The notes below the pieces were generated by a model. The model made no database searches and was not told where the DNA came from. It worked only from the letters and a program-made list of their open reading frames with translations. Source: Frigoribacterium endophyticum (GTDB lineage: Bacteria; Actinomycetota; Actinomycetes; Actinomycetales; Microbacteriaceae). Taken from it: DNA of 64,000 nt. Location of the stretch: contig NZ_JAAOYV010000002.1 in NCBI RefSeq assembly GCF_011759585.1, positions 183,510-247,509 on the forward strand. The letters run 5' to 3'. Of this stretch, positions 1 through 64,000 are shown piece after piece; the stretch's first letter is position 1, and every line of letters begins with the position of its first letter. Made by a program: the position numbers and the translations under genes.

Positions 1-240
1 GGCGGCGGCTGGCCCCCCGATGTCGGCGAAGGCGGCTGCGAAGCCGGCGCCTGGAGCGCCCCCCGGGGCCACATCTCGACCCCGAGCGACACGCCCCAGC
101 CAGTCAGCCGCAGGGGCGGCGGCTGGCCCCCCGATGTCGGCGAAGGCGGCTGCGAAGCCGGCGCCTGGAGCGCCCCCCGGGGCCACATCTCGACCCCGAG
201 CGACACGCCCCGGCCAGTCAGCCGCAGGGGCGGCGGCTGG
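1..240. repeat. 114-bp tandem repeat downstream of ndk
   Basis: Two almost identical 114-bp units (1-114 and 115-228) differ at one visible position (CCCAGCC versus CCCGGCC). A third copy begins at 229 and breaks off after about 13 bases. The window edge cuts the array, so more copies may lie to the left. The period is a multiple of three, so open frames run through it on both strands, but I see no start context or recognisable domain. Each unit holds short palindromes such as GGCGCCTGGAGCGCC. The array begins within 10 bp of the ndk stop codon. Confidence 0.85.
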
Positions 241-249
241 CCAGAAGAC

Positions 250-666
250 TCAGAACCAGAGAGCGAGCTCGCGCGCGGCGGACTCGGGGCTGTCGCTGCC
301 GTGGACGAGGTTCTGCTGCACCTTGAGGCCCCAGTCGCGGCCGAGGTCGCCGCGGATGGTGCCGGGGGCGGCGGTCGTCGGGTCGGTGGTGCCGGCCAGC
401 GAGCGGAAGCCCGCGACGACGCCGTTGCCGGCGATGCGGAGGGCGACGGTGGGGCCGCTCTCCATGAACTCGACGAGCGGCTCGTAGAACGGCTTGCCCA
501 CGTGCTCCTCGTAGTGCTTCGACAGGAGGTCGCGGTCGGCCTGCAGCATGCGCAGGTCGACGAGCTCGTAGCCCTTGGCCTCGACGCGGCGCAGGATCTC
601 GCCGGTGAGGCCGCGGGCGACGCCGTCGGGCTTGACGAGGACGAGGGTCTCTTGGAGGTCGGTCAC
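250..666 (-). CDS. ndk: Nucleoside diphosphate kinase
   Basis: Ndk transfers the gamma-phosphate of ATP to (d)NDPs through a phospho-histidine and balances nucleotide pools in the cytosol. The 138-residue product has the full family length. Its N-terminus TLVLVKPDG, the GTIRGD segment and the NLVHGSDS segment with the catalytic histidine are all present. I chose the GTG at 666 because AGAAGGAG lies just upstream; a longer frame to 750 adds an unlikely arginine/histidine-rich leader. It is the last gene of the ileS-folC-DUF4233-ndk operon, 61 bp after the DUF4233 gene. Its 3' side runs straight into a tandem repeat. Confidence 0.97.
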   Translation of the reverse strand: MTDLQETLVLVKPDGVARGLTGEILRRVEAKGYELVDLRMLQADRDLLSKHYEEHVGKPFYEPLVEFMESGPTVALRIAGNGVVAGFRSLAGTTDPTTAAPGTIRGDLGRDWGLKVQQNLVHGSDSPESAARELALWF

Positions 667-727
667 TGTGGTGCTCCTTCTGGTGTGGTGGCGGGAGGGT
701 CGGTGTGGTCGGGTCGGCCGGGCCGGC

Positions 728-1153
728 TCACGCCGCGTCGCCGGGCCCACCGTAGCGGGCGGCGTTGAGGCGGTCGAGCTGGGTGCCCTTGATCAGGCAG
801 TAGGTCCAGATGGCGACGAACAGCGCCGCGACGACGTACATGACGGGGTCGAGCAGCCCGCAGGCCACCAGGCCCGCCTGCACGACCCAGCCGAGCGCGA
901 TGCCCCACCGCCAGCGCGTCGTGCGCGAGACGAGCATGACGACGACGATGGCGGCGAACCCGCCGCCGAAGGCCACGGCCGTCGGCAGCAGGTCGCGGCC
1001 GTTCACGACGAGCATCACGAAGAACAGCGATAGCGCCTCGAGCACGAGCACGATCGAGAGCAGGCTCTCGGCCGCGCCCCGTCGGCGCCCGGGGCGTCGA
1101 CCAGCCGGGCGGGTGCCCGCCGGGGGGCCCTCGGGAGGCGGCGCCGCGGTCAC
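728..1153 (-). CDS. DUF4233 family membrane protein
   Basis: This 141-residue protein has a basic, proline-rich N-terminal tail of about 28 residues followed by four predicted hydrophobic segments (about residues 30-50, 57-76, 82-98 and 100-120). It ends in a charged tail. This matches the DUF4233 family that actinobacteria encode between folC and ndk; the function is unknown. The start is a GTG at 1153 that overlaps the folC stop as GTGA, implying translational coupling. The product is presumably in the cytoplasmic membrane. Confidence 0.85.
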   Translation of the reverse strand: MTAAPPPEGPPAGTRPAGRRPGRRRGAAESLLSIVLVLEALSLFFVMLVVNGRDLLPTAVAFGGGFAAIVVVMLVSRTTRWRWGIALGWVVQAGLVACGLLDPVMYVVAALFVAIWTYCLIKGTQLDRLNAARYGGPGDAA

Positions 1154-2559
1154 GAGAGACCTCCCGGCGCCTGCGCCAGCGCGAGCACGTCGCCGACCAG
1201 CGTGATCGACCCGGTGACGACGACGCCGCCGGGCTCGTCGCCCTCGGTCTCCTCCGCGAGGTCGCGGGCGGTGCGGAGCGCCGCGACGAGGTCGGTCTCG
1301 ACCACGACCCGGTCAGCGCCGACGACGCCCACCGCGATCGCGGCGAGCTCGTCGGCGTCGACGGCGCGCTCGGAGTCGCTGCTCGTCACGACGAACTGCT
1401 GCACCGTGCCGGAGAGCGCCCGGACGATGCCGGCGGCGTCCTTGTCGGCGAGCACCCCGAGCACGGCCACGACGCGCCCGAACTGGAAGTAGTCGTCGAG
1501 CGCCTTCGCGAGGGCCCGCGCCCCGTGCGGGTTGTGGGCCGCGTCGACGAGGATGGTCGGCTCGTTCGCCACGATCTGGAGGCGGCCGGGCGACGTCACG
1601 GCGGCGAGCCCCTCGGCCAGCACGTCGTGGTCGAGCGCCTGCGAGCCGCTGCCGAGGAACGACTCGACGGCGGCGATCGCGACCGCCGCGTTCTGCGCCT
1701 GGTGGTCGCCGAACAGGGGCAGCAGGAGGTCGTCGTAGCGGCCGGCGAGGCCGCGGACGGTGATCAGCTGCCCGCCGACCGCGACCGTGGTCGACTCGAC
1801 GCCGAACGCGGTGCCCTCGACCGCGAGCGTGGACTCGGTGAGGTCGGCCGCCCTCTGCAGCTCGGCCAGCGCCTCCGGCTGCTGGGAGGCGCTGACGACC
1901 GAGGCCGAGGGCTTGACGATGCCGGCCTTCGTGCGGGCGATGGCGTCGACCGTCGAGCCGAGGCGCTGCGTGTGGTCGAGGGCGATCGGCGTGAACACGG
2001 CGACCTGGCCGTCGGCGACGTTCGTGCTGTCCCACTCGCCGCCCATGCCGACCTCGAGCACGACGACGTCGGCGGGGGCGTCGGCGAAGCAGGCGAAGGC
2101 CAGCACGGTGAGCGCCTCGAAGAAGGTCAGGGGCTGCTCCCCCGCCGCCGTCAGCTCGCCGTCGGTCATCTGCAGGTAGGGCTGGATGTCGTCCCAGTTC
2201 GCCACGAGCAGCTCGTCGCTGATCGGCTCGCCGTCGACGACGATGCGCTCGTTGACGCGGGTGAGGTGCGGGCTCGTCATCAGGCCGGTGCGCAGGCCGT
2301 ACGAGCGCAGCACGCTCTCGATCATGCGGCTCGTCGAGGTCTTGCCGTTCGTGCCCGTGACGTGGATCACCGGGTAGGCGCGCTGCGGGTCGCCGAGCAG
2401 CTCGGCGGCGCGGCGCGTCGCCCCCAGCCGCGGCTGCGGGGCCTGCTCGCCGACGCGCGCGAGCAGCTCGTCGTAGACGCGGCGGGCGCCCTCGGCGAAC
2501 TCGCCGCGGTCGGCCGCGCCCTCGCCCTCGGCGTCGCTCTTCTTCTTCTTCGGGCTCAT
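1150..2559 (-). CDS. folC: Bifunctional folylpolyglutamate synthase/dihydrofolate synthase
   Basis: FolC adds glutamate to dihydropteroate and to reduced folates, an ATP-dependent step of folate retention. The 469-residue protein shows the Mur-ligase fold: the P-loop [11 protein letters not shown] near residue 65, the TSPHL segment, the [12 protein letters not shown] segment, and the C-terminal VDAAHNPHG motif. The N-terminus is a lysine-rich stretch (SPKKKK) that is probably disordered. Its ATG overlaps the ileS stop by four bases (ATGA), and its stop overlaps the DUF4233 start, so the operon is translationally coupled. Confidence 0.97.
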
Positions 2560-5500
2560 GCTCGTCGGACCTCCACCGTCACGGCCGCGCCGGAACCGAC
2601 GGCGACCCTCTCGTCGCGCGTCGCGACGTCGTCCTGCACGTCGACGACCAGCTCGGTCGTCAGGGTCTCGCCGGCGATCAGGTCGCGGTGCGCCTCGATC
2701 GCGGCGGCCGAGCCGGGCTCGACGACGAGGGTCGTGACGACCCGGTCGCCGACGTCGAGGCCGGCCGCCTTGCGGGCCTGCTGCACGGCCCGCACGACGT
2801 CGCGCGCGAGGCCCTCGGCCTCGAGCTCGGGCGTGGTCGCGGTGTCGAGCAGCACGAAGCCGCCGTCGCCGACGAACGCGATCGCCGCCGACGGGTCGGC
2901 GACGGCGAGCTCGAGGGTGAACTCGCCGGGCAGCAGCTCGACGCCGCCCACCACGACCGTCTCGCCCCGCGCCTCCCAGTCGCCCTTCTTCGCGGCGGGG
3001 ATGACCTGCTGCACCTGCTTGCCGATGCGGGGGCCGGCCGCGCGGGCGTTGACCGTCAGCTTGCGGGTGACGCCCCACTCGCCGAGGCTCTCCTCCGTGA
3101 GCGCGGTGAGGACGACGTCCTTGACGTTGAGCTCGTCGCGGAGGATGGCGCGGAACGGCTCGAGGCCCGCGGTGTCGGGCGCGACCACCGTGAGGCGGGC
3201 GAGCGGCAGGCGGACGCGCAGGCCGGTCGCCTTGCGCAGCGCGAGGCCGGACGACGCGATGGCGCGCACGGCGTCCATCGCGTCGACGAGCGCGTCGTCG
3301 GCCGGGAAGGCGGAGGCGTCGGGCCAGTCGGCGAGGTGGACGCTGCGGCCGCCGGTGAGGCCCTTCCAGATCTCCTCCGTCACGAGCGGGGCGAGGGGCG
3401 CCGCGACGCGGGTGAGCGTCTCGAGCACCGTGTAGAGGGTGTCGAACGCGTCGTGGTCGGTGCCGGCCCAGAAGCGGTCGCGCGACCGGCGCACGTACCA
3501 GTTCGTCAGCACGTCGGCGAAGTCGCGGAGGGCCGCGGCGGCCAGCGGCGAGTCGAGCGCGTCGAGGTGGCCCTCCACCTCGGTGACGAGACGGCGGGTC
3601 TTCGCGAGCAGGTAGCGGTCGAGCACGTCGGTCGAGTCGGTGCGCCACTGCGCGACGTAGCCGTCCGCGACGTGCCGACCCGCGCCTCCCGACCCGTCGG
3701 CCTCGGCCGCGTTCGCGTACAGGGTGAAGAAGTAGTACGTGCTCCAGAGCGGCAGCAGGAACTGCCGGACGCCCTCGCGGATGCCCTCCTCGGTGACGAC
3801 GAGGTTGCCGCCGCGGATCACCGAGCTCGACATGAGGAACCAGCGCATGGCGTCGGCCCCGTCGCGGTCGAAGACCTCGCTCACGTCGGGGTAGTTGCGG
3901 AGGCTCTTCGACATCTTCTGGCCGTCGGAGCCGAGCACGATGCCGTGGCTGATGACGTTCGAGAACGCCGGCCGGTCGAACAGCGCGGTCGAGAGCGCGT
4001 GCATGACGTAGAACCAGCCGCGCGTCTGCCCGATGTACTCGACGATGAAGTCGGCGGGAGCGTGCGTCTCGAACCAGTCACGGTTCTCGAACGGGAAGTG
4101 CACCTGCGCGAAGGGCATCGAGCCCGAGTCGAACCAGACGTCGAAGACGTCCTCGATGCGGCGCATCGTGCTCTGACCGGTCGGGTCGTCGGGGTTCGGC
4201 CGCGTGAGGTCGTCGATGTACGGGCGGTGCAGGTCGGGCTCGCCCTGCTCGTTGAGCGGCAGGCGCCCGAAGTCGGCCTCGAGCTCGGCGAGCGAGCCGT
4301 AGACGTCGGTGCGCGGGTACGCGGGGTCGTCGCTGCGCCACACGGGGATGGGCGAGCCCCAGTAGCGGTTGCGCGAGATGGACCAGTCGCGGGCGCCGGC
4401 GACCCACTTGCCGAACTGCCCCTCCTTGACGTTCTCGGGCACCCAGGTGATCTCCTGGTTGAGCTCGCCCATCCGGTCGCGGAACTCCGTGACGCGGACG
4501 AACCAGCTCGAGACGGCCTTGTAGATGAGCGGGTTGCGGCAGCGCCAGCAGTGCGGGTAGCTGTGCTCGTAGCTCGCCAGGCGCACCAGGCGCCCGTCGG
4601 CGCGCAGGCGCTGCACCAGCGTCTTGTTGGCCTCGAACACCTGGAGGCCGGCGACGCCCAGCTCGTCGAACATCGGCAGGAAGCGCCCGGCCTCGTCGAC
4701 GGACACGATCACGGGGATGCCCGCGGCGGCGCAGACCAGCTGGTCGTCCTCGCCGTAGGCGGGGGCCTGGTGCACGATGCCGGTGCCCTCGCCGGTGGCG
4801 ACGTAGTCGGCGACGAGGAGGCGCCAGGCGTTCTCGGTACCCCAGGTCTCGGTGTCGGCGTAGACGTCCCAGATGCGGTCGTACTCGACGTCGGCGAGCT
4901 CGGCGCCGGCGAAGTGCGCCGTGACCGCGGCCTCCGCCGCCTCGGCGGACTCGTAGCCGAGGTCGCGGGCGTAGGCGGCGAGGGTGTCGGCGGCGAGCAG
5001 GAAGACGCTGCCGGTCAGCAGCTCCTGGTCGCCGGCGCGCTCGCCCGGCAGCAGGGCGTGGGGCACGGTCACGTAGTCGATGGCCGGCCCGACGGCGAGC
5101 GCCATGTTCGTCGGGAGGGTCCACGGCGTGGTCGTCCAGGCGAGGGCCTCGACGCCGGTGAGGCCGAGCGACTCGGCCTTGGCGCCGACGAGCGGGAAGG
5201 CGACCGTGACGGTCTGGTCCTGGCGCATCTTGTAGACGTCGTCGTCCATGCGCAGCTCGTGGTTCGACAGGGGGGTCTGGTCGTGCCAGCAGTAGGGGAG
5301 CACCCGGAAGCCCTCGTAGGCGAGCGACTTGTCGTGCAGCTGCTTGAAGGCCCAGATCACGCTCTCCATGTAGCTGACGTCGAGGGTCTTGTAGTCGTCC
5401 TCGAAGTCGACCCAGCGCGCCTGGCGCGTCACGTACTGCTGCCACTCGTCGGTGTAGCGCAGCACCGAGCCACGGGCCGCGGCGTTGAACTCGCCGATGC

Positions 5501-5837
5501 CCATCTCGTCGATCTGGTGCTTCTCGGTGATGCCGAGCTGGCGCATCGCCTCGAGCTCGGCGGGCAGCCCGTGGGTGTCCCAGCCGAAGCGGCGGTGCAC
5601 CTGCTTGCCGCGCATCGTCTGGTACCGCGGGAAGACGTCCTTCGCGTAGCCCGTCAGCAGGTGGCCGTAGTGCGGCAGGCCGTTGGCGAACGGCGGACCG
5701 TCGTAGAAGACCCACTCGTCGCGGCCCTCCCGGGCACGGATCGACTCGCGGAAGGTGTCGTCGCCCGCCCAGAAGGCGAGGACGCCCTGCTCGACGTCGG
5801 GGAACCGGGGTGACGCGGGTACCGGCTGGTAGGCCAT
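2556..5837 (-). CDS. ileS: Isoleucine--tRNA ligase
   Basis: IleRS charges tRNA-Ile and edits valine. The 1093-residue product has the class I signatures [14 protein letters not shown] near residue 50 and KMSKS near residue 640. It has an inserted editing domain between them and a long C-terminal domain typical of the eukaryote-like/actinobacterial IleRS type, consistent with the WCWH/CWRC zinc-binding-like segments. I chose the ATG at 5837 (MAYQPV) because GGAG lies five bases upstream; a longer frame would run into the T-box leader. Expression is controlled by the T-box at 5838-6062. In M. tuberculosis, from memory, valS occupies this position upstream of folC. Confidence 0.97.
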
Positions 5838-6062
5838 GGGAACTCCAGGTGGTGCGGATGTCCGTCCACGGGGACGACCGCCGAGGGGCCTCGGAGGTCG
5901 CGGTACCACCCCGCTTGCCGGCCCTCACGGACCGACCACTCGCTCTGCGGCTGTGACGGGCCTGCCCCGCTCGGTTCTACCGGCGGCTGCCGGCCCCGAG
6001 GGGCAGGTCTCCGCGTTCTTCCGAGTGCTCCCCGGTGATGGCCGGATCGATGCACGTCACAT
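5838..6062 (-). promoter_or_regulatory. T-box leader of ileS (isoleucine, actinobacterial translational type)
   Basis: On the minus strand the canonical T-box bulge sequence GGGGTGGTACCGCG lies at 5912-5899. Upstream, the segment GGCCATCACCGGGGAG carries the specifier ATC (6039-6037), an isoleucine codon, and is followed by the conserved GTAGAACCGA element (about 5980). A purine-rich ribosome site sits six bases before the ileS ATG, with a pairing partner in the leader. No T-run terminator is visible between T-box and ATG, so control is probably at translation start, as described for actinobacterial ileS T-boxes with a short stem I. Uncharged tRNA-Ile would free the ribosome site. Confidence 0.93.
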
Positions 6063-6117
6063 CGTACGCGTCGAGGAGGCGCGGCGCGATCGGTGCAGGG
6101 CGTGCATCATCGACTCC

Positions 6118-7101
6118 ATGACGACAGCGCCCCCGACCACCGACCCGTCGCCGGGCACCGGCTCCGCCCCGAAGCCGGAGAGCTCGCTCACGGTGGTCGT
6201 CGCGTTCCTCGCGAACCTGCTCGTGGCGGTCGCGAAGACGGTCGCGGCGTTCCTGACCGGGTCGGCGTCGATGGTGGCGGAGTCGGCGCACTCCTGGGCC
6301 GACACGGGCAACGAGGTCTTCCTCTTCGTCGCCGACAAGCGCGGCGTGAAGCAGAGGGACGCCGACCACCCCCTCGGCTACGGCAAGGAGACCTACGTCT
6401 GGTCGATGTTCGCCGCGTTCGGCCTCTTCACCGTCGGCGCGGTGGTCTCGATCCAGCACGGCATCTCGCAGCTCGGCGCCGCGGAGGAGGCCGAGGACTA
6501 CCTCGTCAACTACGTCGTGCTGGCGGTCGCGTTCGTGCTCGAGGGCATCTCGTTCACCCAGGCCCTCCGCCAGGCCCGGGGCAGCGCCCGCGAGCGGCAG
6601 CTGCCGACCCTGCGCTTCGTGCTGCGCAGCTCGAACTCGACCCTGCGTGCGGTGTTCGCGGAGGACGCCGCGGCCCTGGTCGGCCTCGTCATCGCCTTCC
6701 TCGGCATCCTGCTGCACCAGCTGACCGGCTCGGCCGTCTACGACGCCGTCGGGTCCATCCTCGTCGGCGTGCTGCTCGGCGTCGTGGCCCTCGTGCTCGT
6801 CGACCGCAACCGGCGCTTCCTGGTCGGCGAGAGCCCGAGCGACGAGCTGGAGTCGACGGTGCTCGCCCGGCTGCTGGCCCGGCCCGAGATCGACCGCGTG
6901 ACCTACCTGCACACGGAGTTCGTCGGGCCGGGCCGGCTCTACCTCGTCGCCGCCGTCGACATGCGCGGCGACGACACCGAGGAGCACGTCGCCGTCGCCC
7001 TCCGCCGCGTCGAGCGCGAGCTCGAGCAGCACGACGCGGTGGAGGAGGCGGTGCTGACGCTGGCTACGCCCGACGAGCCGAGCCTGCAGCCGCGTCGCTG
7101 A
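6118..7101 (+). CDS. Cation diffusion facilitator family transporter
   Basis: CDF transporters export divalent metals (Zn, Co, Fe, Mn) by proton antiport. The 327-residue protein has a proline-rich N-terminal tail and then about five to six membrane segments between residues 20 and 225. It has the family motif SMVAESAHSWADTGNE in helix 2 and the EDAAALVG/D segment in helix 5, then a soluble C-terminal domain of about 90 residues. I chose the ATG at 6118, after which the CDF fold begins normally. It is divergent from ileS. Its last 38 bp overlap the tail of the convergent surface-protein gene. The metal specificity cannot be read from sequence. Confidence 0.92.
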   Translation: MTTAPPTTDPSPGTGSAPKPESSLTVVVAFLANLLVAVAKTVAAFLTGSASMVAESAHSWADTGNEVFLFVADKRGVKQRDADHPLGYGKETYVWSMFAAFGLFTVGAVVSIQHGISQLGAAEEAEDYLVNYVVLAVAFVLEGISFTQALRQARGSARERQLPTLRFVLRSSNSTLRAVFAEDAAALVGLVIAFLGILLHQLTGSAVYDAVGSILVGVLLGVVALVLVDRNRRFLVGESPSDELESTVLARLLARPEIDRVTYLHTEFVGPGRLYLVAAVDMRGDDTEEHVAVALRRVERELEQHDAVEEAVLTLATPDEPSLQPRR

Positions 7102-8587
7102 CCCGCCGAGCGCGCCGCCGGACGACCGTGAGCGCGGCAGCGCCGAGGCCGATCGCGAGGACGCCGCCGGCGAGAGCCGAGCCCACGCCGTCGTCGCCCG
7201 TGAAGGCGAGGGAGGCGGGGGTCGCGGTGGCCGTGCCCGCCGCCGGTGCGGCGAGGGTGAAGGTCACCACCTCGCTGGGCGCCGACATCGTCGGGAAGTA
7301 CCGGTCGCCCGTCAGGGCGAACGCCGCGAAGGAGTACGTCCCCGGCCTGGCCAGGGTCTGCGTGAACGACCACGTCCCGTCCGCGGCGACGACGACGGGG
7401 TCGGTGCCGGCGACGAGCGGCTCGAAGTCGCCCTCGCCGTCGCCCTCCCCGCGCGCGGCGGCGGCGTAGCGGTCGATGGGCGCCCGCCCCTCCTCGAAGT
7501 ACCCGTAGATCGCGATGGCGCTGCCGGGCGTGCCGGTGCCGGTGATCGTGAACTCGAGAGAGGACGCGCCCGCGCCCTGGCTGGGGTCGGGACGACCGAC
7601 GACCGTGCTGCCCTGGCCGGGCGACGTGACGACGGGAGCAGCCGCGGCAGCGGCCCGGGGGCGGAGGACGTCGACGACGACCGACACCGCCCGCGACGAG
7701 AGCGCCGTGGCGAAGCCGTCGGCGTCCTGCGCGGACTGGCTGACGGAGATGCGCCAGGTGCCGTAGGGCATGAACACCCAGTCGGCCCAGGTGCCGTCGG
7801 CGCCGACCACGACCGCGTCGTAGCCGTAGCCCCACGCCACGACCGGGTCGACGGCGTCGAGGCCGACCTCGATGGAGGCCCCGGGCGTGCCCGTGCCCGC
7901 GAGGTCGACGACGCCCGTCTCCAAGTCGCCCGACTCGAAGGGGACGCCCTCGACGGCGCTGCCGTCGACGGGGGTCGAGATGACGGGGGCGGCGCTGGTC
8001 GGCAGCCCGGCCACGACCACGGTGCGCTGGACGGTGCCCAGGTCGGCACCGTCGGCACCGACGACCCGGACGGTGATGACGTTCGACGCGGCCGTCGCCT
8101 GCGCGGGCAGCGAGACGGGCTCGTCGAAGGCCCCGTCGACGACCGGCACGACCACGCCCGTGTCGTCGGAGCTGGAGATCTCCACCTGGCTCCCGGCCGG
8201 GGCCGTTCCCACGACACGCACGCCGGCCGACGACAGCACCTGCCCCTCCACCGGGCTCGCGACATCGAACGCGGCCTGGGCCTCGACCGCGTCAGCCGAC
8301 GTCTCGTCGACAGCCGGTGCCGGTGCCGCGGCGTCCTCCGGTGCCGCCGGGGCCTCGGCCTCGTCGACCACGGCCTCCGGCTGGTCGGCGGCGGGCTCTG
8401 GCTCGGAGGTCGGGGTCGGGGTCGGGCTGGTGACCGGAGCGGTCTCCTCGACCGGCACCGCGCCTCCCTCGCTCTGCTCGACCGGAGCCGGCGCGGCCGA
8501 CGCTGCCGGTGCGGCCATCAGGAGTCCCCCCAGGGCGATGGCGATGACGGTCGGCAACGCCACGGCGGCCGACAGGGTGTTCTTCAT
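7064..8587 (-). CDS. LAxTG-anchored surface protein with Ig-like repeats (paralogue A)
   Basis: This 507-residue secreted protein has a Sec signal peptide (hydrophobic core and ASA-type cleavage near residue 30) and then a low-complexity Pro/Ala/Glu/Thr stalk to about residue 130. Three roughly 100-residue Ig-like bacterial modules follow, each with a GTGTPGA- and VGADGTW-like motif. The C-terminus is a sorting signal: LAFTG, a hydrophobic helix and an arginine-rich tail. LAxTG is the motif used by class E sortases of high-GC Gram-positives, so wall anchoring is inferred. The first about 50 residues and the upstream DNA nearly match paralogue B, but the mature domains differ. Ligand and role are unknown. 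Confidence 0.88.
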   Translation of the reverse strand: MKNTLSAAVALPTVIAIALGGLLMAAPAASAAPAPVEQSEGGAVPVEETAPVTSPTPTPTSEPEPAADQPEAVVDEAEAPAAPEDAAAPAPAVDETSADAVEAQAAFDVASPVEGQVLSSAGVRVVGTAPAGSQVEISSSDDTGVVVPVVDGAFDEPVSLPAQATAASNVITVRVVGADGADLGTVQRTVVVAGLPTSAAPVISTPVDGSAVEGVPFESGDLETGVVDLAGTGTPGASIEVGLDAVDPVVAWGYGYDAVVVGADGTWADWVFMPYGTWRISVSQSAQDADGFATALSSRAVSVVVDVLRPRAAAAAAPVVTSPGQGSTVVGRPDPSQGAGASSLEFTITGTGTPGSAIAIYGYFEEGRAPIDRYAAAARGEGDGEGDFEPLVAGTDPVVVAADGTWSFTQTLARPGTYSFAAFALTGDRYFPTMSAPSEVVTFTLAAPAAGTATATPASLAFTGDDGVGSALAGGVLAIGLGAAALTVVRRRARRVSDAAAGSARRA

Positions 8588-8900
8588 GGTCTTCTCTCTC
8601 GCGTGGGCCGACCTCGTCACGGAGCACTCGACCCACCCCCGGGCCCCGCGAGGCGGCCACGAGAGGGCCACCTGGGCCCCACCGTACGCAGCGGTCCGGT
8701 CGCCCGGGCCCCCCGTGACCGTTTCGTTGCGCGATGTCATCCGCTGGAGTGAGGCTCCCTCGTCACGGCGGCGGAGAGCAGCTCGTGGCGGCCTCGGCGA
8801 GCGCGGGCACCACGGCGAAGGAGGCGGCGGTCGCCCGGGCAGGACGGGCACGCGCCCGTCCGGCCCGGAGGCGACCACCGCCTCCCGGATGCTGCTCTCG
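8588..8900. other. Intergenic region A/B, homologous to region B/C
   Basis: No gene is supported in these 313 bp. The half next to paralogue A (8588-8720) closely resembles the half next to paralogue B (10539-10680), including a CACCGTACGCA block that on the minus strand offers a TACGGT hexamer (8686-8681) as a possible -10 box. The other half carries the large palindrome at 8820-8885. The region therefore looks like promoter DNA for paralogue A plus terminator DNA for paralogue B. Confidence 0.6.
8820..8885 (-). terminator. Large palindrome after paralogue B
   Basis: GGAGGCGGCGGTCGCC (8820-8835) pairs with GGCGACCACCGCCTCC (8870-8885) with one C-A mismatch. The interior continues as a GC-rich hairpin around GACGGGCACGCGCCCGTC. 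It lies 16 bp after the stop of paralogue B. There is no T-run, so a classical intrinsic terminator is uncertain, but a near copy sits at the same place after paralogue C. Confidence 0.6.
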
Positions 8901-10538
8901 CTACGACAGGGTCGTCACGTCGGACTCCTGGACGGCACGACGACGCAGACGAGCCACGACGAGGCCGAGGGCCCCGAGGACGACCGCCAAGCCACCGCCG
9001 ACGAGAGCCCGTGAGGTCTCGTCCGAGCCCGTGTAGGCCAGCGAGCCGCCGGCGACCGGGCGCACGGGGGTGCCGGCGTCGGTGCCGGTGCCGGTGCCGG
9101 CGGGGGCCACGACCGTCGCCGCGCGGACCTCGAAGGTCAGGGTCGTCGGCTCGGACGTCGTGGGGTTCTGCAGGCTCGAGTCGTACTGGTACACCGTGAC
9201 CTCGTAGACGCCGACGGGCAGCTCCACCTCGGCGGCCGACCAGCGGCCGTCGGCACCGGCGAGGAGCCGACCGCCGTCCGCGGCGCCGAACGAGGCCCAG
9301 GCGCCTTCCTCGTCGCGCGACCTCGCGTAGCCGTAGACCTCGTAGCCCGGCTCCGCCGTGCCCTGGAGGGTGACGGGCGCCTCGTCGCGACCGGCCGGCA
9401 CCACGACGGACGAACCGTCGGCCGGGGACGTCACGACCGGCGCGGTCGTCACCACGGAGCTGGACGGGACCACCGTGATCACCGGCGAGTAGTTCAGACC
9501 GGAGTTGTACCGGGGGAACGGACCAGGGGTCTCGGCGTCGATGTGCCGCGCAGCGATCCGGTACTGCCCGGGCGCGAGGGCGAACACGTGCGACCACTTG
9601 CCGTCGGCGTACTCCTCGGGGCGCACGACCTCGTAGGTGGTCGACCGGTCGGGGCTGACGACGCTGAGCTCGGCGAGGTACATCGTCCCGGTCCAGCCCT
9701 GGATGTACACCTCGGCGATCTCGGCACCGCCCTCGGCCACGGTGTCGGCGACCCACTTGCGGTCGCCCTCCATGTCGACGACGGCCCACTGCGGGAGGAC
9801 CTGCGCGATGACGACGATGCGCCGCTCGACGGAGGGCGCCGACTCCTCGCTCGTGGCGGCACCGTCGGCGTCGACCGTGTGCTGGGTGGCGGTGTAGCTC
9901 GAGGTGCCCGGCGAGACGCGGACGGAGGCCGACCAGCGGCCGTCGGCCCCGACGGGGACGGTGACGTCCGGGTCGACCACGCCGGTGATGCCGTCGGCGC
10001 GGGCGAAGTCGAGGCTCACGACGGCGCCGGCGAGCCCGGTGCCCGTGAAGGTGAGCGGCACGTCGGTCTCGGTGGCCCCCTGGTCGCGGGTCACCTCGTA
10101 GAGGCCGATCGCCCCTCCGTCGAGGGCAGGCGCCGCGGGGGCGGGCTCCAGCGCCGCCGCGGCCGCGGCGGCGGCGGCGTCGGCGGAGGCGGCGGGCTCG
10201 TCCGCGACGGGCGCGGCGACCGGGGCTGCCTCGGCGGCGGGCGTCTCGGCGGCGGCGTCGGCCGTCGCGTCGGCGGACCCGGCCGGCACCGTCTCCTCGA
10301 GGGGAGCCTCGACATCGACGGGCGTGGCCTCGTCGGCGACGGGTGCGGCCTCCGGCACGGCGGTCGGGGCGGGGGCGGGGCTGACGACGGGGCTGGTCTC
10401 CTCGACCGGCACCGCGCCTCCCTCGCTCTGCTCGACGGGCACCGGTGCGGCGGACGCCGGCGCGGCCATCAGGAGTCCCCCCAGGGCGATGGCGACGACA
10501 GTCGGCAGCGCCACGGCGGCCGACACGTTTTTCTTCAT
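8901..10538 (-). CDS. LAxTG-anchored surface protein (paralogue B)
   Basis: The 545-residue protein has a signal peptide almost identical to that of paralogue A, an alanine-rich acidic stalk (about residues 35-140), and two to three beta-rich modules. A VIAQVLPQW segment and an RYNSGLNYSPV segment are shared with paralogue C. A final Ig-like module precedes the sorting signal LAYTG, a transmembrane helix and a basic tail. I chose the ATG at 10538 because it starts the signal peptide; GAGAGAAGACC precedes it. Its body is clearly homologous to paralogue C while its head matches paralogue A, so it is a mosaic. It is predicted to be covalently attached to the cell wall by a class E sortase, which is not in this window. 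Confidence 0.88.
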   Translation of the reverse strand: MKKNVSAAVALPTVVAIALGGLLMAAPASAAPVPVEQSEGGAVPVEETSPVVSPAPAPTAVPEAAPVADEATPVDVEAPLEETVPAGSADATADAAAETPAAEAAPVAAPVADEPAASADAAAAAAAAALEPAPAAPALDGGAIGLYEVTRDQGATETDVPLTFTGTGLAGAVVSLDFARADGITGVVDPDVTVPVGADGRWSASVRVSPGTSSYTATQHTVDADGAATSEESAPSVERRIVVIAQVLPQWAVVDMEGDRKWVADTVAEGGAEIAEVYIQGWTGTMYLAELSVVSPDRSTTYEVVRPEEYADGKWSHVFALAPGQYRIAARHIDAETPGPFPRYNSGLNYSPVITVVPSSSVVTTAPVVTSPADGSSVVVPAGRDEAPVTLQGTAEPGYEVYGYARSRDEEGAWASFGAADGGRLLAGADGRWSAAEVELPVGVYEVTVYQYDSSLQNPTTSEPTTLTFEVRAATVVAPAGTGTGTDAGTPVRPVAGGSLAYTGSDETSRALVGGGLAVVLGALGLVVARLRRRAVQESDVTTLS

Positions 10539-10865
10539 GGTCTTCTCTCTCGTGTGGGCCGGCGCTGGCGCGGAGCTCTCGACCCACCCCCGGGCCCCGC
10601 GAGGCAGCCGCTCAGAGGACCGCCTGGGGCCCACCGTACGCACCGGTCCGGTCGCCCGGGCGGCGCTGTCCGCAGATCCGTGATCATGACGCGACCTGGA
10701 GATGATCTCTCCTCAGCCTCGAGGATGAGGCCGTGGCGGAGAGGGGCGATCCGCCGCCCGGCGGTCGCCCCCGGGCACGACGACGGAGGCGGTGGTCGCC
10801 CGGGCAGGAGGGGCACGTGCCCGTCCGGCCCGGAGGCGACCACCGCCTCCCGGATGCTGCTGTCG
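10539..10865. other. Intergenic region B/C, homologous to region A/B
   Basis: These 327 bp hold no supported gene. The CACCGTACGCA block recurs at 10632-10642, giving a minus-strand TACGGT (10638-10633) as a candidate -10 box for paralogue B. The C-proximal half holds the palindrome at 10785-10850. The overall order of blocks is the same as at 8588-8900, which supports duplication of gene plus flank. Confidence 0.6.
10785..10850 (-). terminator. Large perfect palindrome after paralogue C
   Basis: GGAGGCGGTGGTCGCC (10785-10800) is perfectly complementary to GGCGACCACCGCCTCC (10835-10850), a 16-bp stem around a second hairpin centred on GGGCACGTGCCC. It lies 15 bp beyond the paralogue C stop. 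It is a near copy of 8820-8885. Confidence 0.65.
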
Positions 10866-12476
10866 CTACGACCGCGTCGTCACGTCGGACTCCGCGACGG
10901 CTCGACGACGCACGCGAGCCACGATGAGGCCGAGGGCGCCGAGGACGACGGCCAGGCCGCCGCCGACGAGCGCCCGCGAGGCGTCGTCGGAACCGGTGTA
11001 GGCGAGCGAACCTCCGGCCGTCGGACGCACGGTCGTGCCCGCGGGGGTGACGGCGGTCGCGGCACGGACCTCGAAGGTCAGCGTGGTCGTCTCGGACGCT
11101 CTGGGGTTCCGCAGGCTCGGGTCGTACTGGTACACGGTGACGTCGTAGACCCCGGCCGGCAGCTCCTGCTCCGCGGCAGACCAACGGCCGTCGGCACCGA
11201 CGACGAGCGGACCGTCGCCCGCACCGTCGAAGTTGGCGTAGGTCCCGTCCTCGTCACGGGGCTCGGCGTACGCGACGACCGCGTACCCCGGCTGCCCCGT
11301 CCCCGCCAGCGTGACGGGCGCGCCGTCACGGCCGCCGGGCACGACGAGGGCCGCACCGGCGAGCGGGCTCGTGACGACCGGGGCGGTCGTGACGACGGCG
11401 CTCGATGGCAGCACGGTGGTGACGGGCGAGTAGTTCAGGCCCGAGTTGTAGCGGGGGAAGGTGCCGGGCTCGTCGCTGACCTGGCGCACGGCGATGCGGT
11501 ACTGGCCGGGCCTGACGGCGAACGTGTGCGACCACTTCCCGTCGGCGTACTCGTCAGGGCGCACGACCTCGTAGGTCGTCGAGCGGTCGGCGCTGACGAG
11601 GCTGATCTCGGCACGGTAGAGGGTGCCCGTGGTGCCGAAGACGGTGACCTGGGCGTACTCGACCCCCTCGTCGGACACGAGGTCGGCGGCCCACGTCTCG
11701 TCGGCCTCCTGGTCGACGACGCCCCACTGCGGGAGGACCTGGGCGATGACGACCATGGTCCTCTCGGCGGAGGGCGCGGACTCGTCGCTCGTCGCGACAC
11801 CGTCCGCGTCGATCGTGTGCTGGGTCGCGGTGTAGGTCGACGTGCCCGGCGCCAGTCGGACGGACACCGACCAGCGACCGTCCGCGCCCACGACCACGGA
11901 CGTGTCCGGGTCGACGGCGCCCTGGACGTCGTCGGTCAGCTCGAAGTCGACGCTGACGAGGGCGCCCGGCAGGCCCGTCCCGGTGAAGGTGAGGGGAACG
12001 TCGGTCTCCGTGGCCCCCTGGGCGGCGGTGACCTCGGCGAGGCCGATGATCCCGCCGTCGAGGGCCGGCGCGGCCGGGGCCGGGGCGAGCGCCGCGGCGA
12101 CGACGTCGTCCGCGGCCGCGTCGGGCTCGACGGCGTCGGCGGTCGGGGCGTCGTCGCCGGCGTCGGGCGCGGGCGCCACCGCGGGCTCGTCGACCGTCGC
12201 GGCGGGCGCGGCCGGCTCAGGCACGACCGCGGGGTCGTCGGCCGGCACGGCGGGCTCGGCCGGCACGGCGGGCTCGGCCGGCACGGCGGGCTCGACGGGC
12301 ACGTCGCCGACGGGCGCGGCGGCCTCCCCCGGCGCGGCCGGGTCGACCGGCGCCTCCGTGGCGCTGCTGACCGGCAGGTCCGCCGCGGAGGCGGAGGCCG
12401 AGGCGACGACGACGCCCCCGAGGGCGAGGGAGACGACGGCGGAGGTCGCGAGGAGCGCCTCCCAGGGCTTGTTCAT
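10866..12476 (-). CDS. LAxTG-anchored surface protein (paralogue C)
   Basis: The 536-residue protein has a different signal peptide from A and B (MNKPWEALLATSAVVSLALG, ending in ASAA) and then a 110-residue stalk rich in Pro, Ala, Asp, Glu and Val. The stalk contains three EPAVPA-type repeats around residues 70-85. The mature region is homologous to paralogue B along its length, and the C-terminus is LAYTG, helix, basic tail ending DVTTRS. Cell-wall anchoring by a class E sortase is inferred. AGGACAGGACC lies before the ATG. It is the first gene of the three on this strand; each gene has its own long upstream region, so they are probably separate units. Confidence 0.88.
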   Translation of the reverse strand: MNKPWEALLATSAVVSLALGGVVVASASASAADLPVSSATEAPVDPAAPGEAAAPVGDVPVEPAVPAEPAVPAEPAVPADDPAVVPEPAAPAATVDEPAVAPAPDAGDDAPTADAVEPDAAADDVVAAALAPAPAAPALDGGIIGLAEVTAAQGATETDVPLTFTGTGLPGALVSVDFELTDDVQGAVDPDTSVVVGADGRWSVSVRLAPGTSTYTATQHTIDADGVATSDESAPSAERTMVVIAQVLPQWGVVDQEADETWAADLVSDEGVEYAQVTVFGTTGTLYRAEISLVSADRSTTYEVVRPDEYADGKWSHTFAVRPGQYRIAVRQVSDEPGTFPRYNSGLNYSPVTTVLPSSAVVTTAPVVTSPLAGAALVVPGGRDGAPVTLAGTGQPGYAVVAYAEPRDEDGTYANFDGAGDGPLVVGADGRWSAAEQELPAGVYDVTVYQYDPSLRNPRASETTTLTFEVRAATAVTPAGTTVRPTAGGSLAYTGSDDASRALVGGGLAVVLGALGLIVARVRRRAVAESDVTTRS

Positions 12477-12724
12477 GGTGGTCCTGTCCTGTGAGCCGGG
12501 CGTGACGGCAGCGCCCCCCGACTCACCCCCGGACGCTGCCTCCGCAGCTCCCCGAGCGGCGGTCCCCCGAACCTATCCGTTCGCTCGCCGGTCGGCTGAG
12601 CAGAACTCACCAGTTCATCCGTCCGTCCGCCCCGGTCCATCCTCCCGGGGTGCCCTCCTCGTCCTGGAGGATGACGCGCCCGGGTCCACGGTAAGCGGCA
12701 AGGTAGCGGAGGTAACGTCTCACC

Positions 12725-13240
12725 GTGCGCTCGTTGATCCGGCTCGTGAAGGCCAACCCCTCCGTCCTCCGCTTCCTGGTGGTCGGCGGCGTCGGCTTCG
12801 TGATCACGATGGTGATCAACTACGGCCTCAAGCTCTTCGTGATCCCCCAGCACCCGGTCACTGCGCTCGCGGTGGGCACGATCGTCGCGACGATCGTCTC
12901 GTACGTGCTGAACAAGAAGTGGTCGTTCGACGACCGCGGCGACCGTCACACCGCGTACGAGCTGCTGCTGTTCGTGATCGTCAGCGTCATCGGCATCGGC
13001 CTCAACTCCGCCCCCCTCTACCTGTCGCGCTACGGCTTCGACCTCGAGGTGCCGAACGTCACGCGCGCCCACCAGGAGATCGCCGACTTCGTCAGCGGGC
13101 CCGTGATCGGCACGATGATCGCCATGGTCTTCCGCTACTGGGCCATGAACAAGTTCGTCTTCCCGAAGCGCGCCGAGCTCGACGACGTCCTGTCGCCCAC
13201 GTCGCCCTCCACGGCGTCCACCCCGACCCCCGCCCGCTAG
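12725..13240 (+). CDS. GtrA-like membrane protein
   Basis: GtrA-family proteins are small four-helix membrane proteins linked to flipping or modifying lipid-linked sugars for wall polysaccharides. The 171-residue product has a short basic N-terminus and the family signature FLVVGGVGFVI. Four hydrophobic helices follow, with the conserved NKKWSF loop after the second and a RYWAMNKFVF motif after the fourth. The start is the GTG at 12725. It stands alone, divergent from paralogue C and convergent with the tetR gene. The family call is strong, the substrate unknown. Confidence 0.88.
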   Translation: MRSLIRLVKANPSVLRFLVVGGVGFVITMVINYGLKLFVIPQHPVTALAVGTIVATIVSYVLNKKWSFDDRGDRHTAYELLLFVIVSVIGIGLNSAPLYLSRYGFDLEVPNVTRAHQEIADFVSGPVIGTMIAMVFRYWAMNKFVFPKRAELDDVLSPTSPSTASTPTPAR

Positions 13241-13260
13241 GTCGGGCGACCGGCACCCGG

Positions 13261-13908
13261 TCAGGCTCCGCCGGTCGGCGGCAGACGGTCGTCCAGGCCG
13301 TCCGCGACGGGACTGAGCGCCCGCTCCACGACGTCGCCGAGGGCCGGCCTGCCGACGCCGGAGCCCGCCCACGTCACGACCGAGGTGGCCACCGCCGCGA
13401 GCAGCACCGACGCGGCCACCTCGACGTCGAGGTCGCCCCGCGGGCGCCCGGCCGCCTCCGCCAGGTACGCCGCGACGACCGTCCGCAGCCTGACGCCCCG
13501 CACCGCCGCCGACGCCACCACCTCGTCGCCGAGGCCCATCGCGTCGGCCTGGGTCAGCGCCCAGGGCACCCGGTCGGCCGGGTGCTCCCGCGCCACGGCC
13601 ACCAGCGCGGCCACCACGGCCCGGACGGGAGAGAGCCCCGAGGAGGCGCGGAGCAGGTCGCCGAGACCGGCCGCGCTCGCGTCGAGGTCGACCCAGAAGA
13701 GGTCGGACTTCGCGTCGAACCAGTTGAAGAACGTGCCCCGGCTGACCCCGGCCCGCCGCGCGATGTGGTCGACGGTCGTGCCCGACCAGCCGGCCTCGAG
13801 GAAGAGCTCGGCCGCGGCGTCGGCGAGCATCTCGGCCGACGAGCGACGAGGCCTCCCGAGGGGCCGTGCCGGGGCGTCGTCGGGGCGGCGGAGGGCGTCG
13901 TCGGACAT
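13261..13908 (-). CDS. TetR family transcriptional regulator
   Basis: The 215-residue protein has an N-terminal helix-turn-helix (AGWSGTTVDHIARRAGVSRG, then TFFNWF, about residues 38-65) typical of TetR repressors. The C-terminal ligand domain is alanine- and valine-rich. I chose the ATG at 13908; an earlier start near 13983 would read through the operator. It is divergent from the ABC importer operon, with a 15-bp palindrome between the two starts, so it probably represses that operon and itself. The inducer is unknown. Confidence 0.9.
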   Translation of the reverse strand: MSDDALRRPDDAPARPLGRPRRSSAEMLADAAAELFLEAGWSGTTVDHIARRAGVSRGTFFNWFDAKSDLFWVDLDASAAGLGDLLRASSGLSPVRAVVAALVAVAREHPADRVPWALTQADAMGLGDEVVASAAVRGVRLRTVVAAYLAEAAGRPRGDLDVEVAASVLLAAVATSVVTWAGSGVGRPALGDVVERALSPVADGLDDRLPPTGGA

Positions 13909-13930
13909 GGCCCCATCATGCCGGTATACT
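13902..13930 (+). promoter_or_regulatory. Promoter of the ABC importer operon
   Basis: CGGACA (13902-13907) and TATACT (13925-13930) are separated by 17 bp, a good fit to the housekeeping sigma consensus with an unusually complete -10 box for this GC-rich genome. The predicted transcription start near 13937 lies just before the palindrome at 13945-13959. The -35 box lies inside the tetR start region. Confidence 0.6.
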
Positions 13931-13944
13931 CGATGACGGCGAGT

Positions 13945-13959
13945 TTGTACTGAGTACAA
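13945..13959. promoter_or_regulatory. Candidate TetR operator
   Basis: TTGTACTGAGTACAA is a perfect 7+7 bp inverted repeat around a central G. It lies between the divergent tetR and substrate-binding-protein genes, immediately downstream of the predicted importer promoter, where bound repressor would block transcription. Confidence 0.7.
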
Positions 13960-14003
13960 CAATGCCGCCCCTCCCTCGGCCACCCGTCATCCACCGGAGC
14001 TCC

Positions 14004-15644
14004 ATGCGCACGCGTCCCCTCCCCCTGCTCGCCCTCGCGACCGTCGGCGCCCTCGCGCTGGCCGGGTGCACCGCCGGGGCCGACGACGCCGGCGACTCCG
14101 CGACGCCGGTCGAGGGCGGCACGCTCACCTACGCCACCGGCGACGCCGAGCCCACCTGCCTCGACCCGCACGTCGGGGGCAACTACCCGCAGGCCCTCAT
14201 CTCGACCCAGTACGCCGAGTCGCTCGTGTCGAAGGACGCCGACGGCGAGATCGTGCCCTGGCTCGCCGAGTCGTGGACGGAGGCGAGCGACGGCCTGAGC
14301 TGGACCTTCTCCCTGAAGCCCGACGTGACGTTCACCGACGGCACCCCCTTCGACGCCGCCGCGGTCGCCGCGAACGTCGCCCACGTGCAGGACCCCTCGA
14401 CGCTGTCGTCCACGGGCTACCTGGCCCTCGCGAAGGTGACCGGGGTCGAGGCCGTCGACGACCTGACGGCCCGCATCGACCTGAGCACGCCCGACAGCGC
14501 CCTGCTCGAGTCGCTCACGCAGCCGTGGCTCGCGATGGAGTCGCCCGAGGCGCTCCAGCGGCCCCAGGAGATCAACTGCGAGTCGCCCGTCGGCACCGGC
14601 CCCTTCGTCGTCGACTCGTGGACGAAGCAGGAGCAGGTCGAGCTGTCGCGCTACGACGACTACTCGTCGCCGCCCGCCGACGCCGACCACACCGGCCCCG
14701 CTCACCTCGAGAGCGTCGTCTGGCGGTTCATCCCCGACTCCGCGGCGCGCTACGCGGCCCTCCAGGCCGGCCAGGTCGACGTGATCGACAACGCCCAGCC
14801 CGACACCCTCGTCGCGGCGGAGAAAGACGACGCGATCAGCGAGATCGACGCGCCGCGGCCCGGCGCCTCCAACCGTCTCGAGCTGAACTCGGGCAAGGCC
14901 CCCTTCGACGACGAGCGGGTGCGCGAGGCGTTCGTCACGGGCGTCGACGTCGACGACGCGATCGACTCGCTCTTCTTCGGCACCGCCGAGCGCTCGTACA
15001 GCCCCCTCTCGAGCGTCGAGCCGCTCGCGTACTCCGACCCGTCGCTGTTCGAGGTCGACGCCGACGCCGCCGCCGACCTGCTCGACGAGGCCGGCTGGAC
15101 GGGGCGCGACAGCGAGGGCTACCGCACCAAGGACGGCACGCGCCTGTCGCTGACCTTCCCGGTCAGCACCAACCAGTCGATCCCCGCCGAGCAGTCGCTC
15201 TTCGAGCAGATCCAGGCCGGGGCCAAGTCGCTCGGGTTCGAGGTCGTGCTGCAGCCCCTCGACCTCTCGAGCTGGTACGGCGCCCTCGCCACCGACGACT
15301 ACGACCTGGTCAGCGCGCCGTACACGAAGGTCGGCCCCGACGTGCTGCGCATCCTGTTCGACACGTCGGGCACCACCCCGGCGCCGAGCGGCTACTTCGC
15401 CAACCACGCCCAGCTCTCCGACCCGGCCCTCGACGACCTGCTGACCCGCGCCTCCCAGACCTCCGACGCCGACGAGCGCGCCGACCTCTACCAGCAGGCC
15501 CAGCAGATCGTGCTCGAGAGCCGCACCGTGCTGCCCCTCTACGACCAGCAGAACCACTACCTCGTCGGCTCGTCGGTCACCGGCGTCCGCGCGCTGCCCC
15601 CGGTGCAGGCGGTCACCCTGTATGACGCCTCCGTCACCGACTGA
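14004..15644 (+). CDS. ABC transporter substrate-binding lipoprotein (SBP family 5)
   Basis: This 546-residue lipoprotein has a signal sequence ending in the lipobox LALAGC, so it is lipid-anchored outside the membrane. The mature part matches the peptide/nickel-binding SBP_bac_5 family: an early GGTLTYA strand, a VPWLAESW segment, the FTLKPDVTF-like segment (here FSLKPDVTFTDG), and the RLELN segment. The ATG at 14004 has GGAG six bases upstream. Its 3' end overlaps the next permease gene by 23 bp. The ligand (peptide, opine, metal complex) cannot be deduced. Confidence 0.93.
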   Translation: MRTRPLPLLALATVGALALAGCTAGADDAGDSATPVEGGTLTYATGDAEPTCLDPHVGGNYPQALISTQYAESLVSKDADGEIVPWLAESWTEASDGLSWTFSLKPDVTFTDGTPFDAAAVAANVAHVQDPSTLSSTGYLALAKVTGVEAVDDLTARIDLSTPDSALLESLTQPWLAMESPEALQRPQEINCESPVGTGPFVVDSWTKQEQVELSRYDDYSSPPADADHTGPAHLESVVWRFIPDSAARYAALQAGQVDVIDNAQPDTLVAAEKDDAISEIDAPRPGASNRLELNSGKAPFDDERVREAFVTGVDVDDAIDSLFFGTAERSYSPLSSVEPLAYSDPSLFEVDADAAADLLDEAGWTGRDSEGYRTKDGTRLSLTFPVSTNQSIPAEQSLFEQIQAGAKSLGFEVVLQPLDLSSWYGALATDDYDLVSAPYTKVGPDVLRILFDTSGTTPAPSGYFANHAQLSDPALDDLLTRASQTSDADERADLYQQAQQIVLESRTVLPLYDQQNHYLVGSSVTGVRALPPVQAVTLYDASVTD

Positions 15645-16662
15645 GGTCGGGGCCGGCTCGGTCGTCGCCCCTCCGTCGCCCCGACGGAGCGCGGCCGGCG
15701 GCCGGGCGGGCAGGAGTCGCGGGTCGGCCGAGCGGGCCCTGCGGTGGGTCGTCGGCCGGGTGGCCGGCGCGGTGCTGGTGCTCTGGGCCGTGGCGACCCT
15801 CATCTTCTTCGCGGTGCGGCTCGTGCCGGGCGACCCGGCAGAGGCGATCCTCGGCGGGCCGGGCTCGCAGGCGTCGGCCGAGGCCCTCGCCCTCGTGCGC
15901 GAGCAGTACGGCCTCGACCAGCCCCTCGTCGTGCAGTACCTCCAGCAGCTGGGGCGCCTCGTCACCGGCGACCTCGGCACGTCGTGGTCGCTCCGGGCCG
16001 ACGTGGCCGGGCTGCTGCTCGAGCAGCTGCCCGGCACGCTCGCCCTCGCACTGGCGTCGCTCGTCGTCGCCTGGCTGATCGCCCTCGGCACGGCCTGGTG
16101 GGCGACCCTCGGCGGGCGGGCGGCCTCCGCCGTCTCGTCGGCGCTCGAGGTCGTCGCGGCCGCGGTGCCGCACTTCTGGCTGGCGAGCGTGCTCGTCCTC
16201 GTCTTCAGCACGCAGCTCGGCCTGCTGCCCCCGGTCAGCACGGGCACGCCCGTCGGCCTCGTGCTGCCGGTGGTGACCCTGGCGATCCCGGTGGCGGGGT
16301 TCCTCGGGCAGGTGACCCGCGACTCCCTGCTCGACGCGGCCTCCGCCCCGTTCGCCGTGACGGCGCGGGCCCGGGGAGAGTCGACCTCGGGGCTCTTCCG
16401 TCGGCACCTGCTGCGGCACGCCGCGCTGCCGGGGCTCGCCCTGTCGGGGTGGGCGTTCGGCTCGCTGCTCAGCGGGGCCGTCGTGGTCGAGTCGGTCTTC
16501 GCCCGGCCGGGCCTCGGGCGCACCCTGCTCGGGGCGGTGACGCTCCGCGACGTGCCCCTCGTGACCGGCGTCGCCCTCGCCTCCGCGCTCGCGTACGTCG
16601 TGGTCGTCGCGCTCGGCGACCTCGCGGAGCGCGCCGTCGACCCGCGGGAGCGGGCCTCGTGA
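15622..16662 (+). CDS. ABC transporter permease (DppB-like)
   Basis: This 346-residue inner permease starts with a disordered Pro/Arg/Gly tail of about 40 residues, then the DppB-type first helix and the FFAVRLVPGDPAE motif. Further helices and the cytoplasmic EAA loop (TARARGESTSGLFRRHLLRHA, only partly conserved) follow. It forms the channel with the next gene's product. It overlaps the binding-protein gene by 23 bp and the next gene by four (GTGA). Confidence 0.92.
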   Translation: MTPPSPTEVGAGSVVAPPSPRRSAAGGRAGRSRGSAERALRWVVGRVAGAVLVLWAVATLIFFAVRLVPGDPAEAILGGPGSQASAEALALVREQYGLDQPLVVQYLQQLGRLVTGDLGTSWSLRADVAGLLLEQLPGTLALALASLVVAWLIALGTAWWATLGGRAASAVSSALEVVAAAVPHFWLASVLVLVFSTQLGLLPPVSTGTPVGLVLPVVTLAIPVAGFLGQVTRDSLLDAASAPFAVTARARGESTSGLFRRHLLRHAALPGLALSGWAFGSLLSGAVVVESVFARPGLGRTLLGAVTLRDVPLVTGVALASALAYVVVVALGDLAERAVDPRERAS

Positions 16663-17573
16663 CGGTGCTGCCCGTGCTGCCGGGGGCGCCGGGGCCGTCG
16701 GAGCCGTCTGCCCCGCCTGCGCCGCCGCGGTCGAGCCCTGGTCGCCGGCGCCCCCGGAGGCGCGTGCGGCCCGTCGAGGCCGTGGCCGCCGTCGTGCTCG
16801 CGGTGATCGTCGTGGCCGCGGTCGCGCCGGGGCTCCTGGCGCCCGGCGACCCCCTCGCGGTCTCGCCGGCCGACGCCTTCGGCGCGCCGTCGCTCGCGCA
16901 CCCGCTCGGCACCGACGAGTCGGGGCGCGGCATCTGGACGCGGATCGTGCACGGCGCCGGGGCGTCGCTGACGATCGGCGCGGTCGCGACCCTGATCGGC
17001 ACCGGCCTCGGCGTGCTGCTGGGCGTGGCCGCCGGCTTCGGCGACGGGCGCTGGCCCGGGCGCGCCGCCGACGCGGGCGTCAGCCGCCTGCTCGAGGTGC
17101 TCTTCGCCCTGCCGGGCCTCCTGCTCGCGCTGGTCGTGATCGCCTTCACCGGGCCCGGCGCCGTGCCGGCGACCCTCGCCGTCGGCCTCGCCACGGCGCC
17201 CGGCTACGCACGCATCGTGCGGACCCAGGTGCGCCGGGTGCGACGGTCGGCCATGGTCGAGGCCGCCGTGGTGCTCGGCCGCCGGCCCTCGACGGTGCTG
17301 CTGCGGCACGTGCTGCCGAACGCCCTCGCACCCGTGGTCGTGCTGGCGACGCTCGGCCTCGGCCAGGCCGTCGTCTGGGCCTCGTCGCTGAGCTACCTCG
17401 GCCTGGGCTCGCCCCCGCCCGCGCCCGAGTGGGGCGCGATGCTCTCGGCCGGCCGCACCTACGTGCAGGTCGCCTGGTGGATGACGGTCTTCCCCGGCCT
17501 CGCGGTCGTCGTCACGGCGGCGGCGTCGACCATCGTCGGCCGCGGTCTCGCTCGACGCGGGGGCACCTCGTGA
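16659..17573 (+). CDS. ABC transporter permease (DppC-like)
   Basis: The 304-residue partner permease begins at a GTG inside the GTGA overlap with the preceding gene. After a Pro/Arg-rich tail and a first helix it has the DppC hallmark HPLGTDESGRG and an EAA-type loop (EAAVVLGRRPSTVLLRHVLP). The C-terminal LSYLGLGSPPPAPEWG segment is also diagnostic. It overlaps the ATPase gene by GTGA again, so the whole importer is one coupled operon. Confidence 0.94.
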   Translation: MTVLPVLPGAPGPSEPSAPPAPPRSSPGRRRPRRRVRPVEAVAAVVLAVIVVAAVAPGLLAPGDPLAVSPADAFGAPSLAHPLGTDESGRGIWTRIVHGAGASLTIGAVATLIGTGLGVLLGVAAGFGDGRWPGRAADAGVSRLLEVLFALPGLLLALVVIAFTGPGAVPATLAVGLATAPGYARIVRTQVRRVRRSAMVEAAVVLGRRPSTVLLRHVLPNALAPVVVLATLGLGQAVVWASSLSYLGLGSPPPAPEWGAMLSAGRTYVQVAWWMTVFPGLAVVVTAAASTIVGRGLARRGGTS

Positions 17574-19264
17574 GCGGCCCGGCGCTGCTCGAGGTCGACG
17601 GGCTCTCCGTCGCCTTCGGCGGGCGGCCGGTCGTCGACGACGTCTCGTTCTCGGTGTCGACCGGCGAGTGCGTCGCGATCGTGGGCGAGTCGGGGTCGGG
17701 CAAGAGCGTCACCGCACGGTCGCTGCTCGGCCTGAGCGGCGGCCGGGTCTCGGCCCGCGGCCTGCGGCTCGGCGACACCGACCTCACGGCCCTCGGCGAG
17801 CGCGGCTGGCGTGCCGTCCGGGGGCCGCGCATCGGGTTGGTGCTGCAGGACGCGCTCGTGTCGCTCGACCCGCTGCGACCGATCGGCCGCGAGATCGACG
17901 ACGCCCTCCGCCTCCACACGCCTCTTGGGCCGCGAGGCCGCCGGGAGCGTGCGCTGGAGGCGCTGGTGGAGGTGGGCATGCCCGAGCCGGAGGCGCGCCT
18001 CGGCCAGCGGTCGGGAGAGCTGTCGGGCGGGCTGCGTCAGCGGGCCCTGATCGCCGCGGCGCTCGTGCTGCGCCCCGAGCTCGTCGTCGCCGACGAGCCG
18101 ACGACGGCCCTCGACGCCGAGGTGCAGAGGCTGGTCGTCGACCGCCTGGCGGCGCTCCGCGACGGCGGCACCGCGGTGCTCGCGATCAGCCACGACCTCG
18201 GCGTCGTGCGTCGGCTCGCCGATCGCGTGGTGGTGATGCGCGCCGGCGTCGTCGTCGAGACGGGGCCGACCGAGCAGGTGCTCGGCGACCCGCGACACGA
18301 GTACACGCGGCTGCTGCTCGCAGCGCTGCCGCGCGGCGTGGCCCGCGGTGCCCGGCTGTCGCCCGCGCCCTCCGCGCCTGACCGCTCCGCGCCTCCCGCG
18401 CCCGCGGCGACCGCCGAGAACCGCGTTCCGAACGATGAACCGCGCTCCAGCGCGGTTCATGGATCGGAACGCGGTTCATCGCGGGTCGGAGCCGGGCCGG
18501 CGCCGGAGGTCGTGCTCGCCGCGAGCGGGCTGCGCCGGGCGTTCGCGGTGCGGGGCAGCGCGCCCCGCGTCGCCGTGGACGACGTCTCGTTCGAGCTGCG
18601 CGCCGGCGAGACGCTCGGCCTGGTGGGCGCGTCCGGGAGCGGCAAGACCACGACCGCGCGCCTCCTGCTGGGCCTCGACGACCCCGACGACGGGGCGGTG
18701 ACGCTGCTCGGCGAGCCGTGGGCGCCGCTGCGCGAGCGGGAGCGCCGGGCGCGCCGGGCCCTGCTCGGCGCCGTCTACCAGGACCCGTCGAGCTCGTTCG
18801 ACCCCCGGTGGACGGTCGGTCAGCTGCTCGCCGACGCCGTGACGAGCGGCCGCGTCACGCGGCCGGGGCGGGTGTCGACCGAGGTCGAGGGGCTGCTCGA
18901 CCGCGTGGGCCTCGCCGTCGACGTCGCCGAGCGGCGCCCCGGCACGCTCTCCGGGGGTCAGCGCCAGCGGGTCGCCGTCGCCCGTGCCCTGGCCCCCCGG
19001 CCCCGCGTCGTCGTGTGCGACGAACCGGTGTCGGCCCTCGACGTCTCGGTGCAGGCGCAGGTGCTCGACCTGCTCGACGAGCTCCAGCGCGAGGAGGGAC
19101 TCGCGTACCTGTTCATCTCGCACGACCTCGACGTGGTCGCCCACATGAGCGACCACGTCGCGGTGATGCAGCACGGCCGGGTCGTCGAGCACGGCCCCGC
19201 GGCCCCGCTGTTCGCCGCGCCGCAGCACCCGTACACGCGGGCGCTGCTGGCCGCGCGGCCCTGA
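17570..19264 (+). CDS. Fused double ATPase of a peptide/nickel-type ABC importer (DppD-DppF fusion)
   Basis: One 564-residue chain carries two complete ABC ATPases. Domain 1 (about residues 5-250) has GESGSGKS, LSGGLRQR and VVADEPTTALD. Domain 2 (about residues 308-560) has GASGSGKTTT, LSGGQRQR and VVCDEPVSALD. The oligopeptide C-terminal extension (HEYTRLLLAALP) is visible after domain 1. The linker, rich in Pro/Ala/Ser, contains a striking nested palindrome in the DNA (18418-18477). The start GTG overlaps the permease stop. The protein energises import by the two upstream permeases. Confidence 0.94.
   Translation: MSGPALLEVDGLSVAFGGRPVVDDVSFSVSTGECVAIVGESGSGKSVTARSLLGLSGGRVSARGLRLGDTDLTALGERGWRAVRGPRIGLVLQDALVSLDPLRPIGREIDDALRLHTPLGPRGRRERALEALVEVGMPEPEARLGQRSGELSGGLRQRALIAAALVLRPELVVADEPTTALDAEVQRLVVDRLAALRDGGTAVLAISHDLGVVRRLADRVVVMRAGVVVETGPTEQVLGDPRHEYTRLLLAALPRGVARGARLSPAPSAPDRSAPPAPAATAENRVPNDEPRSSAVHGSERGSSRVGAGPAPEVVLAASGLRRAFAVRGSAPRVAVDDVSFELRAGETLGLVGASGSGKTTTARLLLGLDDPDDGAVTLLGEPWAPLRERERRARRALLGAVYQDPSSSFDPRWTVGQLLADAVTSGRVTRPGRVSTEVEGLLDRVGLAVDVAERRPGTLSGGQRQRVAVARALAPRPRVVVCDEPVSALDVSVQAQVLDLLDELQREEGLAYLFISHDLDVVAHMSDHVAVMQHGRVVEHGPAAPLFAAPQHPYTRALLAARP
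18418..18477. repeat. Nested palindrome inside the ATPase linker
   Basis: An outer 13-bp stem, GAACCGCGTTCCG (18418-18430) with CGGAACGCGGTTC (18465-18477), encloses an inner 12-bp stem, ATGAACCGCGCT (18435-18446) with AGCGCGGTTCAT (18449-18460). Both are perfect and share the core GAACCGCG. It is in frame and codes for part of the interdomain linker. Confidence 0.9.
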
Positions 19265-19316
19265 GCCCGCGCGGCCGCGATCGCGGCCCTGAGCGCGGTC
19301 GCCCGGAGCCCGTCGC

Positions 19317-20897
19317 CTACGAGCGCGTCGGCTCCGCGGCGGCGGGCCGCCCGCCGAGCTCGCCCTCGCCCGTGCCGTCGCCCTCGCCGCCCTGGCCCTC
19401 CGGCCGGATCACGGCGATCGGCCCGGAGTCCGCGAACGCGAGGCCCCAGTCCGACTGCGCCACGTCGCTGGTCTCGTCGCGGTACGCCTCGATCAGCTCG
19501 TGGGCCTCGGCCTCGGTGGCCACGGTCGGGCCCGAGCCGAGCAGCGGCTCGTTCGCGGTCTCCTTGGTGAACCACACGGCGACGAGCCCGATCACGGCGG
19601 CCGCCATCAGGTAGAAGGCGGGGATGTCGTGGGCCCAGCCGAAGCCGCGTCCCTCGGCCCAGACGACGAGCGCCTCGGTCGCGAGCGGGGTCGTGCCGCC
19701 GAAGAGCGAAACAGACACGTTGAAGGCGATCGCGAGGGCGCCGTACCGGATGATCGTGGGGAAGAGCGCGGGCAGCGTCGACGGCATGGTCGACGTGAAC
19801 GTGACGAGCACGAGGCCGAGCACGAGCAGGCCCGCGAACGACAGCACGCCGTTGTCGCTCTGCACCATGCGGAGCGCCGGGAACGACAGCACCAGGAAGC
19901 CGATGCAGCCCGCGAAGAGCACGGGGCGCCGGCCGAAGCGGTCGCTGAGCCGCCCGCCGAAGGTGATGACGAGCATCATCAGCACCATCACCACGATGAT
20001 GAACAGCAGCCCGCTTGTCGCGTCGCGCCCGAGGGTGTTGGACAGGTAGGTCGGCATGTACGACAGCAGCATGTAGTCGGTGACGTTGAAGACGAGCACG
20101 AGGCCGACGCAGACGAGCAGGGCACGCCAGTTCTCGCGGAACAGCGACAGGAGCGGCACCTTCTGGTGCTCGCGCTCGGAGGCCTCGGCCTGCTGCTTCT
20201 GGAAGGCCGGGGTCTCCTCCAGCTTGAGCCGCAGGTACAGCCCGATCAGGCCGAGCGGGCCCGCGACGATGAACGGGATCCGCCAGCCCCAGCCGAGCAG
20301 GGCCTCCTCGCTCAGGCCGAGCTGCAGCGCGGTCACGAGGGAGGCGCCCAGCACGTAGCCGCCCAGGGTGCCGAACTCGAGCCACGAGCCCATGAAGCCG
20401 CGTCGCTTGTCGGGCGAGTACTCGGCGATGAAGGTGGCGGCGCCGCCGTACTCGCCTCCGGTCGAGAAGCCCTGCAGGAGCCGCGCCAGCAGCAGCAGGA
20501 TCGGTGCCCACACTCCGATGGTCGCGTAGGAGGGGATCAGGCCGATCGCGAGCGTGCCGGCGGCCATCAGGATCATCGTCATGGCGAGCACCTTCTGCCG
20601 ACCGATGCGGTCGCCGAGCGGGCCGAAGAAGGCGCCGCCGATCGGCCGGACGACGAAGGCGGCCGTGAAGGTGCCGAAGGTGAAGAGGATGTTCAGGGCG
20701 TCGTTCCCGGGCGGGAAGAAGACCTGGGCGATCGTGGTGGTGATGTACGCGTAGACGCCGAAGTCGAACCACTCCATGGCGTTGCCGAGGGCGGCCGCGC
20801 TGACGGCGCGCTTGAGCATCGACTCCTCGACGACGGTGACGTCGTCGGTGGTGAGTTCTCGACGACGGGGCGTCGGGGCGTTCTTCCTGGCTGACAT
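19317..20897 (-). CDS. MFS transporter of the metabolite:H+ symporter (ProP-like) family
   Basis: This 526-residue, 12-helix protein carries MHS hallmarks: the N-terminal GNAMEWFDFGVYAY, the loop GDRIGRQKVL after helix 2, and RLLQGFSTGGEYGGA in helix 4. ProP-like members take up proline, betaine or organic acids with protons; the substrate is not resolved here. I chose the ATG at 20897 (MSARKNAP) because GGAGG lies upstream; the frame extends further without plausible signals. A 50-residue soluble tail rich in Gly and Glu follows the last helix. It is convergent with the ABC operon and divergent from valS. Confidence 0.92.
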   Translation of the reverse strand: MSARKNAPTPRRRELTTDDVTVVEESMLKRAVSAAALGNAMEWFDFGVYAYITTTIAQVFFPPGNDALNILFTFGTFTAAFVVRPIGGAFFGPLGDRIGRQKVLAMTMILMAAGTLAIGLIPSYATIGVWAPILLLLARLLQGFSTGGEYGGAATFIAEYSPDKRRGFMGSWLEFGTLGGYVLGASLVTALQLGLSEEALLGWGWRIPFIVAGPLGLIGLYLRLKLEETPAFQKQQAEASEREHQKVPLLSLFRENWRALLVCVGLVLVFNVTDYMLLSYMPTYLSNTLGRDATSGLLFIIVVMVLMMLVITFGGRLSDRFGRRPVLFAGCIGFLVLSFPALRMVQSDNGVLSFAGLLVLGLVLVTFTSTMPSTLPALFPTIIRYGALAIAFNVSVSLFGGTTPLATEALVVWAEGRGFGWAHDIPAFYLMAAAVIGLVAVWFTKETANEPLLGSGPTVATEAEAHELIEAYRDETSDVAQSDWGLAFADSGPIAVIRPEGQGGEGDGTGEGELGGRPAAAEPTRS

Positions 20898-21048
20898 GGT
20901 GCGAGTACCTCCGGATCGGGGGACGGAGCGCGACCGCGGTGTCGGGCAAAAACCCAGGAAACCTAGCAGCGCTGCGCCGGAGCCGCCAGTGCGGTGACTG
21001 CAACCCTGCGCTGACCGCACGTTTCCCTGGCGGCCATGTCGGCCCGCG

Positions 21049-21054
21049 TACACT
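21049..21054 (+). promoter_or_regulatory. Candidate -10 box for valS
   Basis: TACACT fits the TANNNT -10 pattern and lies 65 bp before the valS ATG. No convincing -35 hexamer or T-box leader is seen in the 222-bp divergent region; ValRS therefore appears not to share the T-box control of ileS. Confidence 0.35.
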
Positions 21055-21119
21055 GACGAGGTCCACATCCAGGCGTCTCACCACCGACACGGCGCCGCCC
21101 ACAGAACCGGAGTCAGCCC

Positions 21120-23726
21120 ATGACGTCACCGATGCCCGACAAGCCCGCCCTCGAGGGCCTCGAGTCCCGCTGGGGCCAGGTCTGGGAGACCGACGGCACG
21201 TACCGGTTCTCGCGCACCGAGGCGACCCGCGACTCCGTGTTCTCCGTCGACACGCCCCCGCCGACCGCCTCGGGCAGCCTGCACATCGGCCACGTCTTCA
21301 GCTACACGCACACCGACGTCAAGGTGCGCTTCGAGCGCATGCGCGGCAAGAGCGTCTTCTACCCCATGGGCTGGGACGACAACGGGCTGCCGACCGAGCG
21401 CCGCGTGCAGAACTTCTACGGCGTGCGCTGCGACCCGTCGCTGCCCTACGACGCCGACTTCACGCCGCCCTTCGAGGGCGGCGACGGCAAGTCGTCGAAG
21501 GCCGCCGACCAGGTGCCGATCTCGCGCCGGAACTTCGTGGAGCTCTGCGAGCGCCTGACGGTCGAGGACGAGAAGCAGTTCGAGGACGTCTGGCGCAAGC
21601 TCGGCCTCTCGGTCGACTGGACCCAGAGCTACCGCACCATCGACGACCGCTCGCAGGCCACGGCGCAGAAGGCCTTCCTGCGCAACCTCGCCCGGGGCGA
21701 GGCTTACCAGGCCGACGCGCCCACCCTCTGGGACGTCACCTTCCGCACCGCCGTCGCCCAGGCCGAGCTGGAGGACAAGGAGATGCCGGGGGCCTATCAC
21801 AAGCTCGCCTTCCACCGCACCGACGGCCAGGGCGACGTGCTCATCGACACGACGCGCCCCGAGCTGCTGCCCGCCTGCGTCGCCCTCGTCGCGCACCCCG
21901 ACGACGAGCGCTACCAGGCCCTCTTCGGCACGACCGTGCGCTCCCCCCTCTTCGACGTCGAGGTGCCCGTGGTGGCCCACCACCTCGCGCAGCCCGACAA
22001 GGGCTCCGGCATCGCGATGGTCTGCACCTTCGGCGACACGAACGACGTCGTGTGGTGGCGTGAGCTGCAGCTGCCGAACCGCGCGGTGATCGGCTTCGAC
22101 GGCCGCTTCGTCAGCGAGGCCCCGGCCGCGATCGAGTCCGAGGCGGGCCGCGACGCGTACGCCCAGCTGGCCGGCAAGACGGTCTTCAGCGCCAAGCAGT
22201 CGGTGGTCGAGCAGCTGACGGCCTCGGGCGAGCTCGTCGGCGAGATCCGGAAGATCACGCACCCCGTCAAGTTCTTCGAGAAGGGCGACAAGCCCCTCGA
22301 GATCGTGTCGACGCGCCAGTGGTACATCGTCAACGGCGCCCGCGACGAGCAGCTGCAGCAGTCGCTGCTCGAGCGGGGTCGCGAGGTGTCGTTCCACCCC
22401 GACTTCATGCGCGTGCGGTACGACAACTGGGTCAACGGCCTCAACGGCGACTGGCTCATCTCGCGTCAGCGCTTCTTCGGGGTGCCCCTGCCCGTCTGGT
22501 ACCCGCTCGACGCCGACGGCAACCCCGTCTTCGACGACGTGATCGTGCCCGACGAGGCGTCGCTGCCCGTCGACCCGTCGAGCGACGCGGCCCCCGGCTA
22601 CGACGAGTCGCAGCGCGGCGTGCCCGGCGGCTTCCAGGGCGAGCTCGACGTGATGGACACCTGGGCGACCTCGTCGCTGACCCCGCAGCTCGCCGGCGGC
22701 TGGGAGACCGACCCGGAGCTGTTCGACCTCGTCTTCCCGTACTCGCTCCGCCCGCAGGGCCAGGACATCATCCGCACCTGGCTGTTCTCCACCGCCCTCC
22801 GCTCGCAGCTCGAGCACGGCACGGTGCCGTGGGCGAACGCCTCCATCTCGGGCTTCATCGTCGACCCGGACCGCAAGAAGATGTCGAAGTCGAAGGGCAA
22901 CGTCGTCACCCCGGCGGCCATGCTCGACGACCACGGCTCCGACGCGGTCCGCTACTGGGCGGCCTCGAGCCGCCTCGGCACCGACGCGGCCTTCGACCCG
23001 CAGAACCCGAAGCAGATCAAGATCGGTCGTCGCCTGGCGATCAAGGTGCTCAACGCCGCGAAGTTCGTGTACTCGTTCGAGCTGCCCTCGGGCGAGCACC
23101 GCGTCACCGAGCCGCTCGACCGCGACCTGCTCGCCGAGTTCGCCACGGTGATCGGCGCCGCGACGGACGCGCTGGAGGGCTACGACCACGCCCGCGCGCT
23201 CGAGATCACGGAGAAGTTCTTCTGGACCTTCTGCGACGACTACCTCGAGCTCGTCAAGGAGCGCGCGTACGGCGCGACGACGCCGGCCGAGCAGGCCTCG
23301 GCCGTGCTCGCCCTGCAGACCACGATCGACGGCCTGCTGCGCCTGCTCGCCCCGTACCTCCCGTTCGCGACGGAGGAGGTCTGGTCGTGGACCCACGACG
23401 GCTCGGTGCACCGCGCCTCCTGGCCCACGGCGGCCGAGCTCGGCGAGGTCGGGCAGCCCACGGGCCTGCTCGCGCTCGTCGGCGAGGCCCTGATCGGCGT
23501 GCGACGTGCCAAGTCGGACGCGAAGGCCTCGCAGAAGACCCCCGTGGTCTCGGCGACGATCGCGGCCCCGGCCGCCCAGCTCGACGTGCTCCGCGGGGCG
23601 GCCTCCGACCTCGCGGCGGTCGGCAAGATCCAGTCGCTCGAGTTCGTCGAGGGCGAGGCGCTGGCGGTCGCGGCCATCGAGCTCGGCGAGCTGCCCGAGG
23701 CCCCGGCCCCGGCGGCGGGCGCCTGA
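21120..23726 (+). CDS. valS: Valine--tRNA ligase
   Basis: ValRS charges tRNA-Val and edits threonine. The 868-residue protein has the class I motifs PPPTASGSLHIGHVF (about residue 50) and KKMSKSKGNVV (about residue 585). It also has the TTRPELLPACVALVAHP editing segment and a C-terminal helical anticodon domain (WTFCDDYLELVKERAYG). The ATG at 21120 gives a normal N-terminus. Its stop overlaps the start of the next small gene (TGATG). Confidence 0.96.
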   Translation: MTSPMPDKPALEGLESRWGQVWETDGTYRFSRTEATRDSVFSVDTPPPTASGSLHIGHVFSYTHTDVKVRFERMRGKSVFYPMGWDDNGLPTERRVQNFYGVRCDPSLPYDADFTPPFEGGDGKSSKAADQVPISRRNFVELCERLTVEDEKQFEDVWRKLGLSVDWTQSYRTIDDRSQATAQKAFLRNLARGEAYQADAPTLWDVTFRTAVAQAELEDKEMPGAYHKLAFHRTDGQGDVLIDTTRPELLPACVALVAHPDDERYQALFGTTVRSPLFDVEVPVVAHHLAQPDKGSGIAMVCTFGDTNDVVWWRELQLPNRAVIGFDGRFVSEAPAAIESEAGRDAYAQLAGKTVFSAKQSVVEQLTASGELVGEIRKITHPVKFFEKGDKPLEIVSTRQWYIVNGARDEQLQQSLLERGREVSFHPDFMRVRYDNWVNGLNGDWLISRQRFFGVPLPVWYPLDADGNPVFDDVIVPDEASLPVDPSSDAAPGYDESQRGVPGGFQGELDVMDTWATSSLTPQLAGGWETDPELFDLVFPYSLRPQGQDIIRTWLFSTALRSQLEHGTVPWANASISGFIVDPDRKKMSKSKGNVVTPAAMLDDHGSDAVRYWAASSRLGTDAAFDPQNPKQIKIGRRLAIKVLNAAKFVYSFELPSGEHRVTEPLDRDLLAEFATVIGAATDALEGYDHARALEITEKFFWTFCDDYLELVKERAYGATTPAEQASAVLALQTTIDGLLRLLAPYLPFATEEVWSWTHDGSVHRASWPTAAELGEVGQPTGLLALVGEALIGVRRAKSDAKASQKTPVVSATIAAPAAQLDVLRGAASDLAAVGKIQSLEFVEGEALAVAAIELGELPEAPAPAAGA

Positions 23727-23986
23727 TGCAGCTCGGCACGCGGTGGAGCGTGGGAGGCGCGGCACCGGCCGCCCTCCCCGCCCCGGTCGTCGGGGCGGTC
23801 GCCCAGGTCGAGCGCGAGCTCGCCGAGCAGGGCGTCGACGCCTCGACCTGGCGCTGGACCCTGACCTACCTCGAGCACCGCCCGGTGGTCGAGCTCGACG
23901 ACGGCACGACCATCCGCGTCGACGCCGTCACGGGCGAGGCGCGCATCCACGAGGCCGACGCCGAGGGCGACGACCCCGACGCCTGA
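23726..23986 (+). CDS. Small protein of unknown function coupled to valS
   Basis: This 86-residue protein begins one base before the end of the valS stop, which implies translational coupling. It has a predicted helix (VAQVERELAEQGVD) followed by two beta strands (WRWTLTYLE, TIRVDAVTGEARI) and an acidic tail. I do not recognise a family. GC-rich codon use resembles the neighbours, so it is likely a real gene. Confidence 0.6.
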   Translation: MQLGTRWSVGGAAPAALPAPVVGAVAQVERELAEQGVDASTWRWTLTYLEHRPVVELDDGTTIRVDAVTGEARIHEADAEGDDPDA

Positions 23987-24023
23987 GCGACGACCGGCCC
24001 GGAGCCCGGGGCGGTCGTCGCTC
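23985..24023. terminator. Bidirectional hairpin between convergent genes
   Basis: GAGCGACGACCG (23985-23996) pairs with CGGTCGTCGCTC (24012-24023), with further G-C pairs inside. It lies between the valS-linked gene and the convergent methyltransferase gene. There is no T-run. Confidence 0.65.
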
Positions 24024-24028
24024 ACGGG

Positions 24029-24847
24029 TCAGGCGCGAGCGATCATCTCGCCGTGCGGCATCATGAGCACGCCGTCCGGGGCGTCGCGCCAGGCTCGCCA
24101 GGCGTCGGCGATGGCGTCGAGCTCGGCGGCGGTCGCGACGCCCCGCGCGACGGCGTCGGCCGCGAAGGCCGACTCCGTCGCCCGCGCTGCCCAGCTGTCG
24201 CCCCACCAGGTGCGCTCGTCGTCGGTCGAGAAGCACCACGAGGAGGCGGTGCACGAGACGTCGGTGAAGCCCGCCTCGAGCGCCCAGCCCCGCAGCGCCC
24301 GCCCCGCGTCGGGCTCGCCGCCGTTGCCGCGGTGCACCTGCTGGTAGACGTCCATCCACCGGTCGAGGCCCTCCGACGCCGGCGCCCAGACCGTGCCGTG
24401 GTAGTCGACCTCGCGGGCCGCGACCACTCCCCCGGGCACGGTCACCCGGCGCATCTCGCGGAGGGCCGCGACGGGGTCGCCGACGTGCTGCAGCACCTGG
24501 TGGGCGTGCACGACGTCGAACGAGTCGTCGTCGAAGGGCAGCGCGAAGAGGTCGGCGACGACGAACTCGACGGTGTCGAGGCCCCGCTCGGCGGCGAGCG
24601 CCCGGGCCTGCTGCACGACGACCTCGGCCGCGTCGACGCCGACCACGCGGCCCGGCGCGACGCGCTCCGCGATGTCGACCGTGATCGTCCCGGGGCCCGA
24701 CCCCACGTCGAGCACCCGGCGGCCCGGCACGAGCTCGGCCTCGAGGTAGGCGGCGCTGTTCGCCACGGTGCGCCACGCGTGGCTCCGCAGCACGCTCTCG
24801 TGGTGGCCGTGGGTGTACGTGGCGGGGGCACCGGGGCGTGAGCTCAT
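24029..24847 (-). CDS. Class I SAM-dependent methyltransferase
   Basis: The 272-residue protein has a Rossmann methyltransferase fold: motif I VLDVGSGPGTITVDIA (near residue 47), the acidic end of strand 2 (VVGVDAAE), FVVADLFALPF and VHAHQVLQHVGDP. This pattern matches UbiE/COQ5-like small-molecule methyltransferases. The N-terminal GHHESVLRSHAWRT segment is typical of an actinobacterial subgroup. The acceptor is unknown. I chose the ATG at 24847 (MSSRPGAP). It is divergent from the M3 peptidase gene and convergent with the valS pair. Confidence 0.88.
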   Translation of the reverse strand: MSSRPGAPATYTHGHHESVLRSHAWRTVANSAAYLEAELVPGRRVLDVGSGPGTITVDIAERVAPGRVVGVDAAEVVVQQARALAAERGLDTVEFVVADLFALPFDDDSFDVVHAHQVLQHVGDPVAALREMRRVTVPGGVVAAREVDYHGTVWAPASEGLDRWMDVYQQVHRGNGGEPDAGRALRGWALEAGFTDVSCTASSWCFSTDDERTWWGDSWAARATESAFAADAVARGVATAAELDAIADAWRAWRDAPDGVLMMPHGEMIARA

Positions 24848-24938
24848 GCGGGGACTGTAGCGCGCCTCCTCGGGGCTGCCCTCCCTCGTGACGCCCCGTG
24901 GCCCGCCCCGGCGGGCGGCGCGCTCGTAGGGTGGGCGC

Positions 24939-26984
24939 ATGACGAACCCGTTCCTCGAGCCGAGCCCGCTGCCGTACTCGCTGCCGCCCTACGCGACCCT
25001 CACTCACGACGACTTCGCGCCCGCCTTCGAGGCGGGCCTCGCCGAGCACCGCGCCGAGGTCGAGGCGATCGCCGCGGACCCGGCGCCCGCGACCTTCGAG
25101 AACACGATCACGGCGCTCGAGCGCGGCGGGGCCGTGCTGACCCGCGTCGGCCACGTCTTCTTCGACCGGGCCTCGAGCGACTCGAACGCGACGACCGACG
25201 CCCTCGAGCTCGAGCTCGCGCCGCGGCTGGCCGCCCACGACGACGCGATCCGCCTCGACCCCCGCCTGTACGCCCGCGTGCGCGCCGTGGCCGACGCCGT
25301 CGAGCGCGGCGACGACGACGTGGCCGGCCTCGACGACGAGCAGCGGTACCTCGTGCGCCGCACGCTGCGGTCGTTCGAACGGGCGGGTGCGGGCCTCGGG
25401 GACGACGAGAAGGCGCGCCTGCGCGACCTCAACGGCCGCCTGTCGACCCTCACCACGCAGTTCGAGAAGCACCTCCTCGCCGACACGAACGACCTCGCCG
25501 TGGTCGTCGACGACGTCCGCCAGCTCGACGGGCTCAGCGACGGCCAGGTCTCCGCCGCCGCCGAGGCCGCCCGCGACCGCGGCCTCGACGGGCGCTGGGT
25601 GATCACCCTCGTGCTGCCGACCGGGCACCCGTGGCTGGCCGACCTCACCGACCGCGACCTCCGCGACCGCGTGATGCGCGCCTCCCTGGCCCGCGGCCGA
25701 CGCGGCGGCGAGCACGACACCCGCGCCCTCCTGCTCGAGATCGTGCGGCTCCGGGCCGAGAGGGCCGAGCTGCTCGGCCACCGCGACCACGCGTCGTGGG
25801 TCACCGCCGGCGAGACGGCCGGCAGCCCGTCGGCCGTCGCCGACCTGCTCGGCCGGCTCGCGCCGCCCGCGGCCGCGAACGCCCGGGCCGAGTTCGTCGA
25901 GCTGCGGGCCGCCGCGGGCCGGCAGGAGGTCGCCGCGGCCGACTGGGCCTTCTGGGCCGACCGCCTGCGGGCCGAGCGCTACGACGTCGACACGACCTCG
26001 ATGCGCGACTACTTCGAGGCCGAGCGCGTGCTGCACGACGGCGTCTTCTTCGCGGCGTCGCAGCTCTACGGCCTCGAGTTCGCCGAGCGCCCCGACCTGG
26101 TCGGCCCGCACCCCGACGCGCGGGTCTTCGAGGTCACCGAGGGCGGCGGCCGGCCCGTGGGCCTGTACGTCCTCGACCTGTACACCCGCGACTCCAAGCG
26201 GGGCGGGGCGTGGATGAACCCGCTCGTCTCGCAGTCGGCGCTGCTCGGGCTGCCGCCCGTCGTCGTGAACAACCTCAACGTGCCGAAGCCGGCGGCGGGA
26301 TCGCCGACCCTGCTGACCCTCGACGAGGTCACCACGCTCTTCCACGAGTTCGGGCACGCCCTGCACGGCCTGCTCGCCCGCGTGACGTACCCGACGTTCT
26401 CGGGCACGAACGTCTTCCGCGACTTCGTCGAGTTCCCGAGCCAGGTCAACGAGATGTGGATGCTCTGGCCCGAGGTGCTCGAGAACTACGCCGTTCACCA
26501 CGAGACGGGCGAGCGCATGCCGCAGGAGCTCGTCGACCGGCTCGTCGCGTCGCGGGCCTTCAACGAGGGCTTCGCGACGAGCGAGTACCTCGCGAGCGCC
26601 CTGCTCGACCAGGCCTGGCACACGCTCACCGCCGCGGAGGCCGCCGCCGTCACCGACGTCGAGGCCTTCGAGCGGGAGGCGCTGGCCGCGGCGGGCCTGG
26701 ACCTCGCGCCGGTGCCCCCGCGCTACTCGAGCACGTACTTCGCCCACACCTTCTCGGGCGGCTACGACGCCGGCTACTACTCGTACATCTGGAGCGAGGT
26801 GCTCGACGCCGACACCGTGGAGTGGTTCGAGGAGAACGGCGGGCTCAGCCGGGCGGGCGGCGACCGGTTCCGCGCACGGCTGCTCGGCGTCGGTGGCTCC
26901 CGCGACCCGCTCGAGGCCTACCGCGACTTCCGCGGCCGCGACGCGCGGGTCGAGCCCCTGCTGGAGCGCCGCGGCCTCGCCTGA
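24939..26984 (+). CDS. dcp: M3 family metallopeptidase (peptidyl-dipeptidase Dcp-like)
   Basis: M3 zinc peptidases cleave oligopeptides in the cytosol; Dcp removes C-terminal dipeptides. The 681-residue protein has the typical N-terminus (NPFLEPSPLPYSLPPYATL), the zinc motif HEFGHALHG near residue 470 and the downstream EFPSQVNEMW glutamate ligand. The C-terminal YSSTYFAHTFSGGYDAGYYSY segment contains substrate-binding tyrosines. Length and order match Dcp rather than oligopeptidase A, though the two are close. It is monocistronic. Confidence 0.93.
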   Translation: MTNPFLEPSPLPYSLPPYATLTHDDFAPAFEAGLAEHRAEVEAIAADPAPATFENTITALERGGAVLTRVGHVFFDRASSDSNATTDALELELAPRLAAHDDAIRLDPRLYARVRAVADAVERGDDDVAGLDDEQRYLVRRTLRSFERAGAGLGDDEKARLRDLNGRLSTLTTQFEKHLLADTNDLAVVVDDVRQLDGLSDGQVSAAAEAARDRGLDGRWVITLVLPTGHPWLADLTDRDLRDRVMRASLARGRRGGEHDTRALLLEIVRLRAERAELLGHRDHASWVTAGETAGSPSAVADLLGRLAPPAAANARAEFVELRAAAGRQEVAAADWAFWADRLRAERYDVDTTSMRDYFEAERVLHDGVFFAASQLYGLEFAERPDLVGPHPDARVFEVTEGGGRPVGLYVLDLYTRDSKRGGAWMNPLVSQSALLGLPPVVVNNLNVPKPAAGSPTLLTLDEVTTLFHEFGHALHGLLARVTYPTFSGTNVFRDFVEFPSQVNEMWMLWPEVLENYAVHHETGERMPQELVDRLVASRAFNEGFATSEYLASALLDQAWHTLTAAEAAAVTDVEAFEREALAAAGLDLAPVPPRYSSTYFAHTFSGGYDAGYYSYIWSEVLDADTVEWFEENGGLSRAGGDRFRARLLGVGGSRDPLEAYRDFRGRDARVEPLLERRGLA

Positions 26985-27041
26985 CGCCCCGCGGCGCCGC
27001 CGGGCGCCCCGCGGCGTCGCCGGGCACCCCGCGGCGCTCAG
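26984..27041. repeat. Three 20-bp direct repeats
   Basis: Three units starting at about 26985, 27005 and 27025 share the core CCCCGCGGCG. They fill the gap between the convergent dcp gene and the beta-helix gene. No strong hairpin longer than the CCGCGG cores is visible. Confidence 0.6.
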
Positions 27042-28534
27042 GCCCCGTCGTGCAGCCGCGCCAGGGTGTTCTCGACGCTGCAGTAGACGGCGCGCGCCCT
27101 GGCGGTCCAGTCGTTGTCGACGAGGTCGAGCGTGCTGCCGCCGACCGCGGCGTAGAGCCCCACCGCGTCGGCACGGCTGCCGGGCGTCGCCACGTACCGG
27201 GTGCGGACGATGAGCGCCGAGTTGTCGTGGTGGCGGACGTCGATCACGCTCGGCCGCTGCGTCGTGCGGCTCGTCAGCCCGGTGACGAGGGTGTCGACGA
27301 CGGTCAGGTCGTGGTTGCCCGTGTAGATGTTCAGCGCCCGGGCGATCGACCCGTTGAGCACCGACCGGGCGACGACGAGACCCGAGGTGAAGTAGACGCA
27401 GACCGCCGCGTCGAGGGTGTCTCCCCCGTAGCCCGTGACGGTGTTGTCGAGGATCGCCCCGGTGCCCTCCTCGACGGCCGTGCCCGAGCCGAACCCCGCG
27501 CCCTTGAAGACGATGCCGTTGCGCGGCACGGCGAGCGTGCCCGCGTCGACGGTGTTCGACGCGACCACGCAGTCGAGCGGCGCGTAGGTGGTGGCGCCGT
27601 CGGGGCTCTTGCAGGGCACGACGGCGATCCCCACCGCACAGCCCGTCAGGCGGTTGCCGACGATCGTGACCTCCCGCCCGCCGTGCGTGTCGATGCCCTC
27701 CCAGAGCGGCACGTCCGAGACGACGTTGTCGGCCACCGTGATCCGCTCCGAGCGCGGTGCGACGTCGATCGACTGGTTCCAGTACCGGTTCACGGCGATG
27801 CCGTACGAGTTCGGGAACGACCCCGACTGGTGCACGCCCGTGACCTCGTTGCCCCGCACCGTGCCGTCGAGGCAGGAGAAGAGCATCACGCCCGCGTACG
27901 CGAGGTCGGTGAGCACGTTGCCGTCGACCGTGAACTCGCGCACGTGCTCGAGGTACACGGCGCCGTACGAGAAGCGCGAGATCGAGCAGCCCGACACGCG
28001 CAGCCGTCGCACGGGAGCCCCGACCGTGGCGACGACCTCGACCCCGCGGGCCTTCCCGCTCGTCGCGGAGCCGGACCCGACCACGGTGGCTCCCCGCAGC
28101 GTGACGTCGTCGGCCCGGACGACGAGGGCGCTGACGTCCCGGGTCGTCCGCAGCTCCACGCCGGCCTCGAAGAGCAGGGTCATCGGGCGGTCCACCACGA
28201 CCGGCACCGCGGTCGTCTCGGACCGGTCGACGACGAGGGTGCCGTGAGCCTCGGTGCCCGCGATCGCCGCCGCGAGCGTCGCGGAGGCCGACGAGCGACG
28301 CACCCCCGACGGGGCCAAGGGAGTCGCGGTGCCCGCCGCGCCGGGAGCCCCGGTCGCCGGGGCGGTCGGCTCCCCCGCCGCGTGGGCCGCGTCGCCGCGA
28401 CCGACCGGGCTGCTCGCCAGCACCCCGGCCCCGAGCGTGCCGAGCGCGGCGGCCAGCATCGCCCTCCGGCCGAGCCGGCCTCCCGTGTCGGTGCTGCCCC
28501 GCAGGTCGACCGGCCCCGACGACGGCCCCGACAT
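27038..28534 (-). CDS. Tat-exported right-handed beta-helix protein
   Basis: The protein (498 residues from the ATG at 28534) has a twin-arginine signal (GRLGRRAMLAAALGTLGAG near residue 25-43) and an Ala/Pro/Thr-rich linker. About 350 residues of parallel beta-helix repeats follow, of the NosD/pectate-lyase-like type (for example VDGNVLTDLAYAGVMLF and GNRLTGCAVGIAVV). Such proteins bind or cleave polysaccharides; no catalytic set can be named here. The start is uncertain: an in-frame GTG at 28630 would extend the N-terminus by 32 residues, and neither start has a good ribosome site. It is export via the folded-protein route that the sequence supports best. Confidence 0.8.
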   Translation of the reverse strand: MSGPSSGPVDLRGSTDTGGRLGRRAMLAAALGTLGAGVLASSPVGRGDAAHAAGEPTAPATGAPGAAGTATPLAPSGVRRSSASATLAAAIAGTEAHGTLVVDRSETTAVPVVVDRPMTLLFEAGVELRTTRDVSALVVRADDVTLRGATVVGSGSATSGKARGVEVVATVGAPVRRLRVSGCSISRFSYGAVYLEHVREFTVDGNVLTDLAYAGVMLFSCLDGTVRGNEVTGVHQSGSFPNSYGIAVNRYWNQSIDVAPRSERITVADNVVSDVPLWEGIDTHGGREVTIVGNRLTGCAVGIAVVPCKSPDGATTYAPLDCVVASNTVDAGTLAVPRNGIVFKGAGFGSGTAVEEGTGAILDNTVTGYGGDTLDAAVCVYFTSGLVVARSVLNGSIARALNIYTGNHDLTVVDTLVTGLTSRTTQRPSVIDVRHHDNSALIVRTRYVATPGSRADAVGLYAAVGGSTLDLVDNDWTARARAVYCSVENTLARLHDGA

Positions 28535-28674
28535 GTCGTCGGATGCCGTGTCGGGGGTGACCCCGTGACTACGCCGCACATCGTCGACTCTTACATCACT
28601 CACGCTTTCATGCACGATCCACGCTAACACTGACCGTCGAGGCGGGGGAAGAGCCCCGAAGGGGGCAGGACGAC

Positions 28675-28705
28675 GAAGAGCCCGACCTCGTCGGTCGGGC
28701 TCTTC
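28675..28705 (-). terminator. Intrinsic-like terminator after clpX
   Basis: GAAGAGCCCGACC (28675-28687) pairs perfectly with GGTCGGGCTCTTC (28693-28705) around a 5-base loop. It lies 45 bp after the clpX stop on the minus strand. It separates clpX from the beta-helix gene. Confidence 0.8.
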
Positions 28706-28749
28706 GGGTGACGTCGGCCCGCGGGGCTGTCGACGTCGAGGGCTGCGCG

Positions 28750-30030
<1,281 letters not shown>

Positions 30031-30170
30031 GCCCGGCCTCCCTGTCAGCTGGTCGTCGACCCCTGTCGGCCGTCGTCCCCCGAGCCTAACCCGATCGTCC
30101 GACACTCCCGCACCCGCACCGCCCTCCGGGCCGGATCGACCCGCGCCGGGCGCACCGGGGAGGACGACGA

Positions 30171-30198
30171 AGGACCCCGGGCGCGTGCCCGGGGTCCT
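30171..30198 (-). terminator. Hairpin between clpP2 and clpX
   Basis: AGGACCCCGGGC (30171-30182) and GCCCGGGGTCCT (30187-30198) form a perfect 12-bp stem with a 4-base loop. It lies 42 bp downstream of the clpP2 stop. There is no long T-run, so read-through to clpX is possible. Confidence 0.75.
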
Positions 30199-30240
30199 CT
30201 GACGTCGCACCCGACCGGCGGTGGCCGATCGGTGCAGGGG

Positions 30241-30903
30241 TCAGCGCGTGAGCGCCGGCTGGTTCTTGCGCGAGGTGAGCACCTGGTCGACGAGGCCGTA
30301 GGCCAGCGCCTCCTCGGCACCCAGGATGTTGTCACGCTCGATGTCGCGGTTGACCTCTTCCGGCGACTTGTTCGAGTGCTTCGAGAGGGTCTCCTCCAGC
30401 CAGGTGCGCATGCGGAGCACTTCCTTCGCCTGGATCTCGATGTCGGACGCCTGGCCGCCGCTGCTGCCGCCGGTCGCGGGCTGGTGGATCAGCACGCGGG
30501 CGTTGGGCAGGGCGAGGCGCTTGCCGGGCTGGCCGGCCGCGAGCAGCACGGCCGCGGCGGACGCCGCCTGGCCGAGGCACACCGTCTGGATCTCGGGGCG
30601 GATGTACTGCATCGTGTCGTAGATGGCCGTCATGGCCGTGAACGAGCCACCGGGCGAGTTGATGTAGAGGGTGATGTCGCGGTCGGGGTCCATGCTCTCG
30701 AGCACGAGCAGCTGGGCCATGATGTCGTCGGCCGAGGCGTCGTCGACCTGCACGCCGAGGAAGACGATGCGGTCCTCGAAGAGCTTCGCGTACGGGTCCT
30801 GGCGCTTGTAGCCGTAGGCCGTGCGCTCCTCGAAGCTCGGCAGGATGTACCGGGAGCTGGGGGCCTGCAGTCGACCCGCGCCACCCATCATCGGGAGTTC
30901 CAT
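30241..30903 (-). CDS. clpP2: ATP-dependent Clp protease proteolytic subunit 2
   Basis: ClpP2 forms mixed tetradecamers with ClpP1 in actinobacteria and degrades unfolded proteins. The 220-residue protein has the catalytic serine in [11 protein letters not shown], the histidine in VLIHQPA and the aspartate in NRDIERDN. A longer N-terminus than ClpP1 (about 18 extra residues) is usual for ClpP2. It lies 37 bp after clpP1, so they are co-transcribed. Confidence 0.97.
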
Positions 30904-30940
30904 GAGTTCTTCTCTTTCTGTGCTGATGATCGGGTGGGGG

Positions 30941-31528
30941 CTAGTCCTGGTCGGTGCCGGCGCCGCCGATGACGTCGGTGGCCGAACCGCGGATGTGGTC
31001 GACGAAGCCGTACTCGAGGGCCTCCTCGGCGGTGAACCAGCGGTCGCGGTCGCCGTCCTCGTTGATCTGCTCGACGGTCTTGCCCGTCTGCGCCGCCGTG
31101 ATCTCGGCCAGGCGCTGCTTCATCGAGAGGATGAGCTGGGCCTGGGTCTGGATGTCGGAGCTGGTGCCGCCGAAGCCGCCGTGGGGCTGGTGCAGCAGGA
31201 CGCGGGCGTTCGGCGTGATGTAGCGCTTGCCCTTGGTGCCCGCGGTGAGCAGCAGCTGGCCCATCGAGGCGGCCATGCCGATGCCGACGGTCACGATGTC
31301 GTTCGGCACGAACTCCATCGCGTCGTAGATGGCCATGCCCGCCGTGATCGACCCGCCGGGCGAGTTGATGTACAGGTAGATGTCCTTCTCGCTGTCCTCA
31401 GCGGCGAGGAGGAGGAGTTTCGCGGCGATCTCGTTGGCGTTCTCGTCGCGCACCTCGGACCCGAGCCAGATGATGCGGTCTTTGAGCAGTCGGTCAAAAA
31501 CACTGTTGGGCAGTGTCACGTCGGCCAT
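30941..31528 (-). CDS. clpP1: ATP-dependent Clp protease proteolytic subunit 1
   Basis: The 195-residue ClpP1 has the catalytic serine in [11 protein letters not shown], the histidine in VLLHQPHGG and the aspartate in [24 protein letters not shown] is the usual handle segment. It is the first of the clpP1-clpP2 pair, separated from tig by a strong terminator. Streptomyces and mycobacteria control this pair by ClgR; I do not see a convincing ClgR palindrome in the 110 bp upstream. Confidence 0.97.
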
Positions 31529-31640
31529 GGTGGAGCTCCCATTCGTTGTCGCTTGCTGTTGAACCTATCGGGTGCAACGCGGCACTTCCGGGCTGTTCGC
31601 CCACGGCAATAACTGACTGCCGGCCGCGCCCCGGAGACGA

Positions 31641-31674
31641 CGGAGGGCCGGGTGCAGATGCACCCGGCCCTCCG
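31641..31674 (-). terminator. Terminator after tig
   Basis: CGGAGGGCCGGGTGC (31641-31655) and GCACCCGGCCCTCCG (31660-31674) give a perfect 15-bp stem with an AGAT loop, 14 bp after the tig stop. It separates tig from clpP1. Confidence 0.8.
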
Positions 31675-31688
31675 GTCGTCACGCCCGA

Positions 31689-33011
31689 TCAGGCGTGGTC
31701 GTGACCCTCGTGGTCGTCGTCGCCGCCGACGCCCGCCGTGGCGGTGAAGGCGGACAGGTCGACCTCGGCGCCCTCGCCGTCGACGACCTTCGCCTTCGAC
31801 AGCACGACCGCCAGGGCCTTGCTGCGGGCGACCTCGCCGACCATGGCCGGGATCTGGCCGTTCTGGTCGAGGACCTTGATGAACTCGCCGGGCTCCATGC
31901 CGTACTGCGCGGCGCCCTGGATCAGGTACTGGGTGAGCTCGTCCTGCTCGACCTTGACCTCTTCCTTCTCGGCGATCGCGTCGAGGAGGATCTGGTTGCG
32001 GAAGGCCTTCTCGCTGCTCTCCTTCACCTCGGCACGGTGCTCCTCGTCCTCGAGGCGGTTCTCCTGCTCGAGGTGACGGTGCACCTCGTCCTCGACGAGC
32101 TTCTCCGGGACGGGGATCTCGACGGCCTCGAGCAGCTTCTCGACGACCTGGTCGCGCGCCTGGGCGCCCTGACCGAAGGTCTTCGACTTGGCCAGCTGCT
32201 CCTTGAGGTCGCCCTTGAGCTCGTCGATGGTGTCGAACTGGCTGGCGATCTGCGCGAAGTCGTCGTCGGCCTCGGGCAGCTCGCGCTCCTTGACGGCGGT
32301 GACGGTGACGGCGATCTGAGCCGTCTCGCCCTCGCGGTCGCCGCCGAGCAGCTTCGACTCGAAGGTGGTGCTCTCACCGGCGGTCAGCGACTCGAGGGCC
32401 TCGTCGATGCCCTCGATGAGCTCGCCGGAGCCGATCTCGTACGAGATGCCCTTGGCCGAGTCGACCTCGTCGTCGCCGATGGTGGCGGTGAGGTCGATCT
32501 GGGCGAAGTCGCCCGTCGTCGCGGGACGGTCGACCGTGACGAGCGTGCCGAAGCGCGTGCGCAGGTTCGACAGCTCTTCGTCGACCTCCTCGTCGGAGAT
32601 CTCGACGCTGTCGACCGTGAGCTCGAGGCCCTCGTAGTCGGGCAGGTCGAAGTCGGGGCGCACGTCGACCTCGACGGCGATCGTCAGGTCGCCCGAGAAG
32701 TCCTTGACGTCGGGCCAGGCCACGACGTCCGCCTCGGGGCGGCCGAGGACGCGGATCTCGGTCTCGGCGACGGCCTCGCGGTAGAACTTGTCGAGGCTCT
32801 CGCTGACCGCGTGGTTCAGGACCTCTTCGCGACCGACGCGCTGGTCGATGATGGGCGGCGGCACCTTGCCCTTGCGGAAGCCGGGGATGTTGATCGACTC
32901 GGCGATGTGACCGTAGGCGTGCGTGACGCTGGGCTTCAGCTCGTCGGGGGTGACGACGATGTTGAGCTTGACGCGCGTGGGGCTGAGCTTCTCAACCGTG
33001 GTCTGGACCAA
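31689..33011 (-). CDS. tig: Trigger factor
   Basis: Trigger factor is the ribosome-bound chaperone and peptidyl-prolyl isomerase. The 440-residue protein shows the ribosome-binding signature GFRKGKVPP (near residue 45), an FKBP-like domain (about 150-240) and a helical C-terminal arm. The tail is acidic and histidine-rich. The best start is a TTG at 33011, with AGGAG ten bases upstream, giving the expected [16 protein letters not shown]-terminus; no ATG or GTG fits. It stands upstream of clpP1P2, linking folding and degradation. Confidence 0.96.
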
Positions 33012-33075
33012 TGTAGGGCTTCTCCTGTGTTGGTGGCGCTGAACTCACGACCGAGACAGCGGGGGTAGACGACTG

Positions 33076-33148
33076 TCGGGGCGACAGGACTCGAACCTGC
33101 GATCTTCCGCCCCCAAAACGGACGCGCTAGCCACTACGCTACGCCCCG
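33076..33148 (-). tRNA. tRNA-Pro (anticodon TGG)
   Basis: The minus strand folds into a full cloverleaf. The acceptor CGGGGCG pairs with CGCCCCG, the anticodon arm is TCCGT-loop-GCGGA with TGG in the loop, and the T arm GCAGG-TTCGAGT-CCTGT is intact. The CCA end is not encoded. A minus-strand TAGACT at 33219-33214 is a candidate -10 box. It lies just upstream of tig on the same strand. Confidence 0.95.
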
Positions 33149-33241
33149 TGCATCACCTGACTCGGCCCGCCCCCGGTCACCCCGTTGAGGTCGGGTGGGA
33201 ACAGGCCTCGGTGAGTCTAGCCGACCCACGGCCGCCCGTGA

Positions 33242-33270
33242 CTGAGCGGGCCGAGCCCATGGTTTATAGT
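33242..33270 (+). promoter_or_regulatory. Candidate promoter of tRNA-Gly
   Basis: TATAGT (33265-33270) is a good -10 box, with CTGAGC 17 bp upstream as a weak -35. The tRNA begins 30 bp downstream. Confidence 0.5.
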
Positions 33271-33299
33271 TGGTGCCACCGCTGCGGCACGGCCGCTCC

Positions 33300-33370
33300 G
33301 GGGATGTAGCTCAATGGTAGAGCCTCAGTCTTCCAAACTGATGGCGCGGGTTCGATTCCCGTCATCCCCT
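33300..33370 (+). tRNA. tRNA-Gly (anticodon TCC)
   Basis: GGGGATG (33300-33306) pairs with CATCCCC (33363-33369). The anticodon arm CAGTC/ACTG carries TCC, and GGTTCGATTCC forms the T arm. CCA is not encoded. A hairpin repeat array starts 11 bp after the 3' end. Confidence 0.96.
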
Positions 33371-33380
33371 CGTATGGGTT

Positions 33381-33571
33381 CGACGCCTCCGGCGTCCGTC
33401 GCTTCGCGACGTGAATGAATCTTCCTCCGGGCTTCGTTCTGCCTCGTCCGTCGCGGTGCTCATTCGACGCCTCCGGCGTCCGTCGCTTCGCGACGTGGAT
33501 GCATCTTCCTCCGGGCGTCGTTCTGCCTCGTCCGTCGAAGTGCTCGTGCGACGCCTCCGGCGTCCGTCGCC
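33381..33571 (+). repeat. 84-bp tandem repeat array downstream of tRNA-Gly
   Basis: Units start at 33381, 33465 and 33549 (the last truncated after about 23 bp); the two full copies differ at about eight positions. Each unit opens with two adjacent hairpins, GACGCC-TCC-GGCGTC and GTCGC-TTC-GCGAC, and ends CTGCCTCGTCCGTCG. It fills the space between tRNA-Gly and the convergent acyltransferase gene, so it would be in the tRNA's trailing transcript. The rest of the gap to 33610 holds nothing else I can identify. Confidence 0.88.
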
Positions 33572-33610
33572 TACGGGGGCGGTCGCGGAGGCGCGACCCG
33601 GGGGCGCGGG

Positions 33611-35410
33611 TCAGCGGTCGAGGGGGGCGAAGTAGGCGTCGAGGGGGGAGGCGCGGAGGGCGTCGCCGAAGAGGGTCGCGCCGGCGCGGGTGAAGTGGAC
33701 GCGGTCGGGTGACAGCAGGGCGCCCGAGTCGTCCGTGATCGGCGTGCGCCCGTCCCGCCACAGGGGGCTCCACGACACGTAGTGCTCGGCCGGCACGAGG
33801 GCCGACGAGCTCGCCTCGCGCTCGGCCACCCACCCCGGCAGCCGGTTCGTCAGGCCCGCACGGTCGTCGCCGCGGCGCTGCACCACCCAGTTGAGGTTGT
33901 CGCCGAAGTTCTTCGGCCCGCCGTAGAAGACCGCCTTGCCCTCCGCCGTCATGCTCGCGATCTCGCCTCGCAGGCAGGGCTCGTACTCGTCGCCGATCGA
34001 CACCAGCACCACGTCGGCGCCCGCCCAGAGCGCCGACCCCTCGAGCTCGGGGTTCGCGGCGAGGAAGCAGACCCCCGCGTCGAAGGACGGGCCGTGCAGG
34101 TGCCGCAGCTCGAGGTCGGCCCGCGGGTACGTCTCGAGCACGCTGTTCGCCAGGTCGCGCGACCAGCTGTCGCCCACCACGAGCACGTTCGTCGCGCCGG
34201 GCCGGTCGAAGGGCTCGCGGCCCGTCTCGCTGATCCGCCGGTTGTAGTCGATCGAGGCCTCGGCCGGGTCCTCGCCGAGCCGTGCGGGCAGGCCGCCCGA
34301 CCCGGCGAGCACGGCTCCGGCGACGACGACCACCGCGGCTCCCCCGCCCACCACCGGCACGAACCGGCGGAGCGACATCCGCGCGGGGCGGCGGAAGGGC
34401 TCCTCCACGAACCGCCACGACAGCCAGCCCACGCCCAGCGCGACGGCCATGAGCACGACGAAGAGCCAGGCCGGCGGGGCCTCCGGCGTCAGCACGCGGG
34501 CGAACACGAAGAGGGGCTGGTGCCACAGGTAGACGCTGAAGGTGACGACCCCCACCGCGACGAGCGGCCGGGCCGAGAGGAGGCGCGTCACCGGCGACCC
34601 GGAGCGCGCGAACGCGATGACGAGCGCCACGCCCGCCACGGCCGCCGCCACGACCGGCAGGCGGAACCCCTCCTCGGCCGGGGCCCCGACCAGCGAGGCC
34701 ACGACGAGACCCAGGCCGAGCAGCGCGAGCCAGCGCGCCCGGCCGTCGGGCACGGCGACGAGCCAGCGCCACCCCCGACGAGCACCCACCGCGAGCAGGC
34801 AGCCGACGAGGATCTCCCACGCCCGCGCGGGCAGGAGGTAGTAGGCCGAGTCGACGTCGACGAGCCCCTGGTGCAGGGCCAGGACGAGGCTGGCGAGCGT
34901 CGCCGCGACCAGCGCGATCGTCCGCACCCGGGCGGGCACCCGCGGAGCGACGACGAGCACGAGGGGGAAGAGCAGGTAGAACTGCTCCTCGACGCCGAGG
35001 CTCCAGGTGTGCAGGAAGGGCTTGAAGTCGGAGGCGAGGTCCCAGTAGCCGGAGGTCAGCCAGAGCAGCACGTTGTTGCCCGAGGCCAGCGTCGCCACGA
35101 GCGACTGCCCGTAGTTCTCGAGCTCGTCGGGCAGCATCACGAGCACGGCCACGGGCAGGGTCGCCAGCATGACGACGACGAGGGCGGGGAGGATGCGGCG
35201 GGCCCGGCGGACGAGGTAGCGACCGACCCCGAAGCGCCCGAGGTCGCGGTCGCGCAGCGCGATGCTCGTGGCGAGGTAGCCGCTGATGACGAAGAAGAAG
35301 TCGATGCCCGAGCCGCTCAGCCCCCGGAACCCCGCGTGCGACCACATCGTCGTGAGGATCGCGACGGCCCGCAGCCCGTCGAGCTCGGCACGGTAGCGGA
35401 AGGGGACCAC
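33611..35410 (-). CDS. Acyltransferase 3 / SGNH fusion (OafA/YrhL-type O-acyltransferase)
   Basis: The 599-residue protein begins with the acyltransferase-3 signature YRAELDGLRAVAIL and the FFFVISGYLA segment. About ten membrane helices follow to residue 360. A soluble C-terminal SGNH-like domain (VLVVGDSWSRDLA, then DRVHFTRAG) completes it. This architecture transfers acetyl groups from the cytoplasm to surface glycans. The start is a GTG at 35410. It is divergent from an SGNH-hydrolase lipoprotein gene, which suggests they act on the same surface polymer. Confidence 0.92.
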   Translation of the reverse strand: MVPFRYRAELDGLRAVAILTTMWSHAGFRGLSGSGIDFFFVISGYLATSIALRDRDLGRFGVGRYLVRRARRILPALVVVMLATLPVAVLVMLPDELENYGQSLVATLASGNNVLLWLTSGYWDLASDFKPFLHTWSLGVEEQFYLLFPLVLVVAPRVPARVRTIALVAATLASLVLALHQGLVDVDSAYYLLPARAWEILVGCLLAVGARRGWRWLVAVPDGRARWLALLGLGLVVASLVGAPAEEGFRLPVVAAAVAGVALVIAFARSGSPVTRLLSARPLVAVGVVTFSVYLWHQPLFVFARVLTPEAPPAWLFVVLMAVALGVGWLSWRFVEEPFRRPARMSLRRFVPVVGGGAAVVVVAGAVLAGSGGLPARLGEDPAEASIDYNRRISETGREPFDRPGATNVLVVGDSWSRDLANSVLETYPRADLELRHLHGPSFDAGVCFLAANPELEGSALWAGADVVLVSIGDEYEPCLRGEIASMTAEGKAVFYGGPKNFGDNLNWVVQRRGDDRAGLTNRLPGWVAEREASSSALVPAEHYVSWSPLWRDGRTPITDDSGALLSPDRVHFTRAGATLFGDALRASPLDAYFAPLDR

Positions 35411-35556
35411 GGTGGTGCTCCGATCGTCGTCGAGGCCCCGTCCGGACCCATAGACCCACCATCGTAATATGTCTCATGACGCCGACCGTGCCAGTGAGCG
35501 CAGATGTCATCCCGACGGTGTACGTGGAGGCCCCCGCGATGCGGCACGATCGACCC

Positions 35557-36345
35557 ATGGACCGCGCGACCCCCGCCCGCGTCGCGCTCGTGGGCGCGGC
35601 GCTGGCCCTGCTGACGACCGGCTGCTCCGCGGGGGCCGTGACCACCGCCTCCCCCGCTCGGGTCTCCGCGGCCGCGCCGGGCGCGGCCAGCACGCTCGTG
35701 CCCGTCGCGGCGGGCGACGGCCACGGCGTCCGGGTCGCGATCGTGGGCGACTCGCTCACGGCCGGCGGCGGTCGCCTGCTCAGCGACGGGCTCGCCGCCG
35801 ACACGTGGATGACGTACGCGCAGGGCGACGGCGTCGAGTACGTCGGCGGCTGGGCGCGGGGCGGCAGCACGGTCGAGCAGCAGGCCGCCGCCGTGCAGCC
35901 CGTCGCCGACGTCGACGTCCTCGTGCTGATGTCGGGCACGAACGACGTGCGCACGGGAGTCTCGTTCTCGACGGCCCGGGCGTCGTACGAGTCGATCATC
36001 GACACCGTCGGCGCGCGCGAGGTCGTCGTGGCCGCCATCCCCCCGTACGACCGCGACCCCTCGGCCGCCGCCCGCTACGAGCGCGACCTCGAGCGCTGGG
36101 TCGCGACGACCGACCACGTCTTCGTCGACCCGTGGCGCACCGTGCGCTCGGGCGAGGCCTGGGTGCCCGGGGCCAGCGTCGACGGCATCCACCCGACCAC
36201 GGCCGGCTACGAGCGGCTCGGCCGGTCGCTCCGCGAGACCATCCTCGACGTCGGCGCCGCCCCCGAGGTGCTCCGGGCCGACGAGGGGCCCGTCGAGGGC
36301 ACGCCCGACGGGGTCGCGCCGGGGAGCGTCGACGGCGGCAGCTGA
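35557..36345 (+). CDS. SGNH/GDSL-family hydrolase lipoprotein
   Basis: This 262-residue lipoprotein has a signal ending in the lipobox LLTTGC. The SGNH blocks follow: block I GDSLTAG (Ser), block II glycine (GGWARGGST), block III SGTNDVR (Asn) and block V DGIHPT (Asp-His). Such enzymes are esterases or deacylases of surface glycans and lipids. I chose the ATG at 35557; an upstream in-frame ATG at 35476 has no signal peptide context. It is divergent from the acyltransferase, so opposing add/remove roles are conceivable. Confidence 0.88.
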   Translation: MDRATPARVALVGAALALLTTGCSAGAVTTASPARVSAAAPGAASTLVPVAAGDGHGVRVAIVGDSLTAGGGRLLSDGLAADTWMTYAQGDGVEYVGGWARGGSTVEQQAAAVQPVADVDVLVLMSGTNDVRTGVSFSTARASYESIIDTVGAREVVVAAIPPYDRDPSAAARYERDLERWVATTDHVFVDPWRTVRSGEAWVPGASVDGIHPTTAGYERLGRSLRETILDVGAAPEVLRADEGPVEGTPDGVAPGSVDGGS

Positions 36346-36385
36346 CCCCCGGGGAGGCGCGGTGCGGGTCGCGCCCCGCCCGCCC

Positions 36386-37051
36386 CTAGTGCTGCAGGTA
36401 GGCCAGCACCGCCAGCACGCGGCGGTGGTCCGTGCCGCTGTCCTCCAGCAGGAGCTTCTGGAAGATCGACGTGACGTTCTTCTCGACGGCGCCCGTGCCG
36501 ATCACGAGCTGTGCGGCGATCGCCGCGTTCGTGCGGCCCTCGGCCATGAGGGTCAGCACCTCGCGCTCGCGCGGCGTGAGGGCGGAGAGCGGGTCGCTGC
36601 GGCGCCCGAGCAGCTGCGAGACGACCTGCGGGTCGAGCACGGTGCCGCCGGCCGCGACGCGCTCGAGGGCGTCGCGGAACTCGTCGATCGACGCGATGCG
36701 GTCCTTCAGCAGGTAGCCGACGCCGCCAGAGCCCGACTCGAGGAGGTCGCGGGCGTAGGCGACCTCGACGTACTGCGAGAGCAGCAGGATGCAGGTCTGC
36801 GGGCGCCGGCGACGGATCTCGATCGCCGCCCGCACCCCCTCGTCGGTGTGGGTCGGCGGCATGCGGACGTCGAGCACGGCGACGTCCGGGGCGACGGCGT
36901 CGAGGTCGGCGAGCAGCGAGTCCGCGTCGCCGAAGGCCCCCACGACCGCCACCCCCAGCTCGTCGAGCAGCCGCACCAGACCCTCGCGCAGCAGCACGGA
37001 GTCGTCGGCGACCGCGACGCGGAGGGCGGGATCGAGGGGGCCGTCGGTCAT
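36386..37051 (-). CDS. NarL/LuxR-family response regulator
   Basis: The 221-residue regulator has a receiver domain (residues 11-130) with the acidic pair DDS, the phospho-acceptor VLDVRMPP and the conserved lysine in YLLKDR. A LuxR helix-turn-helix follows (LTPREREVLTLMAEG, then GAVEKNVTSIFQKL). It lies nine bases after the sensor kinase stop and is co-transcribed with it. The regulon is unknown. Confidence 0.95.
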   Translation of the reverse strand: MTDGPLDPALRVAVADDSVLLREGLVRLLDELGVAVVGAFGDADSLLADLDAVAPDVAVLDVRMPPTHTDEGVRAAIEIRRRRPQTCILLLSQYVEVAYARDLLESGSGGVGYLLKDRIASIDEFRDALERVAAGGTVLDPQVVSQLLGRRSDPLSALTPREREVLTLMAEGRTNAAIAAQLVIGTGAVEKNVTSIFQKLLLEDSGTDHRRVLAVLAYLQH

Positions 37052-37060
37052 CCCGGCAGT

Positions 37061-38653
37061 CTAGGGAGCCGTCGGCCCGCCCGTCGCGCCGCGGCCCCGC
37101 CCCCGGCCGGCCCCGCGGGGCAGCGGCTCGGTCACGGCCGTCGGCGACACGTCGGGCAGCGGCTCGGTCACGGCGGCGTACGGGGGCAGCGGCAGGGTGG
37201 GGGACGTGCCGGGGGTCGCCGCGGTCGGCGTCGGCTCCGCCGTCGTCGGGGCGTCCGCCGAGGGAGGCGCGACCGGGCTCCCGAGGTCGGTCACGAGCGG
37301 GATGCTCACCGTCACGATCGTCGGGCCGCCCTGCGGGCTGGAGATGTCGAGGAACCCGCCGAGCCCCACGAGGCGCTCCTGCACCCCGGCGAGGCCGTGC
37401 CCGTCACGGAGGCCCGCGCCGCCGCGGCCGTCGTCGGTGACGACGAGCTCGAGCAGGGTGCCGACGCCGTCGGGGGCGGTGCGGGTGCGGAGCGCGAGGT
37501 CGGCCGAGCTGGCCTCCGAGTGCTTGCCGATGTTCGTCACGAGCTCCGACGCGATGAAGTAGGCGTTGCGCTCGATGTCGGCGGGCACCACCACGTGGGC
37601 GGGCACCCGGTTCACCAGCGTCGTCGAGATGACGGCGCGGTCGACGAGCGACTCGAGCGCGGCGACGAGGCCTCGGTCGAGCAGCAGCGGTGGGGCGAAC
37701 CCGCGGGAGAGGGCGCGCAGCTCCTCGAGGGCCTCGCGGGACTGCACCCGCGCCTCCTCGATCAGGGCCTTGCTCTTCTCCGGGTCGACGTCGACGGCGC
37801 GGGCGGCGGCGGCGAGGTCCATCTGGAGGCGCACGAGCCGCTGCTGCGGCCCGTCGTGGATGTCGCGCTCGAGGCGACGGAGCGCCGTGCCCTCGGCGGA
37901 GAGCGCCGCGGTGCGCGAGATCTCGCGGTCGGCCAGCTCGACCTCGAGCTGCTCGGAGCGGAACCCGCCGAGCACGGCGGCGGCGATCGCCTGGTGCACC
38001 ACGACCGCGGCGTGCACGACGTACGGGTAGACGAGCACGACGCCGGCGAAGACGGCGAGGGCCACGATCACCAGGGCGGCGGCCCCGCCGGCGCCGATCG
38101 CCGACGGCCAGTCGCCGAGCGGGAACGGGGTGACGGCGCCGAAGAACAGCACGATGCCGAGCACGAGCAGGAGGGGGCCGCCGAGCAGCAGGGCGAGCAC
38201 GAACGTCGTCACGCCCGCGACGGTCGGGAACACGATGAGGGCGTAGAGGAGGTAGAGCCAGTAGTGCGGGTTCGCGAAGACCGACACGGCGCGGACGAAG
38301 CGCGAGCTCGACCGGCCCCAGGCCGTGTTCGGGGTCCAGTCCACGGGGCGGATCGGGCGGTCGCTCGCCCAGCGCAGCCGGAGCACCTCGAAGGTGCCGA
38401 ACCAGCGGGCCAGCCAGAGGGCGCCGAAGACGACCACGGCGAGGAAGAGGAGGGTGACGAGCGAGTCGCTCGAGCCGCTCAGCACGTGGAAGAACAGCGC
38501 GGCGCCCAGCGACACGATCACGACCAGCACCGCCGAGAGGGCCACGTAGCCGAGCTCGCGGGGCAGCTCGCGCCAGCGGCGACGGTAGCCGCCCGGGCGG
38601 GCGGGCGGCGACAGGTAGGGGTTCTGGACGGTGATGGGGCGCTCCTGGGTCAT
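37061..38653 (-). CDS. Two-component sensor histidine kinase (HisKA_3 type)
   Basis: The 530-residue kinase has two N-terminal helices (about residues 35-85) and a further membrane block (about 130-245). A HisKA_3 dimerisation domain carries the phospho-histidine in LERDIHDGPQQRLV, and an HATPase domain shows NAYFIASELVTN and DDGRGG...GHGLAGVQERL. The C-terminal 90 residues are Pro/Thr-rich with two copies of AVTEPLP and a glycine/arginine tail, probably disordered. The signal is unknown. It pairs with the downstream response regulator, like LiaS/DesK-type systems. Confidence 0.93.
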   Translation of the reverse strand: MTQERPITVQNPYLSPPARPGGYRRRWRELPRELGYVALSAVLVVIVSLGAALFFHVLSGSSDSLVTLLFLAVVVFGALWLARWFGTFEVLRLRWASDRPIRPVDWTPNTAWGRSSSRFVRAVSVFANPHYWLYLLYALIVFPTVAGVTTFVLALLLGGPLLLVLGIVLFFGAVTPFPLGDWPSAIGAGGAAALVIVALAVFAGVVLVYPYVVHAAVVVHQAIAAAVLGGFRSEQLEVELADREISRTAALSAEGTALRRLERDIHDGPQQRLVRLQMDLAAAARAVDVDPEKSKALIEEARVQSREALEELRALSRGFAPPLLLDRGLVAALESLVDRAVISTTLVNRVPAHVVVPADIERNAYFIASELVTNIGKHSEASSADLALRTRTAPDGVGTLLELVVTDDGRGGAGLRDGHGLAGVQERLVGLGGFLDISSPQGGPTIVTVSIPLVTDLGSPVAPPSADAPTTAEPTPTAATPGTSPTLPLPPYAAVTEPLPDVSPTAVTEPLPRGAGRGRGRGATGGPTAP

Positions 38654-38813
38654 GGGACGAGCCTCGCGGGTCCGGGCCTCGCTCCCCATGGTGCCAGCGC
38701 CCGGACGCCCGGTGGGGTTATCCCCCGCTGCGACCCGGACGAGCGGCTCAGACGGGACGCAGGTCGGCGCCGGTGAGGGCAGGCGACCCTCACGAAGTGC
38801 AGCCTCAGCTTGC

Positions 38814-38841
38814 TTGCGGAATCCCCCCAGCCGAATAGCGT
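38814..38841 (+). promoter_or_regulatory. Candidate dps promoter
   Basis: TTGCGG (38814-38819) and TAGCGT (38836-38841) are 16 bp apart, 29 bp before the dps ATG. No clear DtxR or Fur box overlaps it. Confidence 0.45.
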
Positions 38842-38870
38842 TGCACCCATCGTCTAGGAAAGGACTCGTC

Positions 38871-39359
38871 ATGACCGATCTCCGCATCACCGTTCCCCAG
38901 GGCTCCGTCGACCCGGACGTCGCCGCCGGCGTCGCCCAGTTCCTCAGCCCGATCGTCACCGACCTGACCGCCCTCTCCGTCAACGGCAAGCAGGCGCACT
39001 GGCACGTCCGGGGCATCGCCTTCGTCGCCGTGCACGAGCTCATCGACGTCGTCGTCGACCACGCCCGCGAGTGGGCCGACCTGGCCGCCGAGCGCGTCGT
39101 CGCCCTCGGCCTCCCCGTCGACGCGCGCATCGAGACCGTCGCCGCCAAGACCTCGATCCCCACGACGTCGCCCGGCTTCAACCAGATCGACCGCACGATC
39201 GCCGAGCTGGTCGCCCAGATCGACGCCGCCCTGGTCGGCGTCCGCACCGCCATCGACGAGCTCGGCGAGCTCGACGCCTCCAGCCAGGACGTCGCGATCG
39301 AGATCTCGCGCGGCCTCGAGAAGGACCGCTGGTTCCTCGCGGCGCACGTCGCCGGCTGA
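38871..39359 (+). CDS. dps: Dps-family DNA-binding ferritin-like protein
   Basis: Dps forms 12-mers that oxidise and store iron and shield DNA under stress. The 162-residue protein has the ferroxidase residues spread over KQAHWHVRG and DVVVDHAREWADLAAERV, the normal Dps pattern. The ATG at 38871 is preceded by AGGAAAGGA. It is a single gene ended by a strong bidirectional hairpin. Confidence 0.95.
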   Translation: MTDLRITVPQGSVDPDVAAGVAQFLSPIVTDLTALSVNGKQAHWHVRGIAFVAVHELIDVVVDHAREWADLAAERVVALGLPVDARIETVAAKTSIPTTSPGFNQIDRTIAELVAQIDAALVGVRTAIDELGELDASSQDVAIEISRGLEKDRWFLAAHVAG

Positions 39360-39394
39360 GCCGACGTCGGCTGACCCCGGCACCTGCCTGACGA

Positions 39395-39426
39395 GAGGCC
39401 GCCGCCCCCACCGGGGCGGCGGCCTC
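39395..39426. terminator. Bidirectional terminator dps/amidohydrolase
   Basis: GAGGCCGCCGCCCC (39395-39408) and GGGGCGGCGGCCTC (39413-39426) form a perfect 14-bp stem with a CACC loop between two convergent genes. Confidence 0.8.
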
Positions 39427-39431
39427 CGTCG

Positions 39432-40931
39432 TCAGGGCGTGCGGTGCGTGAACCGGCCGCCGACGAGGGTCGCGGCGACCGGGAACCCCCGGAGGTCGTC
39501 GGCCGCGAGCGGGTCGGCCTCCGTGACGACGAGGTCGGCGACACGGCCCGCACGGACGAGCCCCTGCCCGTCGACCGAGGCGAGCAGCGCCGCCCGCGCC
39601 CCGATCCGCTGCTCGGGGTGCCAGGCGGCACGGCCGTCGCGCGACCGCGAGACGGCGGCCGCCATCGTGACCCACGGGTCGAGCGGAGCCACCGGGGCGT
39701 CCGACCCGAGGCGCAGCTCGACCCCGGCCGCGACGAGCGACGCCAGCGCGAAGGCACGGTCGGTGCGGCCAGCCCAGAGGGCGTCGGCGACGTCGCGGTC
39801 GTCCATCGCGTGCTCGGGCTGCACGCTGGCGACGACGCCGAGGCCGGCGAACCGCGCGACGTCGGACGCGTCCAGCAGCTGCGCGTGCTCGACGCTGCCG
39901 CGGCAGCCCACGGCCTCGAACGCGTCGAGGGCCCGCTCGTTCGCCCGGTCGCCGATCGCGTGCACGGCCGGCACGAGGCCCGCCGAGGAGGCGCGGCGCA
40001 TCCACGCGACGAGGTCGCCCTGGTCGTAGCTCGCGACCCCGCTCGCGCCCGGACCGCTCAGCCCCGGGTACGGGTCGTGGCACCACGCGGTGCGCGTGTT
40101 GAGCGACCCGTCGGTGATGATCTTCGCCGGCCCCACCGTGACGAGCCCCCGGGTGCCCGGCACCACGTCGCCCGTGCGGAGCCCCCGCTCGACGGCCGCC
40201 TCGAGGTCGTGGGGGTAGACGCCGCAGCGCACCCGCAGCTGGTCGACGCCGCCCCGGACGCGACGGGCCCAGCGGTCGAGCGAGAACGACATCTCGAGGT
40301 CGACGACGCCGACGACGCCCCGCGCGGCCGCGGCGGCGACGGCGTCGCCCACCCAGCCGTCGAGGACGGCGTCGCTGACCGCGCTGACGGCGGTTGACAC
40401 GGCGAACGCGTCCTGCTCGCGCAGCAGGCCCGTCTCGTGGCCGGCGTGCCCGTGGGCGGCCAGCGCGGCGCTGTCGAGCCAGGCCGCATGCAGGTCGGCG
40501 CTGACCAGCACGACCGGCACGTCGCCGCTGACGGCGTCGAGGAGCGCCCGGTGCGGCTGGTCGGGCCAGAGCGCGTCACGGAAGCCGTAGCCGACCAGGG
40601 GCTCCCCGGGCGCGGGCGGCGCCTCGCGGAGGCGCGCCCCGACGAGGGCCGCGGCCTCCGCGGCGCTGGTCGCCCCGCCGACGTCGAGGCGGCGGCGCAC
40701 GAGCGACCACTGGTCGAGGTGCGCGTGGGAGTCCCAGAGGCCGGGGCCGAGCCACCGGCCCTCGAGGTCGACGACCTCGGCGCCGCCGGGCGGCGCGAGC
40801 TCGCCCCGGGGCGCGAGCTCGACGACGACCCCGCCGTCGAGGAGGGCGTCGACGGGAGCGGAGCCGTCGGCGCCGACGACGCGGGCGTTCGTCAAGAAGA
40901 CGGCCCGCGCCTCCTCGGGCTCGGGGCTCAT
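39432..40931 (-). CDS. Amidohydrolase family protein (YtcJ-like)
   Basis: The 499-residue metal-dependent hydrolase shows the first metal motif DSHAHLDQW, a central KIITDGSLNTRTAW segment, the histidine in AVHAIGDRAN, and the late LRLGSDAPVAPLDPW. This matches the YtcJ-like amidohydrolase_3 branch, whose substrates are mostly unknown. A C-terminal GRVADLVVTEADPL beta-sandwich strand is typical. Its ATG overlaps the paiB stop by four bases, so the two are coupled. Confidence 0.9.
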   Translation of the reverse strand: MSPEPEEARAVFLTNARVVGADGSAPVDALLDGGVVVELAPRGELAPPGGAEVVDLEGRWLGPGLWDSHAHLDQWSLVRRRLDVGGATSAAEAAALVGARLREAPPAPGEPLVGYGFRDALWPDQPHRALLDAVSGDVPVVLVSADLHAAWLDSAALAAHGHAGHETGLLREQDAFAVSTAVSAVSDAVLDGWVGDAVAAAAARGVVGVVDLEMSFSLDRWARRVRGGVDQLRVRCGVYPHDLEAAVERGLRTGDVVPGTRGLVTVGPAKIITDGSLNTRTAWCHDPYPGLSGPGASGVASYDQGDLVAWMRRASSAGLVPAVHAIGDRANERALDAFEAVGCRGSVEHAQLLDASDVARFAGLGVVASVQPEHAMDDRDVADALWAGRTDRAFALASLVAAGVELRLGSDAPVAPLDPWVTMAAAVSRSRDGRAAWHPEQRIGARAALLASVDGQGLVRAGRVADLVVTEADPLAADDLRGFPVAATLVGGRFTHRTP

Positions 40932-41545
40932 CGGGGGTGCACCCGGCGCATCTCGGCCGCGAGCGCCGGCTGCGCGTAGTGCTCGCCGTGCTCGAGCTCG
41001 GCGACGATGCGGTCGACGACCTCGGGCGGCTTGTTCTGGCTGAGCTTCAGGCGGGCGTCGAACCGGGTCACGCGGAGTCGGACGCCCACCGTGCCGCGGG
41101 CGACCCGGCGCGCCCCCTCCTCGTCGAGCTGCAGGGAGCTGGGCTCGGGCATCACGCGCTCGAAGTGGTCGACGAGCTCGCCGAGCACCCGGAAGTTCTC
41201 GTCGTCGGAGAGGATCTCGGGGGTGGCCCACAGGTGGGCGGTGACGTGGTTCCAGGTCGGGATGATCTGCTCCGCCGGGTACCAGCCGGGCGAGACGTAG
41301 CCGTGCGGGCCCTGGACGATGACCATCACCTCGCCCTGGCCCAGCTCGAGGCTGCGCTCGTCGGGGCGGCCGACGTGGCTGACGAGCGAGAGCGACCCGT
41401 CGTCGGTCTCCTCGAGGACGACCGGGTAGTGCGACGCGACCAGGCCCTCCGCCGTGTGGGCCACGATCGTCGCCCAGGGGTTCTCGCGCACGAGGCGCGC
41501 GACCTCGGCGACGTCGGACAGCACGAAATGCGGGGTGTGCCTCAT
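40928..41545 (-). CDS. paiB: FMN-binding negative transcriptional regulator (PaiB-like)
   Basis: The 205-residue protein matches PaiB: ENPWATIVAH near the start, SLELGQGEVMVIVQGPHGYVSPGWY in the middle, and IPTWNHVTAHLWA. The KLSQNKPPEVVDRIVAEL segment follows. The fold is a split-barrel flavin-binding domain. In Bacillus it affects sporulation and protease genes; here the role is unknown. It overlaps the amidohydrolase gene and is 13 bp after nei. Confidence 0.93.
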   Translation of the reverse strand: MRHTPHFVLSDVAEVARLVRENPWATIVAHTAEGLVASHYPVVLEETDDGSLSLVSHVGRPDERSLELGQGEVMVIVQGPHGYVSPGWYPAEQIIPTWNHVTAHLWATPEILSDDENFRVLGELVDHFERVMPEPSSLQLDEEGARRVARGTVGVRLRVTRFDARLKLSQNKPPEVVDRIVAELEHGEHYAQPALAAEMRRVHPR

Positions 41546-41558
41546 GCGACCGAGCCTG

Positions 41559-42533
41559 TCAGACCTGGTCGACCGGGCACCAGTAGAGCTTGCGCCCCGC
41601 GGCCATCTCCATCACGACGTTCGTGCCGCAGACCCGGCAGGGCAGCCCCTCGCGGTGGTAGACCCAGTGGCGGTCGGCCCGGCTGCGCAGCGCCTTCGCG
41701 TGCTGCGCCTTCGTCAGGCCGTCCATCGTCATCATCTGGCCCAGCTCGACGCCGCTCTTCAGCAGCTTCGTCCAGTCCTTGTAGAGCGCCTTGAGGACGT
41801 CCTCCGGCACCTGGTTGCCGGGGGTGTGCGGGTCGAGACGGGCGCGGAAGAGCAGCTCGGCCCGGTAGATGTTGCCGATGCCGCTCACGACGCTCTGGTC
41901 CATCAGCAGCAGGCCGATCGGCGTGCGCTTCTTCCGCACCGTCGTGACGAACCGGTCGCTGCCCTTCTTCGGGGAGTCGACCAGCGGGTCGGGGCCGAGC
42001 TTCGCGACGGCGGCGTCGACGCCCTCGTCGTCGAGCACCTCGCACTTGGTCGGCCCTCGCAGGTCGCCGACCGCGGTCTCGCTCAGCAAGCGCACGCGCA
42101 CCTGACCGACGGGCTCGGGCGGGAACGACTCGATGTCGTCCTCCGCCTTCTCCTGCTCGGCCATGCGCACGCGGCTGCGCCGGGGCGCTCCGATGCTCGC
42201 CATGGAGTGCTCGCCGTCGTCGTCGGGGGCGTTCTCGGCCCTGCGCGTGACGGAGCGACGCGTGCGCGACTCCGCCATGGAGGCGCCGGTCGCGATGTCG
42301 CCCGCGAAGTCCCAGGCACCGTAGAGGCCGAGGTGCACGTGCAGCCAGAGCCCGTTGTCGAACTCGAGGAACATCTGCTTGCCGACCGCCTTGGCGTCGA
42401 CCATCGTCGCGCCGTCGAGCTGCCCGGCCCCCTCGGCGAAGCGGCCCTGGGGCGAGCTCACCGCGACGCGGTGGCCGACGAAGGTCTGGGCGAACTGGTT
42501 GGCGATGCGGTGGACGGAGTGGCCCTCGGGCAC
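41559..42533 (-). CDS. nei: Fpg/Nei-family DNA glycosylase
   Basis: Nei enzymes excise oxidised bases and nick DNA. The 324-residue protein starts at GTG with the catalytic PEG motif and has the conserved lysine in KAVGKQMFLEF. The helix-two-turn-helix QSVVSGIGNIYRAELLF and the zinc finger LPCRVCG...WCPVDQV are visible. Two oddities: a charged insertion of about 55 residues (residues 85-140) in the N-terminal domain, and a missing last zinc-finger cysteine (Asp in WCPVD). It belongs to the Nei branch found next to rpiB in mycobacteria (from memory Rv2464c). Confidence 0.9.
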   Translation of the reverse strand: MPEGHSVHRIANQFAQTFVGHRVAVSSPQGRFAEGAGQLDGATMVDAKAVGKQMFLEFDNGLWLHVHLGLYGAWDFAGDIATGASMAESRTRRSVTRRAENAPDDDGEHSMASIGAPRRSRVRMAEQEKAEDDIESFPPEPVGQVRVRLLSETAVGDLRGPTKCEVLDDEGVDAAVAKLGPDPLVDSPKKGSDRFVTTVRKKRTPIGLLLMDQSVVSGIGNIYRAELLFRARLDPHTPGNQVPEDVLKALYKDWTKLLKSGVELGQMMTMDGLTKAQHAKALRSRADRHWVYHREGLPCRVCGTNVVMEMAAGRKLYWCPVDQV

Positions 42534-42542
42534 GCGTCGCCC

Positions 42543-43028
42543 CTAGTCGACCGGGTGGCCGGCGATGGCCCCGGTCGTCTCGTACTCCGCGAGCTGGGCG
42601 ATGCGGCGTACGTGCCGCTCGTCGTGCGTGAACGGCTCGGCCACGAAGGCGTCGATGAAGGCCAGGGCCTCGGCCTCGGTGTGCTGGCGCGCACCGATGG
42701 CGATGACGTTGGCGTCGTTGTGCTGACGCGCCAGCTTCGCCGTGGAGTCGTTCCAGACCAGCGCGGCCCGGACGCCCTCGACCTTGTTCGCGGCGATCTG
42801 CTCGCCGTTGCCCGACCCGCCGAAGACGACGCCGAGGGCCTCGTGCCCCGCCCGCTGGTCGCGGACGACGGCGCGGGCCGCGGCGATGCAGAACGAGGGG
42901 TAGTCGTCGAGGGGCTCGTAGCTCGTCGGCCCGTGGTCGGTGACGTCGTGGCCGGCCCGGCTCAGGTGCTCGATGACCGTGGTGCTGAACTCGAGACCGG
43001 CGTGATCGGTCGCGACGTGGATGCGCAT
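42543..43028 (-). CDS. rpiB: Ribose-5-phosphate isomerase B
   Basis: RpiB interconverts ribose-5-phosphate and ribulose-5-phosphate in the pentose phosphate pathway. The 161-residue protein has the N-terminal ATDHAGLEF segment and the phosphate loop GGSGNGEQIAANKV. The catalytic cysteine of E. coli RpiB is absent; a glutamate in GNGEQ occupies the position used by the mycobacterial enzyme. This supports the actinobacterial subtype. It lies 9 bp before nei. Confidence 0.95.
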   Translation of the reverse strand: MRIHVATDHAGLEFSTTVIEHLSRAGHDVTDHGPTSYEPLDDYPSFCIAAARAVVRDQRAGHEALGVVFGGSGNGEQIAANKVEGVRAALVWNDSTAKLARQHNDANVIAIGARQHTEAEALAFIDAFVAEPFTHDERHVRRIAQLAEYETTGAIAGHPVD

Positions 43029-43049
43029 GACCTCGATCCTAGGACGGCG

Positions 43050-43676
43050 TCAGTCGAAGATCGGACCGACGGTGCGGGTCCGCTTGATCTCGAAGAAGCC
43101 GGGGTACGAGGCCGCCGCGACGACGCCGTCCCACAAGGTGAGCGCGACCTCGCCCTTCGGGGCGGGCGAGATGACCGGGCCGAAGAACGCCGTGCCGTTC
43201 ACCGCGATGACGGGCGTGCCGACGTCCTGCCCGACGCGGCCGATGCCGTCGAAGTGGCTGGCGCGCATCTGCTCGTCGAACTCGTCGGTGTCGGCGTGCC
43301 GGGCGAGGTCGGCGGGGAGGCCCACCTCGGCGAGCGCCGCGGGGATGACGACGTCGGCGTCGGTCTCGCCGCCCGGGTGGATGCGCGTGCCGAGCGCGTC
43401 GTAGAGGGGCTTGACCACCTGCTGGCCGTGGAGCTCGCCCGCCGCCGTCACGAGGCGCGTGTAGCGGAGCATCCGGGCGAACATCGAGCGGTACTCGTCG
43501 CTCACGTCGGCGTCCTCGTTCAGCACCGCGAGGCTCATGACGTGGAAGGTGACGTCGAGGTCGCGGTGCGCGGCGACCTCGTCGACCCAGCGGCTCGTCA
43601 TCCAGGCCCAGGGGCAGGACGGGTCGAACCAGAAGTCGACGGTGGTGTGGGGGGCGGGGGCGACGGTGTCGGTCAT
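43050..43676 (-). CDS. DsbA-family / mycothiol-dependent nitroreductase-like protein (Rv2466c family)
   Basis: The 208-residue thioredoxin-fold protein has DFWFDPSCPWAW near residue 17 and the cis-proline loop VGTPVIAVNGTAFFGP. The family member Rv2466c uses a CPWC motif with mycothiol; here the second cysteine is an alanine, so a single-cysteine mechanism or mixed disulfide with mycothiol is inferred. I chose the ATG at 43676 (MTDTV). The gene order nei-rpiB-this gene-pepN matches mycobacteria from memory. Confidence 0.88.
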   Translation of the reverse strand: MTDTVAPAPHTTVDFWFDPSCPWAWMTSRWVDEVAAHRDLDVTFHVMSLAVLNEDADVSDEYRSMFARMLRYTRLVTAAGELHGQQVVKPLYDALGTRIHPGGETDADVVIPAALAEVGLPADLARHADTDEFDEQMRASHFDGIGRVGQDVGTPVIAVNGTAFFGPVISPAPKGEVALTLWDGVVAAASYPGFFEIKRTRTVGPIFD

Positions 43677-43809
43677 GCGCCCAGTCAACACCTGTGCCGG
43701 AGGGCGCACCTCCGGGGCCGGCGGCGCCCGCCGGGCCGCGGGCCCCAGGTCTAGGCTCGTCGGCGGACCACGAGTCCGCCATGGACACCTGAAGACGGAT
43801 GGAGCAAGC

Positions 43810-46350
43810 GTGCCCGGAGAGAACCTGACCCGAGTCGAGGCGCAGGAGCGCAGGAGCGTCGTCGACGTTCAGTCGTACGAGATCGAGCTCGACCTCACGC
43901 GGGGTGCCGAGGTCTTCGGCAGCTCGACGACCGTGCGCTTCACCGCGACGCCCGGTGCCTCGACCTTCATCGACGCGCTGACGCGCACCGTGCACTCGGT
44001 CACGCTCAACGGCGCGGCGCTCGACGTGGCCGCGGTGAACGACGGCGTGCGGATCCAGCTCTCCGACCTCACAGCCGAGAACGAGCTCGTCGTCGTCGCC
44101 GACGCCGAGTACACGAACACGGGCGAGGGCCTGCACCGCTTCGTCGACCCCGTCGACGGCGAGGTCTACCTGTACTCGCAGTTCGAGGTGCCCGACAGCC
44201 GCCGCGTCTTCGCGGTGTTCGAGCAGCCCGACCTCAAGGCGACGTTCCAGTTCACCGTCACCGCGCCGGCCCGCTGGGAGGTCGTGAGCAACCAGCCGAC
44301 CCCCGAGCCCGCCGTCGACGGTGACGTCGCCACCTGGGCCTTCTCCCCCACCCCGGTGCTCTCGAGCTACATCACCGCCGTCATCGCGGGCCCCTACGAC
44401 GTCGTGCGCAGCGAGCTCACCAGCTCCGACGGCCGGACCATCCCGCTCGGCATCTTCACGCGCCGGTCGCTGACCGAGCACCTCGACGCGGACTACATCT
44501 TCGAGAAGACGCGACAGGGCTTCGCCTACTACGAGGAGAAGTTCCGGTACGCCTACCCGTTCGAGAAGTACGACCAGCTCTTCGTGCCGGAGTTCAACGC
44601 CGGCGCGATGGAGAACGCGGGCGCCGTGACGTTCGTCGAGACCTACGTCTTCCGCAGCAAGGTGACCGACGCCATCAAGGAGCGCCGGGTCGTCACGATC
44701 CTGCACGAGCTCGCCCACATGTGGTTCGGCGACCTCGTCACGATGAAGTGGTGGAACGACCTCTGGCTGAACGAGTCGTTCGCCGAGTGGGCCTCCACGA
44801 TCTCGACGGCCGAGGCCACCGAGTGGACCGAGGCCTGGACGACCTTCCAGGCGATGGAGAAGAGCTGGGCCTACCGCCAGGACCAGCTCCCGTCCACGCA
44901 CCCCGTCGTCGCGACCATCAACGACCTCGAGGACGTCCAGGTCAACTTCGACGGCATCACCTACGCCAAGGGCGGCTCGGTGCTGAAGCAGCTCGTCGCC
45001 TGGGTCGGCATCGACGCGTTCTACGCCGGCGTCGCCGCGTACTTCCAGAAGCACCACCACTCGAACACCGAGCTGAGCGACCTGCTCGTCGAGCTCGAGG
45101 CCACCTCGGGCCGCGAGCTCACCAGCTGGAGCGAGAAGTGGCTCGAGACGGCGGGCGTCAACACCCTCCGCCCCGAGATCGAGACCGACGCCGACGGCGT
45201 CGTCACGGCGTTCGCCGTCCTGCAGGAGGCGCCCGCCGACTACCCGACGATCCGCCCGCACCGTCTGGCGATCGGCCTCTACGACCTCGACGGCGACGCC
45301 CTCGTGCGTCGGCACCGGGTCGAGATCGACGTCGACGGCACCCGCACCGAGGTCCCCGAGCTCGTCGGCCAGCACCGCGGAGCGCTGGTGCTCGTGAACG
45401 ACGACGACCTGGCCTACGCCAAGATCCGCCTCGACGAGGCCTCGCTGGCCACCGCCCTGGAGCACCTGGCGCAGATCAGCGACCCGCTGGCCCGTGCCCT
45501 CGTCTGGGGCTCCGTCTGGGACGCCACGCGCGACGCCGAGACCGCGCCGCGGGACTACGTGCGCCTCGTGCTCGACAACATCGCGACCGAGACCGAGTCG
45601 ACGACGATCCGCACGACGCTGGCCCAGCTGGCGCAGACGGCGCGGGCGTACGTCGACCCCTCGACCCGCGCCTCCACCGTCACGGAGGTCGGCGACGGCC
45701 TCTGGGCGCTGGCGCAGCGGGCCGAGGCCGGCTCGGACGCGCAGTTCCAGTTCGTCAAGGCGTTCGCCGGCATCGCGTCGACGCCGGAGCACGCGGCGAC
45801 GCTGCAGGGCCTCACGGACGGCTCCGTGGCGCTCGACGGCCTCACCGTCGACACCGACCTGCGCTGGGAGCTGCTCGAGGGCCTCGTGCTCGTCGGCGCC
45901 GCGGGCACGGCCGAGATCGACGCCGCGCTCGAGGCCGACAACACGGCCAACGGCGCCCAGGCAGCCGCTCGTGCCCGGGCGACCATCCCCACCACGGAGG
46001 GCAAGCTGGCCGCGTTCAGGTCGATCGTCGAGAGCTCGGAGCAGCCGAACGCCATCGTGCGCGCGACCGCCCAGGGCTTCGTCCACACGAACGACCCCGC
46101 GATCCTGCAGCCGCTCGTCGAGCCGTACTTCGCCGCCCTGACGACGATCTGGGAGTCGCGGAGCTACCACATCGCCGACACGCTGGTCTCCGGGCTCTAC
46201 CCGTCGCCCCTGGCCGACCAGGCCCTGGTCGACAGCAGCCGTGCGTGGCTCGAGGCGAACCCGGGCGTGCCGGCCCTGCGCCGCATCGTGAGCGAGAGCG
46301 TCTCCGGCGTCGAGCGTGCCCTGCGCGCCCAGGCGGCCGACGCCTCCTAG
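43810..46350 (+). CDS. pepN: Aminopeptidase N (M1 family)
   Basis: PepN removes N-terminal residues from peptides in the cytosol. The 846-residue protein has the substrate motif GAMEN (near residue 275) and the zinc motif HELAHMWFGDLVT followed by NESFAEW. A C-terminal ERAP1-like helical domain follows. I chose the GTG at 43810 because GGAG lies upstream and the product starts like known actinobacterial PepN (PGENLTRVEA). It ends before a strong hairpin and is divergent from the DsbA-like gene. Confidence 0.96.
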   Translation: MPGENLTRVEAQERRSVVDVQSYEIELDLTRGAEVFGSSTTVRFTATPGASTFIDALTRTVHSVTLNGAALDVAAVNDGVRIQLSDLTAENELVVVADAEYTNTGEGLHRFVDPVDGEVYLYSQFEVPDSRRVFAVFEQPDLKATFQFTVTAPARWEVVSNQPTPEPAVDGDVATWAFSPTPVLSSYITAVIAGPYDVVRSELTSSDGRTIPLGIFTRRSLTEHLDADYIFEKTRQGFAYYEEKFRYAYPFEKYDQLFVPEFNAGAMENAGAVTFVETYVFRSKVTDAIKERRVVTILHELAHMWFGDLVTMKWWNDLWLNESFAEWASTISTAEATEWTEAWTTFQAMEKSWAYRQDQLPSTHPVVATINDLEDVQVNFDGITYAKGGSVLKQLVAWVGIDAFYAGVAAYFQKHHHSNTELSDLLVELEATSGRELTSWSEKWLETAGVNTLRPEIETDADGVVTAFAVLQEAPADYPTIRPHRLAIGLYDLDGDALVRRHRVEIDVDGTRTEVPELVGQHRGALVLVNDDDLAYAKIRLDEASLATALEHLAQISDPLARALVWGSVWDATRDAETAPRDYVRLVLDNIATETESTTIRTTLAQLAQTARAYVDPSTRASTVTEVGDGLWALAQRAEAGSDAQFQFVKAFAGIASTPEHAATLQGLTDGSVALDGLTVDTDLRWELLEGLVLVGAAGTAEIDAALEADNTANGAQAAARARATIPTTEGKLAAFRSIVESSEQPNAIVRATAQGFVHTNDPAILQPLVEPYFAALTTIWESRSYHIADTLVSGLYPSPLADQALVDSSRAWLEANPGVPALRRIVSESVSGVERALRAQAADAS

Positions 46351-46376
46351 CCGCACCGGTCGCTCGCGGCCACCCG

Positions 46377-46414
46377 ACGGACGGCGGACCCTGCTCACAC
46401 GGTCCGCCGTCCGT
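46377..46414 (+). terminator. Terminator after pepN
   Basis: ACGGACGGCGGACC (46377-46390) pairs with GGTCCGCCGTCCGT (46401-46414), a perfect 14-bp stem with a 10-base loop, 27 bp after the pepN stop. Confidence 0.75.
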
Positions 46415-46467
46415 GCGTCCAGGCCGCACTCGGCCGACGTCGGACGGGCGTGCTTAGATCGTCGGCG

Positions 46468-47481
46468 ATGATGCAGACTCTCCTCCTCGCCGCGGCCACC
46501 GCTCCCGACGCTCCCGTCGACTTCGACTGGGACGCCTTCTGGGCGATGTGGGGCGTGCCGATCCGCATCGCCGCCATCCTGCTGATCGCCGTGCTGCTGC
46601 GGATCGTGCTGCACTTCGCGATCCGACGCGTGGTCGACCAGGTCGTCTCGGGCATCAAGCGCAAGCAGAACGTCGACGACACGCAGGCGCTCGTCGCCTC
46701 GCCCCTCGCGGCGGTGCGGGTGGTGCAGCGCACGCGCACCCTCGGCAGCGTGCTGAACAACGTCGTGACCGTCGTCATCTCGGCGGTCGCCCTGGTGCTC
46801 GTGCTCGGCGAGCTCGACTTCGACGTCGTGGCGATCGTCGGCGCGGCGAGCGTCGTCGGCGCCGGCCTCGCGTTCGGCGCCCAGAACATCGTGAAGGACC
46901 TGCTGAACGGCATCTTCATGGTCGCGGAGGACCAGCTCGGGGTCGGCGACGTCGTCGACGTCGGCCCGGCCGTGGGCGTGGTCGAGGCCGTGGGCATCCG
47001 CGTCACCCAGGTGCGCGACGTGAACGGAGTGCTCTGGTTCGTCCGCAACGGCGAGATCCTGCGGGTCGGCAACATGTCGCAGGGGTGGAGCCGCGTCGTC
47101 GTCGACCTCGCCGTCCCCTACGACGCCGACGTCGACGCCGTGCAGGACGCCATGCTCGCGAGCGCGAACGAGCTGGCGGCGACCCCGAAGTGGAAGCGCT
47201 CGGTGATCGACCTGCCCGAGGTGTGGGGCATCCAGTCGATCTCCGACGAGCACGTCGTCATCCGCATCGTCGTCAAGACGCGCTCGGCCGACCGCGACAC
47301 CGTCGACCGCGAGCTGCGCGCGCGGCTCAAGGCGGCCACCGACGCGATGGGCATCACGCTCCCGTCGCTGACCAGCGTCGTCCTCACCGGCTTCGACAGC
47401 GCCTCCTCGGTGCAGGGCTCCAAGCCGCCGCACACCGTCCCGACGCCGCACCAGCCGACTCCCCGGGGGCGTCGGCGATGA
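46468..47481 (+). CDS. mscS: Small-conductance mechanosensitive channel (MscS family)
   Basis: MscS channels open on membrane tension to release solutes. The 337-residue protein has three hydrophobic helices (about residues 30-50, 90-110 and 118-140). The pore-lining segment is GAASVVGAGLAFGAQNIVKDLLNG, with the beta-domain VGDVVDV and the NGVLWFVRNGEILRVGN segment after it. Two ATG codons in a row (46468, 46471) can start it; I took the first. Its stop overlaps the haemoglobin start (ATGA). Confidence 0.92.
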   Translation: MMQTLLLAAATAPDAPVDFDWDAFWAMWGVPIRIAAILLIAVLLRIVLHFAIRRVVDQVVSGIKRKQNVDDTQALVASPLAAVRVVQRTRTLGSVLNNVVTVVISAVALVLVLGELDFDVVAIVGAASVVGAGLAFGAQNIVKDLLNGIFMVAEDQLGVGDVVDVGPAVGVVEAVGIRVTQVRDVNGVLWFVRNGEILRVGNMSQGWSRVVVDLAVPYDADVDAVQDAMLASANELAATPKWKRSVIDLPEVWGIQSISDEHVVIRIVVKTRSADRDTVDRELRARLKAATDAMGITLPSLTSVVLTGFDSASSVQGSKPPHTVPTPHQPTPRGRRR

Positions 47482-48017
47482 GCGGCGGCATCCCCCTCAC
47501 ACCTCGGTCCGCCGGTGACGGTGCGGCGCAGGAGGCCGGCGGCCCGGCGCAGCCCCGCGACCAGGCTCAGCCCCCCGGCCCGGCACAGCCGGTCACGCTG
47601 CGCCGCGGGCTCGGCGACGACGCCGCGCAGGGCGTCTTCTGGGAGCAGATCGGCGGGCGGGCCACCTTCGAGCGGCTCGTGCGCCACTTCTACGAGGGCG
47701 TCCGCACCGACGAGCTGCTCTGGCCGATGTACCCGGAGCACGACCTCGAGGGCGCGATCCAGCGCCTCACCGGCTTCCTCGAGCAGTACTGGGGCGGCCC
47801 GACGACGTACAGCGACGAACGCGGCCATCCCCGGCTGCGGATGCGGCACATGCCGTTCACGATCACGCCGGAGGCGCGTGACCGGTGGCTGCACCACATG
47901 CGCGCCGCGGTCGACGAGCTGCAGCTCCCGCCCCTCCACGACGCGACACTGTGGGCGTACCTCGACCGGGCCGCCCACGCCATGGTGAACGCGATGCCCG
48001 CGCCGGGCGACCGCTGA
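47478..48017 (+). CDS. glbO: Group II truncated haemoglobin (trHbO)
   Basis: Group II truncated haemoglobins bind oxygen or detoxify NO and peroxide. The 179-residue protein has a disordered Pro/Gln/Ala-rich head of about 48 residues. The 2-on-2 globin follows: FWEQIGGRATFERLVRHFYEGV, then LWPMYPE, FLEQYWGGP, and the proximal region RMRHMPFTI, which contains the heme-ligating histidine, and later RWLHHM. The long head is unusual for the family. It is coupled to mscS by a four-base overlap. Confidence 0.93.
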   Translation: MSGGIPLTPRSAGDGAAQEAGGPAQPRDQAQPPGPAQPVTLRRGLGDDAAQGVFWEQIGGRATFERLVRHFYEGVRTDELLWPMYPEHDLEGAIQRLTGFLEQYWGGPTTYSDERGHPRLRMRHMPFTITPEARDRWLHHMRAAVDELQLPPLHDATLWAYLDRAAHAMVNAMPAPGDR

Positions 48018-48099
48018 CGACTGACGTCCGACCGACCGGACCTGCGCCGGCCCCGGCGCCGATGCCGTGCTCCGCCCGCGGCTGCGGGTGAGGGTGCGG

Positions 48100-48771
48100 C
48101 TAGAGCAGGCCGCCGCGGCGCTTGACGAGCACGTGGCCTCGGCTCGTCGTGACGCGGGTCCACGGGCCGGTCTCGAGCACGGATACGGGCTCGTCGTCGC
48201 CGAGGAAGCCCAGGCTGAGCGCGGCGAAGGCCGCAGCGGCGGGCAGGTGCTCCGCGCCGGGGACGGGGCGCGACCACACCTCCGAGCGCACGCGGGTGAC
48301 GATCTGTTCGCCCGTCTCCGACCCGAGGGCCGTCGCGACCTCGTCGATGCCGGCCGTCGCGGTCTCGCGCAGCTGCGTCTCGTCGGCGGGCTCCAGCCGG
48401 CTCCACCCGCCGCGCGGCGGCGAGATGGCCGCCCAGGTGACCGTGTTCACCTCGACGGGGAGCGTCGCCGTCACCGCGGCCGTGGGGTCGACGACGTCGT
48501 TCTGGAGTCGCACGAGGCGCTCGGTCAGCGACCGCACCGGCACCACCGCGTCGAAGCTCGGCCGGTCGACGAGCTGGAAGGTGCGCAGCCCCAGCACGGT
48601 CGGGCTCTGGTCGAGCAGCCCCGAGGGGTAGAAGACCGCGACGTACACGGCGAGCACGCCGTCGCCGGCGATCAGCCGGACCGAGCCGTCCTCCACGCGG
48701 GCGGCGCGCCCCAGGAAGGTCGCGAGGTCGCTCAGGGACAGGGAGTCTGGGAGGGTGAATGTACGGCTCAT
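48100..48771 (-). CDS. Protein of unknown function
   Basis: The 223-residue soluble protein has no signal peptide or membrane helix. It shows a beta-rich N-terminal half (TLPDSLSLSDLATFLGRA, VLAVYVAVFYP) and a helical centre (ETQLRETATAGIDEVATALG). It ends in a strand and basic tail (RGHVLVKRRGG). I do not recognise the family; the size and lack of motifs suggest a conserved actinobacterial protein. It is divergent from tesB with only 21 bp between the two start codons. Confidence 0.7.
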   Translation of the reverse strand: MSRTFTLPDSLSLSDLATFLGRAARVEDGSVRLIAGDGVLAVYVAVFYPSGLLDQSPTVLGLRTFQLVDRPSFDAVVPVRSLTERLVRLQNDVVDPTAAVTATLPVEVNTVTWAAISPPRGGWSRLEPADETQLRETATAGIDEVATALGSETGEQIVTRVRSEVWSRPVPGAEHLPAAAAFAALSLGFLGDDEPVSVLETGPWTRVTTSRGHVLVKRRGGLL

Positions 48772-48792
48772 CGGCCCCCTAAACTACATCGG
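48772..48792. promoter_or_regulatory. Overlapping divergent promoters for the 48100 gene and tesB
   Basis: Only 21 bp separate two divergent ATG starts. On the plus strand TAAACT (48780-48785) lies seven bases before the tesB ATG. On the minus strand TAGTTT (48786-48781) lies nine bases before the other ATG. If these are -10 boxes, tesB would be leaderless and the other nearly so. AGGGGG precedes the minus-strand ATG, whereas tesB has no ribosome site. Confidence 0.55.
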
Positions 48793-49683
48793 ATGACCGC
48801 CTCTCCCCTGCAGAGCCTCCTCTCGACCCTCGACCTCGCGCCGGCCGGCTCGGTCGACGGCCAGGACGTCTTCACGGGCACGTCGCAGCCCGAGCCCCTG
48901 GGTCGGGTCTTCGGCGGTCAGGTCATGGCCCAGTCGCTCGTGGCCGCCCAGCGCACCATCGGGCCGGAGCGCCCCGTGCACTCGCTGCACGCGTACTTCC
49001 TGCGCCCGGGCGACCTCACGATCCCCATCACGTTCTCGGTCGACCGCATCCACGACGGTCGGTCGTTCGCGACCCGGCGCACCCAGGCGAGCCAGGACGG
49101 CGTGCCCATCCTGTCGATGATCGCGTCGTTCCAGACCCCCGACGACGGCCTCGACCACCAGGTCGACATGCCGGAGGGGCTGCCGGGCCCCGACGACGTG
49201 CCCAGCGACTCCGAGCTGCTCTCCGTCGTCGACCACCCCATCGCCCAGGCCTGGGCGAACGACCGCCCCTTCGACATGCGGCACGTGCCCTCGCCGGTCT
49301 ACTTCCGTGTCGACGGCGCCCGGGTGGCGCACCAGGCCGTGTGGCTGCGCGCCACGGCGCCGATGCCCGACGACGCCGACCTGCACCGCGCGGCCCTGCT
49401 GTACGCGAGCGACTACTCCATCCTCGAGTCGATCTACCGGCGCCACGGCGTCGCCATGGTCACGCCGGGCCTCAAGGCCGCGAGCCTCGACCACGCGATG
49501 TGGTGGCACCGCGAGGCGCGCGTCGACGAGTGGCTGCTCTACGTGCAGGAGTCGCCGAACGCGATCGGCGGCCGGGGGCTCGCCCTGGGCCGCATCTACG
49601 ACCGTGCCGGGCGGCTCGTCGCGAGCGTCGCCCAGGAGGGCATGGTCCGCGTGCCCCGCCGTCAGGTGGCGCCGGAGGCCTGA
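48793..49683 (+). CDS. tesB: Acyl-CoA thioesterase II
   Basis: TesB hydrolyses medium- and long-chain acyl-CoA. The 296-residue protein is a double hotdog: the first domain has VFGGQVMAQSLVAA and HSLHAYFLRPGD, the second has LLYASDYSILESI and SLDHAMWWH, and the end has the QEGMVR segment. The asparate-threonine/serine-glutamine catalytic set of the family can be matched in these blocks. The ATG at 48793 is probably leaderless. Confidence 0.94.
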   Translation: MTASPLQSLLSTLDLAPAGSVDGQDVFTGTSQPEPLGRVFGGQVMAQSLVAAQRTIGPERPVHSLHAYFLRPGDLTIPITFSVDRIHDGRSFATRRTQASQDGVPILSMIASFQTPDDGLDHQVDMPEGLPGPDDVPSDSELLSVVDHPIAQAWANDRPFDMRHVPSPVYFRVDGARVAHQAVWLRATAPMPDDADLHRAALLYASDYSILESIYRRHGVAMVTPGLKAASLDHAMWWHREARVDEWLLYVQESPNAIGGRGLALGRIYDRAGRLVASVAQEGMVRVPRRQVAPEA

Positions 49684-49742
49684 CCTCCGGGTCGGGAAGG
49701 CGTCAGGGCTCAGCGCCCCCGGGGATCTGTGCCCGCCAGGGA

Positions 49743-50216
49743 TCAGCGTCGCCGGAAGCTGAGGGGCTCCTCCAGGTACGGCGACCAGGCCTCCCGCTCG
49801 ACGTCGGAGATGCGCCTCGGCCGGTTCGTCGCCGAGTCGACGAGCACGATGGTGGTCGCCGCGCGCGTGAAGAGCTGAGCCGGCTCGACGCCGACGGGCG
49901 ACCAGACCTCGTAGCAGACCTCGAGGCTGGCGCCCCCGAGCCGGCCGACCCAGAGCTGGACGTCGAGCGGCGCCCGCAGGTACGGGATCGGCACGAGGTA
50001 CTCGAGCTCCTGGCGGGCGATGAGCGTCATCGTCGCCGCGTCGGGCCGGCCGTCGAGCACGGCGGCGCTCGACAGCTCGTCGATGGTGCCGTCGGGAGAC
50101 CAGAACGCGTCGATGCGCGCCTCCTCCAGGAGGCGCAGCATCGACGCGTTGTTCACGTGCCGGTACCCGTCGAGGTCGCTCCACCGGACCCGGGTCGGCA
50201 CGTGCAGGCGGGTCAT
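49743..50216 (-). CDS. Acyl-CoA thioesterase (4HBT hotdog)
   Basis: The 157-residue single-hotdog protein has the YbgC-type signature RWSDLDGYRHVNNASMLRLLEEAR, with the catalytic aspartate in the first helix region. It lies one base after the ettA stop, so it is in the ettA operon. The substrate is unknown. Confidence 0.9.
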   Translation of the reverse strand: MTRLHVPTRVRWSDLDGYRHVNNASMLRLLEEARIDAFWSPDGTIDELSSAAVLDGRPDAATMTLIARQELEYLVPIPYLRAPLDVQLWVGRLGGASLEVCYEVWSPVGVEPAQLFTRAATTIVLVDSATNRPRRISDVEREAWSPYLEEPLSFRRR

Positions 50217-50217
50217 C

Positions 50218-51903
<1,686 letters not shown>

Positions 51904-52003
51904 GGTGTCCAGTCTACGGGTCGCGCCGTGGGGCGCCGGGGGCGGGATGGGAGGAGTTCGAGGGTCGGCCCCGTCGGGGGCCGGAGGGCGGAGGCGCGGG
52001 TCG

Positions 52004-52468
52004 TCACCAGTCGATGGCGCGCGTGGTGCCCACGAGGCAGCTGCCGTTGCCGAGCACCGGGGCGAGCTGGCTGCTGTAGCCCGCGCCGCTCGTCTGGCCG
52101 ATGAGGCAGTCGCTGCCCCAGAGCACGGAGAACTGCACGGAGTCGGCGGCCCGGCCGATGGACGTGGAGTCGGAGGTGACCTCCATCGCCGCCTTGTCGA
52201 AGCCGGCCGCCACGAGGGTGTCGACCATCGCGCGGCCGTCCTTCGGGCCACCGGCGTCGACGTGCCCGCGAGCCACGAGGTCGAAGTACGCGTAGGCCTC
52301 GTCACTCGTCGAGTCGGGGGTGATCGTCGGGTCGGCGGAGGGCTCGGCGGACGCGGCGGGCGATGTCGTCGGCGCGGGGGCCGGCGCCTCCGTGGTGCAG
52401 CCGGTGAGGGCCGCCGCCAGGAGGGCCACGGCAGCCAGTCGGAGGGCGACGGGTCGCGATCGGCTCAC
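52004..52468 (-). CDS. Small lipoprotein (DUF6993-like)
   Basis: The 154-residue lipoprotein starts at GTG with AAAGGTG upstream and has the lipobox AALTGC. A Pro/Thr/Ser-rich linker and a compact domain follow, containing two cysteines (GSDCLIG and GSCLVGT) that could form a disulfide. I think it belongs to DUF6993, but this is from memory. It lies between ssb and ettA on the same strand. Confidence 0.75.
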   Translation of the reverse strand: MSRSRPVALRLAAVALLAAALTGCTTEAPAPAPTTSPAASAEPSADPTITPDSTSDEAYAYFDLVARGHVDAGGPKDGRAMVDTLVAAGFDKAAMEVTSDSTSIGRAADSVQFSVLWGSDCLIGQTSGAGYSSQLAPVLGNGSCLVGTTRAIDW

Positions 52469-52578
52469 GGAGCACCTTTCTGGCCGGTGACCCGGGCCGG
52501 GTCGGACTCGACCGATCGTAGCGGTCGCCGGTGGCGCGGGCCCCCGGCGGCACGGTTCGGCGTCGCCCGCGGCCCGCG

Positions 52579-53169
52579 CTAGAACGGAGGCTCGCCGCCG
52601 CCCTCAGCCGGGTCCGACGTGCTCGCACCCGCTCCGACCCCGGCCGGGACGAGGGGCTCGCCCTCGCCGTCGGCGTCCCCGCCGGCCGACGACTCGTCGG
52701 GGCGCGGGGCGGCGGCGGACGCCCAGCCGGGGGCCGCGGTGCCCCCGGCGACCGCCTCGGGGTCGGCAGGGGCCGGCGCGTCGCCCGCCGCGCCTCCCGC
52801 GGGCGTCGCGGAGGCGAGGGCCCTGCTCCAGGAGGACCGGCCCCAGCGCAGGTCGTGGCCGACCGCGTCGGCGTCGACCTCGACGGTCGTGCCCGACCTG
52901 TCGCTCGTCTCCCAGGGGCGGATGCGGAGGCGGCCCGTGACGACGAGCCGCTCGCCTTTGTGCACGGAGGCGCCCACGTTGGCGGCGAGCGCCCGGAAGG
53001 CCGTGACGGTGTACCAGTTCGTGTCGCCGTCGACCCAGGCGTCACGCGCCCGGTCGAAGCGGCGCTGCGTGCACGCGAGGCGGAAGCTCGTGATGTCGAG
53101 CCCGGCCTCGGTCGTGACGAGGCGGGGGTCGGTGGCGACGATGCCGGTGAGGGTGATGGTGTCTGTCAT
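52579..53169 (-). CDS. ssb: Single-stranded DNA-binding protein
   Basis: SSB coats single-stranded DNA. The 196-residue protein has an OB fold (residues 1-105: ITLTGIVATDPRL, FRLACTQRRFD, WYTVTAFRALAANV, KGERLVVTGRLRI), then a disordered Gly/Ala/Pro tail. The acidic tip EGGGEPPF recalls the conserved C-terminal interaction peptide. The OB fold is more divergent than the main replicative SSB, so it is probably the second SSB-like paralogue (as Rv2478c from memory). Confidence 0.88.
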   Translation of the reverse strand: MTDTITLTGIVATDPRLVTTEAGLDITSFRLACTQRRFDRARDAWVDGDTNWYTVTAFRALAANVGASVHKGERLVVTGRLRIRPWETSDRSGTTVEVDADAVGHDLRWGRSSWSRALASATPAGGAAGDAPAPADPEAVAGGTAAPGWASAAAPRPDESSAGGDADGEGEPLVPAGVGAGASTSDPAEGGGEPPF

Positions 53170-53201
53170 GCCGGGAGTCTCGCGAGGGCGGGCGGCCCCT
53201 C

Positions 53202-53243
53202 GGCCGGGCCCGCGCCTCCCTGGGGACGACGCGGGCCCGGGCC
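53202..53243 (-). terminator. Hairpin between the 53283 gene and ssb
   Basis: CCGGGCCCGCG and CGCGGGCCCGG pair around a 15-base loop in the 113-bp gap. It could end the short upstream gene on the minus strand. Confidence 0.5.
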
Positions 53244-53282
53244 GCCCCGGGGAGGGACGGCCGGCGAGGGCTCCCCCGACGG

Positions 53283-53513
53283 CTAGTGCTCGCGGAACTC
53301 CGGGTACTCGGCCCCGGGCCCGAGCGCGGCGAACAGCGCGCTCTTCGCGACGGCGAGCGTGGGGTACTCCCCGCTGAACTCGTCGCGGCCGGCGAGGCGC
53401 ACGGTGAAGCCGTGGCTCGTGCGGTGGACGGAGCCGACGGCTCCGGCGGGCCCGAGGGCCAGCCAGGACTGCCCGGTCAGCTCGACCCGGTCGGTGGTCA
53501 TGTGGTCGCTCAT
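53283..53513 (-). CDS. Small protein of unknown function
   Basis: The 76-residue protein (MSDHMTTDRVELTG) has two beta segments (SWLALG, HGFTVRLAGRDEFSGEYPTL) and a short helix (VAKSALFAAL), ending in EYPEFREH. No family recognised. GAAGGGTG lies nine bases before the ATG, which supports the start. It follows msrA on the same strand with a 49-bp gap. Confidence 0.65.
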   Translation of the reverse strand: MSDHMTTDRVELTGQSWLALGPAGAVGSVHRTSHGFTVRLAGRDEFSGEYPTLAVAKSALFAALGPGAEYPEFREH

Positions 53514-53562
53514 CGTCGAGCACCCTTCTCTCGGTGGCGCCCCGCACGGCGTGCAGGGCGGG

Positions 53563-54090
53563 TCAGGTGGCCAGGGCGTACCGGGCGTAGGCGCGGCGGA
53601 CGGCGATGACCTTCGGCCGCGCCACCGCCACGCAGTACCCCTGGCCGGGGTTCTTCTCCGCGAAGTCCTGGTGCTCCTCCTCGGCGGGCCAGAAGCGGCC
53701 GAGCGGCTCGACGGTCGTGACGACCCCGCCGCCCCAGGTCGCGTCGGCCCGCTCGCGGGCGCGCTCGAACAGCTCGCGCTGGGCCTCGTCGGCCGCGAAC
53801 GTCGCCGACCGGTACTGCGACCCGACGTCGGCGCCCTGGCGGTCGAGCTGACGAGGGTCGTGCACCGTGTAGAACACGTCGAGCACGACGTCGGCCGGCA
53901 GCACGGCGGGGTCGAAGGCGACGCGCACGGACTCCGCGTGCCCCGTCGAGCCCGTGACGACCTCGTCGTACGTGGGGTCGGGCGACGAGCCGCCCGTGTA
54001 GCCGGAGACGACCTCCGTGACCCCGTCCAGCGCGCGGTACACCGCGTCGAGGCACCAGAAGCAGCCACCGGCCAGGACGAACGTCGTCAT
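53563..54090 (-). CDS. msrA: Peptide-methionine (S)-S-oxide reductase
   Basis: MsrA repairs oxidised methionine. The 175-residue protein has the catalytic motif GGCFWCLDA near the N-terminus, then VVSGYTGG, the segment GSTGHAESVRV, and the late resolving cysteine in NPGQGYCVAV. Family length is normal. It is divergent from the aldo/keto reductase gene. Confidence 0.97.
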   Translation of the reverse strand: MTTFVLAGGCFWCLDAVYRALDGVTEVVSGYTGGSSPDPTYDEVVTGSTGHAESVRVAFDPAVLPADVVLDVFYTVHDPRQLDRQGADVGSQYRSATFAADEAQRELFERARERADATWGGGVVTTVEPLGRFWPAEEEHQDFAEKNPGQGYCVAVARPKVIAVRRAYARYALAT

Positions 54091-54186
54091 GGGGCGCACG
54101 GTACTCCGCCGACCCGCGATCGACCAGGGGGCGCCGTCCCCCGATCGCTCGGGCCCGCGGGCGGGGCCCGGCCCTAGGGTGAGGTC

Positions 54187-55206
54187 ATGAGATCTCCCTT
54201 CACCCCCTACGTCGCCGACGACGAGCGGTACTCGAAGCTGGACTACGTCCGCACCGGTCGCAGCGGGCTCAAGCTGCCCCGCATCTCGCTCGGGCTCTGG
54301 AACAACTTCGGCACCGACCGTGCCCTCGAGACGCAGCGCGACATCGTCCTCCGCGCGTTCGACCGCGGCGTCACCCACTTCGACCTGGCCAACAACTACG
54401 GCCCGCCCTACGGCTCGGCCGAGGAGCAGTTCGGGCGCATCGTGGCCGCGAACCTCGGGCCCTACCGCGACGAGCTCGTCGTCTCGTCGAAGGCGGGCTA
54501 CGACATGCGCCCCGGCCCCTACGGCGACGGCGGATCGCGCAAGTACCTGCTGAACTCGCTCGAGGCCAGCCTGGAGCGCACGGGCCTCGACTACGTCGAC
54601 GTCTTCTACTCGCACCGCCCCGACCCCGAGACGCCGATCGAGGAGACGATGGGGGCCCTCGCGACCGCCGTGCACCAGGGCAAGGCGCTCTACGCCGGCA
54701 TCTCGAACTACGGCCCGGAGCAGACGCAGGCGGCGATCGACGCCCTGGCCGACGAGGGCGTGCCCCTGCTGATCCACCAGCCGCGCTACAACATGTTCGA
54801 CCGGAAGCCCGAGCAGGGGCTCTTCGAGACCCTGCTCGACAACGGCGTGGGCTCGATCGTGTTCTCGCCGCTCGCCGGCGGCCTCCTCACGAACCGCTAC
54901 CTCTCGGGCAAGGCGCCGGCCGGGTCGCGGGCGGCCGAGGGCCGCTGGTTCACCGAGGACGCCCTGAGCGAGACCTACCTCGAGCGCGTCCGGGGCCTGA
55001 ACGACATCGCGGAGGCGCGGGGCCAGTCGCTCGCCCAGCTCGCGCTGACCTGGGTGCTCCGTCAGCCCGCCGTCACGAGCGCCCTGATCGGTGCGTCGTC
55101 GGTCGCCCAGCTCGACGACAGCCTCGACGCGCTGCACGGGGCCGAGCTGACCGACGACGAGATCGCGGCCATCGAGCCGTTCGCCGTCGACGGCACGGGT
55201 CGCTGA
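54187..55206 (+). CDS. mgrA: Aldo/keto reductase (YghZ/MgrA-like L-glyceraldehyde-3-phosphate reductase)
   Basis: The 339-residue (beta/alpha)8 NADPH reductase has the catalytic tyrosine in THFDLANNYGPPYGSAE and the lysine in VVSSKAGYDMRPGPYGDGGS. The histidine lies in FYSHRPDPE and the NADPH-binding end in IGASSVAQLDDSL. The RPGPYGDGGSRKYL segment is typical of the YghZ branch, which reduces L-glyceraldehyde-3-phosphate and other aldehydes. It ends before a strong hairpin. Confidence 0.93.
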   Translation: MRSPFTPYVADDERYSKLDYVRTGRSGLKLPRISLGLWNNFGTDRALETQRDIVLRAFDRGVTHFDLANNYGPPYGSAEEQFGRIVAANLGPYRDELVVSSKAGYDMRPGPYGDGGSRKYLLNSLEASLERTGLDYVDVFYSHRPDPETPIEETMGALATAVHQGKALYAGISNYGPEQTQAAIDALADEGVPLLIHQPRYNMFDRKPEQGLFETLLDNGVGSIVFSPLAGGLLTNRYLSGKAPAGSRAAEGRWFTEDALSETYLERVRGLNDIAEARGQSLAQLALTWVLRQPAVTSALIGASSVAQLDDSLDALHGAELTDDEIAAIEPFAVDGTGR

Positions 55207-55241
55207 CGGAGCGGACGCGGGCCTGACGGGCTCGTCGTCGG

Positions 55242-55275
55242 AGGAGGGGCGGGCCCGGTCGGGTCCGCCCCTCCT
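55242..55275 (+). terminator. Terminator after the aldo/keto reductase
   Basis: AGGAGGGGCGGGCCC (55242-55256) pairs with GGGTCCGCCCCTCCT (55261-55275), a 15-bp stem with one G-U pair and a GGTC loop, 36 bp after the stop. Confidence 0.75.
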
Positions 55276-55391
55276 GCCGTCTCCGGCGCCGTCGTCGGGC
55301 TCCCGCCTCCGGGTCGAGGCGATGTCGGTGGCAGCTCGTAGCGTCAGCCGTGTTCTCGACAGCATCGGCCGGATGACCTCAGGAGCACCTC

Positions 55392-55682
55392 ATGACCAGC
55401 ACCTCCGCGACCACCCTCCTCACGCCCCCGGCGACGCGTCCGGCGACGCAGCACCTCCCGCTCGCCGAGACCCGCGGGGGCCTGCGCCTCGTCCAGGTGC
55501 GCGACGACCTCTCCCGCGTCACGACGGCCTCGGGCGAGGTGCTCGGCTACGTCGAGAGGCACGACGACCCGCAGGGCGACCGGTGGCGGGCGAAGAGGTT
55601 CCTGGCCCGTCAGCGGCGCTTCGTCGAGATCGGCGACTTCTGGAGCCGCAGCGACGCGACCGACTGCTTCCGGTTCGCCTGA
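55392..55682 (+). CDS. Small protein of unknown function
   Basis: The 96-residue soluble protein is preceded by AGGAG seven bases before the ATG. After a Thr/Pro/Ala-rich head of about 30 residues it has a beta-rich core (GGLRLVQVRDDLSRVTTASG, VLGYVERHD, RWRAKRFLARQRRFVEIGDF) that ends DCFRFA. I do not recognise the family. Confidence 0.65.
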   Translation: MTSTSATTLLTPPATRPATQHLPLAETRGGLRLVQVRDDLSRVTTASGEVLGYVERHDDPQGDRWRAKRFLARQRRFVEIGDFWSRSDATDCFRFA

Positions 55683-55742
55683 GCCGCGGCTCGCCCGCGA
55701 CCGGGCCCCGGCAACCTTCGACCTCGGCTGTAGAGTTCGCGC

Positions 55743-56609
55743 ATGCAGTGGTGGAACAGTCTCGTCCGGTGGGTCCAGAGCGACGACGGGTGGCGCGTCG
55801 TCTCCGAGGCGGTGGTGCCGTTCGTGGCGATCCTCGTCGCCGGCGCCGTCGCCGCCCTGATCGGGAGGGCCGCCCTGAAGCGCGTCGTCCGCCTGCACGA
55901 CGACGAGGCCAAGGCCTCGGCGATCGCGGGCATCGTCGCGGCGTCGCGCAAGGCAGCGACGTGGAGCTCGCTCGGGGCTGAGGAGCGCACCTTCACCGAC
56001 CACCTCGCCCAGGAGGCGGAGGTGCGTCTGCGCCTCCTGCCCGTGACCGGCTCAGGCCTGGCCGCCTCGTGGGCCGAGCACCAGCTCGGCGAGATCAAGC
56101 GTGACTCCGCCAGCTACAGCCACCAGCCCGAGCAGTCGCTGGCGGAGTTCCGCGACCGCCTGCTCGACTGGCAGAGCCGCCCGTCGCGGGCCAAGAAGCT
56201 CTTCAGGGCGGACCTGGAGCGGTGGCGCTACGAGGACGCCGAGCAGGCGACCGAGGCCGAGCAGCGTCAGCGCGACTGGAAGGCCGAGCGCGACGCGCAG
56301 AAGGCGGCACCGGCCTCGGGCTCAGGCGCCTCTGCCCCCGCCCGCCGCGCGGACGAGCCCGTCGAGGTCACGCCGTTCGTGCCGGAGCGACGGACGCCGA
56401 CGGCGCCCACGCCGCTGACCGACGAGCACGCTGCCTTCCGACCCACGTCGCCGGCCCGTCACGAGCCCGTCCGGCCCCGGGAGTCGGCCCCCACGGAGGC
56501 GATGCCCGCTCAGCGCGACTCGTCCGACGAGGGAGACGACGACACCGACCGCTACGGCGACCCGGTCAGCGCCGCGCAGGTCCGCGACCGGACGACGCCC
56601 GACGCGTAG
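55743..56609 (+). CDS. Membrane-anchored protein of unknown function
   Basis: The 288-residue protein has one N-terminal membrane helix (about residues 22-45) followed by a long helical cytoplasmic region. That region contains AEHQLGEIKRDSASYSHQPE and charged coiled-coil-like stretches to about residue 185. A disordered Pro/Ala/Glu/Arg tail follows. No family recognised. It is convergent with tRNA-Arg and stops two bases before the tRNA-derived repeat array. Confidence 0.7.
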   Translation: MQWWNSLVRWVQSDDGWRVVSEAVVPFVAILVAGAVAALIGRAALKRVVRLHDDEAKASAIAGIVAASRKAATWSSLGAEERTFTDHLAQEAEVRLRLLPVTGSGLAASWAEHQLGEIKRDSASYSHQPEQSLAEFRDRLLDWQSRPSRAKKLFRADLERWRYEDAEQATEAEQRQRDWKAERDAQKAAPASGSGASAPARRADEPVEVTPFVPERRTPTAPTPLTDEHAAFRPTSPARHEPVRPRESAPTEAMPAQRDSSDEGDDDTDRYGDPVSAAQVRDRTTPDA

Positions 56610-56611
56610 CG

Positions 56612-56822
56612 GGTGCCCTCGGCAGGGCGACGACCAACGGTGCCCTCGGCAGGGATCGAACCTGCGACCGGGAGATGAGAAGCACCACGAAGAGCCTGTC
56701 GCGGTGCCCTCGGCAGGGCAACTCGTCACGGTGCCCTCGGCAGGGATCGAACCTGCGACCAAGAGATGAGAAGCACCACGAAGAGCCTGTCGCGGTGCCC
56801 TCGGCAGGGCAACTCGTCACGG
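56612..56822 (-). repeat. 91-bp tandem array of tRNA-Arg 3'-half copies
   Basis: On the minus strand, directly after tRNA-Arg, two 91-bp units follow (boundaries at plus positions 56821, 56730 and 56639). Each unit contains one copy of about 42-45 nt of the tRNA 3' half, from the anticodon loop (TTCTCATCTC versus TTCTAATCTC in the gene) to the terminal ACC, and one copy of only the last 16 nt. GGTGCCCTCGGCAGGG thus occurs at 56612, 56639, 56703, 56730, 56794 and 56821 with alternating 27 and 64 bp spacing. The spacers (GTGACGAGTTG and a 20-nt segment) are also conserved. Confidence 0.92.
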
Positions 56823-56895
56823 TGCCCTCGGCAGGGATCGAACCTGCGACCAAGAGATTAGAAGGCTCCTGCTCTATCCGCTGAGCTACGAGGGC
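56823..56895 (-). tRNA. tRNA-Arg (anticodon TCT)
   Basis: GCCCTCG (56895-56889) pairs with CGAGGGC (56830-56824). The D arm AGCTCAGCGGATAGAGC, an anticodon arm with TCT, and the T arm GCAGG-TTCGATC-CCTGC are complete. CCA is not fully encoded. Its 3' half is repeated downstream. Confidence 0.96.
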
Positions 56896-56920
56896 GTGGG
56901 CCCCACGATACCGTGCCCGC

Positions 56921-57181
56921 TCAGACGGCCAGGGCGAGCGCGCCGAGCAGCTGGTCGAGCCGCGGCACCCCCGCGGCACGGAACACCTCGGTGCCGGCCC
57001 GGTCGAGCACCACGATCGTCGGGGTGCTGCGGACGTCGCGGGCCTCCGCCTCGTCGGGCCGTGCGACGACGTCGGCCTCGTCCACCTCGAGCAGCGGCAC
57101 CAGGGCCGACGCCTCGGCCACGACGGCGCGGGCCGCGTGGCAGGGGCCGCAGAACGCGGACGTGTACAGCTCGACCTTCAT
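56921..57181 (-). CDS. Small thioredoxin-family protein
   Basis: The 86-residue thioredoxin-like protein has the active site SAFCGPCHAARAV near residue 10 and the cis-proline loop VRSTPTIVVLD. It lacks the extra N-terminal helix of full thioredoxin, so it resembles glutaredoxin/NrdH-sized redoxins. I chose the ATG at 57181 (MKVELYTS); an in-frame TTG at 57193 is less likely. It lies 65 bp after a small unknown gene and ends just before tRNA-Arg. Confidence 0.85.
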   Translation of the reverse strand: MKVELYTSAFCGPCHAARAVVAEASALVPLLEVDEADVVARPDEAEARDVRSTPTIVVLDRAGTEVFRAAGVPRLDQLLGALALAV

Positions 57182-57194
57182 GCCCCCGTACAAC

Positions 57195-57229
57195 GAGGAG
57201 GCGCGGGGAGATGTTCCCCGCGCCTCCTC
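57195..57229 (-). terminator. Hairpin after the 57247 gene
   Basis: GAGGAGGCGCGGGG (57195-57208) pairs with CCCCGCGCCTCCTC (57216-57229), a perfect 14-bp stem with a 7-base loop between the 57247 gene and the thioredoxin gene. Confidence 0.75.
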
Positions 57230-57246
57230 GTCCGACCGCCGTGGCG

Positions 57247-57543
57247 TCAGAAGGTGCCGAACTCGTCGGTGCGGTCGCCACGGTTCTCGAGGGAGTCGAC
57301 CGGGTCGCTGTCGGCCTCGTCGAGCTTGTAGTGCACCTGCAGCTGCTCGCCGTTCATCTTCGCCTCGCGCACCTTGTACACGAAGCCGGTCTCGATGCCC
57401 TCGACGAGCACGTAGTCGACGATCTCGTCCTCGTAGGAGCCGTCGAAGCTGGTGCGGGTGTCGGTGCTGCCGTCGCTCGGGCCGCCCTCGAAGAAGACGA
57501 CGTACTCGGATCCCTCGGCCACGGTGGGCTTGCTGTCTGTCAT
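57247..57543 (-). CDS. Small acidic protein of unknown function
   Basis: The 98-residue acidic protein has beta-strand-like segments (SEYVVFFEGGPSDGS, IVDYVLVEG, TGFVYKVREAK, LQVHYKLDEA) and an acidic tail (DRTDEFGTF). No signal peptide, no family recognised. It is divergent from orn with a 104-bp gap. Codon use is like its neighbours. Confidence 0.65.
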   Translation of the reverse strand: MTDSKPTVAEGSEYVVFFEGGPSDGSTDTRTSFDGSYEDEIVDYVLVEGIETGFVYKVREAKMNGEQLQVHYKLDEADSDPVDSLENRGDRTDEFGTF

Positions 57544-57647
57544 GCCACCCTTCTACCAGGAGGCGCGGACCGAGCGCCCAGGTAGGTCGCGCCTCCGGGG
57601 CGGCGCCCGAGCCCGAGCGTGTCGGCCCCCGACGCTAGAGTGGCGGC

Positions 57648-58268
57648 ATGGCTTCCACGAACGACCGGCTGGTCTGGATCGACTGCGAGATGACCGGGCT
57701 CGACATCGCGGTCGACGAGCTGGTCGAGGTGGCCGTCGTCGTCACCGACTTCGACCTCACGCCCGTGCACCCCGGCTTCACGATCGTGATCAAGCCCGAC
57801 CAGTCGGCGCTCGACAACATGAACGAGTTCGTCACCGACATGCACACCTCGTCGGGCCTGCTCGAGGAGATCCCGGGCGGCGTCAGCCTGGCCGAGGCCG
57901 AGTACGAGGTGCTCGAGTACATCCTCAAGTACGTGCCCACCGAGCAGCACGCGCCGCTGGCCGGCAACACGATCGGCACCGACCGCGCCTTCCTCGCCAA
58001 GTACATGCCGCGGGTCGACGGTCACCTGCACTACCGCAGCGTCGACGTCTCCTCCATCAAGGAGCTCGCCCGCCGCTGGTTCCCCCGCGTCTACTTCAAC
58101 GCCCCGCAGAAGCACGGTGGCCACCGGGCCCTCGCCGACATCCTCGAGTCCATCCGCGAACTCGAGTACTACCGCCGTGCCGGCTTCGTCGCCGACCCCG
58201 GGCCCACGACGGAGGACGTCCAAGCGATCTCCAAGGCCGTCGTGGACGAATGGGCCTCCCGGCTGTAG
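57648..58268 (+). CDS. orn: Oligoribonuclease
   Basis: Orn is the DEDDh exonuclease that removes di- and short oligoribonucleotides, including pGpG. The 206-residue protein shows Exo I WIDCEMTGLD, Exo II NTIGTDRAFL and Exo III with the histidine in KHGGHRALADI. Family length is normal. tRNA-His follows 40 bp later and may be co-expressed, though a TAGAGT box overlaps the orn stop. Confidence 0.97.
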   Translation: MASTNDRLVWIDCEMTGLDIAVDELVEVAVVVTDFDLTPVHPGFTIVIKPDQSALDNMNEFVTDMHTSSGLLEEIPGGVSLAEAEYEVLEYILKYVPTEQHAPLAGNTIGTDRAFLAKYMPRVDGHLHYRSVDVSSIKELARRWFPRVYFNAPQKHGGHRALADILESIRELEYYRRAGFVADPGPTTEDVQAISKAVVDEWASRL

Positions 58269-58274
58269 TAGAGT
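58269..58274 (+). promoter_or_regulatory. Candidate -10 box of tRNA-His
   Basis: TAGAGT fits TANNNT and lies 34 bp before the tRNA. The best -35 (TGGACG, 58243-58248) is 20 bp away, which is too far to be certain. Confidence 0.4.
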
Positions 58275-58307
58275 CTTCTCGTTGCGATCGCTCCGGCGGC
58301 CGCACAT

Positions 58308-58381
58308 GGTGGGTATAGCTCAGCTGGTAGAGCGCCTGGTTGTGGTCTAGGAGGCCGCGGGTTCAAGCCCCGTTACTCACC
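58308..58381 (+). tRNA. tRNA-His (anticodon GTG)
   Basis: The acceptor GTGGGTA (58309-58315) pairs with TACTCAC (58374-58380). The extra G at 58308 faces C58381, the tRNA-His identity pair. The anticodon arm CCTGG-TTGTGGT-CTAGG carries GTG. CCA is not encoded. The terminator array starts 9 bp after it. Confidence 0.96.
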
Positions 58382-58389
58382 CAAGTAGG

Positions 58390-58421
58390 AAGGCCCTGCC
58401 CTACGAGGCAGGGCCTTTTTT
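58390..58421 (+). terminator. Intrinsic terminator of tRNA-His (first of three)
   Basis: AAGGCCCTGCC (58390-58400) pairs with GGCAGGGCCTT, and the strand continues as T-run (to 58421). A T-run of this length is rare in this genome. Copies follow at 58478 and 58566. Confidence 0.9.
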
Positions 58422-58645
58422 GGGTTCCGTGCTTGTTTGGTCCCAGATGCGCGTGCGCATCTGGGACGCCAAATGGGAAGGCCCTGCCCTGCGAGGCAGG
58501 GCCTTTTTTGGGTTCCGTGCTTGTTTGGTCTCAGATGCGCGAGCGCATCTGAGACGCCAAATGGAAAGGTCCTGCCCTACGAGGCAGGGCCTTTTTTGGG
58601 TTCCGTGCTTGTTTCGTCTCATATGCGCGAGCGCATCTGAGACGT
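58390..58645 (+). repeat. 88-bp tandem array of terminators plus second hairpin after tRNA-His
   Basis: Three units start at 58390, 58478 and 58566. Each has an intrinsic terminator, AAGGCCCTGCC-loop-GGCAGGGCC with a run of six T, then TGGGTTCCGTGCTTGTTT. A second long palindrome closes each unit: GTCCCAGATGCGC/GCGCATCTGGGAC in unit 1, GTCTCAGATGCGC/GCGCATCTGAGAC in unit 2. Units 1 and 2 show a compensating change in that stem. Unit 3 has mismatches there. Confidence 0.92.
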
Positions 58646-58651
58646 CGTCGA

Positions 58652-58711
58652 TGGCTGGGCGGGCGGGTCGGTCACGAAAGGTGCCTGGGCGGACGGGTCG
58701 GTCACGGGTGG
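58652..58711. repeat. Two 30-bp direct repeats
   Basis: CTGGGCGGGCGGGTCGGTC and CTGGGCGGACGGGTCGGTC begin at 58655 and 58685. They fill part of the gap between the terminator array and the next small gene; nothing else is identifiable up to 58754. Confidence 0.7.
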
Positions 58712-58754
58712 TGTCCGATGGACGGCATGGGGGCGGGGCCGGTAGGACTGAGGG

Positions 58755-59030
58755 GTGAGAGACGCGGGGGGTGCCGGGCGCGAGGCGCCGGCGTCGTGGT
58801 GGGGGCTCGTCGTGGCGGGCGTCGCCTTCATCGCGCTCGGGGTCGGGTCGTACCTGGCGTACAGCTACTGGGGATGGGACGGGCGCGGCACCGGCATGAT
58901 CTTCTTCGGGCCGATCCTGGGCATCTCGTTCATCGTGTGGGGCATCGGCAAGGGGGCACGGCAGGCGGTGCACCGGATGCGGCTGGAGCGGGCGGCGACG
59001 CACCCACCCGATCCACTGGCAGTCGACTGA
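58755..59030 (+). CDS. Small two-helix membrane protein
   Basis: The 91-residue protein has two predicted membrane helices (WWGLVVAGVAFIALGVGSYL and FFGPILGISFIVWGIG) and a basic C-terminus. Start GTG at 58755. No family recognised. It lies 31 bp before the zincin gene on the same strand. Confidence 0.65.
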   Translation: MRDAGGAGREAPASWWGLVVAGVAFIALGVGSYLAYSYWGWDGRGTGMIFFGPILGISFIVWGIGKGARQAVHRMRLERAATHPPDPLAVD

Positions 59031-59061
59031 GGGCTCAGGCTGGGTGTGGGAGCCTGAGCGG

Positions 59062-59442
59062 GTGAGCGACGACCGAGCAGCCGGCATCGACCCAGCCGAG
59101 GTGAGCGCCGAGCAGTTCGACGACATGGTCGTCGCCGAGCTCGACCTCCTGCCCGACGACATGGTCGACGGCCTCGACAACGTCGTCTTCGTCACCGAGG
59201 ACCGCCCGGAGGACGGCACGCTCGACCTGCTCGGCCTCTACGACGGCGTCGCCCTCACCGAACGCGGCAGCTACGGCTTCGGCGAACTGCCCGACCGCAT
59301 CGTCCTCTACCGCGAGCCCCACCTCGCCGCCGTCGACCACGTCGACGATCTGCGCGACGAGATCCACGTCACGCTCGTGCACGAGATCGCCCACTTCTAC
59401 GGCATCGACGACGACCAGCTGCACCAGCTCGGCTGGGCCTAG
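59062..59442 (+). CDS. Metallopeptidase family protein (zincin-like, PF06262 type)
   Basis: The 126-residue protein has the zinc motif LVHEIAHFYGIDDDQLHQLGW near the C-terminus, matching the small zincin_1 family, and an acidic N-terminal half (FDDMVVAELDLLPDDMVDGL). The start is GTG 59062 or the in-frame GTG 59044; I prefer 59062 for its length and GGGAG upstream. Proteolytic activity is inferred from the motif only. Confidence 0.87.
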   Translation: MSDDRAAGIDPAEVSAEQFDDMVVAELDLLPDDMVDGLDNVVFVTEDRPEDGTLDLLGLYDGVALTERGSYGFGELPDRIVLYREPHLAAVDHVDDLRDEIHVTLVHEIAHFYGIDDDQLHQLGWA

Positions 59443-59499
59443 CGGCGCCTCCCCGTGCCTCGATCGGGGCCCTGACGCGCTGCGAGGGCCCCGGACGGG

Positions 59500-60117
59500 T
59501 CACCTCGACGACGACGGTGGCGACGACGTGGGCGACGGCACCGGCGTCACGGGCACCCGGACGACCACGTCGGCGAGCGACCGCGGCCGCTCGGCCGCGA
59601 GGTGCGCCTCCTCCTGCCCGGCCCAGACCTCCCACCACGGCTCGTAGGCCGCGCCGTCGCGGGCCAGCGCCCGGCGACGCCGCTCCCCCGCGTCGAGCTC
59701 CAGCCACACCGACAGGGTCGCCAGCCCCGAGGAGGCGCGGGTCAGCGACCCGGCGCCCTCCACCACCACCGAGACGGCCGGGTCGAGCGTCCGCCGCTCC
59801 CCCGGCACGTCGGCGTCCCAGTCCCACGTGGTCCAGCCCGGCTCGCGCCCGACGAGCAGCGACTCCTCCACGACCCGGGAGGCCGCCGCGAGGCCGTGCC
59901 AGCCGGGGTAGACGTCGTCGAGGTGCACCAGCTGGACCGGCCCGAGGGCACTGGGCCACGCCGCGATCAGGCGGCGCGCGAGCGTCGTCTTGCCCGAGCC
60001 GGAGCGGCCGTCGACGAGCAGCACCACGCGGTCGGTGCCGACCCGCGACTCCTCGGCCCTGCGCAGCAACGCCCCCACGAGGGCGTCGTCGACGGCCGCC
60101 GACCACTCCTCAGGCAA
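59500..60117 (-). CDS. P-loop kinase-like protein (uridine kinase-like), last gene of the ECF operon
   Basis: The 205-residue protein has Walker A VDGRSGSGKTTLA near residue 36, a DDVYPGWHG substrate loop and VSVVVEGAG. The order suggests a uridine kinase/phosphoribulokinase-type small-molecule kinase. The start is a TTG (60117) that overlaps the EcfT-like gene by eight bases; no ATG fits. Because the operon is under TPP control, a role in thiamine-precursor salvage is conceivable, but the family name alone does not establish it. The C-terminal tail is Pro/Ser-rich. Confidence 0.8.
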   Translation of the reverse strand: MPEEWSAAVDDALVGALLRRAEESRVGTDRVVLLVDGRSGSGKTTLARRLIAAWPSALGPVQLVHLDDVYPGWHGLAAASRVVEESLLVGREPGWTTWDWDADVPGERRTLDPAVSVVVEGAGSLTRASSGLATLSVWLELDAGERRRRALARDGAAYEPWWEVWAGQEEAHLAAERPRSLADVVVRVPVTPVPSPTSSPPSSSR

Positions 60118-60904
60118 GGACGAACTCCCACGTGCCGGCCACGACGGCCGCGGCGACCGCCGCCGCCGCGATGAGCACCCCGATCGCGACGAGCACGAGG
60201 TCGCGGCCCGCGAGGCGCGACGGCCGGGCCCAGGTGCGCTCGGCGTCGGAGCCGAAGCCCTTCGCCTCCATCGCCGTCGCCAGCTTGCTGCCGCGGCGCA
60301 CCGAGAGCACCAGCAGCGAGAACGCCTGCCCGCCGAAGCGGCGCGCCGCGGCGACGGGGCCCCGGCCGTCCGCGACGCCGCGCGCCCGCCGTGCGAGGGC
60401 CAGCTGCCGCCAGTCGTCGGCGAACAGCCCGGCGAGCCGGAGGCCGGCGAGGCCGCCGAGCACGAACCGCGCGGGCAGGTGCAGCACCTGCGCCAGGCCG
60501 TCGGCCAGGTCGGTCGGGTCGGTCGTCGCGAGCAGGACGATGCCCGGCACGCCCACCGCCAAGATGCGCAGGCCGATGGCGAGGGCCAGCGAGAGCGACC
60601 CGTCGGTCACGCTGATCCACCAGACCTGCAGCAGCACGGCCCCCTCGTCGCGGCCGTAGAGGGCCGTGACGAGCACCGACGTCGGCGCGGCGATCCACAG
60701 CGGGGCGGTGCGGCGCAGCAGCTGCCGCGCCGAGAGCCCCGCCCACGGCAGCAGCAGCAGCTCGAGCGCGAGGGCGACCCCGGCCGAGACCGCGTCGATC
60801 GAGAGCAGCAGCACGAGCGACACGACGAGAGCGGCGAGCAGCTTGGCCACCGGGTTCAGGCGGCCGACGAGCCGGTCGGTCTCGACGGCCGCGAGCAGGC
60901 TCAC
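60110..60904 (-). CDS. ykoC: ECF transporter transmembrane component (EcfT/YkoC-like)
   Basis: The 264-residue EcfT protein has five to six membrane helices and the two coupling motifs with Ala-Arg-Gly (ALARRARGVADG and MEAKGFGSDAERTW) that grip the ATPase. It links the S component to the ATPase. The GTG start overlaps the ATPase stop by four bases, so it is coupled. Confidence 0.92.
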   Translation of the reverse strand: MSLLAAVETDRLVGRLNPVAKLLAALVVSLVLLLSIDAVSAGVALALELLLLPWAGLSARQLLRRTAPLWIAAPTSVLVTALYGRDEGAVLLQVWWISVTDGSLSLALAIGLRILAVGVPGIVLLATTDPTDLADGLAQVLHLPARFVLGGLAGLRLAGLFADDWRQLALARRARGVADGRGPVAAARRFGGQAFSLLVLSVRRGSKLATAMEAKGFGSDAERTWARPSRLAGRDLVLVAIGVLIAAAAVAAAVVAGTWEFVLA

Positions 60905-62379
60905 GCGACGGCCTCGCGCCCGACGGGCCGCTCGAGGGCGACGACGTCGTCGGCGAGGGCGGCGACGAACTCCGCGTCGTGCGTCACGGCCACCACCGAG
61001 CGCCCCTCCTCGACGAGCTCGGCGAGCAGCGCGACGAGCTCGCGCCAGGTGCGGGCGTCCTGCCCGAAGGTCGGCTCGTCGAGCACGAGGAGGCGCGGCC
61101 GCGACGCGAGGACGGTCGCGACCGAGAGCCGCCGCTTCTCGCCGCCCGAGAGCGTGAACGGGTTGGCGCCGGCGAGGTGGTCGAGGCGCAGGCGGGCCAG
61201 GAGCTCGTCGACCCGGGAGTCGACCTCCGCGGCCGACTCGCCCAGCGCCTCCGGCCCCACCGCCAGCTCACGGCGGACGGTCGCGGTGAGGAACTGGTGC
61301 TCAGGGTCCTGGAAGACCGTGCCGACCCGCGACAGCAGCTGCCGCGAGCGCCACCGGGCGGGCGACGGCCCGGCGCCGGCAGCGAGCAGGTCGGTCGCCC
61401 GGAGCGCGCCGTCCGCCGGGGCCAGCAGCCCGGCGAGGGTCAGGGCGAGGGTCGACTTGCCCGCGCCGTTCGGCCCGGTCAGCACGAGCGCGCGCGCGTC
61501 GTCGACGACGAGGTCGACGCCGGTCGCCACGGCGGGCCCACGGGCCCCGCGGCGCCCCACGGCGAGGCCCGAGGCCTCGAGCAGGGGCCCGGACGAGGAG
61601 GTGCGGTGCCGGACGGGCAGGGCCGGCGCGGCCCCCGGCACCCACACCCCCGCCTCCGTCAGCCGGACGCGCTCGTGCCCGAGCACGTCGTCGGGCCGGC
61701 CGTCGGCGAGCACGCCGCCCCCCGCGGCGAGCACGACGACCCGGTCGACGACGGGCAGCCAGACCGAGACGCGGTGCTCGACGACGACGAGGGTCGCACC
61801 CGTGGCCTCGACGACGCGGGCCACGGCGTCGCGCACCTCGACGACCCCCTCCGGGTCGAGGTTCGCCGTCGGCTCGTCGAGCAGCACGAGGCCTGGCTGC
61901 ATCGCGAGGGCCCCGGCGAGCGCGAGGCGCTGCTTCTGCCCGCCGCTCAGCTGGGCGGTCGGCCACGAGCGCGGCAGGTCGAGCCCGACCGCGTCGAGGG
62001 CCTCGTCGACCCGACGCCAGGTCTCGTCGCGGGGCACGCCGACGTTCTCGCAGCCGAAGGCGACATCGTCGCCGACGCGGGCGAGCACGACCTGCGAGTC
62101 AGGGTCCTGCAGCACGAGGCCCACCCGCCCGCGCTGCTCGGTCGGCGGGCGGCCGTCGACCAGCAGCTCACCGGTCGCGTCGCCCTCCTCGTCGCCGCCC
62201 AGCACGCCGGCGAGGCCCGCGAGCAGCGTCGACTTGCCGGCGCCGGAGGCCCCGAGCAGCAGGACGCGCTCCCCGGGCTCGACGACGAGGTCGAGCCCGG
62301 AGACGGCCGGTCGCAGCCGGCCGGCGTGGCGCCACCCCCAGCCGCGGGCGTCGACCCGGGCCCCGGAGGCGGTCGTCAC
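60901..62379 (-). CDS. ykoD: ECF transporter fused double ATPase (YkoD-like)
   Basis: One 492-residue chain carries two ABC domains: domain 1 has GASGAGKST, LSGGQKQR and LVLLDEPTANLDPEG; domain 2 has GPNGAGKST, LSGGEKRR and LLVLDEPTFGQD. The Q-loops VLQDPDSQ and VFQDPEHQ are both typical of EcfA proteins. The start is a GTG at 62379. It lies 19 bp after the S-component gene. Confidence 0.95.
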   Translation of the reverse strand: MTTASGARVDARGWGWRHAGRLRPAVSGLDLVVEPGERVLLLGASGAGKSTLLAGLAGVLGGDEEGDATGELLVDGRPPTEQRGRVGLVLQDPDSQVVLARVGDDVAFGCENVGVPRDETWRRVDEALDAVGLDLPRSWPTAQLSGGQKQRLALAGALAMQPGLVLLDEPTANLDPEGVVEVRDAVARVVEATGATLVVVEHRVSVWLPVVDRVVVLAAGGGVLADGRPDDVLGHERVRLTEAGVWVPGAAPALPVRHRTSSSGPLLEASGLAVGRRGARGPAVATGVDLVVDDARALVLTGPNGAGKSTLALTLAGLLAPADGALRATDLLAAGAGPSPARWRSRQLLSRVGTVFQDPEHQFLTATVRRELAVGPEALGESAAEVDSRVDELLARLRLDHLAGANPFTLSGGEKRRLSVATVLASRPRLLVLDEPTFGQDARTWRELVALLAELVEEGRSVVAVTHDAEFVAALADDVVALERPVGREAVA

Positions 62380-62398
62380 GTCGTCGGCAGCGGTCGGC

Positions 62399-63055
62399 TC
62401 AGACGCGGGCCTCGGCCGAGCGGCCCGAGGCGAAGCGGCTGAGGGCGCCGGTGCGGGCGAGGCCCCGCGCCGCGAGCCACGAGAGCAGGCCGGCGAGCAG
62501 CACGCCCGAGACGACGGCGCTGACGCCGTAGACGACCTTGTACTCGATCGCTGTGGCGGCGATCGACGAGAACGACGTGTCGAGCAGCGCGACGACGACG
62601 CCCGCGCCGGCGCCGGCGAGCAGGGCCACGTGGAGGCGCCAGGTCGTGTACATGAACGCCGCGAGCACCAGCTCGGCCCCGAGGCCCTGCAGCACGCCCC
62701 AGATCAGCGTCGAGAAGCCCCACTGCGTGCCGATCAGCATCGAGACGACGGCGGCCATGACCTCGGTGTAGATCGCGGCTCCCGGCTTGCGGATGACGAG
62801 CCCGCCGAGCACGCCGGCGAACAGCCAGCCGCCGGCGAGGAGGCCCGAGAGCCCGGGCAGGAACGACAGGGCGCTGTCGAGCGGGGTCCAGGCGAGGCCC
62901 CAGGCCCAGAAGACGACGCCGCAGGCGACGCCGATGACGCTCGCGACGACGATGTCGACGACGCGCCAGCGGCGCGACGGCTTCCTCGGCGAGGTGGCGG
63001 CAGGACGTTCGTCGCGGCTCGAGGACGACTCGTTCGCGGACACGGAAACAGACAT
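62399..63055 (-). CDS. ykoE: ECF transporter S component (YkoE family)
   Basis: The 218-residue substrate-binding component has a Ser/Arg-rich cytoplasmic head (residues 1-28) and then five to six helices. The YkoE-family motifs RWRVVDIVVASVIGVACG, RKPGAAIYTEVMAA and WGVLQGLGAELVLAAF are present. YkoE/D/C systems import a thiamine precursor (hydroxymethylpyrimidine), as the family and its riboswitch indicate. The ATG at 63055 follows GGGAGGAG. Confidence 0.92.
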   Translation of the reverse strand: MSVSVSANESSSSRDERPAATSPRKPSRRWRVVDIVVASVIGVACGVVFWAWGLAWTPLDSALSFLPGLSGLLAGGWLFAGVLGGLVIRKPGAAIYTEVMAAVVSMLIGTQWGFSTLIWGVLQGLGAELVLAAFMYTTWRLHVALLAGAGAGVVVALLDTSFSSIAATAIEYKVVYGVSAVVSGVLLAGLLSWLAARGLARTGALSRFASGRSAEARV

Positions 63056-63061
63056 GTTCTC

Positions 63062-63155
63062 TCCTCCCTGCGCTGGCATGATCCAGATCAGGTTCGACGG
63101 TCGAAGCGTGGATCGCTTCCTCTCAGCCCGGATCACCGGACTCCCGTGTGTGTGC
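63062..63155 (-). promoter_or_regulatory. TPP riboswitch (THI element) of the YkoE operon
   Basis: The minus strand shows the canonical TPP aptamer: CACGGGAGTCCGG, then GGGCTGAGAGG (63129-63119), a variable arm, and the conserved GAACCTGATCTGGATCATGC and GCCAGCGCAGGGA. The ribosome site GGGAGGAG abuts the 3' end of the aptamer. TPP binding would hide it, so control is probably at translation. Confidence 0.95.
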
Positions 63156-63198
63156 CGCCGAGCATAGCCCAGGCGAGGGCGTCTGCTCGTTGCCATCT

Positions 63199-63216
63199 GG
63201 TATCACAGCAGATACC
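63199..63216. promoter_or_regulatory. Candidate antitoxin operator
   Basis: GGTATC (63199-63204) and GATACC (63211-63216) form a perfect 6+6 inverted repeat with a 6-bp spacer, ten bases before the antitoxin ATG. Such sites are typical for autoregulation by an antitoxin dimer. Confidence 0.6.
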
Positions 63217-63225
63217 GTCGACTGC

Positions 63226-63429
63226 ATGCCCATGACCCTCCGACTCGACGACCACGAGGCCGACGCGCTCCGCCGACGCGCGGCACTGGAGTCCCGGTCC
63301 ATGCAGGACGTCGCACGCCAGGCCGTGAGGGAGTACGTCGAATCCCACAGCCGGGCCGACCTCCTGGACGACGTCCTCGACGACGAGCTCCCTCGCTACG
63401 CCGAGGCTCTCCGCCGACTCGGCGAGTGA
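63226..63429 (+). CDS. Ribbon-helix-helix-like antitoxin of a Doc toxin
   Basis: The 67-residue protein begins MTLRLDDHEADALRRRAALE, a ribbon-helix-helix DNA-binding pattern (strand then two helices). It ends in an acidic C-terminal segment (ADLLDDVLDDELPRYAEAL) that likely binds the toxin. Starts at ATG 63226 or 63232. It overlaps the toxin gene by GTGA. Confidence 0.82.
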   Translation: MPMTLRLDDHEADALRRRAALESRSMQDVARQAVREYVESHSRADLLDDVLDDELPRYAEALRRLGE

Positions 63430-63818
63430 TCCACCTGACCTACGGCGAGCTGCTGCACGTCGCACGGCGCGCTGTCGCTCCCGACGTCGTCGTGCGCGAC
63501 GCCGGCCTGCTCGAGTCGGCCCTCGCGAGGCCGCGGGCCTCCGTGCTCGGCGCGGACGCCTACCCGACCCTGGAGGAGAAGGCCGCGGCCCTCGTGCATT
63601 CTCTCGTCAACAACCACGGGTTGGTGGACGGGAACAAGAGACTGGGGCTCGCCGGCCTGATCGCCTTCCTCGGCCTCAACGGTCGTCGGCTGACGATGAC
63701 CGAGGACGGCGCCTACGACTTCATCGTCCAGATCGCCGAGGGCGTGCTCGACGACGTCGAGACGATCGCCGAGTGCCTCGTCCAGCACACCGAGCCCCGC
63801 CGGGTCAGGCGAGGGTGA
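63426..63818 (+). CDS. doc: Fic/Doc-family toxin
   Basis: Doc toxins phosphorylate EF-Tu and stop translation. The 130-residue protein has the N-terminal TYGELLHVARRAV, the LESALARPRASV segment, and the Fic motif HGLVDGNKRLGLAG (consensus H-x-F-x-D-A/G-N-K-R). The canonical phenylalanine is a leucine. The gene overlaps the antitoxin by GTGA, and its end overlaps the convergent epimerase gene by 14 bp. It starts at GTG 63426. Confidence 0.88.
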   Translation: MIHLTYGELLHVARRAVAPDVVVRDAGLLESALARPRASVLGADAYPTLEEKAAALVHSLVNNHGLVDGNKRLGLAGLIAFLGLNGRRLTMTEDGAYDFIVQIAEGVLDDVETIAECLVQHTEPRRVRRG

Positions 63819-64000
63819 GCTGCCCGTCGGCCCGCAGCCACTCGAGCCCCTCGAGCACCGCCTCGACGGTCGTGTACCGCGGCGCGTAGCCGAGCAGGCG
63901 ACGGGCCTTGTCGATGCTCATCGAGTGGCTGCGCGAGAGGTGCTCCCACGACGCGTCGGCCGAGGCGGGGTCGCGCTGTGCGCGGAACTCGTCGAACGTC
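63805..64000 (-). CDS. NAD-dependent epimerase/dehydratase (5' end outside window)
   Basis: About 65 C-terminal residues are visible, including SIDKARRLLGYAPRYTTVEAVLEGLEWLRADG and the final QLTLA. The SIDKARRLLGYAPRYT segment is typical of the C-terminus of extended short-chain NAD(P)-dependent sugar epimerases. The substrate cannot be told. It converges with and overlaps the doc gene by 14 bp. Confidence 0.75.
   Translation of the reverse strand, partial: TFDEFRAQRDPASADASWEHLSRSHSMSIDKARRLLGYAPRYTTVEAVLEGLEWLRADGQLTLA

What the first reader, a model, noticed from the sequence alone, without database searches (positions are those of the whole stretch)
33300..58645. Three of four tRNA genes are trailed by tandem arrays of 84-91 bp
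tRNA-Gly (84-bp units), tRNA-Arg (91-bp units) and tRNA-His (88-bp units) each carry two to three tandem units that begin 0 to 11 bp after the tRNA 3' end, on the transcribed side. The unit sequences are unrelated, but the period and placement are alike. In E. coli the tyrT operon has 178-bp repeats containing the tRNA 3' end that yield rtT RNA, so a comparable but undescribed actinobacterial class of tRNA trailer array is possible. Only tRNA-Pro lacks one.
Basis: partly seen in the sequence, partly recalled or inferred. Interest (0 to 1): 0.75.

Follow-up and report, generated by a model that had tools for sequence, protein, structure and literature searches.

The report
Tandem repeats trailing tRNA genes
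In this actinobacterium eight of 45 tRNA genes are followed by short tandem repeats; most look like ordinary local duplications, but the one behind tRNA-Arg(UCU) is made of copies of that tRNA's own second half and reappears, with the same one-letter change, in many related bacteria.

Summary
Arrays follow tRNA-Gly, -Arg and -His; the Arg array starts inside the tRNA. Genome-wide, 8 of 45 tRNA genes have a tandem array (period >=40) within 350 nt on the 3' side, 0 of 45 on the 5' side. Intergenic regions: 8/44 at tRNA 3' sides versus 11/844 elsewhere (p 1e-6); convergent junctions 6/19 versus 7/159 (p 7e-4). As a general class it fails: 1 of 45 tRNAs in a sister species, only the Arg array in another genus, no His array in 80 relatives. 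His and Gly arrays look like lineage-specific duplications of the local trailer.

tRNA-Arg(UCU) differs. Its units carry nt ~27-76 of the tRNA. Such copies (1-7) occur in 33 genomes of 10 Microbacteriaceae genera and in two other families. They match the local tRNA from nt 38 on, but 66 of 66 readable copies have C37 where the tRNA has A37. Six displaced tRNA halves at island-like junctions and eight tRNA-less viral copies keep A37. Best reading: a displaced attachment-type half-site, expanded and homogenised by recombination with the tRNA gene. Function, expression and the cause of C37 are unproven.

The parts
33300..33371 (+). tRNA-Gly(TCC)
   Evidence: ARAGORN, Rfam 76.1 bits
33379..33570 (+). 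Gly trailer array, 84-bp unit x2.3, starts 8 nt after the tRNA end; palindromic segments, no T-tailed terminator found
   Evidence: TRF; scan (0 terminators); genus orthologues
56821..56895 (-). tRNA-Arg(TCT)
56612..56864 (-). Arg array, 91-bp unit x2.8, begins inside the tRNA (last ~44 nt) and repeats the tRNA 3' half; each unit also holds a second short copy of the tRNA 3' end
   Evidence: TRF; sequence; copies
56727..56788 (-). first extra copy of the tRNA-Arg 3' half with its 5' flank; C at position 37
   Evidence: R1 hit 80.6 bits
56636..56697 (-). second extra copy, C37, TT>CC change in the variable region
   Evidence: R1 hit 74.7 bits
58309..58382 (+). tRNA-His(GTG), downstream of an oligoribonuclease-like gene (57648-58268)
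   Evidence: (gene name recalled, no family search made)
58381..58644 (+). His trailer array, 88-bp unit x3.0; each unit = intrinsic terminator hairpin + second palindrome
   Evidence: TRF; sequence; terminator-like sites at 58398, 58486, 58574
33075..33148 (-). tRNA-Pro(TGG), no array; 64 bp from the next same-strand gene

Best explanation
Two layers. (1) His, Gly and the other non-Arg trailer arrays are recent tandem duplications of the local tRNA trailer, with its terminator where there is one, that arose and were tolerated in the 3' space of tRNA units, mostly between convergent genes; they are lineage-specific. (2) The Arg array grew from a displaced tRNA-Arg(UCU) 3' half of the integrase-attachment kind (nt ~27-76, C37). 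It expands and contracts by homologous recombination or slippage through the ~40 nt of identity it shares with the tRNA gene. That exchange keeps copies matched to the local tRNA from nt 38 on and leaves nt 37 and the 5' flank untouched. Shown: position, copy numbers, the C37 rule, tracking of the local tRNA, whole-unit differences among sister species, a dimer-based array in one genome. Inferred: attachment-site origin, the recombination mechanism, co-transcription with the tRNA.
For: Excess at tRNA 3' sides. One terminator per His unit. Different units and periods at orthologous Gly and His trailers. Arg: 33 genomes of 10 genera with extra copies; 66 of 66 readable array copies C37 against A37 in 33 of 33 readable tRNA genes of the same loci; the T-stem variant of G137 is in the tRNA and its copies, one base apart in the last. 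Difference by whole units at the exact tRNA end: G110 vs G601, G167 vs G641. G613 shows alternating units, i.e. dimer amplification. C37 again in family f8 (G322 three copies 78 bp apart, G363, G239) and in f45 of another order (G1078, two copies 74 bp apart). The fragment spans anticodon region to tRNA end, a usual integrase identity block (PMC4383910 passages). In f35 a C37 half lies away from any called tRNA at 5 places in 4 genomes, one beside a Phage_integrase frame.
Against: No intact element with a C37 end was seen in Microbacteriaceae. Displaced halves at this tRNA keep A37: six read (G454, G335, G205, G281, G295, G652), one pair by position only (G126), one in f35 beside the C37 ones (G1127). 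The attP of Rhodococcus phage Mbo4 at tRNA-Arg has another left side. The flank, CGCGGTGC in most Microbacteriaceae copies, is better kept than a plain relic should be.
Confidence: 0.48

Rival explanations
1. Functional trailer RNA, rtT-like: the copies are co-transcribed with pre-tRNA-Arg, fold as a T-arm minihelix and are released during processing to act as decoys or regulators.
For: In G677, G707 and G732 the copies lie between the tRNA and a terminator-like hairpin, while G755 without copies has the hairpin behind the tRNA (read by eye). Flank kept over genera. 5' strand often complementary to the acceptor end; both f45 copies pair better than shuffles (p 0.038 and 0.05).
Against: Pairing test weak elsewhere: 24 distinct Microbacteriaceae pairs, median -11.65 kcal/mol vs -9.9 for shuffles, 2 with p<=0.05; the tRNA's own strand gives -10.7 and -11.7; 0 of 3 in f8. 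RNAalifold picks another hairpin, 1 of 11 pairs with a two-sided change. Patchy distribution; no expression data.
Confidence: 0.2
2. Independent neutral duplications only: tRNA 3' halves were copied by slippage several times and C37 is coincidence or a frozen ancestral mutation.
For: Trailer duplications are common in this genome; recombination would homogenise only the part right of nt 37.
Against: The same A37C in three families of two orders and no A37 in the readable array copies; f8 adds T33G in the same loop.
Confidence: 0.2
3. Selected decoys: half-sites whose change at nt 37 lies in the expected crossover region (anticodon loop) bind or stall integrases and spare the tRNA gene.
For: tRNA-Arg(UCU) is used by islands and by a phage; C37 sits in the loop where anticodon-class crossovers fall (PMC4383910 passages).
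Against: The left half-site is not kept as an inverted repeat in Microbacteriaceae; no test of protection; G652 has a displaced half in front of its array, so integration happened there.
Confidence: 0.07
4. Assembly artefact.
For: Contigs end at or in such arrays in G175, G656 and G664.
Against: Arrays also in single-contig G758 and in many separate assemblies, with unit variants.
Confidence: 0.03

Closest known systems
rtT repeats of the E. coli tyrT operon (Rfam RtT)
   Same: Tandem repeats behind a tRNA gene whose units contain the tRNA 3' end (taken from the finding and recall); RNA released from the tRNA transcript (PMC4986893 passages)
   Different: No Rfam RtT match here; unit spacing 62-103 bp in the loci read instead of 178; the fragment is half a tRNA with C37; recurs across genera; RNA not shown
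Displaced tDNA fragment of a genomic island (Islander definition)
   Same: 3' fragment from the anticodon region to the tRNA end, downstream, same strand
   Different: No integrase or island in between, spacing about 100 bp or less (Islander discards <2 kb), often several copies, C37 instead of A37
Intergenic tandem repeats / duplicated terminators
   Same: The His array and some of the other arrays duplicate a terminator-bearing trailer
   Different: Concentrated behind tRNA genes in this one genome

Membership tests
rtT / tyrT repeat | tandem units contain the tRNA 3' end | tested here: met
   Arg only; not His or Gly
rtT / tyrT repeat | match to the Rfam RtT model | tested here: not met
   only 4 tRNAs and a TPP riboswitch reach gathering score in the window
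rtT / tyrT repeat | stable RNA released from the tRNA transcript | not testable with these tools
   no RNA data
rtT / tyrT repeat | encoded small basic protein (Tpr; recalled) | not tested
   -
Displaced fragment of a tRNA-targeted island | 3' tRNA fragment downstream in the same orientation | tested here: met
Displaced fragment of a tRNA-targeted island | integrase gene and island (>2 kb) between tRNA and fragment | tested here: not met
   window units are 91 bp with no room for a gene
Displaced fragment of a tRNA-targeted island | fragment keeps A37 of the tRNA, as the displaced halves read at this tRNA do outside f35 | tested here: not met
   array copies C37; six displaced halves read A37; in f35 five such halves are C37 and one A37, so the feature is not absolute
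General actinobacterial tRNA trailer array class | several tRNA genes per genome carry arrays in relatives | tested here: not met
   1 of 45 in G110, only the Arg array in G758; two genomes tested in full

The most novel reading that the evidence does not exclude
tRNA-Arg(UCU) in many actinobacteria carries a maintained array of its own 3' half with a fixed change in the integrase crossover loop: either a minimal mobile or attachment cassette that lives on recombination with the tRNA gene, or a decoy array that blocks integration into it.
Probability: 0.15. Interest if true: 0.85.

Novelty: new variant of a known kind. Interest (0 to 1): 0.55.

Why it matters
A tRNA gene that trails one to seven copies of its own second half, matched to it from nt 38 on but different at nt 37, gives a natural marker of where exchange with a tRNA gene stops. 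It is easy to test for copy-number change, for RNA products and for effects on integration. Island finders of the Islander type drop fragments closer than 2 kb, so such arrays would be overlooked by them.

Tried and rejected
Mobile-element attP with the same flank: GGTGCTTCTCATCTC occurs in 12 viral contig stretches, none followed by the tRNA half when read (two were flagged by a loose motif but do not match); the looser C37 pattern is in 0 viral contigs; plasmids no match; phages 5 records: 2 with an annotated tRNA-Arg, 1 unannotated and by eye a whole tRNA, 2 records of phage Mbo4 with an annotated attP of another left side.

Dispersed-repeat origin of the Gly unit: only its own place matches in the genome, 40 of 86 first-look candidates scored. 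Minihelix selection: weak. RNAalifold: almost no covariation. A first, smaller background (53 convergent protein junctions; 6/17 vs 3/16 at >=100 bp) looked as if context alone explained the excess; the larger sample changed that. The order-wide pattern search with 2 mismatches gave 6 hits besides this genome, none with a tRNA half; it was too narrow, since the covariance model and a looser pattern later found f8 and f45. A motif search for integrases in nine stretches found one only (L380) and missed the frame in L399 that Pfam names, so its misses mean little.

Literature: seven answered searches listed no paper on such arrays; only open-licence PMC papers are held.

Full report
Check of the observation. 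Two corrections: the Arg array begins inside the tRNA and its unit contains the tRNA 3' half, and the His unit contains a terminator-like hairpin, three in all. The scan found no terminator in the Gly or Arg stretch.

Is it more than chance? The window is part of a 3,324,001-base genome with 45 tRNA genes. The oligoribonuclease-like protein beside tRNA-His (name recalled) is 93-94% identical to that of three Frigoribacterium records, so the genome is Frigoribacterium or close to it (inference). I took stretches with all 45 tRNAs plus spread blocks, 1,469,811 bases. Arrays of period >=40 lie in 8 of 44 intergenic regions on the 3' side of a tRNA and in 11 of 844 others; tRNA-5' only regions 0 of 35; divergent protein regions 0 of 203. 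Arrays in general favour convergent junctions (7 of 159 protein-only), but convergent tRNA regions have more (6 of 19, p 7e-4; length >=100 bp 6 of 17 vs 7 of 70, p 0.017; length net of extra copies >=70 bp 4 of 16 vs 7 of 106, p 0.038). Besides Gly, Arg and His the tRNAs with arrays are at C1:547272, C1:677610, C1:1041680, C2:569849 and C2:1298699.

Is it a class? In the sister genome G110 1 of 45 tRNAs has an array within 350 nt 3'; in G758 of another genus 2 of 45, both being the one Arg array seen from two tRNAs; 5' sides 0 and 1 of 45. The same test on this genome gives 8 and 0 of 45. Across 80 Microbacteriaceae loci found through the oligoribonuclease-like protein, none has an array within 400 nt behind tRNA-His. 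Of the 56 with a called tRNA-Arg(TCT), 3 have extra 3'-half copies: Frigoribacterium sp. PhB160, Microterricola pindariensis, Compostimonas suwonensis; a fourth locus, Salinibacterium sedimenticola L080, has copies although no tRNA-Arg was called in it. In 16 genus genomes TRF (period >=35, within 400 nt) finds Gly arrays in 6 (84 bp here, 48-54 bp in the others) and His arrays in 2: this genome, and G167 with a different 54-bp array about 120 nt downstream; G755 has a spaced duplicate. So the generic arrays are lineage-specific duplications.

The Arg array. A pattern for the 5' edge of the copies hit 12 of 199 family genomes: 9 at tRNA-Arg(TCT) (one, G143, with a masked tRNA) and 3 elsewhere without a tRNA half. 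A pattern for the 3' half with one mismatch hit 175 of 398 family genomes; in the other 223 the tRNA differs too much to be judged. Reading the loci gives extra copies in 33 genomes of 10 genera (g1 7, g3 1, g5 1, g40 1, g50 7, g55 4, g60 1, g63 4, g74 5, g80 2), counting the truncated copy of G063 and the long-T-loop copies of G707 and G732; in G175 the tRNA is on another contig, and in G652 the 3' half in front of the array lacks the tRNA 5' part. The listing was cut, so this is a lower bound. Up to 7 extra copies lie behind one tRNA (G613). Of ten g1 genomes read, 7 have copies and 3 (G110, G167, G755) have none. In the 38 loci, 66 of 66 readable array copies have C37, 33 of 33 readable tRNA genes A37; one tRNA (G710) and one copy there are masked at nt 37, and one A37 half without a tRNA (G652) is an island-like junction. 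Two genomes with two A37 matches (G172, G698) proved to have whole tRNAs at both. The sequence right of nt 37 follows the local tRNA, for example the changed T-stem of G137. Forty-five distinct copy sequences entered; G707, G732, G063 and one degenerate G040 copy were left out there; 25 went into alignment A1. The flank is CGCGGTGC in most copies, while the spacer is not kept. Sister species differ by whole units (G110/G601, G167/G641), and G613 shows alternating units. In this genome no other tRNA has such repeats; tRNA-Phe has one 17/20 match, 18/20 in G110.

Outside the family. A covariance model of 25 copies over 297 order genomes (239 with a match) scored mostly the tRNA itself, but showed G322 with three copies 78 bp apart and G363 with one, both family f8; G239 of f8 has one degenerate copy. 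All five read C37, and G at 33 instead of T. I fetched 18 stretches of the many matches, so other arrays may remain unread. A looser C37 pattern over 394 class genomes hit 6: this genome, G1078 of family f45 in another order (two copies 74 bp apart behind tRNA-Arg(TCT)), and four genomes of f35. The f35 copies (5 places) have no tRNA called in 1.5 kb around or in the 20-40 kb where the tRNA 5' part would lie; two have a perfect and one a near-perfect inverted repeat around the loop. They look like element junctions, and one lies beside a Phage_integrase frame, 36.6 bits. G1127 also has one A37 copy 15.7 kb away.

Islands. At the same tRNA, displaced halves about 10-66 kb from the tRNA were read in G454, G335, G205 and G281, and one on a partial contig in G295; one stands in front of the array of G652. 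All six keep A37. G126 has two A37 matches 14.8 kb apart that were not read. Only G454 showed an integrase motif next to the tRNA.

Mechanism. Homologous exchange through the shared ~40 nt explains copy number, tracking of the tRNA and survival of nt 37 and the flank. It does not explain why C37 is the same in three families. An attachment-site ancestry with C37, as f35 suggests, is the most economical cause, but no intact C37 element was seen in Microbacteriaceae. A selected RNA structure is possible: both f45 copies pass the pairing test, but only 2 of 24 in Microbacteriaceae and 0 of 3 in f8 do. Whether the copies are transcribed is inferred from terminator-like hairpins behind them in three genomes (by eye).

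Papers. Read in passages only: PMC8250186, PMC7657543 (RtT structure), PMC4986893, PMC2965389 (RtT and BIMEs), PMC4383910 (islands and displaced tRNA fragments). All others were seen in listings only.

Noticed in passing
window 1-242: 114-bp tandem duplication, 99% identical, 3' of a minus-strand gene; not near a tRNA.
   Followed up: no
window 63047-63157: TPP riboswitch on the minus strand.
   Followed up: no
L398-L401, L404 (f35): Four f35 genomes carry dispersed tRNA-Arg 3' halves with C37, two with a perfect inverted repeat around the anticodon loop, possibly ends of an integrative element family.
   Followed up: partly
L262, L264 (G707, G732): Arg copies with a longer, mutually similar T-loop insert, not simple decay.
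   Followed up: no
trailers of several tRNAs of this genome: A recurring GTTC.GTGCTTGT-like motif follows tRNA terminators and is often followed by a second palindrome (by eye).
   Followed up: no
G000:C1:677819-677989 and the trailer of G110:C1:1461020: Probably the same tRNA gene (equal Rfam scores) has an array in both species with different periods (55 and 43 bp), so it may be older than the others.
   Followed up: no
L261 (G652): An island-like junction has displaced a tRNA-Arg 3' half with A37 and left the C37 array behind it.
   Followed up: no
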